In this document: in pieces, positions 1 to 34,796 of the stretch
Layout: each line of letters starts with the position of its first letter
How positions within the stretch are numbered: the stretch's first letter is position 1
NCBI GenBank assembly: GCA_024405155.1
Contig: JAKSPC010000022.1
Coordinates: 1-34,796 of the forward strand
Length of the DNA: 34,796 bases
Direction: 5' to 3'
From: Lachnospiraceae bacterium
Lineage (GTDB): Bacteria; Bacillota; Clostridia; Lachnospirales; Lachnospiraceae
The notes under the pieces: model-generated
What the model was told of the DNA's origin: nothing
What the model saw: only the letters and a program-made list of their open reading frames with translations
Databases searched by the model: none
Translations under genes and position numbers: made by a program

Positions 1-1
1 C

Positions 2-427
2 TTACTGTTCAACGGTGATGCCCATGCTTCTGCATGTGCCGGCGATCATAGACATAGCTGCTTCCAGGGAAGCTGCGTTAAGGTCAGGCATCTTCTTTTC
101 GGCAATCTTCTGAAGATCAGCCTTGGAGATGGTGGCTACCTTTGTCTTGTTGGGAGCACCGGAACCGCTCTTGATGTTGCAGGCCTTCTTGATGAGGGTA
201 GCTGCGGGCGGGGTCTTGGTAACGAATGTGAAACTTCTGTCACTGTATACAGTGATGACTACGGGGATGATGGTATCTCCCTCGTTGGCGGTCTTTGCGT
301 TGAACTGCTTGGTGAATTCAACGATGTTTACGCCATGCTGTCCAAGTGCGGGACCAACAGGCGGAGCCGGTGTTGCCTTGCCGGCCGGGATCTGTAACTT
401 GATAAATCCTTCAACTTTTTTTGCCAT
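2..427 (-). CDS. rplK: 50S ribosomal protein L11
   Basis: Ribosomal protein L11 of the large subunit, part of the GTPase-associated centre that binds the 23S rRNA thiostrepton loop and contacts elongation factors. The product is about 141 residues, the normal bacterial length. The N-terminal half carries the proline-rich [19 protein letters not shown] segment diagnostic of L11, and the C-terminal RNA-binding half ends with [12 protein letters not shown] place the start at the ATG at 427 (MAKKVEG), because an AGGAGGT-type ribosome binding site at 435-440 lies seven bases upstream. An in-frame GTG at 436 overlaps that site and is unlikely to be used. It is the last gene of the rpmG-secE-nusG-rplK block seen here. 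The rplA gene usually follows but would lie outside the window. Confidence 0.97.
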
Positions 428-487
428 TTTAGGCACCTCCTTGTGGTGATAGACGGGTTTTCCCCTTCCACTACTGCCGTAAGTAAC

Positions 488-1015
488 TTACAGCTTTCTG
501 ACTTCTGCAAACGATAACTCCACGGGTGTTTCTCTGCCGAACATTTCGACAGCGATGGTAAGGCTTCTCTTTCCCGCATTGATGGTCTTTACCACGCCTA
601 CGGTATCCTTCCATGCTCCCTGAGTTACCACTACGGTATCGCCCTCTGCGAAGTTTACTACGACTTCCTGCTCTCTGCTTCCAAGTCTCTCCACTTCCTC
701 ATCGGAAAGGGGCACGGGCTTGGACCCGGGGCCTACGAAGCCGGTGACGCCTCTGGTATTTCTTACTACATACCAGGTCTCGTCATCCATGACCATGTGC
801 ACCAGCACATAGCCGGGGTAGATCTTTCTGTCTACCTTTCGCTCTACGCCGTTCTTCAGCTCTACGGACGATACTACCGGAACGGAGACTTCAAAGATGC
901 GGTCTCCCAGACCTCTGTTTTCCACGGTCTTTTCCAGATCCAGCTTAACCTTATTCTCATAGCCCGAATAGGTATGCGCTACATACCACTTCGCGCTGGA
1001 ATTCGCCTCTGCCAT
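488..1015 (-). CDS. nusG: Transcription termination/antitermination protein NusG
   Basis: NusG binds RNA polymerase, modulates pausing and links transcription to Rho or to the ribosome. The 175-residue product has the NGN domain at the N terminus (KWYVAHTYSGYENKVK near residues 9-24) and a C-terminal KOW motif (EGDTVVVTQGAWKDTVGVVK near residues 124-143). Length and domain order are typical. It lies between secE and rplK, the usual bacterial arrangement, and is separated from secE by 12 bases, so the two are almost certainly cotranscribed. Confidence 0.97.
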   Translation of the reverse strand: MAEANSSAKWYVAHTYSGYENKVKLDLEKTVENRGLGDRIFEVSVPVVSSVELKNGVERKVDRKIYPGYVLVHMVMDDETWYVVRNTRGVTGFVGPGSKPVPLSDEEVERLGSREQEVVVNFAEGDTVVVTQGAWKDTVGVVKTINAGKRSLTIAVEMFGRETPVELSFAEVRKL

Positions 1016-1027
1016 TTTTCTCTCCTA

Positions 1028-1207
1028 TTACAGAAACAGACCTAATAAATACTTAAGTCCCAAATCAAGCAGGAAGATCAGTACACCAATGATGATGCTG
1101 ATGACGATCACGGCAGTGGTATCCTTCTTGAGTGTCTCAGCATTCGGGAAAACGATCTTTGAATACTCAGCCTTTACTCCTTTGAAGAACTCGGTGATCT
1201 TTGCCAT
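1028..1207 (-). CDS. secE: Preprotein translocase subunit SecE
   Basis: SecE is the small essential clamp subunit of the SecYEG protein-export channel in the cytoplasmic membrane. The 59-residue product begins [18 protein letters not shown], with the conserved amphipathic helix and the KI..P turn. One membrane segment follows (about residues 32-56, TAVIVISIIIGVLIFLLDLG). This is the short single-span form normal for Firmicutes. Its ATG overlaps the stop of rpmG by one base (TAATG), implying translational coupling, and nusG follows at once. Confidence 0.95.
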   Translation of the reverse strand: MAKITEFFKGVKAEYSKIVFPNAETLKKDTTAVIVISIIIGVLIFLLDLGLKYLLGLFL

Positions 1208-1368
1208 TACTTCGTCTCCTTGTGTGCTGTGTGCTTCTTGCAGAATCTGCAGTACTTGTTCAGTTCCATTCTGTCCGGATGAAGCTTCTTATCCTTAGTA
1301 AGGAAATAGTTACGCTGCTTGCACTCGGTACATGCAAGAATGATTTTGGTGCGCTTTGAATTAGCCAC
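1207..1368 (-). CDS. rpmG: 50S ribosomal protein L33
   Basis: L33 is a small large-subunit protein near the tRNA exit site. The 53-residue product starts with GTG ([19 protein letters not shown]) and contains two Cys-X2-Cys pairs (CTEC and CRFC), so this is the zinc-binding form. A strong GGGAGGTG ribosome binding site lies at 1376-1383. It is the first gene of the block; the promoter at 1437-1465 sits about 70 bases upstream. Confidence 0.95.
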
Positions 1369-1436
1369 GGTTATTCACCTCCCAAAAATTAAAAATTACA
1401 ACATCAAAAATAAGGCTTAGAGCCTCAAGCTTTGTT

Positions 1437-1465
1437 ATGATACCACGCAGGCGAAAGCGAGTCAA
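1437..1465 (-). promoter_or_regulatory. Sigma-A promoter of rpmG-secE-nusG-rplK
   Basis: Read on the minus strand, TTGACT (1460-1465), a 17-base spacer and TATCAT (1437-1442) form a near-consensus vegetative promoter. The leader of roughly 60 bases contains a small perfect inverted repeat (AGGCT-CTA-AGCCT near 1410-1425) followed by T-rich sequence, possibly a weak attenuator or just UTR structure. The promoter begins just past the stop of comF, so the ribosomal block can be transcribed independently of the comF operon. Confidence 0.85.
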
Positions 1466-1474
1466 GCACTTTTT

Positions 1475-2218
1475 CTACTTTCCGGAGCAAAGGGAAAGCA
1501 CGTACACCGCGTCCGCGTTTCCTTCATATAAGAGGAGTTCCGCACAGGATTCCAGGGTGACGCCGGTAGTGAGGATATCGTCCACCAGCAGGAACCGCTT
1601 TCCTTTGGGGATGGGGCCTTTTAAGGAAAAGGCGTCTCTCAGGTTGAACACCCGGCTGTGAAGGCCCAGCTCCTTGGAGGCGTTCGTCTCTTTGTTTCGT
1701 TTCAGGATATCCCGCATAGGGACGCCGGTATAAGTTGCGATGCCTTGTGCCAGGAGCTCCGCCTGGTTGTATCCTCTCGCCTTTCGCTTTTCCGGATGGA
1801 TGGGCACCGGCACGATGGCGTCAAGGTGAAGGCTTTGTATCCAGCTGCCGGCACGCTCTGCGGCGGCGTAGGTGAGGAAGTCGGCATATTCCCGCTTTCC
1901 GCTGTATTTGAAGGCCATCATCATTTGCCTGGCGACGCCGTCGTAGGCCAGGATGCTCTTACCGCCGGCAAAACACCGGGCCACCTCTTCGCACACATTG
2001 CAGAGGGTCTTTCCCGGAGAGGTCTCCGCGCCGCATTTTTCGCAGACGTTTCCTTCCAGAAAACGCAGGTTTCCTTTGCAGGGCGCGCAGAGGAAAGTGC
2101 TGTAACAGGGCTTTCCTTCGTACCAGGGCTTCCGCTTTGCTATGGGGATCACGTCCCCGCAGACGGGGCACACCGGCGGATAGATGATATCCGTGATGAT
2201 CTTTTTATAATCCTTCAT
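1475..2218 (-). CDS. comF: ComF family protein (phosphoribosyltransferase-like)
   Basis: ComF/GntX-type protein associated with DNA uptake and single-strand DNA processing in naturally competent bacteria. The 247-residue product has an N-terminal cysteine-rich zinc region with four CxxC pairs (CPVC, CAPC, CEKC, CNVC within residues 17-76). A type I phosphoribosyltransferase fold follows, with the PRPP-binding motif LLVDDILTTGVT near residue 215. Known ComF proteins act with the ComFA helicase and DprA; no other competence gene is visible here. The ATG overlaps the end of recD2 by 14 bases, so translation is probably coupled. Confidence 0.9.
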   Translation of the reverse strand: MKDYKKIITDIIYPPVCPVCGDVIPIAKRKPWYEGKPCYSTFLCAPCKGNLRFLEGNVCEKCGAETSPGKTLCNVCEEVARCFAGGKSILAYDGVARQMMMAFKYSGKREYADFLTYAAAERAGSWIQSLHLDAIVPVPIHPEKRKARGYNQAELLAQGIATYTGVPMRDILKRNKETNASKELGLHSRVFNLRDAFSLKGPIPKGKRFLLVDDILTTGVTLESCAELLLYEGNADAVYVLSLCSGK

Positions 2219-4541
2219 CCAGTTCCCGTATCCGGTCCAGAAGGCCGGAATAACGCAGGTTTTCGTCCGCGTTTGCTTCCATTTTTACGAATACGCCCGG
2301 CACGCCCACCAGCACCACGCACTTTTTGGCACGGGTGACGCCGGTGTAAAGCAGGTTTCTGTTCATCAGCATGCTGGGGCCGTAGTACATGGGCATGACC
2401 ACCGCCGGGTACTCGCTTCCCTGGGATTTGTGCACCGTGACGGCGTAGGCCAGTTCCAGCTCCTTTAAGTTCTTCGGGGTGTATTCGATGTAGCGGTCGT
2501 CGTCGGTGAGTACGGTGACTTTGCCCGCGTGTTCGTCGATGGTGACGATTTTTCCCATATCGCCGTTAAACACGCCGGAGCCGGTCTCGCAGGGGAGGCC
2601 CCGTTTGTCTCTCCGCTCCCATTCCAGGTCGTAGTCGTTTTTGATCTGCATGACCTTGTCGCCTTCCCGAAGCGTCCCTTCCGGGGTCTCTTTTTCCTTT
2701 TTCTTTTTGGAAGGCGGGTTTAAAAATTCCTGCAGGGTGCGGTTCAGGCTCTCCACCCCCAGCGCTCCTTTTCTGGTGGGAGTGAGCACCTGGATATCGA
2801 AGGGCTCCGCGTTCACGTAGCCCGGCAGTTTTTCCGTGATGAGGGTCTCCACCATGCCGGTGATGGAGGCGGGATCGTTTCCTTTGATGAACAGAAAGTC
2901 CCTGCTCTTTTTGGAAAGATTCACCGGTTCCCCGGCGTTTATTCTATGCGCGTTCACCACGATGTCGGACTGAGCCGCCTGCCGGAAGATGCGGGCAAGG
3001 CTTACCGTGGGGAAGCGACCGGACCGTATGATGTCTTTCAGCACGTTTCCCGCGCCAACGCTGGGCAGCTGGTCCACGTCACCGGACAGGATGAGCCTGG
3101 TGCCCGGAGCGATGGCTTTTAACAGGGCTTCCATCAGGAAGATGTCCACCATGCTCATTTCGTCGATGATGAGCACGTCGCACTCCAGGGGATTCTTTTC
3201 GTCCCTTAAGAAATGACCTTTGCCGTCGGTGGAGCCGGCGCCGCCTGCGTTGCCGGAACCGCCGTAGCTCTCGAAACGTCCCTTGGGGTCCGTGTCTGAC
3301 GGGGCGCCGGTGTATTCCAGAAGCCTGTGGATGGTCTTTGCCTCCCGGCCGGTGGCTTCCGTCATGCGGCGGGCAGCGCGGCCCGTGGGGGCTGCCAGCA
3401 TGATCTCGAACTGTTCTTTGTCAAAGTAGCGGATGATGCTGTTGATGGTGGTGGTCTTTCCCGTGCCGGGACCGCCGGTGATGATCATGACACCGCTTGT
3501 CACCGCGCTTCTGATGGCTTCCGCCTGATTCTCATCCGGCTCCATGCCGGATTCATCCATCACGTCCGCGATACGGTCCTTGACGGTCTCTTCGCTGCAG
3601 GTCTCGCGGATGTCCAGAGCGTTTAAGCGAAGGGCGATGTCCCGCTCCACGTAATAGCAGGCGGAAAGATACACCTGGTCGTCCTGCAGGCTCTGCTGCC
3701 TGCTGCCCTCCGCAAAGTCTGACACTTCAAAGTCTGTCTGGCGGGGAATGATCTTTATCTTACCTTCTATCTGCAGGTCTCCCAGTACTTCCCGCACCGC
3801 TTCCGGCGCCACGGAAAGAAGCTGCGCCGTCTCCAGGCAGAGCCTCTCTGCCGGAAGCCAGGTATGCCCCTGTCCCACGCCGTCTCTCAAAACGTAGATC
3901 ACGCCGCTTCTAATGCGGAAGGGGCTGTCCTTTTCGATGCCCAGATGGCCGGCGATGGTATCTGCCAGTTTAAAGCCGATGCCCTCCACTTCGTCTGCCA
4001 GACGGTAGGGGTCCTTTTCGATCACGTTTACAAGCGCCGGGCCGTAGTGATTGTAGATCTTCTGGGCCATGTTGGGGCCCAGCCCGAAGTTCTGCATGTA
4101 CAGCACGGCGTCGCGGTAGCTTTTCTTCATACTTACCTGCTCGCCGATGGCACGGGCCATGGGCTCCGAGATGCCCCGCACTTCGCACAGCCGCTCCGGC
4201 TCTTCTTCCAGGATGCGGAAGGTATCTGCCTTAAATTTCTTTACGATCCTTTTGGCAAGCGCCGGGCCCACGCCCTTGATGGCGCCGCCCGCCAGGTACT
4301 TTTCCGCCATGCCCTGGTCTTCGGGCGCAACCACGGTGAAGGTCTCCACGGCGAACTGTTCCCCGTATACCGGATGCGTGGTGTAGCTTCCTTCCGCGTC
4401 GATGGTCTCGCCGGGGCTGATGCAGGGAAAATACCCCACAGCGGTGAAAACATCCCCCTCACAAGAAACATCGAGGACAGCATAGAAGTTGTCCTCGTTG
4501 TAATAAATGATATTCTCGATGAATGCTCTGATACGCGCCAA
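2205..4541 (-). CDS. recD2: ATP-dependent 5'-3' DNA helicase RecD2
   Basis: RecD2 is a RecBC-independent superfamily 1B helicase moving 5' to 3' on DNA, linked to repair and fork stability. The 778-residue product has the family layout: an N-terminal OB-like segment, helix-hairpin-helix repeats (residues 85-200, for example GGAIKGVGPALAKRI), Walker A GGPGTGKTT at 356-364, Walker B IIDEMSMVD near 458-466, and a C-terminal LAYAVTVHKSQGSEY helicase motif. It appears to start with TTG (4539-4541), two bases past the mreB stop; GGAGG lies ten bases upstream inside the end of mreB. A glycine-rich run GGSGNAGGAGSTDGKG (residues 427-442) interrupts the region between Walker A and Walker B. Confidence 0.93.
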   Translation of the reverse strand: MARIRAFIENIIYYNEDNFYAVLDVSCEGDVFTAVGYFPCISPGETIDAEGSYTTHPVYGEQFAVETFTVVAPEDQGMAEKYLAGGAIKGVGPALAKRIVKKFKADTFRILEEEPERLCEVRGISEPMARAIGEQVSMKKSYRDAVLYMQNFGLGPNMAQKIYNHYGPALVNVIEKDPYRLADEVEGIGFKLADTIAGHLGIEKDSPFRIRSGVIYVLRDGVGQGHTWLPAERLCLETAQLLSVAPEAVREVLGDLQIEGKIKIIPRQTDFEVSDFAEGSRQQSLQDDQVYLSACYYVERDIALRLNALDIRETCSEETVKDRIADVMDESGMEPDENQAEAIRSAVTSGVMIITGGPGTGKTTTINSIIRYFDKEQFEIMLAAPTGRAARRMTEATGREAKTIHRLLEYTGAPSDTDPKGRFESYGGSGNAGGAGSTDGKGHFLRDEKNPLECDVLIIDEMSMVDIFLMEALLKAIAPGTRLILSGDVDQLPSVGAGNVLKDIIRSGRFPTVSLARIFRQAAQSDIVVNAHRINAGEPVNLSKKSRDFLFIKGNDPASITGMVETLITEKLPGYVNAEPFDIQVLTPTRKGALGVESLNRTLQEFLNPPSKKKKEKETPEGTLREGDKVMQIKNDYDLEWERRDKRGLPCETGSGVFNGDMGKIVTIDEHAGKVTVLTDDDRYIEYTPKNLKELELAYAVTVHKSQGSEYPAVVMPMYYGPSMLMNRNLLYTGVTRAKKCVVLVGVPGVFVKMEANADENLRYSGLLDRIRELDEGL

Positions 4542-4543
4542 GC

Positions 4544-5551
4544 TTATGCATCCTCCGCGCCGCTTGCGTATTCGATGAATTTGCCGGTGCCGATGGCCAC
4601 TGCGGAAAGCGGGTCATCTGCCACGTAGGTGTTGATGCCGGTCTTTTCCTCAATGAGCTGATCAAGGCCGTACAGCATTGCGCCGCCGCCTGTCAGGATG
4701 ATGCCGCGCTCGTAGATGTCGGCGGCCAGTTCCGGAGGCGTACGCTCCAGCACGCTGTGCAGGGCGTTGATGATCTGGTTTGCGGGCTCGATGAGAGCGT
4801 CCATGGTCTCGTCGGAGGTCACCTGCACGGTCTTGGGAAGGCCGGTCACCAGGTTACGTCCTCTTACTTCCATTACCAGGTTCTCCGGGCGCTTGTATAC
4901 GCAGCCCACACCTGCCTTGATGTCTTCGGCGGTCCTTTCGCCGATGAGCAGGTTGTGCTTTTTTCTCATGAAGCGGATGATGGCTTCGTCAAAGTCGTCA
5001 CCGGCGGTCTTTACGGATTCGGATACCACGGGGCCTCCCAGAGAGATCACGGCGATGTCGGATGTGCCGCCGCCGATGTCCACCACGATGTTTCCGCAGG
5101 GCTTTGAGATGTCGATACCGGCACCGATGGCTGCGGCCACGGGTTCCTCAATGATGATAACTTCACGGGCGCCTGCCTGGTAGGTAGCGTCTTCCACGGC
5201 CTTCTTTTCCACTTCCGTGGCACCGGAGGGAATGCACACTGCCACTCTGGGCTTTCTGAGCGTTCTCTTGCCGATGGCCTTGTCGATGAAGTACTTTAAC
5301 ATTTTTTCGGTGAGGGTGTAGTCTGAGATCACGCCCTGCTTCAAAGGCCTTACTGCCTTTAAGTTGCCGGGGGTCCTGCCCAGCATGAGGCGCGCGTCCT
5401 CGCCGTAGGTGATCACGTTGCCGGAATCACGGTCCACTGCCACTACCGAGGGCTCCTTTAATACCACGCCCTTACCTTTAATATATACAAGTATGCTGGC
5501 AGTTCCCAGGTCGATGCCCAGGTCGTTGCCCATTACTGAGAATAATGCCAT
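4544..5551 (-). CDS. mreB: Rod shape-determining protein MreB/Mbl
   Basis: Bacterial actin that polymerises under the membrane and directs the lateral-wall elongation complex. The 335-residue product has the actin-fold motifs: phosphate 1 GIDLGTASILVY near residue 12, phosphate 2 NIVVDIGGGTSDIAVIS near 155, and the adenosine motif ILTGGGAMLYGLD near 285. Length fits MreB/Mbl. The start is the ATG at 5551, preceded by TGGAGGATCGAA. The usual mreC-mreD partners are absent, so this may be a stand-alone Mbl-type paralogue. It heads the mreB-recD2-comF operon. Confidence 0.95.
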   Translation of the reverse strand: MALFSVMGNDLGIDLGTASILVYIKGKGVVLKEPSVVAVDRDSGNVITYGEDARLMLGRTPGNLKAVRPLKQGVISDYTLTEKMLKYFIDKAIGKRTLRKPRVAVCIPSGATEVEKKAVEDATYQAGAREVIIIEEPVAAAIGAGIDISKPCGNIVVDIGGGTSDIAVISLGGPVVSESVKTAGDDFDEAIIRFMRKKHNLLIGERTAEDIKAGVGCVYKRPENLVMEVRGRNLVTGLPKTVQVTSDETMDALIEPANQIINALHSVLERTPPELAADIYERGIILTGGGAMLYGLDQLIEEKTGINTYVADDPLSAVAIGTGKFIEYASGAEDA

Positions 5552-5564
5552 TTCGATCCTCCAA

Positions 5565-5579
5565 ACGGTCAGTGACCGT
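5565..5579. promoter_or_regulatory. Perfect 7-bp inverted repeat before mreB
   Basis: ACGGTCA-G-TGACCGT is a perfect dyad directly upstream of the mreB ribosome binding site and within the transcribed leader. It could bind a dimeric repressor or form a short hairpin (five pairs, five-base loop) beside the Shine-Dalgarno sequence. No regulator is identified. Confidence 0.45.
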
Positions 5580-5628
5580 AAAATTCATTTATTTGCTTCC
5601 GGCGCCGCCGGATATTCTTCCGTGTATC

Positions 5629-5657
5629 AATATAACACAAACACGCCACTGACGCAA
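5629..5657 (-). promoter_or_regulatory. Probable mreB promoter
   Basis: On the minus strand TTGCGT (5652-5657), a 17-base spacer and TATATT (5629-5634) give a plausible sigma-A promoter with a leader of about 70 bases ahead of mreB. Confidence 0.6.
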
Positions 5658-5828
5658 AGGCATAATTTTCAATTTTATACAATTTTCTCAACTCTCCCCG
5701 CCCGCGTTCCGGCGTCTCACGCTCCGTTAATATTTCTTTCATTCTTTTAATTTTCTTTCTATAATTCCTACACACTATGTTCACGACTATCCTGTATCTT
5801 ATAATCATAAGCTTTTCATACTCATATA

Positions 5829-5846
5829 GGGACTTGCAAAAGTCCC
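5829..5846. other. Small hairpin GGGACTT-GCAA-AAGTCCC
   Basis: A perfect 7-bp stem with a four-base loop lies in the gene-free stretch upstream of mreB, 15 bases before the larger terminator-like hairpin. It has no adjacent T-run, so I do not call it a terminator. Confidence 0.4.
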
Positions 5847-5860
5847 GACCCCCTACACAA

Positions 5861-5899
5861 AAGAAGGACCTGCGGTCACCCCCGCAGGTTCTTTCTTTT
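5861..5899. terminator. Terminator-like hairpin (loop TCACCC)
   Basis: ACCTGCGG-TCACCC-CCGCAGGT, extended by A/G-rich and T/C-rich flanks to about 12 pairs, is followed on the plus strand by a T-rich run and on the minus strand by CCTTCTTTTG. It could stop transcription in both directions. Its loop and lower flank are repeated almost exactly at 6705-6738. Confidence 0.6.
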
Positions 5900-6088
5900 C
5901 GTCACATCCCCCTTTCGTCCCATCCCCTGTTTGTCCCATCCCCTGTTCGTCCTATCCCCGTTCGTCCCATCCTCTATTCGTCCCATCCCCTGTTCGTCCC
6001 ATCCTCTATTCGTCCCATCCTCTGTTTGTCCTATCCCCTTTCGTCCCATCCCCTTTCGTCCCATCCTCTATTCGTCCCATCCCCTGCT
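5900..6088. repeat. 16-bp tandem minisatellite, 12 units
   Basis: Twelve head-to-tail units with consensus CGTCCCATCCCCTGTT span 189 bp. Nine units are 16 bp and three are 15 bp. Two common variants alternate (CCCCTGTT and CCTCTATT endings). Because 16 is not a multiple of three and unit lengths vary, the repeat does not encode a continuous peptide repeat in any frame. The strand is strongly asymmetric (C/T-rich on plus). Copy number is likely variable between strains. Confidence 0.9.
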
Positions 6089-6172
6089 CGAGCCGGCGAG
6101 ACTTTCGAACAGAAGCCCAAAAGCCAGTTTCACGGATGGAAAGCATTGATCGACACATTCGAAAAAACCGGC

Positions 6173-6436
6173 ATGTGAGCCGCCAGCCGCTTTAAGCCGT
6201 ATCCGGCTCACATAAATGCGGAAACATCTTTTGCCGATTTGGACCTCTGGCGCCCTGACCCCCTTTCCGGCTCACATCGCTTCCGAAAATCATGCCGAAA
6301 TCGTCTCAAAACAGTTTACATAACTTTCTGCATGTGAGCTAGAATGCATTAAACAACGCCAGCGGCTCACATCGCAGTTTTTTGCCTCTGGCCGCATGTG
6401 AGCCGGAACGGCCTAAATGCTCCCTGCGGCTCACAT
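6173..6436 (+). repeat. Four-dyad intergenic element, copy A
   Basis: Dyads of exactly 41 bp lie at 6173-6213, 6237-6277, 6332-6372 and 6396-6436. Each has a left arm ATGTGAGCC and a right arm GGCTCACAT, 23 bases apart. Dyad 2 has the variant left arm ATTTGGACC, and dyad 3 has ATGTGAGCT. The spaces between dyads are 23, 54 and 23 bp; the 54-bp linker contains AGTTTACATAACT. A short CGAAAAAACCGGC precedes dyad 1. I do not recognise the element as a described family. Confidence 0.95.
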
Positions 6437-6541
6437 GAGAGTTTTGCCCCCGGTCTACTGTAAGCCGGTACGGCATACACTAAAGCTTGAACCCCTTATT
6501 TCCAGGGCGCGTCAGCGCCCCATCGCATCCACTGGACTGCA

Positions 6542-6612
6542 GGGAAACTGCTGTTCCGCCTGCAGAGCGAGCACGGAGTGCGAAGCGGCGCAGATGCGGA
6601 ATGCAGTTTCCC
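6542..6612. repeat. 71-bp hairpin in the tail of repeat A
   Basis: GGGAAACTGC (6542-6551) pairs with GCAGTTTCCC (6603-6612). The stem continues inward with TTCCGC/GCGGAA and CTGC/GCAG. The same hairpin is duplicated at 7896-7966. There is no T-run, so it does not look like a terminator; it may be a structured RNA or a DNA cruciform belonging to the repeat. Confidence 0.75.
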
Positions 6613-6704
6613 AGACGGACACGCACAGCGAAGCCGCAGGCGCGAGCAGGGCGAGCGGCAGGCTGAGGTGTGCGCCCCGCATGACTTGAGCTGCCAAAGC
6701 AAAT

Positions 6705-6738
6705 GGCCTGCGGTCACCCCCGCAGGCCCTTTCTTTTC
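6705..6738. terminator. Terminator-like hairpin downstream of the HTH gene
   Basis: A perfect 9-bp stem GGCCTGCGG-TCACCC-CCGCAGGCC is followed on the plus strand by CTTTCTTTT. It lies just past the stop of the minus-strand HTH gene, where the minus-strand side has the poorer run ATTTGCTTT. It shares its loop with the hairpin at 5861-5899. Confidence 0.6.
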
Positions 6739-6753
6739 TGTTCCAAAACTACC

Positions 6754-7392
6754 TCAATCAATTTCCGCGCATAGTTCATCCGGTGTGCAATCAAGACACG
6801 CGGAAAGTCGCCTCACCGTTTCATAAGAAGCCTTTATCAACTCTCTGTTCCCTAGTTCATACTGCTGCAGTGTCCTGATCCCCACACTACTCGCTTTCGC
6901 AAGTCCACTCTGCGACAGTCCTTTCCATCGGCGCATCCGCTGTAAAGAGGTCCTTCCCGACTCCCTGAACTTACCGTCGATCAGTTCACAGACCTTTTCC
7001 TCATCTGCTTCATGATATGGCCGGTAAAGTGAAGTCAAAGCATCCATGGTGATGACTTTGTGAATCACCCGAAAGCTCTGACACCGGCTGTATTGATAAT
7101 ACGCAAGTACCCACCCCGCCCAGAATTCCGGTGTTCTGTCAAAGGCGATCATTTCTTTATCACATACAAATGTGAGCCCTGCCTTGCTGATGACCCGTTC
7201 TGCCAGATCTCTTCCCGTGATACCTGATATCACAGAAGCATCTCCCGACTGAAAACGTTCCGCAAAGCCTCCCGCCTGAAACATCTCATAGAAGCGGTCA
7301 GCCTGTACCCCGTACGAATTCACGGCAGCATCAAATGCCTCGCCCAGGCATTCCATAGCATCTGATAGATAAGTTTCATGATAAGCAGTCAT
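6754..7392 (-). CDS. Orphan XRE-family helix-turn-helix regulator
   Basis: A 212-residue protein ending in a clear XRE-type helix-turn-helix (LQRMRRWKGLSQSGLAKASSV and RTLQQYELGNRELI, about residues 148-190). The N-terminal 140 residues include PEFWAGWVLAYYQY. From memory, similar proteins in Lachnospiraceae sit beside DUF3990/DUF3791 toxin-like genes. No such partner is present here, so it looks like an orphan regulator or antitoxin. I choose the ATG at 7392 (MTAYHETYL), preceded by GAGG, over an upstream in-frame ATG at 7449 that lies inside the promoter. The gene is bracketed by the 540-bp direct repeats, and its promoter carries a dyad suited to autoregulation. Confidence 0.8.
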   Translation of the reverse strand: MTAYHETYLSDAMECLGEAFDAAVNSYGVQADRFYEMFQAGGFAERFQSGDASVISGITGRDLAERVISKAGLTFVCDKEMIAFDRTPEFWAGWVLAYYQYSRCQSFRVIHKVITMDALTSLYRPYHEADEEKVCELIDGKFRESGRTSLQRMRRWKGLSQSGLAKASSVGIRTLQQYELGNRELIKASYETVRRLSACLDCTPDELCAEID

Positions 7393-7422
7393 GGCATTTC
7401 CCTCTTCACGGCTTATAAACTG

Positions 7423-7462
7423 TACTACCGTAGTAGTATAGCTAAGCATGTCATTTAGTCAA
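7423..7462 (-). promoter_or_regulatory. Promoter and operator of the HTH gene
   Basis: On the minus strand TTGACT (7457-7462), 16 bases and TATACT (7435-7440) form a promoter. A dyad TACTAC-CGTA-GTAGTA (7423-7438) overlaps the -10 box and the likely start point. This position fits repression by the encoded regulator, which is inference. Confidence 0.7.
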
Positions 7463-7490
7463 GCTACTTTTCACATAAACCGAGCTTGAA

Positions 7491-8029
7491 TGGAAATCAT
7501 TGATCTACACGCTCGAAAAAACCGGCATGTGAGCCGCTAGCCGCTTTAAGCCGTATCCGGCTCACATAAATGCGGAAACGTCTTTTGCCAATTTGGACCT
7601 CTGGCGCTCTGACCCCCGTTCCGGCTCACATCGCTTCCGAAAATCATGCTGAAATCGTCTCAAAATAGTTTACATAACTTTCTGCATGTGAGCCTAGCGG
7701 CGTCAAACCACGCCAGCGGCTCACATCGCAGTTTTTTGCCTCTGGCCGCATGTGAGCCGGAACGGCCTAAATGCTCCCTGCGGCTCACATGAGAGTTTTG
7801 CCCCCGGTCTACTGTAAGCCGGTACGGCATACACTAAAGCTTGAACCCCTTATTTCCAGGGCGCGTCAGCGCCCCATCGCATCCACTGGACTGCAGGGAA
7901 ACTGCTGTTCCGCCTGCAGAGCGAGCACGGAGTGCGAAGCGGCGCAGATGCGGAATGCAGTTTCCCAGACGGACACGCACAGCGAAGCCGCAGGCGCGAG
8001 CAGGGCGAGCTGCCAGGCTGAGGTGTGCG
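7491..8029 (+). repeat. Long direct repeat, right copy (contains element B)
   Basis: Second copy of the 540-bp repeat at 6137-6674. It begins TGGAAATCATTGATC and runs through element B and the 71-bp hairpin (7896-7966). Downstream it continues into an expanded tandem array (7979-8187) that is a single unit in the left copy. With its partner it brackets the HTH gene, so recombination between the copies would delete or circularise about 1354 bp. Confidence 0.93.
7527..7790 (+). repeat. Four-dyad intergenic element, copy B
   Basis: Dyads at 7527-7567, 7591-7631, 7686-7726 and 7750-7790 have the same spacings as copy A (23, 54, 23 bp). It is nearly identical to A except in dyad 3. The interior of dyad 3 (GGCGTCAAACCACGCC) resembles that of copy F rather than A and can form an inner 5-bp stem. 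Confidence 0.95.
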
Positions 8030-8187
8030 GACCCGTATGCCTTACGGCGTCAAGACATAAATTACACAGCGAAGCCGCGGACGCGAGCCAAGCGAGCGAC
8101 CAGGCTGAGGTGTGCGGACCCGCGTGTCCTGCGACGCCAAGCCAGCAAATACCACAGCGAAGCCGCAGGCGGAGGTGTGCGGACCCG
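7979..8187 (+). repeat. 87-88 bp tandem repeat, three units
   Basis: Three units begin ACAGCGAAGCCGC and end GAGGTGTGCGGACCCG, at 7979-8035, 8066-8122 and 8154-8187. The third has lost 23 internal bases. The stretches between units (30-31 bp) are homologous to each other and to the sequence after the single unit in repeat A, so this is a tandem duplication and not a CRISPR array. Confidence 0.85.
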
Positions 8188-8204
8188 CTTACCTACATGC
8201 TGTA

Positions 8205-8233
8205 TAAAAACGCGGGCGGTTTCGACCGCCCGC
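8205..8233 (-). terminator. Intrinsic terminator of the phosphohexomutase operon
   Basis: A perfect 9-bp stem GCGGGCGGT/ACCGCCCGC with a four-base loop is followed on the minus strand by GTTTTTAT. It lies about 105 bases past the stop at 8339 and should end transcription of the flippase-to-phosphohexomutase operon. Confidence 0.85.
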
Positions 8234-8338
8234 ACTTTTCGATATCTGATTTTCTTTGTCAATCCCGGCAGTACTTCTCAAAGAAGCATGTCACAGGAAC
8301 TTCTCCATTCCACGCCGGCCGGCGCCGAGGCGCTGTTT

Positions 8339-10072
8339 TTACCCTACCCAGGCGTCGATGAAGGCGACGAAGTTCTGCACCATCTCTTCCGCGTCGGCGG
8401 GATCGGCACCCTTGATGCCGAAATAAAACTTCACCTTGGGCTCCGTGCCGGAGGGACGCACGCAGATCCAGGCGTCGTCTTCCAGCTTGTAAAGGAGCAC
8501 GTTAGATTTGGGAAGTCCCGTAGGCGTCACCTTGCCAGTGGCCATGTCAAGCACTTCGTCCTTCTGGTAATCTTTCTTCTGAAGCACTTTGAAACCGCCG
8601 ATCTCCGTGGGCGTCTGGGCGCGCAGCTTCTCCATGAGAGCTGCCATCAGCTCCTTGCCTTCCTTGCCGGGGAAAGCCACGCTCTTGGTGTGCTCCCGGT
8701 AGTAGCCGTACTTTATGTACATGTCCGTCATGGCGTCGATAAGGGTCTTGCCCTGGCTCTTGTAGTAGGCTGCTGCCTCGCAAAGCGATGCCACTGCCGA
8801 AACGGCGTCCTTGTCTCTGGCATAGGTGCCGATAAGGCAGCCGTAGCTTTCCTCCATGCCGAACTGGTAGCGGATGTTTCCTTCCTTTTCCTGGCGAAGG
8901 ATCTCTCTGCCCATCCACTTGAAGCCGGTGAGGCACTCGATGGTCTCGCAGCCCCAGTAGCTTGCCACGGCCCGCATAAGGTCGGTGGAAACGATGGTCT
9001 TCATGACGCAGCCGTCCGCGGGAAGCGTGCCGCGGCGCTTGCGGCTTCCCAAGATATATTCGCAAAGAAGGGAGGCGGTCATGTTGCCGTTAAACAGCAC
9101 GTACTCTCCGTCTGCCTCGTTCTTCACATACATGCCCAGGCGGTCGGAATCCGGATCCGTGGCCAGCACGATGTCGGCGTCCTTTTCCTTCGCAAGCTTG
9201 AGAGCCAGGGTGAAGGTCTCCGGCATTTCGGGATTCGGGTAGGGGCAGGTGGGGAAATCTCCGTCCGGAACGGACTGCTCCGGCACGGTATAGACTTTCT
9301 TGAAGCCCAGGTCATTCATCACACGCATCACCGAGTTGTAGCCGGCGCCGTTTAAGGGCGTGTAGACGATGGTGATGTCTTCCGCCATGCGGCGGATCAT
9401 TTCCTTATCCACGATGGTGTCTTCCACGCAGCCGATGAACGCGTCGTCCACCTCTTTGCCGATGGTCACGTAAAGGCCGGCCTTTTCCGCATCCTCACGG
9501 GACATGGTCTTACAGGTCATCAGATCCTCGATGGCCAGCACTTCCGCCATGATACCGGAATCGTGGGGCGGCGTGATCTGGGCGCCGTCCTCCCAGTACA
9601 CCTTGTAGCCGTTGTAGTTGGAGGGATTGTGGGACGCGGTCACATTGATGCCGGCAATGCAGTGAAGCTGTCTTATGGTAAAGGAAAGCTCCGGCGTGGG
9701 GCGCAGGTCCTCGAAACGGTAGGCCCTGATGCCGTTTGCCGCGAAAGTCCTGGCCGCTTCGTCCGAAAACTCCTTCGAGAAATGGCGGGAATCGTAGGCG
9801 ATGGCCACGGAAAGCTCACGACCGGGCTCCGCATTTTTCAGGATGTAATTGGACAGTCCCTGGGTGGCCCGGCGCACCACGTACTTGTTCATGCGGTTGG
9901 TGCCGGCGCCGATAATGCCTCTGAGGCCTGCGGTGCCAAATTCCAGGTCGCAGTAGAAACGATCCTCGATCTCCTTTTCGTCTCCTTCGATGGCGCGAAG
10001 CTCTGCCTTTGTCTCCTCGTCGATGCCGGGAGCTTCCAGCCACGCGGTATACGCCTCTTTATACTTTTCCAT
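8339..10072 (-). CDS. Alpha-phosphohexomutase (phosphoglucomutase/phosphomannomutase)
   Basis: Cytoplasmic alpha-D-phosphohexomutase that interconverts hexose 1- and 6-phosphates, supplying glucose-1-phosphate for nucleotide-sugar synthesis. The 577-residue product fits the PgcA-like bacterial group. Family motifs are all present: phosphoserine loop TASHNP at 145-150 (Ser147), metal loop DPDSDR at 306-311, sugar-binding MEESYG at 406-411, and phosphate-binding RPSGTEPK near 540. The start ATG follows GGAGGTTACAT. It is the last gene of an operon with cca 27 bases upstream. It is a different subfamily from the mutase at 19458-20957. Confidence 0.93.
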   Translation of the reverse strand: MEKYKEAYTAWLEAPGIDEETKAELRAIEGDEKEIEDRFYCDLEFGTAGLRGIIGAGTNRMNKYVVRRATQGLSNYILKNAEPGRELSVAIAYDSRHFSKEFSDEAARTFAANGIRAYRFEDLRPTPELSFTIRQLHCIAGINVTASHNPSNYNGYKVYWEDGAQITPPHDSGIMAEVLAIEDLMTCKTMSREDAEKAGLYVTIGKEVDDAFIGCVEDTIVDKEMIRRMAEDITIVYTPLNGAGYNSVMRVMNDLGFKKVYTVPEQSVPDGDFPTCPYPNPEMPETFTLALKLAKEKDADIVLATDPDSDRLGMYVKNEADGEYVLFNGNMTASLLCEYILGSRKRRGTLPADGCVMKTIVSTDLMRAVASYWGCETIECLTGFKWMGREILRQEKEGNIRYQFGMEESYGCLIGTYARDKDAVSAVASLCEAAAYYKSQGKTLIDAMTDMYIKYGYYREHTKSVAFPGKEGKELMAALMEKLRAQTPTEIGGFKVLQKKDYQKDEVLDMATGKVTPTGLPKSNVLLYKLEDDAWICVRPSGTEPKVKFYFGIKGADPADAEEMVQNFVAFIDAWVG

Positions 10073-10099
10073 ATGTAACCTCCGTTTGTATTGAAGTGT

Positions 10100-11290
10100 T
10101 TACAGATACAGCTTTTCAAGTTCTTCCGCCGCATTTTTGGCGGGATCCCGGCGGACGGCTTCCAGCATGGCCTCCAAAAGGTCTCCCACTTTCGGGCCCG
10201 GTGTCACGCCGGCCTTTACCAGGTCGGAGCCGGTAAGCGCCAGATCCTTTAAGAAGATCGGCTCCTCTTTGGCGGTGACGTCCACGTAGATGGCCCGTAC
10301 CACCGAAACGTCCTGCCCCAGTTCTTCCTTTAAGGCCAGCAGGTCCTCGAAAAACTCGCGGCCCATGCGGCCGATGATGCACTTTAATTCGTACCGGTCC
10401 TCCGGCAGCTCCGCTTCCAGCATGGGAGCCAGCGTCACCGTGCCCCGGATGGTGTCGTTGTCTGCTTTCAGGCTTTTCAGGAACGCGGCGGCTGTCTCCG
10501 GCAGCGCGTGGCGGAAAAGCACCGCGTAGCGAAGGCAGCGTTTTTCCGTGGGGATCTCCGGCAGGCTCACGTCTGCGGGTTCCGTCACGCCGAAACCTTC
10601 GCCGATGTAAGGCGTCATCCCCAGGGCCTTTACCGCCTCGATGCGCTCGTGGCGGGCGGAGCAGATGAGCTTGGTGATCTCCGTGTACACACGCTCTTTT
10701 GAGATCCTGGCCAGGTTGGGGGCTTTTTCACGGATCGCGGCGGCCGTTTCGGCCTCGATCTCAAAGCCCAGCTGGGCGGAAAAGCGCACGGCGCGCAGGA
10801 TACGAAGGGCGTCTTCGTCGAAACGCTCCGCCGGCACGCCCACGCAGCGAATGACTTTGCGCTGCAGATCGCCCATGCCGTCGAACTTGTCCACCAGGCC
10901 GCAGCGGCAGTTGTAGGCCATGGCGTTGATGGTGAAGTCGCGGCGCTTTAAGTCTTCGGTGAGGCTGGGGGTGAACTCCACGTGGTCCGGGTGACGGCCG
11001 TCCGCGTAATTGCCGTCGATGCGGTAGGTGGTCACTTCGTAGGCGCCCATGGTGCCGTCACCGTGGTAGCACAGCACCGTCACCGTGCCGTGCTCGATGC
11101 CCGTATCCACCGTGTGGCGGAAAGTGGCCTTGATCTGTTCCGGCATGGCGGAGGTGGTCACGTCCCAGTCGTCCGGTGTGCGGCCCAGGCACGAATCGCG
11201 CACGCAGCCGCCCACGGCGTAGGCCTCGTAGCCCGCCGCTTCCAGAGTTTCGATCATATATATAACGTCTTCAGGTAAATTGATGGTCAT
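10100..11290 (-). CDS. cca: CCA-adding tRNA nucleotidyltransferase
   Basis: Adds or repairs the 3'-CCA end of tRNAs using CTP and ATP. The 396-residue product has the class II layout. GGCVRD is at 27-32, the catalytic DWDVTT at 41-46 supplies the metal-binding aspartates, and RRDFTINAMAYN is at 116-127. The RNA-binding helices follow, with DEDALRILRAVRFSAQLGF near residues 155-175. There is no HD domain. The ATG overlaps the stop of the upstream PLP enzyme (ATGA), indicating translational coupling. Confidence 0.95.
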   Translation of the reverse strand: MTINLPEDVIYMIETLEAAGYEAYAVGGCVRDSCLGRTPDDWDVTTSAMPEQIKATFRHTVDTGIEHGTVTVLCYHGDGTMGAYEVTTYRIDGNYADGRHPDHVEFTPSLTEDLKRRDFTINAMAYNCRCGLVDKFDGMGDLQRKVIRCVGVPAERFDEDALRILRAVRFSAQLGFEIEAETAAAIREKAPNLARISKERVYTEITKLICSARHERIEAVKALGMTPYIGEGFGVTEPADVSLPEIPTEKRCLRYAVLFRHALPETAAAFLKSLKADNDTIRGTVTLAPMLEAELPEDRYELKCIIGRMGREFFEDLLALKEELGQDVSVVRAIYVDVTAKEEPIFLKDLALTGSDLVKAGVTPGPKVGDLLEAMLEAVRRDPAKNAAEELEKLYL

Positions 11291-12465
11291 TTTTCTAACA
11301 TGTCGTAGTACAGCGGCGTGCCGCCGGTGTGGAGGAAAAGTACCTTGCCGGTGATGCCGCGTTTTTTGATCTCTTCCATGCTGCCGAAAAGCGCCTTGCC
11401 GGTGTAGACCGGGTCCAGGGGCATGGCGTGCGCCAGGGAGGTGGTGATGCAGAAATCTTCCAGGGAAGACGGGGCCGGGCCTGCTGCCGGATCTGTTGCC
11501 GCGCCTGTTGCCGCGGTCTGTCCGTATCCGCCTGCAAGATAAGCGTCGGTGATGGTGAACCGCTCGTCTTCCGGACCGATGGCTGCAAGGATTGCGTCCC
11601 TGCGGCGTGCCACCGAAATGCCGGTGATGTGACGTTCGCCGCCGTCCGGACCTGCTGCCGCGCCCGCTCCTGTCATGCCGGGCAAAGCGCCGGCGTCTGT
11701 CATGCCGGGCAAAGCGCCTTCGCCGCCTGCTGCCGCAATGAGCCCGCTTATCGTGCTGCCGGTGCCTACCGCGGTAAAGATCTCCGTAAAGTGATACTCC
11801 CCGTCAAAGAGCGCCTGCTCCTGCCTGAGGATCTCACCGTAAACTTCTTTGTACGCCCGGGAAAGCACTTCCTCGTTCCCGTGGCCGGTCTCGTCGCCGT
11901 AAACATAGAATGGGTTTTCTCCCCGGGCCCTGCTTTCGGCCAACACCCGAGCCACGGTCTCACCCACATGGGCGCTGTCCGTCTCCGCCACCTCAGCACC
12001 GGATGCCAGCACCAGGCGGTAATTTAAGGGAAGCTTTTCGGCCGCGGCGGCACCAGACTCCGTCTCCGTGCCCGTGAGCTCACCGCATCCTTGGGCCGCT
12101 CCCGTCCCTGTGCTGCATCTTCCCTTTTCTTGTTTCACGATGGCATAGCATTTCACGCCGGCGTCCTTCGCCATAAGGGCCACGGCCCGGTTCAGGTTGG
12201 ACGTGACGGACCCGTAGGTGATCACCGCGTCACAGCCGCGGCGGGACATTTCGGCAAAAATTTCGGCCGCAATGCGCACCTTGTTGCCGCCCATGGCCAC
12301 GGGGATCAGGTCGTCCCGCTTCACGTATAACTCGGCGCCGCCCACGTTCCCAAAGAACTCTATGGGCGTTGGGGCAAATGCCGACCCGCACATCGCAGAG
12401 CTCTTCGCGCTGCGAGACGCGCTACCACAGTCTGCATATTCTTTTGTGAACTCTTTTTTCTCCAT
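11287..12465 (-). CDS. PLP-dependent deaminase/D-cysteine desulfhydrase family protein
   Basis: Fold-type II PLP enzyme of the 1-aminocyclopropane-1-carboxylate deaminase/D-cysteine desulfhydrase family; the substrate is not determinable here. The N terminus has TPIEFF and LYVKRDDLIPVAMGGNKVR, where the lysine of GGNKVR is the expected PLP Schiff-base residue. GSVTSNLNRAVA and AVGTGSTISGL (phosphate cradle) follow, and the end has LFLHTGGTPLYYD. The 392 residues exceed the usual 330-340 because of low-complexity Ala/Gly/Pro segments. One comes from a tandem duplication of about 27 bp (repeated TGTCATGCCGGGCAAAGCGC near 11671-11718). The gene sits between the flippase and cca. Confidence 0.85.
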   Translation of the reverse strand: MEKKEFTKEYADCGSASRSAKSSAMCGSAFAPTPIEFFGNVGGAELYVKRDDLIPVAMGGNKVRIAAEIFAEMSRRGCDAVITYGSVTSNLNRAVALMAKDAGVKCYAIVKQEKGRCSTGTGAAQGCGELTGTETESGAAAAEKLPLNYRLVLASGAEVAETDSAHVGETVARVLAESRARGENPFYVYGDETGHGNEEVLSRAYKEVYGEILRQEQALFDGEYHFTEIFTAVGTGSTISGLIAAAGGEGALPGMTDAGALPGMTGAGAAAGPDGGERHITGISVARRRDAILAAIGPEDERFTITDAYLAGGYGQTAATGAATDPAAGPAPSSLEDFCITTSLAHAMPLDPVYTGKALFGSMEEIKKRGITGKVLFLHTGGTPLYYDMLEK

Positions 12466-12484
12466 TTTCCTTAAGGCCGGACAC

Positions 12485-13963
12485 TTATTTTCGCCCGCGA
12501 ACGCCTTTCACCGTCTCCAGAAGGAACCGGAAGCTCTCCAGCTTAAACGCCGCGGAAAGCACTGCGTACACTGCCACGCCCGCGATGATCTGCACGATCA
12601 TCACAAGAAGCGCGGTCCCGAACGTCGCCGCAGAAAGCCCAGCCAGTGACATGGCCCGTCCGGCCGCCCAGGCGCATACCGCCATTGTCCCCGCCGTAAG
12701 AAACTCCGGCAGCATATCTTTCCACTGCTCCATGGGACCGTAGCCGCAGAGTTTCCGGTTGGGCCAGGCGTTGATAAACGTGCACACATAGTCAAACAGT
12801 GCCTTCATAAAGATCATGGCGACCACGCCCCACCGCACGGAAAGCACCAGCACCAGAACGCCGATGGCTTTCTTTACGATCTCCAGTTTCAGATAAATAT
12901 CGCTCCTTCCGGAAGCGTTGATGGCCTGCAGGTTGGCGATGTGGATATGCCACACGGAAAAGGACAGGCAGCAAAGCCGTAGAAGCGTCACCGCTCCCAT
13001 CCACTCCTCGCCCAGGAGCACGCGCACCATGGGCTCCGCCACCGCCATGATCCCGAACATGGCCGGGAAGATGATGTAGCCGGAGACTTTCAGGGTCCGT
13101 TTCATGATCACACGGGTGCTTTCCCTGTCATCCTGGGTCTTCGAAAACGTAGGCAGAAGGACCGACTGCATGGTCATGGCCGCGGAGTTGGCGATCACCT
13201 GGGGGAACTGGTTGGCGCGGGTATAAAGGCCAACCATTTCGGCATTGTAAAGCCGGGAAATGACCGGCGTGTAAAGGTTCGTGTATATCGTGTCGATCAG
13301 CCCGGAGACCAGCACTTTCCACCCGTAGGAAAAAAGGCTCTTCACTTTTTCAAGTGAGAACACGCACTCCGCCTTCCAGGAAAGCAGCCTCCACAAGATC
13401 ACAGCCAGGAGCACGGATTTCGACAGCTGCTGGATGACCAGCGCCCACGTTCCCGCGCCCAAAACGGCTGCCGCGATGCCCGCCGCCCCTGCGATCACGT
13501 CCGCGATCACCGTGGCGATGCACTGGGTCCTGAAGTCCATCTGCCGGGAAATGTGCGCCAGGAGCACGCTTGTCACCGCGCCCGAAAACAGCATCAGCGA
13601 AAGCACCCGCAGCATGGGCGTGATCTCGGGATCCTTGAAGTACTTTGCCACCACGGGGGCCAGGCCGAAGATCACCGCGTAGAGCACGGCGGATACGCCC
13701 AGGCTCAGCCACAGTACGGAATGGAAGTCCGTTTCGTCCACGTCCTTTTTCTGGATGAGCGCCGTCTGGAAGCCGGTCTGGATGATCACGTTGGCAATGG
13801 CAATGAAAATGAGCATCACCGACATGGTGCCGTAGCGGCTGGGTCCCAGGATACGCGCCAGGATCAGCGAGATCACGAACGTAATGATCTGATCGCCGCC
13901 ATTTTCCACCGCCTTCCACAGGAAACCGGAAAGTATGCTCTTTTTCAGTGCAGAATCTTCCAT
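12485..13963 (-). CDS. Polysaccharide/lipid-linked oligosaccharide flippase (MOP superfamily)
   Basis: Multi-pass membrane protein of the Wzx/polysaccharide-transport group that should move lipid-linked sugar units across the cytoplasmic membrane. The 492-residue product has about 12-14 hydrophobic segments. The N terminus is of WzxC type (SGFLWKAVENGGDQIITFVISLILARILGPSRYG, in parts), with MDFRTQCIA, NQFPQVIANS and a central large loop. The ATG follows AAGGAGTTT. It heads an operon with the PLP enzyme (gap 19 bases), cca and the phosphohexomutase. Functionally it belongs with the glycosyltransferases at 29-34 kb. Confidence 0.88.
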   Translation of the reverse strand: MEDSALKKSILSGFLWKAVENGGDQIITFVISLILARILGPSRYGTMSVMLIFIAIANVIIQTGFQTALIQKKDVDETDFHSVLWLSLGVSAVLYAVIFGLAPVVAKYFKDPEITPMLRVLSLMLFSGAVTSVLLAHISRQMDFRTQCIATVIADVIAGAAGIAAAVLGAGTWALVIQQLSKSVLLAVILWRLLSWKAECVFSLEKVKSLFSYGWKVLVSGLIDTIYTNLYTPVISRLYNAEMVGLYTRANQFPQVIANSAAMTMQSVLLPTFSKTQDDRESTRVIMKRTLKVSGYIIFPAMFGIMAVAEPMVRVLLGEEWMGAVTLLRLCCLSFSVWHIHIANLQAINASGRSDIYLKLEIVKKAIGVLVLVLSVRWGVVAMIFMKALFDYVCTFINAWPNRKLCGYGPMEQWKDMLPEFLTAGTMAVCAWAAGRAMSLAGLSAATFGTALLVMIVQIIAGVAVYAVLSAAFKLESFRFLLETVKGVRGRK

Positions 13964-14055
13964 AAACTCCTTGTGCCCCTATGGCACCGCATGCCGTGAC
14001 GCTGCCCTCGCCGGGCAAATGTCTGTTCGCCGTGCAAATGCCATAATTCATACGC

Positions 14056-14061
14056 AGTATA
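14056..14061 (-). promoter_or_regulatory. Extended -10 promoter of the flippase operon
   Basis: On the minus strand TGCTATACT is an extended -10 element (TATACT with TGn before it). The -35 region 17 bases away (TGGAAG) is weak. It would give a leader of about 85 bases. Confidence 0.5.
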
Positions 14062-14159
14062 GCACAACCGCGCATGCACTTCCACAAAAACCGAAGGAAG
14101 CCCGATCCGCCTGTAGCGAAAAACGATTTCCGTACAATACGACAAAGGCCTGTCCGCGT

Positions 14160-15542
14160 TTATCCGCGTTTTTTTCGATACACCGTGGACCTGCCTCTTT
14201 TTTCCTGTATCAGCGTCCCTTCGGCGCAGAGTTCTTTCAACAGATCAAAAGCTCTGGTAGTACCCACACCCAGCATTCTTTCCGCGTCTTTTCGTGAGAA
14301 TTCTCCCTGTTCGTCTGCAAATTTCCGCAGCAGTTCCACGGCTGGTAAGCCGCCGCGTTTCTGCCTTTTCATCTGTTCCCGACTTTTCCGGGGCAGTATC
14401 GTTCCGCTCGCTTCCCTCAACGCCGAAGCTTCCCTCATCTGCTCTACCCTTCCGTAATTGAGGTTAGGAAGCGTAACGCGGAATACGCCTTCTGCCGTAT
14501 CGAATTTTGGAGAAAGCCCTGTTCCTTCATATCTGTCCAGGATCTTGCGGATCCCGGTACCATAGCTTTCAATGAGCTTCAGACGGTAGAACACGGCTGC
14601 CAGATTGGGATTCCGCGATTCTGAAACGCCTATGAAGATCGCTTCGTACGAGATCCCGGGAGCCAGCCCGCCCAAAGATACGAACTCGATCCGATCGTCC
14701 CTGATGTTTATGATGTTGCCCCCGGAAAAAGAATAATTCCGGTGTACGATGCTGTTCAGGAGTGCTTCTCTCAGGGCATCCGGCGGATAATCCATGTCAT
14801 CCACGCGATCCAGATAGTGAAACGTTGCCAGTGTCTTGTTATTCAGACAAAGATACCTGTAAACGTCTTTTAACTGCTTTAAAAGGGAACCTTCAAACTG
14901 TTCTCTGTCCCGAAAGATCTCACCGTCAAAGATCGCCGCCTTGATCACGAAAGGGCACTGGTCGGAAAGAAGCAGAGCCAGGTTGGTATACAGGCCATCC
15001 GAGCCGAGCATTTTGAGCGTTCTCATCTGTGCTTCACCGAAAGAAATACCGCGTTTTTCCATTTCTTCCTTCAGCGTTTCAAAGGTGAGCTGCTGCTCGA
15101 AACTGCGCATTTCTTCATAGGACTGCCCTGATGATTCCACGATCATCTTTCGGATCACGCTCTCACTCACGTTTCTGGAAGACGCCCCCACTCTGACAAA
15201 CACGCCCCCGGGTGTCAGCCCTTTTTGGGCAACAAAATACGGTCGTTCCGTCCCGGGGGATACGATACATTTCACAACGACAGCACCATCCATTCTGACC
15301 GGATCGATCCTCACAAAGGAGACAGGATCCGGCTTGACGGAACTTACGATCATTGCAGTCAGACGATTTGTAGTATCATCCGGGTCCGAAACCCCTTCCA
15401 CGCTGCCGTCATCCCGGATACCCACGTAGATCTCACCACCATCCGTATTCAAAAACGCCACGACCTCTTTGATCACACTGTCCGGCACGCTGCCATCGGT
15501 ACGGTTCAACTCTTTATATTCAATATTTGTATTCTCCGGCAT
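14160..15542 (-). CDS. AlbA_2/Schlafen-domain ATP-binding transcriptional regulator
   Basis: A 460-residue protein of the divergent AAA-4/AlbA_2 (Schlafen-like) group. The N terminus has IEYKE and KEVVAFLNTDGGEIYVGIRD (residues 7-44), then the GVFVRVGASSRNVS segment near 110. The middle has the ALREALLNSIVHRNYSFSG and ESYGTGIRKIL segments typical of the associated GHKL-like C-terminal domain. A winged helix-turn-helix follows (FSRKDAERMLGVGTTRAFDLL near 415-435). Family members are predicted nucleic-acid-binding regulators, often in defence or mobile regions; the target here is unknown. It stands alone behind its own promoter and lies next to element C. Confidence 0.82.
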   Translation of the reverse strand: MPENTNIEYKELNRTDGSVPDSVIKEVVAFLNTDGGEIYVGIRDDGSVEGVSDPDDTTNRLTAMIVSSVKPDPVSFVRIDPVRMDGAVVVKCIVSPGTERPYFVAQKGLTPGGVFVRVGASSRNVSESVIRKMIVESSGQSYEEMRSFEQQLTFETLKEEMEKRGISFGEAQMRTLKMLGSDGLYTNLALLLSDQCPFVIKAAIFDGEIFRDREQFEGSLLKQLKDVYRYLCLNNKTLATFHYLDRVDDMDYPPDALREALLNSIVHRNYSFSGGNIINIRDDRIEFVSLGGLAPGISYEAIFIGVSESRNPNLAAVFYRLKLIESYGTGIRKILDRYEGTGLSPKFDTAEGVFRVTLPNLNYGRVEQMREASALREASGTILPRKSREQMKRQKRGGLPAVELLRKFADEQGEFSRKDAERMLGVGTTRAFDLLKELCAEGTLIQEKRGRSTVYRKKRG

Positions 15543-15750
15543 ATCTCTTTTCCCTCTTCCGCTTACCCGCGATCTATTCTATGCTTACCTTGCGTTCTTT
15601 GCTTGCTCGCTGTTTGTTCATTGCTCTCTTACTTTTCACTCTTTTTTCTCCGCTTGCTTTTGTTCTTCGTCACCCTTGCTCTTCGCTCACTTTTGTTCTT
15701 CGCTTGTTTTTCTTTCTTTGCTTGCATTCTGTTTCTTTCACTCTTTCTTT
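15543..15750 (-). other. Purine-rich low-complexity leader
   Basis: The roughly 205-base untranslated leader of the AlbA_2 gene is almost free of pyrimidine runs on the transcribed strand, with quasi-repeats such as AAGCGAAGAACAAAAG. An internal ATG (15725-15727) opens a 32-codon frame to 15629 in which half the residues are Lys or Arg. There is no convincing ribosome binding site, so I do not call it a gene. Confidence 0.6.
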
Positions 15751-15757
15751 CACTGAA

Positions 15758-15786
15758 AGTATACAACTGAAAATTCTCGCCGTCAA
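15758..15786 (-). promoter_or_regulatory. Promoter of the AlbA_2 gene
   Basis: On the minus strand TTGACG (15781-15786), 17 bases and TATACT (15758-15763) form a strong sigma-A promoter. It lies about 215 bases upstream of the start codon, which defines the long leader. Confidence 0.75.
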
Positions 15787-15889
15787 CACATCTCACCTGC
15801 TTTTTCGACCGGACCGTCATGTCCCTTCCAGGGAGCCTCTTTTGATCCGAAAGCCGGTGAACGCACTTTTCTGCAAGCCCACCAACTTC

Positions 15890-16292
15890 CCGAAAAACCG
15901 CAATGTGAGCCTGTGGGCGGTTTAAGCCGCTTCCGGCTCACATAAATGCGCAGGAGATTTTTGCCGATTTGGACCTCTGACGCCCTGACCCCCTTTGCGG
16001 CTCACATGAATGCAGAAAAGCAACTTCCAAACGTGTGATTTTAGTTTACATAACTTTTTCTATGTGAGCCGGAGGACAGTCAAAGCCATGTCCGGCTCAC
16101 ATGCGAGTTTTTGAGCAAATGGGCCATGTGAGCCGGGCAGGCACTTATTTGCTCTGCGGCTCACATGAGGGCATGCAAGAGGGGCTTTTGCTGCCGAAAT
16201 CAATGCCCTGGGCACGCGGCGGGGCGCTCTTTCCTTCTCTCCCACCAGCAGGAAGGGCGGCCAAAGCATGGATCCGGGCGGCGGGAGCATGT
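15890..16292 (+). repeat. Long direct repeat, left copy (contains element C)
   Basis: About 400 bp matching 17386-17786. After element C the shared tail runs AAGAGGGGCTTTTGCTGCCG, then GGAAGGGCGGCCAA, GCATGGATCCGGGCGGCGGG and AGCAT. The tail is unrelated to that of repeats A/B, so C/D form a second subfamily. The pair brackets the PD-(D/E)XK-like gene. Confidence 0.88.
15903..16166 (+). repeat. Four-dyad intergenic element, copy C
   Basis: Dyads at 15903-15943, 15967-16007, 16062-16102 and 16126-16166, with spaces of 23, 54 and 23 bp. Dyad 2 again begins ATTTGGACCTCTG. The linker has TAGTTTACATAACT. Arms of dyad 3 extend to 12 pairs (ATGTGAGCCGGA/TCCGGCTCACAT). Confidence 0.95.
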
Positions 16293-16396
16293 CAATGGGC
16301 CGCTTGCTGTGTATCGCGTCCGTTTTGCTCAGCAATCAGTATCAGCGGCTCTACGACTATCGCCCCTCGAAATATTTCACAGCCAACTGCCGCCAT

Positions 16397-16541
16397 ATGC
16401 AAATTGCATGTTTCGAAATTTCCTTGTATATAACAGAAATTGTCACCTATTAGTGACAAAAAGCTTATTTTATGCGGCTTTCACGATACTATGTGCGTCA
16501 AAACACTTGATTTTTCTATGATTTTCGTGTACAAGAAAATC
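16397..16541 (+). promoter_or_regulatory. Palindrome-rich control region of the nuclease-like gene
   Basis: Several dyads precede the gene: ATGCAA-A-TTGCAT (16397-16409), overlapping TTTCGAAA and GAAATTTC (16411-16422), TTGTCAC-CTATTA-GTGACAA (16440-16459), and a 22-bp near-perfect palindrome GATTTTC-GTGTACAA-GAAAATC (16520-16541) just before the ribosome binding site. A tentative promoter is TTGCAT (16404-16409) with TATAAC (16429-16434), or TATATA (16427-16432) at 17-base spacing. The region is clearly more AT-rich than the flanking repeats. Confidence 0.5.
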
Positions 16542-16563
16542 ACAAAACACGAAGGAGGTACCC

Positions 16564-17379
16564 ATGACAAAAAACTATAGCAAATACGATTATATCTATG
16601 AAACAGATCGATTGGCAAAAGCTCAGGCGGCTGCCGAAAAAATGCAGGCGCCCTGGCCGAAGGGCGTGTGCCTGACAGTCCGCCACCGTCAGACGAACGG
16701 CAATGTTTACGCCTATGTTTATAAACGCGAAAAGGATCCTGACGGAAACAACGTCTTCGCATATCAAAACGAGGATGATCTTGCTGCAGAAACAGACCTG
16801 ATCAGGACTTTCTGCTCTAATCAGGTACTCAAAAAAGTGAAGGAGCTGAAGAAAACTCTATATACAGCCCCCAGGTCCTACGATCCCTTTGAAATACAAA
16901 GACTGTATGAAGACTTTTACAATGCCTTCAAAGAACTTACCCCCAGGGAATTTCAGCCCAACACCAAACAAATAAAGGTATGGCTTTCGCAGAATACCCC
17001 AAGTACACATTTCCCCGAAGAACTGAAATTTCCCACGACCCGAGGGGATAAGGTGCGTTCAAAATATGAACAGTCAATGGCCAATATTCTATATGAGCTC
17101 AACATCCCTTATCTCTACGAACGGCCTAAACAGATAAATCGCAAGCCCTACCTTCCTGACTTTACTCTGCTCGACCCGCAAAACGGTACAAGTGTATATA
17201 TTGAGGCGTTTGGACTGATGGAGAACCCGGATTATTGCAAGAAAAGCATCAAAAAGATCCATGATTACGAAGCCGCCGGATATATCCAGGGAAAAGACTT
17301 CTTCATGGTCTTCGATGATCCGGACTCTCCTTTCGATCCGGCTGCATTTCGTAATTTGATGAAACGCCGATTCTTTTAG
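16564..17379 (+). CDS. PD-(D/E)XK-like nuclease-fold protein of unknown function
   Basis: A 271-residue protein I cannot assign to a named family. Its C-terminal third resembles a restriction-endonuclease fold. Glu169 (SKYEQ) is followed by the strand-turn ending Pro198-Asp199-Phe200, then the strand VYIEAFG with Glu214, then helix and strand (KDFFMVFDD). The lysine of the classical (D/E)XK is replaced by Phe216, as happens in some nuclease-fold families. The N-terminal 150 residues are lysine/aspartate-rich with no recognised domain. A strong AAGGAGGT lies before the ATG. It is the only plus-strand gene of the window, is AT-richer than its neighbours, and is bracketed by repeats C and D, so acquisition by transfer is likely. 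Confidence 0.7.
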   Translation: MTKNYSKYDYIYETDRLAKAQAAAEKMQAPWPKGVCLTVRHRQTNGNVYAYVYKREKDPDGNNVFAYQNEDDLAAETDLIRTFCSNQVLKKVKELKKTLYTAPRSYDPFEIQRLYEDFYNAFKELTPREFQPNTKQIKVWLSQNTPSTHFPEELKFPTTRGDKVRSKYEQSMANILYELNIPYLYERPKQINRKPYLPDFTLLDPQNGTSVYIEAFGLMENPDYCKKSIKKIHDYEAAGYIQGKDFFMVFDDPDSPFDPAAFRNLMKRRFF

Positions 17380-17385
17380 ATGTCG

Positions 17386-17786
17386 AAATAAACCGCAATG
17401 TGAGCCTGTGGGCGGTTTGAGTCGCTTCCGGCTCACATAAATGCGCAAGAAATTTTTGCCGATTTGGACCTCTGGCGCCCTTACCCCCGATGCGGCTCAC
17501 ATGAACGAGAAAAATTGACCTTTCCGAAGGCGATTTTGGTTTACATAATATATTTCATGTGAGCCGGAGAGCGGTATTTGGCGCGTCCGGCTCACATGCG
17601 AGTTTTTGACCGGATCAGCCATGTGAGCCGGACAGGCACTTTTATGCGATGCGGCTCACATGAGGGTGCGCAAGAGGGGCTTTTGCTGCCGAAGCCAATG
17701 CCCGGGGGGATGCAATCTGCTTTTTTCTTTCTCTCCCATCAGCCGGAAGGGCGGCCAATGCATGGATCCGGGCGGCGGGAGCATCG
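17386..17786 (+). repeat. Long direct repeat, right copy (contains element D)
   Basis: Partner of 15890-16292. It begins within a few bases of the stop codon of the nuclease-like gene and includes the same GAGGGGCTTTTGCTGCCGAA and GCATGGATCCGGGCGGCGGG tail. Similarity to C stops at AGCAT near 17786. From there to about 17925 I see no gene or clear signal. Confidence 0.88.
17398..17661 (+). repeat. Four-dyad intergenic element, copy D
   Basis: Dyads at 17398-17438, 17462-17502, 17557-17597 and 17621-17661, with spaces of 23, 54 and 23 bp. The linker motif is slightly altered (GGTTTACATAATA). Dyad 1 differs from that of C by changes that keep G-U pairing in a potential inner stem. Confidence 0.95.
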
Positions 17787-17925
17787 CCGGGGGGCCCGCC
17801 GCCGCGGCACTCCCCCATTTCTGAACATGCAGCCATGCGAAAATACGCAAATGAGCATGGCAGATTCATGAATGCGGCGCTGTTGCTGTTCTGCACTGCC
17901 TGCGCACATAACCCAGCCTACATGA

Positions 17926-17961
17926 AAGAATCCCCGGCGAATCGGTCCGTCGGGGATTCTT
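17926..17961 (-). terminator. Terminator downstream of rarA
   Basis: A perfect 11-bp stem AAGAATCCCCG/CGGGGATTCTT with a 14-base loop lies about 70 bases past the rarA stop. The minus-strand side continues TTCTTTC. The U-tract is short but stem strength and position support a terminator. Confidence 0.7.
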
Positions 17962-18032
17962 CGTTATTACTATGCAATTGTGCACCCTGCCTTCGCATAA
18001 CGCCGGTGCGTTTGTGAATTCCAGGGCTTCGC

Positions 18033-19430
18033 TTATTTCCCGTGCAGGTCACGGAACTTGGTGCAGTGACCGTCCGGGTCGCCGGGCGGGGGCTGTGACT
18101 GCGCCTCCCGGATCTTTCGGCCCCAGGCCTTTAGATTCTTCTCGTACCCCTGGTCCGAAAGTTCGTAGAACTTTTCGTTCGCGATGGCATCCGGCAGATA
18201 CTGCTGGTTTACATAATGCAGAGGGAAGTTGTGCGCGTATTTGTAGCCGGTACCATTGCTGTCGAAACCGCCCTTCCCGTCTTCCTGCCCGTCGTAATGC
18301 ACGTCGCGCAGATAAACCGGCACGTCCAGGGTTCCCGTCCGCTCCACGCAGGCGGAAGCTTTGTCCCGGGCGATGACCGCCGCATTGGACTTGGGCGCGC
18401 AGGCCACGTAGGTGCAGGCCTGGGTGAGGATGATCCCCGCCTCCGGCATGCCGATGCGCTCCACGGCCAGCGACGCGTTGGTGGCCACAACGATGGCCAT
18501 GGGATCCGCGTTGCCCACGTCTTCCGAGGCGCAGATCATGATGCGCCGGGCGATGAACTTGATATCCTCTCCCGCTGCCAGCATGCGCGCCAGGTAGTAG
18601 GACGCCGCATCCGGATCGGAGCCCCGCATGGACTTGATGAATGCCGAGATCACGTCGTAGTGGTTGTCGCCGTTCTTGTCGTACCCCAGGGCCTTCTTCT
18701 GAATGCACTCCTGCATCACGTCCAGGGTGAGGTGGATCTTCCCGTCTGCGGAAGGATCGGTGGTGAGCACGCCCAGCTCAACGGCGTTAAGCGCCGCTCT
18801 GGCATCTCCCCCTGCCACGTCCGAAATGAAAGCCGCGGCATCGTCGTCGATGACGGCCTTGTACATGCCCATGCCCTTTTCGGGATCGGAAACGGCGCGG
18901 TACACGAGGGTCTTTATGTCAGCGGCCGAAAGGGGCTTCAGTTCGAAGATCCTAGACCGGGAAATGAGGGCCCGGTTCACTTCAAAGTACGGGTTCTCGG
19001 TGGTGGCGCCGATGAGGGTCACCGTGCCGTCTTCCACGAAGGGGAGCAGGTAGTCCTGCTGGGCCTTGTTGAAGCGATGGATCTCGTCGATGAACAGAAT
19101 GGTCTTTTTGCCGAACGCGCGGTTTTCTTTTGCGGCCGAAACCACTTCCTCCATGTCTTTCTTGCCGGAGGTGGTGGCGTTGAGCTCTTTGAAGTCTGCC
19201 GCGGTGGTCTTCGCGATGACCTGGGCGATGGTGGTCTTTCCGGTGCCGGGCGGGCCGAAGAAGATGATGCTGCCCAGCTGGTCGGCTTTGATGGCGCGGT
19301 AAAGCAGCTTATCCTTTCCCAGGATATGCGTATGTCCCACCACCTCGTCCACTGTCTCCGGGCGGAGACGGCTGGCCAGGGGCGCGTTCTTCTCCTTATT
19401 CTGTTCGCTCATGTAGTCAAAAAGGTCCAT
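18033..19430 (-). CDS. rarA: Replication-associated recombination protein A (AAA+ ATPase)
   Basis: RarA/MgsA is an AAA+ ATPase related to clamp loaders and RuvB that acts at stalled replication forks. The product (465 residues from MDLFDYM) has PLASRLRPETVDEVVGH at the N terminus, Walker A FFGPPGTGKTT near residue 55, Walker B LFIDEIHRFNKAQQD near 110, and sensor 1 LIGATTENPYFEVN near 140. The C-terminal part has KSMRGSDPDAASYYLARML and the ANEKFYELSDQGYE tail. I prefer the ATG at 19430; an upstream in-frame ATG at 19448 adds six residues and cannot be excluded. It lies ten to thirty bases after the phosphohexomutase gene and is probably cotranscribed. Confidence 0.94.
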   Translation of the reverse strand: MDLFDYMSEQNKEKNAPLASRLRPETVDEVVGHTHILGKDKLLYRAIKADQLGSIIFFGPPGTGKTTIAQVIAKTTAADFKELNATTSGKKDMEEVVSAAKENRAFGKKTILFIDEIHRFNKAQQDYLLPFVEDGTVTLIGATTENPYFEVNRALISRSRIFELKPLSAADIKTLVYRAVSDPEKGMGMYKAVIDDDAAAFISDVAGGDARAALNAVELGVLTTDPSADGKIHLTLDVMQECIQKKALGYDKNGDNHYDVISAFIKSMRGSDPDAASYYLARMLAAGEDIKFIARRIMICASEDVGNADPMAIVVATNASLAVERIGMPEAGIILTQACTYVACAPKSNAAVIARDKASACVERTGTLDVPVYLRDVHYDGQEDGKGGFDSNGTGYKYAHNFPLHYVNQQYLPDAIANEKFYELSDQGYEKNLKAWGRKIREAQSQPPPGDPDGHCTKFRDLHGK

Positions 19431-19457
19431 ATGTCCACCCGCGGTCATTTCATTCCT

Positions 19458-20957
19458 TTACTTTACGAATGCATCTAACGGCGCCATGTCGAGGCCTTCT
19501 ACGGTGCCAAGCACGCCGCGGAGCCATTTTGCCATAACAAGGCAGCCGCCTTCGGAGTCAGATTCCACGTTAAGGGGCATAAGCGGATCGTGCAGGGATT
19601 TTCTGAGCAGGAACCAGCCGTCGCCGTGTGCCTTGTCGGCGTTCACGCGGATGCCCTCGAAGTTATCGGGAGCAAGGGAAAGTCCCTCTGCGCTCTTTAC
19701 GGCCTCTTCTAGGACGGAAAGTGCCTTATCCTGCACGGCGGCAACGTTTTCGGAAAGGACGTTCAGGCGGAATTCCCTGGATTCCGCGGGCTCTTTCAGG
19801 TCTGCGACCATGGCCTTCAGGTCCACGCCGCGGCCCAGTTCGATGAGGAGCTTTACCATAAGGAACGCGCCGTCATCCAGGAAGTAGTTCTCTTTCAGCG
19901 CGCCGTGGCCGGATGTTTCCATGGCCAGCTCGGCATCGATGCCCTCTGCGTTCAGGCGGATGGCCTCGTTGATCACGTTCTTGTAACCTCTCTTGAAGCG
20001 ACGATGCACGCCGCCGTGTGCCTTGATGAAGTCTGCCAAACCGGTGCTGGTCACGGAGTCGGTGACGATGGTGCAGCCGGGATGTTCCTTCAGAAGGATG
20101 GCGCTCATCATGGCGATGAGGGCGTTTCTGGTAAGCTCGGTACCGTCGGAAAGCACGGCGCCGGCTCTGTCCACGTCGGTGTCGAAAATGATGCCCAGGT
20201 CTGCCTTTGCGGCAAGAGTGGCGGCAACGATGGACTCTGCGGCCTTCTTATCTTCCGGGTTGGGGATGTGGTTGGGGAAGCTTCCGTCGGGATCCAGGAA
20301 CTGGGAACCGGTGGTATCGGCACCAAGTTTCTTAAGCACCAGCTTTTCGAAGAAACCGCCGGCACCGTTTCCGGCGTCCACGACCACCTTGAGGCCTTTG
20401 AGCGGATGCTCGTAATCGGCGGCGTTCACGCTCTTCTTGATCAACTCGCACAGGTGTGCGGCATAAGTCTCGATGAAAGCATTCTTTGCGGCCGAAACCA
20501 CGCCGTTTACAAGCTCTGCGCCCGCCTCTTCGGCAAGCTCCACCAGCTTTGCGATGTCAGCCTTTTCCAGGCCGCCCTCGTTGGTGAAGAACTTCATGCC
20601 GTTTCTCTGGCTGGGCAGATGGCTGGCGGTGATCATGATGGCGCCGTCGTAGGGCTCGTCGCCGAGCACGGTGCTCATGAACATGCAGGGCGTGGATGCC
20701 ATGTCAAAATCGGTGCAGTCGGCACCTGCGGCGGTGAGACCGTTGATGGCCCACTCGGTGATCTGCGGTCCGGTAAGACGGCTGTCGCGGCCGATGGCGA
20801 TGCGCAGGTTCCTGCCCTTCTTTTCGGAAAGCCACTTGACGAAGGCTTTCGCCAGGGAGACGACGGCGTCTTCGGTAAGGTTGACGGCCTCGCCCGCGTT
20901 ATTCTCCATGGCAACGCCGCGGATGTCGCTGCCGTTCTGCAACTTGGAATATTTCAT
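19458..20957 (-). CDS. Alpha-phosphohexomutase, TASHLP subfamily
   Basis: Second phosphohexomutase, 499 residues from the ATG at 20957, which follows TTGGAGGACATACT; an upstream in-frame ATG at 21011 has no such site. The phosphoserine loop reads TASHLP (110-115) rather than TASHNP, with Ser112 retained. The metal loop is DTDVDR (259-264), the sugar loop ETSGHGA lies near 345, and GIRVNADKAHGDGWFLLRKS replaces the usual RPSGTEP phosphate site near the C terminus. These features match a distinct group of phosphomannomutase/phosphoglucomutase-like proteins. Substrate preference cannot be read from sequence. Confidence 0.88.
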   Translation of the reverse strand: MKYSKLQNGSDIRGVAMENNAGEAVNLTEDAVVSLAKAFVKWLSEKKGRNLRIAIGRDSRLTGPQITEWAINGLTAAGADCTDFDMASTPCMFMSTVLGDEPYDGAIMITASHLPSQRNGMKFFTNEGGLEKADIAKLVELAEEAGAELVNGVVSAAKNAFIETYAAHLCELIKKSVNAADYEHPLKGLKVVVDAGNGAGGFFEKLVLKKLGADTTGSQFLDPDGSFPNHIPNPEDKKAAESIVAATLAAKADLGIIFDTDVDRAGAVLSDGTELTRNALIAMMSAILLKEHPGCTIVTDSVTSTGLADFIKAHGGVHRRFKRGYKNVINEAIRLNAEGIDAELAMETSGHGALKENYFLDDGAFLMVKLLIELGRGVDLKAMVADLKEPAESREFRLNVLSENVAAVQDKALSVLEEAVKSAEGLSLAPDNFEGIRVNADKAHGDGWFLLRKSLHDPLMPLNVESDSEGGCLVMAKWLRGVLGTVEGLDMAPLDAFVK

Positions 20958-21054
20958 AGTATGTCCTCCAAAGAATTGTGCGAGAGTTGTGGCATGGAGG
21001 CGCAGACACATTGCGGAGGCTTTTCAGATTTTCAAGTCTTCCAAGACCGTAGTG

Positions 21055-21084
21055 CGCATGGGGGCTCGTGGGGCCCCGTGCGCG
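21055..21084. other. Hairpin between acyltransferase and phosphohexomutase genes
   Basis: GCGCATGGGG and CCCCGTGCGC form a 10-bp stem (one G-U) with a ten-base loop in the 207-base gap. Neither side has a T-run. It may be a structured leader of the phosphohexomutase gene; I see no convincing promoter in the gap. Confidence 0.45.
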
Positions 21085-21164
21085 TTTACGAAGGTCGCAG
21101 GAAAACTTAGAAAATCGAAAAACGGAGCAACAGTGTCAGCGAATTCATGCCAAAACGATCGCCT

Positions 21165-22280
21165 TTATTTTAGAGCATTCTTCTTGGAATGCCATAATTT
21201 CTTCAGCGCCTCTCCGCCAAAGCAGCTCACAGCCATGCAGACGCAGGCGGCGAGCAGGGTGATGAACATTTTCCGTGGAAGGCTCCACTGCGGAAATGCC
21301 TTCTGAATGGCGTAGATGTTATATACGTGATTGATGAACAAAAGCATGCTGATCTTTCCCAGAAAACGGGTGGCCTTCGTGTCCGGAATGTCCCATCCGG
21401 GCTGCTTCGTCATGCCCACTGCCACAAGCACCGTGAACAGAAGCGGGATCAGGTAATACCATTTGGAATCGGCGTAACGCCAGGTAAAAAGGAATACCAG
21501 GGCATAGGCGGCGTACAGGAGAAGAGATTCCGTTTTCGGGCGCGTAAGGATGGGACGCAGCCTCTCTCCAAGCCCGTAGGAAAAGGCGCCCAGGCTCAGT
21601 GCCGCAACGGCGCGAAGGGTGCCCTTTGCGGCAAATCCGGCCCAGCTTCCCGGCGACCACAAATAGCCCGTGGTCACGTCCAGATAGCCGTAGATCAGAA
21701 GTGCCAGCAAAAGCGAAAGCACGCAGACATAATACTTTTTCATCTTCGCGATGCAGGGGATGATGAGCGCCAGGGCGATCCACATGGCCGAAAGGAACCA
21801 GGTAGTGCCCATGACGCCGCGGTTCGCAAGGTTAAGTCCCGTCATCTGCAGCATAAGGAACTCCGCAGCCACCGGCGCCGCATCACTGACCGAGCCGATC
21901 ACAAGGCTCCCTGCCAGAAGCTGGATCACGAGCCCCAGGAGGCAGGCCACGAAGAAGTACGGGTAGATGGCGCAGATGCGCTTTTTCAGGATGCCGAAAG
22001 TCAGCTCGCCGGGATCTGCGGGCTCTGCCGGTGCGCCGGCTGTCGTACCGGTCATCGCAGCGGACGCCGCGGCGGGTGTTGCAGCAGATGCCGCGGTGGG
22101 CCAGGATTTTTTCACCACTTCTTTGGTCACGCAGTATCCGGCGAAAATGTAGAACCATTCCACAAAGATCCAGGTGCCCTGGAAGCGGTCGAAACCAAAC
22201 TCCATGCCGGCGTGCATCAGGAGGATGCCCACCGCCATGAGGAATTTTATGAGGTTTATCGTTCCATTCTGTCGTTTCAT
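21165..22280 (-). CDS. Acyltransferase 3 family membrane protein
   Basis: A 371-residue multi-pass protein of the acyltransferase 3 group, which O-acylates (often O-acetylates) cell-surface sugars. It starts MKRQNGTINLIKFLMAVGILLMHAG, in parts, with the family's catalytic His-type motif in the first membrane span (LLMH). About ten membrane segments follow, including GVMGTTWFLSAMWIAL. An Ala/Pro-rich insertion (AASAATPAAASAAMTG and following) lies in the first cytoplasmic loop. I choose the ATG at 22280; the longer frame runs back through the upstream hairpin. Confidence 0.85.
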   Translation of the reverse strand: MKRQNGTINLIKFLMAVGILLMHAGMEFGFDRFQGTWIFVEWFYIFAGYCVTKEVVKKSWPTAASAATPAAASAAMTGTTAGAPAEPADPGELTFGILKKRICAIYPYFFVACLLGLVIQLLAGSLVIGSVSDAAPVAAEFLMLQMTGLNLANRGVMGTTWFLSAMWIALALIIPCIAKMKKYYVCVLSLLLALLIYGYLDVTTGYLWSPGSWAGFAAKGTLRAVAALSLGAFSYGLGERLRPILTRPKTESLLLYAAYALVFLFTWRYADSKWYYLIPLLFTVLVAVGMTKQPGWDIPDTKATRFLGKISMLLFINHVYNIYAIQKAFPQWSLPRKMFITLLAACVCMAVSCFGGEALKKLWHSKKNALK

Positions 22281-22291
22281 ATCAATTTTCT

Positions 22292-22386
22292 CGCGGGCGG
22301 TACCCTGCGCGGTGAGTGTTTGCACCTTCGGAAGCAGCAAAGCTGCTACTCGGTGCAAAGCACTCACTCGTCGCAATCCACCCGCG
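22292..22386. other. 95-base nested inverted repeat between licD-like and acyltransferase genes
   Basis: The outer arms CGCGGGCGG (22292-22300) and CCACCCGCG (22378-22386) pair with one G-U. Inside, GTGAGTGTTTGCACC (22312-22326) pairs with GGTGCAAAGCACTCAC (22352-22367) with one bulge, and AGCAGC-AAA-GCTGCT (22333-22347) forms the tip. The structure fills nearly the whole gap between the two genes and ends 11 bases before the acyltransferase start codon. Confidence 0.75.
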
Positions 22387-22388
22387 TT

Positions 22389-23249
22389 TTAGTTCTCTGC
22401 ACACGTCCCGTGGGCCGCAACCCTGTCCTTTTCCTCCGGACGTTTCCTGTATTCGCCGTACATGGCGGTGAGCATGGCGTCGTAGCCGGCGGGGACGGGA
22501 AGGAAGGTGTCTTCAAAGGGGACTCGGATGATCTCTTTGTACCACTCCTTATCATACCACACCTGGAGCCAGTCGGGCTGATATGACGGCACAAAATATT
22601 TTTTTGTCTGTAAGCCCCGGTCTTTTTTCGAGAGCCGGTCCTTGTGCGTGCACAGCTTTTCCATGGGAATGAGGCTCCCCGCCAGGCGAAACGGCGCGGT
22701 GAGCACTTTCATCAGTGCCGATGTTTTGATGTGGCTTACGTCCCTGTGGCCAAGTGCCAGCAGATATAAAAGCCTGTGCCGCAGCACGGTGAACGCCGCC
22801 GCCACTTTCCCGTCCGGGATGTTTTCGTAGGCAAAGACATCGATCCACAGATGGTTTAGTTTTTCGTCGTAGATCGTTCCGTCGGCGCCGTCTTCTCTTC
22901 TGCCGGTCTGCGTGTTCGTGAGCTTATAGGCAAAATCGTAGAATTTATTTTCCGCCGCGTATTCGTGGGGGCCGATGAGCTGCATGCCCGCGGGGGCATT
23001 TTCGGCCGCGCCGCTGCCCGCGGGGGCATTTTCGGCCAGGCACTTTTGGAAGCGCTCGAAATTTTCGCCGGTCATGACGATGTCCACGTCGTCGTCCCAG
23101 GGGATGAAGCCGTGCTCACGAATGGCGCCCAGAAGCGTACCGGAATCCAGGACGTATTCGACGCCGTTTTCCCGGCAGAACGCATCCAGTTCCTTTAGCA
23201 TCTCAAGCTCCGCTTCATGCACTTTTAACAGGCCGTAATCGTTTGTCAT
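22389..23249 (-). CDS. LicD family phosphotransferase
   Basis: LicD-type enzymes transfer phosphocholine or related phospho-groups from nucleotide-activated donors onto cell-surface glycans. The 286-residue product has the hallmark DSGTLLGAIREHGFIPWDDDVDI near residues 35-57, in parts, with the metal-binding DDD. Conserved NKFYDFAYKL and HLWIDVFAYENIPD follow. A repeated NAPAG (NAPAGSGAAENAPAG near 74-88) is an alanine-rich insertion. I choose the ATG at 23249, with AGGA upstream, over an in-frame TTG at 23267 overlapping the hipA stop. It directly follows hipA, 14 bases away. Confidence 0.88.
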   Translation of the reverse strand: MTNDYGLLKVHEAELEMLKELDAFCRENGVEYVLDSGTLLGAIREHGFIPWDDDVDIVMTGENFERFQKCLAENAPAGSGAAENAPAGMQLIGPHEYAAENKFYDFAYKLTNTQTGRREDGADGTIYDEKLNHLWIDVFAYENIPDGKVAAAFTVLRHRLLYLLALGHRDVSHIKTSALMKVLTAPFRLAGSLIPMEKLCTHKDRLSKKDRGLQTKKYFVPSYQPDWLQVWYDKEWYKEIIRVPFEDTFLPVPAGYDAMLTAMYGEYRKRPEEKDRVAAHGTCAEN

Positions 23250-23263
23250 ATGTACTTTCCTGC

Positions 23264-24391
23264 TCAAACTTTTCTTCCGGGCAGCATTTCGTAAACGATT
23301 TCTTTGATCTCTTCAGCAACCGCTTCGGCTTCCCGCATGTTAAGGCCGATCCCTCTCGCTACCGAAAGGATATCTTCCAGCCCCGGGTTTTCCCCGTTTC
23401 CGTGTATGGTGGTGGCGTGTTCTCCGCCGATGGAATCACTGTAAGTAAGGTCATATGCCGGAGAAAGGACCCATCTGGCTTCCTTTTCGCAGTACAGATA
23501 TGAAAAATTCCTGGCGTGATCGTCCCTGTTATGGGCAAAAACGTTAAAACACATCAGCCGGAATAGCTTTCTGCACTCTGACATGTCTTTTGTAAGCTGC
23601 AGAGTAAGACGCATCAGCAGATCGTAGTCCAGATCCGGCACACGATGCGACGTCTCCAGAAGTCCGCCCGCCGTCACCATATGGATCTTATCCGCCTCAG
23701 CCGGGCCCTGCCGGTCAAAGCGTTTTACGCCAAAATATCCCTCGCACTTTTTGGAAGGAAACAGGCGCGCTTCCGCTGTTTCGATCCCGCATTTCTTTGC
23801 GCAGAGCATGTATTCATATTCACGCTTCCCCGCATTTTTTCCATCGCCATGCACCGGAAACTTAACGATCCAGTCCTCACCGTCCACTTTGGTAAGGATC
23901 TTCGGCCTGGTGCCGCCGGAGGAACCGCCTTTTTCAAAAAGAAGGTCCAGGTCATCCGAACTCTCTTCCTTCAGGATCTTCTCACAGGCCGCAGCCAGTT
24001 CATCATAAGATGCCGTTCTGCCGCTTTCCTTCACTTCCAGAGCCGGCCGGTAAGTGAGAGCCCCCATGCCGGACGTTCCCACGATAGCCAGCCTGTCAAG
24101 ATTTCCAAGCGCTGCGGGATCCACGCCGCTTTTACGCATCATCCTGTCTACCAGGAGCCTGCCCCACCCGTCAGGAAGGCTGTCCGCAAAAACACCGAAA
24201 AGTCCCTCGAAGGGATCGATCTTCGGATAAAAAACTTTCTTCTCCAGCGGCAGCGAAAAAGGACTGATGGAGAACCCTCCGGCAAGCCAGGTATCCGCGT
24301 AAGCAAAAGCCGCCTGCCTGTTTTGATGCAGAGCAAGCGTTCCTACCGGAAGATCGTGATAAAAAACATCCAGTCTGTTGATCCTATCCAT
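23264..24391 (-). CDS. hipA: HipA-family toxin kinase
   Basis: HipA-type Ser/Thr kinase. In studied relatives it phosphorylates glutamyl-tRNA synthetase or another translation target and is held inactive by HipB. The 375-residue product has an N-terminal HipA domain (VFYHDLPVGTLAL; DSLPDGWGRLLVDR). The phosphate loop GGSSGGTRPK is at 155-164, nucleotide-binding VKFP at 176-179, catalytic loop NRDDHARN at 288-295 and metal motif PAYDLT at 311-316. All key residues look intact, so it should be active. The ATG overlaps the end of hipB by 8 bases. Confidence 0.92.
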   Translation of the reverse strand: MDRINRLDVFYHDLPVGTLALHQNRQAAFAYADTWLAGGFSISPFSLPLEKKVFYPKIDPFEGLFGVFADSLPDGWGRLLVDRMMRKSGVDPAALGNLDRLAIVGTSGMGALTYRPALEVKESGRTASYDELAAACEKILKEESSDDLDLLFEKGGSSGGTRPKILTKVDGEDWIVKFPVHGDGKNAGKREYEYMLCAKKCGIETAEARLFPSKKCEGYFGVKRFDRQGPAEADKIHMVTAGGLLETSHRVPDLDYDLLMRLTLQLTKDMSECRKLFRLMCFNVFAHNRDDHARNFSYLYCEKEARWVLSPAYDLTYSDSIGGEHATTIHGNGENPGLEDILSVARGIGLNMREAEAVAEEIKEIVYEMLPGRKV

Positions 24392-24686
24392 TCTGTCTCG
24401 GGCCGCCCCGTCCCTGTTCGCTCAGCACTTCCTCGATTGACTGCGGCAAAACATCCTCGAAAAGATGATCAAGCTCGTCTTCCGTTCCCAGTGCGATCGC
24501 CAGCTTACAAAGTGATTCCAGGGAAACCTGACCGGTCCGTTCAAATCTCTTCAGTGAACCGAAACTGACTCCCGCCTTTTCCGAAAGATCTTTCTGCGAG
24601 ATCTTCCGGCGTTTTCTGATCCGACCCAGGCGCTGCGCGATCTGGATGCCGAGTTCTGATGCTGTTTTCTGAGACAAACTAATCAT
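24384..24686 (-). CDS. hipB: HipB-family helix-turn-helix antitoxin
   Basis: A 100-residue XRE-family DNA-binding antitoxin (RIRKRRKISQKDLSEKAGVSFGSLKRFERTG near residues 22-52, in parts) that should neutralise HipA and repress the operon. The C-terminal extension (SIEEVLSEQGRG) may contact the toxin. The ATG at 24686 lies only about seven bases from the -10 box and has no ribosome binding site, which points to a leaderless transcript. Confidence 0.9.
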   Translation of the reverse strand: MISLSQKTASELGIQIAQRLGRIRKRRKISQKDLSEKAGVSFGSLKRFERTGQVSLESLCKLAIALGTEDELDHLFEDVLPQSIEEVLSEQGRGGPRQNG

Positions 24687-24740
24687 GCTAATATATTATC
24701 TATTTTCCGTAATTATGTCAATATTGGATAATATATTATC
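24687..24740 (-). promoter_or_regulatory. hipBA promoter with two palindromic operators
   Basis: On the minus strand TTGACA (24716-24721), a 17-base spacer and TAATAT (24693-24698) form a near-perfect promoter. A perfect 14-bp palindrome GATAATATATTATC lies at 24727-24740, and a near-copy (GCTAATATATTATC) at 24687-24700 covers the -10 box. The centres are 40 bp apart, close to four helical turns, as expected for cooperative HipB binding. The outer operator touches the stop codon of the upstream TPP-enzyme gene. Confidence 0.85.
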
Positions 24741-26632
24741 TATCGTTCACCTTCTTCCGGCAGGGGAATGTACATCTGCCGTTCCAGTTCTTCCCGGGGA
24801 AGGAAGGGTGCCAGGTCCTCCAAAGGCGGGCTTACCAGCGTGCCGTCGGGCAGGCGCTTTGCGGAACTTTTGGGCTCCCACACCTGGTCGGTATCCGTAA
24901 AGATCTCGCAGAAAACGGGACCTTTCTGCGCAAGTGCCGCATCCACGGCTTCTTTCATTTCCGCATTGCTGCGGGCGCAGAAATAGGGGTATCCGAAGGC
25001 CCCGGCGATCTTTTCGAACGCAGGGAAGGAAAGGTCACCGGACTGGGGCCCGATGCCCACGAAGTTCTTTTGGAACAGGTTGGTCTGCGTGATGCGGATG
25101 GAGTGATAGCCCTGGTTGTTGATCAGGAAGATCTTCACGGGCAGCCGGTTGGTGAGGATGGTCTGCAGTTCCTGCAGATTCATCATGATGCTGCCGTCGC
25201 CCTCCAGGCAGATGGTCTCCTGCCGTTCGCCGCCGATGCAGGTGCCGATGGCCGCGGGAAGTCCGTAGCCCATGCTGGCGATGGCGGAGTTGTTGGCGAA
25301 ACGGGCGCCTTTTTTTATGTGCCAGGTCTGATGACCCGCCACGCAGCAGGCACCGTTGGAAACGGCGGTGAGGGCGTTTTCCGGAAGACGGCGGCTCAGA
25401 TAGTCAAGGAAGGCGTACACGTTGGTGCCTTTGCCGCTCTCTTCTTTCTGGTCCGGACGCACCACAGGGTAGGTCTCTTTCCAATAGCGGCACTTCGCAA
25501 GCCACTCTTCGCCGCAGTAAATGCCCTTCGTCCCCATGCTGCCGGGGGCGTCTTTGGAATCCACGGTGCTCAAGGAAAGCGCGGCATCCGCTGCCTTGTC
25601 CAGTTTCGTAAGGAAATCCTTCGCGTCCGCCCATACCGGCATGTCCACGTGAAGGGTATGCTTTTTGAGCTCTCCTTCGTCGATATCCACCATAATGACC
25701 TCGGCCGCGCGGGCCCAGGTCTTCCAGTCGTACCCCACCTGGCGGATGGAGATTCGCGTGCCCACGGCAAGGATGAGGTCCGCGTTCTGCACGGCCCAGT
25801 TGCCGGGACGGTCGCCCATATTTCCGCCGCGTCCGCAGTAAAGCGGGTGGTCGGTTTCGATCAAATCAATAGCATTCCAGTAGGTCACCACCGGAATGTT
25901 CAGTTTTTCAAGCACCTGGCGGAACGCCTCATAAGCGCCGCTTAAACGGATGCCGAAGCCTGCGTAAAACACCGGGCGCCTCGCATTCCGAATCTTTTCC
26001 AGTACGGTTTCTACCGTACTTATGTCAACCGTCGGAGGAAGCATGCTGTCATCTTCCGCCGGATCGTAACCCTTGAGTCCTTCCGTCTCGATGGTCATCC
26101 CCTGGAAATTTACCGGGATGTCGATCCACACAGGACCGGGACGGCCGGTCACCGCCAGATGCCAGGCCTTTTCCAGATGATAGCGGATCTCGGACGGATC
26201 TTCGATCATCACGGCGTACTTGGTCATGGGCGCCGCGGACTTTACGATGTCATATTCCTGGTCGCCCATGGCGCGAAGCACCGCGCCGGTCTCTTTATAC
26301 GCAAAGCGGGCCGTGGTGTCATAGCGCACCTGACCGCTTACCACAAACATGGGAATGGAATCCAGCCACGCGCCGCACACGCCGTTCAAGGCGTTGATGC
26401 CGCCGGGGCCGGTGGTGACGCAGAGAAGCGCGGGACGGTTCAACAGACGGGCGTAGGCTTCGGCCGCCATGGCGGAAGCCTGTTCGTGGTGGTTATAGGT
26501 AACGGTCAGCCCCTCTTTGTGGCCGAAGGCGTCGTTTAAGTGCATGGCACCGCCGCCAACCACGGAAAAAGCATCGGTCACCCCATGCTTCACCAGAAAA
26601 TCCGCCACATAATCTGCCAGTCTGATCTTCAT
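24740..26632 (-). CDS. Acetolactate synthase-like TPP-dependent enzyme (YerE-like candidate)
   Basis: A 630-residue thiamine-pyrophosphate enzyme of the acetolactate synthase superfamily. The N-terminal PYR domain has the activating glutamate (NHHEQ, Glu50) and LCVTTGPGGINALNG. A central domain has FYAGFGIRLSG. The C-terminal PP domain has the TPP-Mg motif from GDGS (478) to NN (505-506). It is longer than typical IlvB, and no small regulatory subunit is nearby. With rfbH and rfbF downstream in the cluster, I suggest it is the YerE/AviO1 type, which adds a two-carbon unit from pyruvate to a CDP-4-keto-3,6-dideoxyhexose. The ATG follows GAGGAAAAAATC. Confidence 0.75.
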   Translation of the reverse strand: MKIRLADYVADFLVKHGVTDAFSVVGGGAMHLNDAFGHKEGLTVTYNHHEQASAMAAEAYARLLNRPALLCVTTGPGGINALNGVCGAWLDSIPMFVVSGQVRYDTTARFAYKETGAVLRAMGDQEYDIVKSAAPMTKYAVMIEDPSEIRYHLEKAWHLAVTGRPGPVWIDIPVNFQGMTIETEGLKGYDPAEDDSMLPPTVDISTVETVLEKIRNARRPVFYAGFGIRLSGAYEAFRQVLEKLNIPVVTYWNAIDLIETDHPLYCGRGGNMGDRPGNWAVQNADLILAVGTRISIRQVGYDWKTWARAAEVIMVDIDEGELKKHTLHVDMPVWADAKDFLTKLDKAADAALSLSTVDSKDAPGSMGTKGIYCGEEWLAKCRYWKETYPVVRPDQKEESGKGTNVYAFLDYLSRRLPENALTAVSNGACCVAGHQTWHIKKGARFANNSAIASMGYGLPAAIGTCIGGERQETICLEGDGSIMMNLQELQTILTNRLPVKIFLINNQGYHSIRITQTNLFQKNFVGIGPQSGDLSFPAFEKIAGAFGYPYFCARSNAEMKEAVDAALAQKGPVFCEIFTDTDQVWEPKSSAKRLPDGTLVSPPLEDLAPFLPREELERQMYIPLPEEGER

Positions 26633-26718
26633 GATTTTTTCCTCTTGCTCAGTTTTTGACGTATTCCGTCGTTCTGCCGGCGCCCATTTCCCAAACCGTT
26701 CTATCCATCAAAACCGAC

Positions 26719-26982
26719 ATGTGAGCCGGAGAACAGTTTTTGCCGTGCGCGGCTCACATAAATGCTCACGAAACTTTTGCCGATTTGGACCTCTGAGACC
26801 CTTACCCCCGTTCCGGCTCACATCGCTTACGAAAATCCTGCCTAAATCGTCTTCAAATGGTTTACATAACTATTTTCATGTGAGCTAAATGCAGGAAAAA
26901 CGTGCCAGCGGCTCACATCGCAGTTTTTGACCTCCGATCGCATGTGAGCCAAAACGGCCTTCAGGCGTCCTCCGGCTCACAT
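26719..26982 (+). repeat. Four-dyad intergenic element, copy E
   Basis: Dyads at 26719-26759, 26783-26823, 26878-26918 and 26942-26982, with spaces of 23, 54 and 23 bp. Sequence is closest to the A/B type in the linker (CGCTTACGAAAATC). It is a single copy, with no A/B or C/D tail. It occupies most of the gap between the TPP-enzyme gene and the pRiA4b ORF-3-like gene. Confidence 0.95.
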
Positions 26983-26999
26983 GGGGGAACATGTTGATG

Positions 27000-27899
27000 T
27001 TATCTGATTTTTTCGATTTTCTTCTTATACTCTGAATTCGAACTTTTCTTTCCGTTTACGACTGCTTCAAACATTTCCGTCGCAAGTACTACACCAATCT
27101 TGTTCCTTGCAGTCAGATCGCCATATTTTTTCGCCAGCTCCCGATACTTTGCATTCACGTAATCTACTGTTTTTATCTGTTCGTCAATGGCCTTCATGAT
27201 TACAGTATTCAGGTGCATGTTGACGGTCGGATCTGAATCACCGGCAGCCACATTATCCAATTCTTCTGCGGTCCTCGGTTTCACTTCCAATTCGAATCCG
27301 CCTTCGTGCATGCCATCCAGGTACATTTCTATATTGCTGTCCAATGACTCGTCGAATAATTCTTTTTCTTCCGCAATGTTGAATTTTGTATCAAAATCGG
27401 ACAATTTTTCGATTTTGAAATTCCACGGGAAATAAATCCCCTCTTCCTCATTTTCTTCAGCACAGTCAGGATCCAGTTCACCGTCAAGATATCTTCCCAA
27501 AGTCCAGGCATTGTCTTCCCATATTCCCTGTCCGGTCCCGTCCACCAGAAAAGCCAGCTCTGTATTATCCAGTTTCACTTCTCTTTTATATACTTTACAA
27601 TCAAACAGCCAGTCATCGCCGGTATCATACCAGAACGAAAACTTGTCCCCAAGGTCAGAAAGACTGTATTCTTTCATGGGCACTTCATTCACGTCATTCC
27701 AGCCTTCCTCAATAAACACATCCGGACAATAAGATGTTTTTCCTTTAAGGAACAGAAAGCAATGTTCAAATTCAGCCCTTACCGCTGTACACATCGCGCA
27801 GCCCAATTCGATAAGATTAATGTCTTCCCGAACCAGGATCGTTCGATTCAGGCGGTCTTTCTTGTAACGATACTCCATTTTGATTTTTTTATAATTCAT
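27000..27899 (-). CDS. Plasmid pRiA4b ORF-3-like family protein
   Basis: A 299-residue acidic protein whose N-terminal half fits the pRiA4b ORF-3 domain: TILVREDINLIELG, FEHCFLFL and the KFSFWYDTGDDWLFDCKVYKRE segment, in parts (about residues 20-110). Family function is unknown; members occur on plasmids and in mobile regions. The C-terminal half is charged and likely helical. I choose ATG at 27899 (MNYKKIK), which follows AGAAAGG at suitable distance. Upstream, TGACA/TGTCA repeats at 27915-27941 look operator-like. The stop is 17 bases from element E. The gene is AT-richer than the sugar genes beside it. Confidence 0.75.
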   Translation of the reverse strand: MNYKKIKMEYRYKKDRLNRTILVREDINLIELGCAMCTAVRAEFEHCFLFLKGKTSYCPDVFIEEGWNDVNEVPMKEYSLSDLGDKFSFWYDTGDDWLFDCKVYKREVKLDNTELAFLVDGTGQGIWEDNAWTLGRYLDGELDPDCAEENEEEGIYFPWNFKIEKLSDFDTKFNIAEEKELFDESLDSNIEMYLDGMHEGGFELEVKPRTAEELDNVAAGDSDPTVNMHLNTVIMKAIDEQIKTVDYVNAKYRELAKKYGDLTARNKIGVVLATEMFEAVVNGKKSSNSEYKKKIEKIR

Positions 27900-27962
27900 A
27901 TCGTTCATCCTTTCTGACAAACAATTCTGTCACGGGTGTCAGCGAAAACCGCCGCCCTGCAC

Positions 27963-29306
27963 TTATCCTTTCACTGCCTCGATGATGGATTCTGCCATGT
28001 AGGCGAGCATTTCGTCCGTCATGCCGGGGTAGACGCCGATCCAGAAGGAGTCGTTCATCACCTGATCGGTGACGGTAAGGTCTCCCGCCACGCGGTAGGC
28101 GTCGGTGCCGCGGATCTGGTCGAAGCAGGGGTGCTTCACAAGGTTGCCGCTGAAAAGAAGGCGGGTCTGAATGTTGCGCCCCTCCAAAAAGCGGGTGAGC
28201 TCGTTGCGGGTGATGCCCGCCTGCGGCTTTACGGTAATGAGGAAGCCAAACCAGGAAGGATCGCCCCCTTCCACCGGCTCCGGCAGAAGGAGCTTATCGG
28301 AAACGCACTCCAGTGCCTCCCGCAGATATTTCCAGTTTTTCTTGCGTTTTTCAATAAACGACGGGAACTTCTTCAGCTGCTCGCAGCCCACCGCGGCCTG
28401 CATATCCGTCACTTTCAGATTGAAGCCGAAATGGCTGTACACGTACTTGTGATCGTAGCCGTGAGGCAGCTGGCCGAAATCGCCGTCGAAACGGTGGCCG
28501 CACATGTTGTCGTGGCCGGAGGCGCAGATGCAGTCACGGCCCCAGTCGCGGTAGGAAAGGATGAGCCTGTTAAGAAGCGGATCGTCCGTATACACGCAGC
28601 CGCCCTCGCCCATGGTCATGTGATGGGGCGGGTAGAAAGAGGACGTGCCGATATCGCCCCAGGTGCCCGTGAACTTCGTAACGCCGTTCATGGTATAGCG
28701 GGAGCCGAGCGCGTCGCAGTTATCCTCAATAAGCCACAGCCCGCGGCGGTCACAGAATTCCTTCACTGCCTTAATGTCGAAAGGATTGCCCAGGGTGTGG
28801 GCGATCATGACGGCCTTCGTTTTGGGGGACCAGGCCGCCTCCAGTTTTGTAACGTCGATATTCCCCTGGGGCACGGTCACGTCCACGAATACCGGCACGG
28901 CGCCGTACTGCAGGATGGGCGTTACGGTGGTGGGGAAGCCGCAGGCCACGGTGATGACCTCGTCGCCCCGCTTTATCTGGCGGTCTCCCAGTTCCGGCGC
29001 TGTAAGCACCATGAAGGCCAAAAGATTTGCGGATGAGCCGGAATTCACCAGATGGGCGAATTTCACGCCGATCCAGGAAGCGAAGTCCTTTTCGAACTGC
29101 TCCGCAAAACGGCCGGTGGTGAGCCAGAAATCAAGCGCCGCGTCAGTGAGCGCCTGCATTTCCTTTTCGTCAAAAACGCGGGAGGCGTAATTGATACGGT
29201 CTCCCGGCTCGAAAGCTTTTTTCGGCTCCTTAAAATCCTTATAATACTGTGCCACAAGCGCTTTGATCTGTTCGCGCGCCTCGGCTTCTGTCTTCCAATT
29301 GCTCAT
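27963..29306 (-). CDS. rfbH: CDP-4-keto-6-deoxy-D-glucose-3-dehydrase (E1), RfbH
   Basis: PMP-dependent, iron-sulfur dehydrase that removes the C3 hydroxyl of CDP-4-keto-6-deoxyglucose on the way to 3,6-dideoxyhexoses. The 447-residue product is a DegT/DnrJ-type aminotransferase fold. The PLP lysine is replaced by histidine (SSFYPPHHMTMGEGG, His228-229), the signature of this dehydrase. Cys259-X-Cys261-X7-Cys269 with Cys197 are candidate [2Fe-2S] ligands. The ATG at 29306 follows GAGGAAAGATTTG. The companion reductase (E3) and CDP-glucose 4,6-dehydratase are not in the window. Confidence 0.92.
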   Translation of the reverse strand: MSNWKTEAEAREQIKALVAQYYKDFKEPKKAFEPGDRINYASRVFDEKEMQALTDAALDFWLTTGRFAEQFEKDFASWIGVKFAHLVNSGSSANLLAFMVLTAPELGDRQIKRGDEVITVACGFPTTVTPILQYGAVPVFVDVTVPQGNIDVTKLEAAWSPKTKAVMIAHTLGNPFDIKAVKEFCDRRGLWLIEDNCDALGSRYTMNGVTKFTGTWGDIGTSSFYPPHHMTMGEGGCVYTDDPLLNRLILSYRDWGRDCICASGHDNMCGHRFDGDFGQLPHGYDHKYVYSHFGFNLKVTDMQAAVGCEQLKKFPSFIEKRKKNWKYLREALECVSDKLLLPEPVEGGDPSWFGFLITVKPQAGITRNELTRFLEGRNIQTRLLFSGNLVKHPCFDQIRGTDAYRVAGDLTVTDQVMNDSFWIGVYPGMTDEMLAYMAESIIEAVKG

Positions 29307-29333
29307 CAAATCTTTCCTCGAAAAATGCCTTGC

Positions 29334-30305
29334 TTATTCTTTCGGTCCATCCGCAGTCTTTTTGTCTTCCTGCGCGAAATTGATGCGTTCCTCTTCCACC
29401 ACCAGCGGCCGGTTCATCACCCTCTGGTTGATGGACAGCACGTACTCGCCCACCAGACCCACGAAAAGGATCTGGATGGAGCCCAGGAACAAAAGTCCTA
29501 TGAGCATGGGCGCGATGCCTGCCGGGAAACGGTCCCACCAGATGAGCTTCATGATGAGATAAATGATCGCCACCAGGAAACTTATCCCGCTGCAGATGGC
29601 GCCGATGAAGGTGGCCACGCGGAGCGCCACTTTTGTGTAGGAAGTTACGCTGAGCATCGCCGCATCGTAAAGGGTGTAGAAATTGTTGTGCGTCTTCCCC
29701 GCCCGGCGTTTCGGCTGCTCATAGGGGATCTCTTTCCGCTTGTAGCCAAGCTCCGCCACGATGCCGCGAAGGAAAGGCGTGGGATCTTTCAGGTCGCGGA
29801 GCACCTCGATGAAATCCCTGTCGTAAAGCCCGGAGCCCGTGAAGTGCTCGATCTGCTCCACGTTGGAGAATTTCTTGATCATCTTGTAGTAGAGGCTTCG
29901 AAGCCAGTACATGAACTTATTTTCCCGGCTGGTGGTCTTGATGCCGATGACGATCTTGTAGCCGTTCTCCCACTCGTGCACGTATTTGGGGATGAGCTCC
30001 ACCGGGTCCTGAAAATCCGCCACCATACTGATGACGCAGTCACCGATGCACTGCAGCATGCCGTAATACGGGGAATTGAACTGGCCGAAATTCTTGGCGT
30101 TGAAAATGGCCTTGATCTTCGGGTTCTCCGCGCACAGACCGCGCAAAAGCGGCCGGGTGTTATCCTGCGAGTCGTTGTCGATGAAGACCAGCTCGTAGTC
30201 ATAGGCGGGAAGTTCGGTTGTAATGGTATCGATCACGGCTTTCGAAATGGGGACCACGTTTTCCTCTTCGTTATAGCACGGGATCAGCACACTGATCTTT
30301 TTCAT
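29334..30305 (-). CDS. Family 2 glycosyltransferase, GtrB/DPM1-like, membrane-anchored
   Basis: Polyprenyl-phosphate hexosyltransferase-like protein, 323 residues. The GT2 domain starts KISVLIPCYNEEENVVPI, has ELVFIDNDSQDNT near 48-60 and VADFQDPVE as the metal-binding region. Two C-terminal membrane spans follow (VATFIGAICSGISFLVAIIY and APMLIGLLFLGSIQILFVGLV, in parts). Such enzymes load a sugar onto undecaprenyl phosphate for transfer at the outer face. I choose ATG at 30305, preceded by GAGGTATATTTC, over the longer frame from 30341. It lies between rfbF and rfbH. Confidence 0.9.
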   Translation of the reverse strand: MKKISVLIPCYNEEENVVPISKAVIDTITTELPAYDYELVFIDNDSQDNTRPLLRGLCAENPKIKAIFNAKNFGQFNSPYYGMLQCIGDCVISMVADFQDPVELIPKYVHEWENGYKIVIGIKTTSRENKFMYWLRSLYYKMIKKFSNVEQIEHFTGSGLYDRDFIEVLRDLKDPTPFLRGIVAELGYKRKEIPYEQPKRRAGKTHNNFYTLYDAAMLSVTSYTKVALRVATFIGAICSGISFLVAIIYLIMKLIWWDRFPAGIAPMLIGLLFLGSIQILFVGLVGEYVLSINQRVMNRPLVVEEERINFAQEDKKTADGPKE

Positions 30306-30368
30306 GAAATATACCTCAACTGGCACAGTGTGCCGGCTCACGCCGGACGCACAGTTTCCTCAACGCTT

Positions 30369-31145
30369 TTACCACAGCTTCCAGGGGGCGTTGCCGCTCT
30401 CCCACAGCTTCTCCAGCTGCTGGCGCTCTCTCTGGGAATCCATGCATTGCCAGTAGCCCTTGTGCACGTAGCTCATCAGCTGGCCCTCTTCTGCCAGGCG
30501 CTCCAGGGGCGTGGTCTCGAACACCGTTTCGTCCCCGTCCAGATAGTCGAAGATGCGGGGCTCCAGCACCATGAAGCCGGCGTTGATGGGGGCACCGTCG
30601 GACTGCTTCTTTTCGCGGAAGGAACGCACCGCGCCGTACTCGCCGATATCCAAAACGCCCTTGGTCTGGTCCATCTTGACCGCGGTGAGCGTGGCCACTT
30701 TGCCGTGGGACTTGTGGAACTTCACCAGCTCGTTCACGTCCACGTCGCACACGCCGTCGCCGTAGGTCATAAGGAACGGCTCATCGCCCACGTACTCTCT
30801 GATGCGCTTTATGCGGCCGCCGGTCATGGTATTAAGACCTGTATCCGCCACCAGCACGTTCCAGGGTTCTGCATTGGAATGAAGCACTTTCATGTCGCTC
30901 TTTCCGTCTTTGTAGCAGAACTCCACATCGGAGGAATTGATGAAATAATCGGCGAACCATTCCTTGATGATGTGCTGCTTGTAGCCGGCGCAGATAATGA
31001 AATCGTTAAACCCGTAGTGGGAATATCCCTTCATGATGTGCCACAGGATGGGCATGCCGCCGATCTCTATCATGGGCTTCGGCTTGAACTGCGATTCTTC
31101 GGAAATGCGGGTGCCGAACCCGCCGGCAAGAATTACGACTTTCAT
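30369..31145 (-). CDS. rfbF: Glucose-1-phosphate cytidylyltransferase, RfbF
   Basis: Makes CDP-glucose from glucose-1-phosphate and CTP, the entry step to CDP-3,6-dideoxyhexoses. The 258-residue product has the nucleotidyltransferase signature GGFGTRISEESQFKPKPM at residues 8-25. FLMTYGDGVCDVDV (metal-binding Asp near 130) and INAGFMVLEP follow, and the end carries YWQCMDSQRE. Length is normal. The ATG overlaps the stop of the upstream sugar transferase by four bases (ATGA). The two phosphohexomutases of the window could supply its substrate. Confidence 0.94.
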   Translation of the reverse strand: MKVVILAGGFGTRISEESQFKPKPMIEIGGMPILWHIMKGYSHYGFNDFIICAGYKQHIIKEWFADYFINSSDVEFCYKDGKSDMKVLHSNAEPWNVLVADTGLNTMTGGRIKRIREYVGDEPFLMTYGDGVCDVDVNELVKFHKSHGKVATLTAVKMDQTKGVLDIGEYGAVRSFREKKQSDGAPINAGFMVLEPRIFDYLDGDETVFETTPLERLAEEGQLMSYVHKGYWQCMDSQRERQQLEKLWESGNAPWKLW

Positions 31146-32515
31146 GAATGGGTCTCCTTTCTGTCCACGCCTTCGCTGGATTCCTTCCGGAAAAGGATCT
31201 GCGGGGTCATGAGCATGAGCTTGATATCCAGAAGCAGGGAATAGTTTTCAATGTAGATAAGGTCCAGGCGCAGCTTGTCGTACGTGCCCGTCTTGTAGCG
31301 TCCGTACACCTGGGCATACCCGGTAAGACCGCCTTTCACTTTGGTGCGGAAGGCAAACTCCGGGGTGTTCTTCACGTACTCCGCCACCAGTTCCGGTCTT
31401 TCCGGTCTTGGTCCCACGATGCTCATGTCTCCCAGGAAGATGTTGATGAGCTGGGGCAGTTCGTCCAGACGGCAGGCACGCAGCACCCGGCCCACTTTCG
31501 TGATGCGGGGGTCGTCTTCCTCCGCCATCACCGCGCCGGTGACCTGCTCCGCGTTGGGCACCATGGAGCGGAATTTCAATATGTCAAACTCGCGGCCATT
31601 GAGGGTGAGCCGCTTCTGCCGGTAGAACACCGGGCCGCCGTCGGAAAGTTTGATAGCCAGTGAGATCACCAGGAACAAGGGCGACAGTATCAAAAGGGTC
31701 ATGGCAGATAATAGCAGATCCGCCGCTCTCTTGATGAACGCCTCATGGGGCAGAAGACCTTCGTTGCGCATTTTTACCAGCGGCGTATCAAACGAGCTGA
31801 TGTCCGACGTCCCCTTCATGAGGATGTCCGTGATCTTGGGCACCATGTAAGTCACTTTGCCGCCGCCGAAACAGTACTTTAAGATATCATTTCGAAGCTC
31901 TGCCGTTACGTCGTTGATGATCACGGCACCGTGCCGGTCCACCGCCCGGAAGATCTCACTCAGGGAGACGGGCGAAGAAGCCAACGTCGATACCGCCTCT
32001 GTCACCTGATACAGTTCACTGCGGTGATCCATCTTATCCTTTAATTCCAACGCGGAATCCGTACCATAAATGAGAAGGGCATCCTTGATCCCGCAGAACT
32101 TCCGATACAGCTTCTTTGCGAAAAGAGACCACAAGAAGCAGATCACAAAGTCGATGAGCGTAAGCCGCACCATGGGCATGGCAGAGATCACGCCATTGGC
32201 GATCAGACAGATCTGCAGCCATGTGATGAAATTCACCAGCAGCACGCTGATCCACTGGGACACCGTCACATCCAGAAGCTTTAAACTGCCGAAGTCGAAA
32301 CTGTCGCACACTTTAAAGACCACATAGGCAATGACCGCATAAACGCCCATAAGGATGACCTTACCACGGAACAGGAACATGCCGTCCTGCAAGATCACCC
32401 GATACTGATCCCAGATGATGTAATAGACCACAGTCAGAAGCAGCACTTCCAGAAGTCCCGCGATCCGTGGAAACAGTGTTCTTGCCGTATTCGATTTTAG
32501 AGCAGACTTACCCAT
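31142..32515 (-). CDS. Polyprenyl glycosylphosphotransferase (initiating sugar transferase)
   Basis: Membrane enzyme that starts polysaccharide synthesis by moving a sugar-1-phosphate onto undecaprenyl phosphate. The 457-residue product has four N-terminal membrane spans (residues 17-135), a Rossmann-like middle domain, and a fifth hydrophobic segment near 275. The catalytic C-terminal domain has KRAADLLLSAM, PVFYRQKRLTLNGREF, KFRSMVPNAE, LDELPQLINIFLGDMS and VGPRPERPE. The last three are core signatures of the WbaP/CpsE-like family. The ATG follows AAGGGATT. It heads the operon that continues with rfbF, the GT2 and rfbH. Confidence 0.92.
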   Translation of the reverse strand: MGKSALKSNTARTLFPRIAGLLEVLLLTVVYYIIWDQYRVILQDGMFLFRGKVILMGVYAVIAYVVFKVCDSFDFGSLKLLDVTVSQWISVLLVNFITWLQICLIANGVISAMPMVRLTLIDFVICFLWSLFAKKLYRKFCGIKDALLIYGTDSALELKDKMDHRSELYQVTEAVSTLASSPVSLSEIFRAVDRHGAVIINDVTAELRNDILKYCFGGGKVTYMVPKITDILMKGTSDISSFDTPLVKMRNEGLLPHEAFIKRAADLLLSAMTLLILSPLFLVISLAIKLSDGGPVFYRQKRLTLNGREFDILKFRSMVPNAEQVTGAVMAEEDDPRITKVGRVLRACRLDELPQLINIFLGDMSIVGPRPERPELVAEYVKNTPEFAFRTKVKGGLTGYAQVYGRYKTGTYDKLRLDLIYIENYSLLLDIKLMLMTPQILFRKESSEGVDRKETHS

Positions 32516-32531
32516 AATCCCTTGTATGATA

Positions 32532-32578
32532 ACACAAAAAGACCCGTATGACTACCGCTTAAGTCTTACAGGTCTTTT
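32532..32578. terminator. Bidirectional terminator upstream of the sugar transferase
   Basis: AAAAGACC (32537-32544) pairs with GGTCTTTT (32571-32578), with inner GTA/TAC and GAC/GTC pairs and a ten-base loop. The minus-strand side continues GGTCTTTTTGTG. It should end transcription arriving from the second GT2 gene through element F. Its right arm runs into the left 18-bp direct repeat. Confidence 0.7.
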
Positions 32579-32593
32579 AAGAATCAATATTTG
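32576..32593. repeat. 18-bp direct repeat, left of element F
   Basis: TTTAAGAATCAATATTTG matches 32919-32936 at 17 of 18 positions. The pair encloses 325 bp containing element F and looks like a target-site duplication. Confidence 0.65.
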
Positions 32594-32621
32594 TTTACTG
32601 CCCTGCCGTCCGGCGGATGCG

Positions 32622-32884
32622 ATGTGAGCCGCTGAGCGCATTAAGGCCGTTCCGGCTCACACGCCGAAAAAGGCAAAAAACGCGATGTGAGCCGCTGGCG
32701 TGGTTTGACGCCGACAGGTTCACATGTAAAAAGTTATGTAAACTATTCTGAGACGGTTTCGGAAGGATTTTCAAGGACGATGTGAGCCGCGAAGGGGGTC
32801 AAGGCGCCAGAGGTCCAAATCGGCAAAAATTTCCTGAGCATTTATGTGAGCCAGAAGCGGCTCAAGCCGCTCAGAGGCTCACAT
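32622..32884 (-). repeat. Four-dyad intergenic element, copy F (inverted)
   Basis: Relative to the other copies it is reversed. Dyads 1 to 4 are at 32844-32884, 32780-32820, 32685-32725 and 32622-32662, with spaces of 23, 54 and 22 bp. Dyad 4 has one arm change (GTGTGAGCC) and dyad 3 has ATGTGAACC. Dyad 1 has a perfect inner stem AGCGGC-TTGA-GCCGCT. Confidence 0.94.
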
Positions 32885-32918
32885 GCCGGTTTTCGAGGTG
32901 AACTTTTAAGGCTTTACC

Positions 32919-32936
32919 TTTAAGAATCAGTATTTG
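32919..32936. repeat. 18-bp direct repeat, right of element F
   Basis: TTTAAGAATCAGTATTTG covers the last codons and stop of the GT2 gene (stop at 32927-32929). It is the likely original copy; the one at 32576-32593 is outside any gene. Confidence 0.65.
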
Positions 32937-33706
32937 CGGAAGAGTTTGTTCCACACGCTCTGCAGGGTGAGCCATAAAGAGCGCGGAACGGAAAGGTCCA
33001 GGTCATCCCGGTACATGCGGTACTGGTATTTCAGGAGTTTTGCCTTGTTGGAGGAAACGGACGCGGCGCCGGTACGGTACTTTGCCAGGACCGCTCCCAC
33101 GCTGAGGCACTCGCCGCACTTTTCCGGCGCGCCAAGGCACTCGCTGCACTTTTTTAGTACCTTAAGCCAGGTGACCATGTCTTCTCGGGTGTATTTTCCT
33201 TCCGGCATGCAGACCTTCCCCACCTTTTCGGTATCGATCATGGCGGAAAGGCAGCCGATGGTGTTGTTGGTGAGGACGTCCGCGTAAGTCACCCGCGCGG
33301 GAGGCATGTACTCGCTGATAACGTTCATGGCCTCATCACACACGTAATACCCGTGGCAGCTGAAAGCACAATCCCGGGTGGTCATGAACTCCGTCTGAAC
33401 AGCAAGCTTCTCCGGAAGCCAGGCGTCATCCGCGTCAAGGAACGCCAGGAACCTGCCGGAAGCAGCCCGGATCCCCACATTCCGTGTGCCGCCGGGGCCC
33501 GGGTTCGTTTCGTTCTGCAAAAGGCGGATGCGCGGATCGGCAAACGCCTTCACCGCGGAAACGGAATCATCCGCGGAGCAGTCGTCCACAATGATCATCT
33601 CCCAATTGGCATAGGACTGCCCGAGGACGCTTTCGATCGCCTCCCCGATAGTCTTTGCCCCATTATGGCAGGGCGCTATGATACTTACTTTTCCGTAGTC
33701 CGTCAT
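32927..33706 (-). CDS. Family 2 glycosyltransferase
   Basis: Cytoplasmic GT-A fold sugar transferase, 259 residues. VSIIAPCHNGAKTIGEAIESVL is at the N terminus (in parts), MIIVDDCSADDS near 37-48, GPGGTRNVGIRAASGRFLAFLDADDAW near 70-96, in parts, with the DXD-type metal motif DADD. The acceptor half is short and cysteine-rich (KKCSECLGAPEKCGECLS). It has no membrane span. It follows the truncated hipA-like gene by seven bases, suggesting coupling. Its 3' end abuts element F. Confidence 0.9.
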   Translation of the reverse strand: MTDYGKVSIIAPCHNGAKTIGEAIESVLGQSYANWEMIIVDDCSADDSVSAVKAFADPRIRLLQNETNPGPGGTRNVGIRAASGRFLAFLDADDAWLPEKLAVQTEFMTTRDCAFSCHGYYVCDEAMNVISEYMPPARVTYADVLTNNTIGCLSAMIDTEKVGKVCMPEGKYTREDMVTWLKVLKKCSECLGAPEKCGECLSVGAVLAKYRTGAASVSSNKAKLLKYQYRMYRDDLDLSVPRSLWLTLQSVWNKLFRKY

Positions 33707-33713
33707 ATATTCG

Positions 33714-34796
33714 TCAGGATACCAGAGAAGCGGCCAGGATCCTTTCGCAGATCTCGCCCGCGGTTACAAATCCTTTGTCGGAAAGCTCAGCGGCAGATTC
33801 GCGCAAAGCTTTCTCAAAGCCGTCTGCCAGCTGCCGGTATGTCCTTACGGCAATGCTGCGTCCCAGCCCCACCTCATCGGCACAGGCATAAATGTTTTCT
33901 TCTTTTACCCGGCGGATGTCATACTCACCGCCGATGCTCATGGCCATCTGCTTTGTCGAAGCGTCATAAATGACAGTGCTTACCATATCGTACACAGGCG
34001 CCAGACGGACAGCGTTCAGCTCCTCATCGTACAGAAGCGAGCTGTTTTTGATGTGCCCGTCGGTGTTTCCCAAAAGAATGTTGAGAACCACCGTTTTCCA
34101 CAGTTCCACCTGGTCGCGCAGAGGATCGGCCGAAAACTTCCTCAGGATATCAAACATCCCCCGCAGGTATCCGGCATGATCGTGCTCATATTTTTCGGCC
34201 GCAGGAATGCCCATTGCCTGAGAAAAGTCCTCCTGATGGAGCCGGTACGGCCTGGGCAGGCCGTCGATGCGGGCAGAGTTTTCCGTGATCTTTCTGTCGT
34301 AGCGCTTCGCGGCAAACAGCACGTCTCTGTCTTCGGCATCTCCCGTATTGATAATGAAACATTCCGGCACGGCAAGGCCCAGTTTTTCCGCCGTCAAAAG
34401 ACAAAGCTTTTCATTGGGCACGATCCCGTCAAGCCGCACATGGCTCTGTTTTACGATGTGTGTGCTGGGAGCCGTTCCTTTCGGCAGATACCATTCGCCC
34501 GACGGCTCGTCATAGTAGAGCCCAACCTTGCCGGTGGCGCCTGCCAGTGACAGATGCGTTTCCACCAGGATCTGGGAAGACTTGGAAGCGCCCTCATTGG
34601 CCAGAGCCTTCACCTGCTCCATGCCGAGCCTGTCATAAGAATCGTTTGGAGGCTCTTTTCCGTCGGAAATACGGATCGCCCCCAGGCATTCCTGACCCAG
34701 GCCGAAAAGCATGGAGACGTAATCATCCTCATCCACGTGCATCCAGGACGCAACGGAGCGCCTGGTGAATCCTTCCGGCAGAAGACCGGAAAAGAA
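33714..34796 (-). CDS. HipA-family kinase, 5' end beyond the window
   Basis: Partial at the right edge: the frame stays open to 34796 and reads FFSGLLPEGFTRRSVAS before the first internal Met at 34742, so the true start lies outside. This is the normal HipA N-terminal region. Visible motifs are LGAIRISDG, SLAGATGKVGLYYD with PKGTAPSTHIVK, catalytic NTDGHIKN (about 34044-34067), and metal motif PVYDMVS. All appear intact. It differs strongly from the HipA at 23264-24391 and is closer to the longer E. coli-type architecture. A HipB partner would be expected upstream, off the window. Confidence 0.88.
   Translation of the reverse strand, partial: FFSGLLPEGFTRRSVASWMHVDEDDYVSMLFGLGQECLGAIRISDGKEPPNDSYDRLGMEQVKALANEGASKSSQILVETHLSLAGATGKVGLYYDEPSGEWYLPKGTAPSTHIVKQSHVRLDGIVPNEKLCLLTAEKLGLAVPECFIINTGDAEDRDVLFAAKRYDRKITENSARIDGLPRPYRLHQEDFSQAMGIPAAEKYEHDHAGYLRGMFDILRKFSADPLRDQVELWKTVVLNILLGNTDGHIKNSSLLYDEELNAVRLAPVYDMVSTVIYDASTKQMAMSIGGEYDIRRVKEENIYACADEVGLGRSIAVRTYRQLADGFEKALRESAAELSDKGFVTAGEICERILAASLVS

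What the first reader, a model, noticed from the sequence alone, without database searches (positions are those of the whole stretch)
6173..32884. An apparently undescribed 264-bp intergenic element built of four fixed-length dyads, present six times
Seen directly: six copies (6173-6436, 7527-7790, 15903-16166, 17398-17661, 26719-26982, 32622-32884 inverted), each with four 41-bp dyads ATGTGAGCC-N23-GGCTCACAT. Dyad spaces are 23, 54 and 23 bp in five copies, with a single-base loss in F. The 23-bp gap between paired dyads equals the 23-bp interior, so arms repeat about every 32 bp (close to three helical turns) in alternating orientation. A core GTTTACATAA sits in the linker of all copies. Strict geometry with variable interiors suggests a multi-protein binding array or hairpin-forming mobile DNA rather than passive duplication. 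I do not recognise it as REP/BIME, ERIC, BOX or an att site family.
Basis: partly seen in the sequence, partly recalled or inferred. Interest (0 to 1): 0.93.

Follow-up and report, generated by a model that had tools for sequence, protein, structure and literature searches.

The report
Nuclease-linked, helically spaced DNA repeat ladders
The six repeats belong to a group of bacterial non-coding DNA "ladders", in which a short word recurs in alternating direction at near-constant, helix-matched spacing, and related ladders with other words often sit beside genes of one uncharacterised nuclease-like family in related genomes, which suggests an undescribed nuclease-and-repeat system.

Summary
The repeat is real: six copies at the stated places, with one correction (the left arm of dyad 2 is always ATTTGGACC; 14 of 24 dyads are exact). 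The genome holds 38 copies; the exact dyad is in none of 24 congeners. Arms and spacing are conserved while interiors drift: 35 of 997 differences fall in the 24% of columns that are arms, and 30 of 35 copies keep identical steps. Spacers between dyads are nearly as length-fixed as the dyads, so this looks like a phased ladder of alternating sites, not only hairpins. Ladders with other arms exist in this genome, a congener (period 52-53) and another genus (period 62). The window gene 16564-17379, between copies 3 and 4, belongs to an unnamed PD-(D/E)XK-like nuclease family. Among the best-scoring relatives of that gene, 16 of 34 (seeds excluded) have a ladder within about 1.5 kb, against 4 ladders in 1.44 Mb of background (Fisher 1e-16), usually 5' of the gene and with its own arms. 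Best reading: a two-component nuclease/repeat system, analogous to RAYT/REP but unrelated. The association is shown; binding, cutting and mobility are inferred.

The parts
6173..6436 (+). family A ladder copy 1 (arms at 6173 L, 6205 R, 6269 R, 6332 L, 6364 R, 6396 L, 6428 R; core at 6314-6323)
7527..7790 (+). family A ladder copy 2 (arms 7527 L, 7559 R, 7623 R, 7686 L, 7718 R, 7750 L, 7782 R; core 7668-7677)
   Evidence: shares its right flank with copy 1
15903..16166 (+). family A ladder copy 3, about 400 bp upstream of the nuclease-like gene
16564..17379 (+). 271-aa PD-(D/E)XK-like nuclease gene, proposed partner of the family A ladders
   Evidence: no Pfam family at 1e-3; homologous to the gene beside a ladder in another genus (E 2e-16); C-terminal match to PADLOC PDC-S68 and to PHROG Holliday junction resolvase
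17398..17661 (+). family A ladder copy 4, with 18 bp between the nuclease-like gene's stop codon and its first arm
26719..26982 (+). family A ladder copy 5
32622..32884 (-). family A ladder copy 6 (263 bp, one base missing in spacer 3)
6163..6172 (+). conserved left border AAAAACCGGC (copy 1; same or close variant in the other aligned copies)

Best explanation
The repeat is one family of a class of intergenic DNA ladders: a 7-9 bp arm repeated in alternating orientation with a period of about 62-64 bp (6 helical turns, half-step 31-32) or about 52-54 bp (5 turns, half-step 26-27). Each ladder type has a cognate small protein: a variable N-terminal part, presumed to recognise the arm, and a C-terminal PD-(D/E)XK-like (resolvase-type) nuclease domain, usually encoded just downstream of a founder ladder. 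Protomers are proposed to bind the phased arms as an ordered array. The nuclease then cuts the ladder, or the cruciforms its inverted arms can form, and break repair copies ladders into new intergenic sites, leaving dispersed non-autonomous copies such as those here. SHOWN: ladder geometry, conservation, and the gene-ladder association. SUGGESTED: arm-protein co-variation. INFERRED: binding, cleavage, copying, and that the gene at 16564-17379 serves the family A copies.
For: Arms change about ten times more slowly than interiors (0.56 against 5.2-6.4 differences per site; 35 of 997 in 63 of 264 columns); isolated differences between close copies avoid arms (0 of 31, expected 7.4). Steps are identical in 30 of 35 copies, and gaps per mismatch are about 4.5-7 times rarer than in shared flanks (pairs not independent). 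R-to-L steps are also near-constant in A, E, G019 and G067. A/T is phased in dissimilar interiors of the three 62-64 bp families tested (z 2.7, 6.4, 8.7). The window gene and the gene beside the G067 ladder are homologous; 106 of 299 genomes of the family, own included, hold homologues. Ladders occur at 9 of 28 new loci among the 30 best-scoring fetched (strict scan) against 3 in 1.29 Mb (Fisher 2e-9), and at 16 of 34 against 4 in 1.44 Mb (looser scan). All 9 strict cases lie 5' of the gene. The own-genome homologue on C9 carries a family C ladder. Close homologues in four genera carry AAGCATC; protein and arm similarity correlate (Spearman 0.48, p 0.0005). PADLOC PDC-S68 matches 34 of 34, PHROG resolvase 12 of 34.
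Against: 18 of 34 non-seed homologue loci show no ladder even in the looser scan, including own-genome C27, C20, C8 and G067 C9; L269 and L274 are among these 18 but carry the arm word. Families E and B and the G019 family have no partner gene found, though only pieces were searched. No target-site duplication was noticed and no empty site was available; mobility rests on 38 copies here and none in 24 congeners. Some data favour a folded single strand: 17 arm changes keep pairing by G-U on the + strand against 4 on the other, interiors pair better than shuffled ones (mean z -0.5 to -1.9), and the unit folds at z -7.3 and -9.3. A/T phasing is reversed in the 26-bp family (z -2.4). That L-R and R-L steps come out equal depends on where the arm's centre is put (family C gives 31-32 with one 7-mer, 26 and 37 with another word); only the period and the constancy do not. 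In family A the R-L steps vary slightly more than the dyads. In the arm-protein test the arms of L269 and L274 were looked for as AAGCATC and are not independent. No structure prediction was possible.
Confidence: 0.55

Rival explanations
1. Operator or nucleoid array: the ladders bind a regulatory or architectural protein (possibly the nuclease-family protein as an autoregulator), and dispersed copies control or organise neighbouring DNA without any cutting or copying.
For: Phased sites with near-constant steps; 9 of 9 strict new ladders lie 5' of the gene; the left-hand gene points away from the element in 30 of 35 cases, and with co-directional neighbours the element is antisense to both in 20 against 4; isolated changes avoid arms.
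Against: Neighbour genes in the window show no shared theme (MreB, phosphoglucomutase, TPP enzyme, glycosyltransferase); 38 copies in one species and none in 24 congeners; the linked proteins carry conserved nuclease motifs.
Confidence: 0.22
2. Ordinary MITE: a palindromic non-autonomous transposon with terminal inverted repeats of about 19 bp (AAAAACCG-NN-ATGTGAGCC) moved by an unrelated transposase; the nuclease link is incidental.
For: The unit is a near palindrome whose outer ends match in inverted orientation; lineage-restricted amplification.
Against: No target-site duplication noticed; no matching Y1 partner; does not explain the spacing constraint, other arm families, or the 16 of 34 gene-ladder pairs. 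Other transposase families were not searched, and two partial IstB-model matches were not examined.
Confidence: 0.13
3. Structured RNA or ssDNA element: the hairpins act in transcripts or single strands (attenuation, decay control, or strand-specific transposition).
For: G-U-keeping arm changes 17 to 4, favourable interiors, low folding energy, orientation bias.
Against: No Rfam match; the right arm of dyad 2 is conserved in 34 of 35 copies although its left partner is only partly complementary and that dyad folds weakly (mean -6.6 against -17 to -24 kcal/mol); spacers between hairpins are nearly as length-constrained as the hairpins; only 1 of 39 predicted pairs shows a change on both sides.
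Confidence: 0.08

Closest known systems
REP/BIME/REPIN repeats with RAYT (Y1 HUH) transposases
   Same: Short intergenic palindromic repeats in many copies, with a resident gene flanked by the same repeat type and proposed to mobilise them (PMC3733652: abstract and passages seen).
   Different: Partner is PD-(D/E)XK-like, not Y1; no GTAG/CGTC tag at the borders; arrays of 4-16 arms at helix-matched steps. The genome's own RAYT-like gene is flanked by a different hairpin.
Phased protein-binding arrays (plasmid F sopC 43-bp repeats with inverted arms; helically phased FIS sites; Lrp arrays), recalled; one search gave only a listing on sopC
   Same: Repeated half-sites at fixed, helix-matched spacing that seed a nucleoprotein complex.
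   Different: Those are single centromeres or promoters with known ParB/FIS/Lrp proteins; here dozens of dispersed copies and a nuclease-type partner with changing arm words.
BOX (pneumococcus), ERIC, NIME/dRS3 interspersed repeats, recalled; only the starts of the abstracts of PMC3049150 and PMC2229807 were seen
   Same: Modular intergenic repeats, some with variable numbers of inner modules (here a five-dyad and a one-dyad copy).
   Different: No alternating phased arms and no linked nuclease gene as far as recalled.
PADLOC PDC-S68 and similar PD-(D/E)XK domains
   Same: Nuclease-type domain matches in 34 of 34 homologues; six plasmid records match too, five of them annotated as AAA ATPases or helicases.
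   Different: Here a stand-alone protein of about 270 residues, often beside a DNA ladder.

Membership tests
REP/RAYT | Y1 (HUH) transposase gene flanked by the same repeat | tested here: not met
   Two Y1 genes in the genome; the RAYT-like one on C14 is flanked by GACGGTTCTTCTGTC-type hairpins, not ladder arms; TGTGAGCC is absent from 2.1 kb around the other
REP/RAYT | GTAG or CGTC tag at one end of a 20-40 bp palindrome (PMC3733652) | tested here: not met
   No such conserved tag at the borders of 35 aligned copies
MITE | terminal inverted repeats | tested here: met
   AAAAACCG..ATGTGAGCC against GGCTCACAT..CGGTTTTT; the outer part is clear on the left and looser on the right
MITE | target-site duplication | tested here: inconclusive
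   none noticed by eye in the 37 rows, two of which lack a true right end; no systematic test and no empty site
MITE | cognate transposase with the same ends | tested here: inconclusive
   only Y1 and the IS21 helper model were searched; two partial IstB matches over the cut-off lie in ORFs of 404 and 460 aa and were not examined; the model rings in 13 of 14 control genomes
CRISPR array | direct repeats separated by unique spacers | tested here: not met
   arms alternate in orientation; interiors recur between copies
Structured RNA family (Rfam) | match at gathering score | tested here: not met
   0 matches in the window
ERIC / BOX | family consensus sequence | not tested
PD-(D/E)XK nuclease superfamily (partner protein) | E, PD and (D/E)xK-type motifs | tested here: inconclusive
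   invariant RSKxE, PDF and E(214)-x-x-G, but no lysine at the K position; PADLOC and PHROG nuclease models match; no structure was available

The most novel reading that the evidence does not exclude
A previously undescribed two-component genetic system of this bacterial family: small stand-alone PD-(D/E)XK nucleases that each recognise their own helically phased ladder of alternating arms, with ladder word and protein co-evolving, and that spread solitary ladders through the host chromosome as a resolvase-type counterpart of RAYT/REP.
Probability: 0.45. Interest if true: 0.92.

Novelty: categorically new. Interest (0 to 1): 0.85.

Why it matters
It would add a second, independent solution to how bacteria gain families of intergenic repeats with a dedicated resident enzyme, built on a different nuclease fold and on helical phasing instead of single hairpins. 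It gives a ready set of natural protein-DNA pairs (about one third of the sampled genomes hold the gene) in which recognition words differ while geometry stays, so DNA specificity, assembly on phased sites, and repeat spread all become testable. If the ladders are instead regulatory or architectural, they mark dozens of defined sites per chromosome.

Tried and rejected
IS21-type origin, suggested by GTTTACATAAC tandem repeats in congener G011: not settled; the IstB model gave two partial matches over its cut-off in this genome, in ORFs of 404 and 460 aa, which were not examined. RAYT/Y1 mobilisation: no support. Intrinsic terminators: in 15700-33000, terminator-like sites are no more frequent than in shuffles (20 against 20.4). 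Replication-strand bias as sole cause of orientation: antisense majority at 30 of 38 loci, but gene strand and GC skew correlate (0.75), so not separable. Homologues of the 264-bp unit elsewhere: none convincing in 149 other genomes (best E 0.011), 24 congeners (weak partial matches in six, best E 0.0017), plasmids and phages, viral contigs (exact dyad); 13 stretches with a single dyad in the 84,980-species collection, about the number expected by chance (expectation reckoned by hand). A first gap count misled, because the aligner put spurious gaps in divergent pairs; one search used only similar pairs. The solved-structure search gave no nuclease (best 0.008, over the N-terminal part).

Literature: nine library searches (one search was on sopC). 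No title or abstract start in the listings describes such ladders or their nuclease link. Only listings were seen, except abstract and passages of PMC3733652. Most subscription papers and all preprints were not searchable.
Full report
OBSERVATION. Six copies of a 264-bp repeat lie at the stated places (copy 6 is 263 bp and inverted). Fourteen dyads match ATGTGAGCC-N23-GGCTCACAT exactly, none in 100 shuffles. The alignment shows the core GTTTACATAA in all six and one correction: the left arm of dyad 2 is ATTTGGACC throughout. No Rfam family and no tRNA in the window.

GENOME-WIDE. The genome (2.03 Mb, 46 contigs) holds 76 exact dyads against 0 for the reversed pattern. BLAST and an HMM give 38 places: 35 full-length (alignment A1), one cut at a contig end (C32), one truncated (C16) and one with a second family nested in its centre (C18). 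Three shorter remnants were also matched (C1:15186, C25:13202, C30:161). Some near-identical copies (MST edges of 0, 2 and 2 differences) could be assembly duplicates. There is a five-dyad copy (C21) and a collapsed one-dyad copy (C30). The exact dyad occurs in 0 of 24 congeners, 15 of them at least 90% complete; a profile of the whole unit gave weak partial matches in six of them.

CONSTRAINT. On a minimum spanning tree of the 35 copies, 35 of 997 differences fall in the 63 arm columns (expected 238) and 4 in the ten-column core. On the closest edges, isolated differences never hit arms (0 of 31, expected 7.4; with wider edges 3 of 64, expected 15.3), so arms look constrained in each copy, not only in active ancestors; conversion between copies could contribute, which is why isolated changes were used. 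Arm steps are 32,64,63,32,32,32 in 30 of 35 copies; the other five have one step changed by 1 or 2 bases, four in linkers and one inside dyad 2. With the degenerate dyad-2 left arm and the core counted as arms, centre distances are 32,32,32,42,21,32,32,32 bp, near 3,3,3,4,2,3,3,3 turns (reckoned by hand from the alignment). Gaps per mismatch are 0.016-0.043 inside the unit and 0.098-0.306 in shared flanks (pairs are not independent).

CONTEXT. With my own ORF caller (genes of score 40 or more) no copy overlaps a gene by more than 15 bp. The left-hand gene points away from the element in 30 of 35 cases; with co-directional neighbours the element is antisense to both in 20 and sense in 4. Window neighbours are unrelated in function.

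OTHER LADDERS IN THIS GENOME. Family E (TGTAAGCC; 18 exact dyads, control 0) lies at eight loci with 1-4 exact dyads each; ladder parts with steps of 31-33 bp show at seven of them. Family C (ACATATAAT) has period 63 at one locus on C1 and another ladder on C9. Family B (TGGCATCG; 10 exact dyads, control 0) has 39-bp dyads with dyad-to-dyad distances of 74 and 95 bp, so it is phased but not evenly spaced. Own-genome stretches were mostly chosen around copies, so their density is not a genome estimate.

OTHER GENOMES. Congener G019 has arms GCAAAGAA with steps of 25-27 bp or, where an arm is missing, about 52: 11 exact dyads at six loci. G067, another genus, has CGTTGCAC with steps of 31, rarely 30 or 32, up to 13 evenly spaced arms: 20 exact dyads. 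A scan for at least four alternating 7-mer arms at constant step found 0 in shuffled own sequence, 3 ladders in 1.294 Mb of relatives (71 regions), 0 in 104 kb of other phyla and 0 in 150 kb of E. coli. Of 21 array clusters checked in E, G019 and G067, 7 overlap an ORF of 120 aa in some frame and 14 none. In families A and E and in G067, A/T lies on the axis between arms and in phase with the helix even among dissimilar interiors (z 2.7, 6.4, 8.7); the 26-bp family shows the reverse (z -2.4).

WHY A LADDER. If only hairpins mattered, R-to-L distances should be free. They are close to fixed in A, E, G019 and G067. In family A the three true dyads never change length while the linkers do in 4 copies, so linkers are slightly looser. 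Whether L-R and R-L steps are equal depends on which letters count as the arm's centre; the period and its constancy do not. The right arm of dyad 2 is conserved in 34 of 35 copies with a partly complementary partner. Against a purely double-stranded reading, arm changes favour G-U-keeping changes on one strand (17 against 4 on the tree) and interiors pair better than shuffled ones. Cruciform or hairpin forms may therefore matter too, which would fit a resolvase-like enzyme.

THE PARTNER GENE. The gene 16564-17379 lies between copies 3 and 4 and points against its larger neighbours. It has no Pfam match at 1e-3. The gene beside the longest G067 ladder is homologous (29% over 155 residues, E 2e-16). 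A profile of the two found homologues in 106 of 299 genomes of the family (own included), often in several copies, five in this genome. Thirty loci were fetched, in general the best match of each top-scoring genome, so they are not a random sample. The strict scan found ladders at 9 of the 28 non-seed loci, each with steps of 31-32 or 26-27 bp, all 5' of the gene. A scan allowing one missing arm, with six further own-genome and G067 loci added, found 16 of 34 non-seed loci against 4 ladders in 1.444 Mb (Fisher 1e-16). Of those four background ladders two are G067's, one of them the seed's own; one is G019's array; one (L143) may be chance. Some loose-scan positives with only 4 arms (L284, L289, L290, L292) are likewise weaker. 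Of the 16, 14 have a 5' ladder (L292 and L301 are 3' only). The own-genome homologue on C9 carries a family C ladder, and the second G067 homologue has an ATTCAGC ladder. Own-genome homologues C27, C20 and C8 and G067's C9 have none. The seeds were noticed because of their ladders and are left out of the tests. No homologue was found by tblastn in the fetched G019 pieces.

CO-VARIATION. L270 and L276, from different genera and 67% identical, were found independently to use AAGCATC. L269 and L274, similar proteins from two more genera, were then checked for that word: 11 and 5 occurrences in their loci (expected 0.8 and 0.6). In L269 nine lie upstream of the gene with steps that include 32 and 41 bp; in L274 all five are in one orientation. 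Across 16 gene-ladder pairs protein and arm similarity correlate (Spearman 0.48, p 0.0005, the smallest value 2000 permutations can give), with the caveat that two arms were looked up and one clade carries much of the signal. Own family B's arm is the reverse complement of L278's CGATGCC(A).

THE PROTEIN. In 34 aligned homologues the invariant residues include RSKxE, YxYExP in part, PDF and a later E, read from general knowledge as PD-(D/E)XK-like; the usual lysine is not there. PADLOC PDC-S68 matches 34 of 34 (in the window protein over residues 144-261), PHROG Holliday junction resolvase 12 of 34. Six plasmid records match, five annotated as AAA ATPases or helicases. Three short phage-labelled contigs from human faeces also match, one over 93% of the query, so the gene may travel on phages. 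No Pfam or NCBIfam family fits. The N-terminal half is more variable, a natural place for arm recognition (inference).

HOW IT MAY WORK. Protein copies occupy the arms on one face of the helix, alternating orientation implying two kinds of two-fold contact; the ladder upstream of the gene may also regulate it; the nuclease cuts ladder DNA or its cruciforms, and repair or recombination copies the ladder elsewhere, leaving solitary ladders. Every step after the gene-ladder association is inferred.

NOVELTY. It works somewhat like RAYT/REP but fails that family's tests. Nine searches of an open-access library showed nothing like it in their listings; most subscription papers could not be searched.

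Noticed in passing
window 5898-6090: Tandem array of a 16-bp unit (TTCGTCCCATCCCCTG, 12 copies) ending about 80 bp before copy 1; the G019 ladder also has an 18-bp tandem array beside it (L194:4130-4284).
   Followed up: partly
window 6624-8186: GC-rich repeats (CACAGCGAAGCCGCAGGCGCGAGC...) follow copies 1 and 2; the two copies share several hundred bases of right flank.
   Followed up: no
L059:5893-6256 (own C18): Family A copy whose middle is replaced by a family B array, with the shared core word in opposite orientation.
   Followed up: partly
L057:3061-3762 (own C14): RAYT-like gene flanked by GACGGTTCTTCTGTC-type hairpins, 1.9 kb from a family A copy but with a different repeat.
   Followed up: yes
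L153:11297-11354 (G011): Three tandem 24-bp repeats carrying GTTTACATAA, the core word of family A, between an MgtC-like and a ChrA-like gene (names recalled).
   Followed up: partly
G000 C43: 15282, 33760, 51721, 69788: Four family A copies at nearly even 18-kb spacing on one contig; possibly chance.
   Followed up: no
window 6754-7449: HTH protein gene (HTH_3) lies between copies 1 and 2; a lone ATGTGAGCC sits inside it at 7170.
   Followed up: no
phage-collection records MT839528.1, MT837260.1, MT839248.1: Short phage-labelled contigs from human faeces encode relatives of the nuclease-like protein; their flanks were not scanned for ladders.
   Followed up: no
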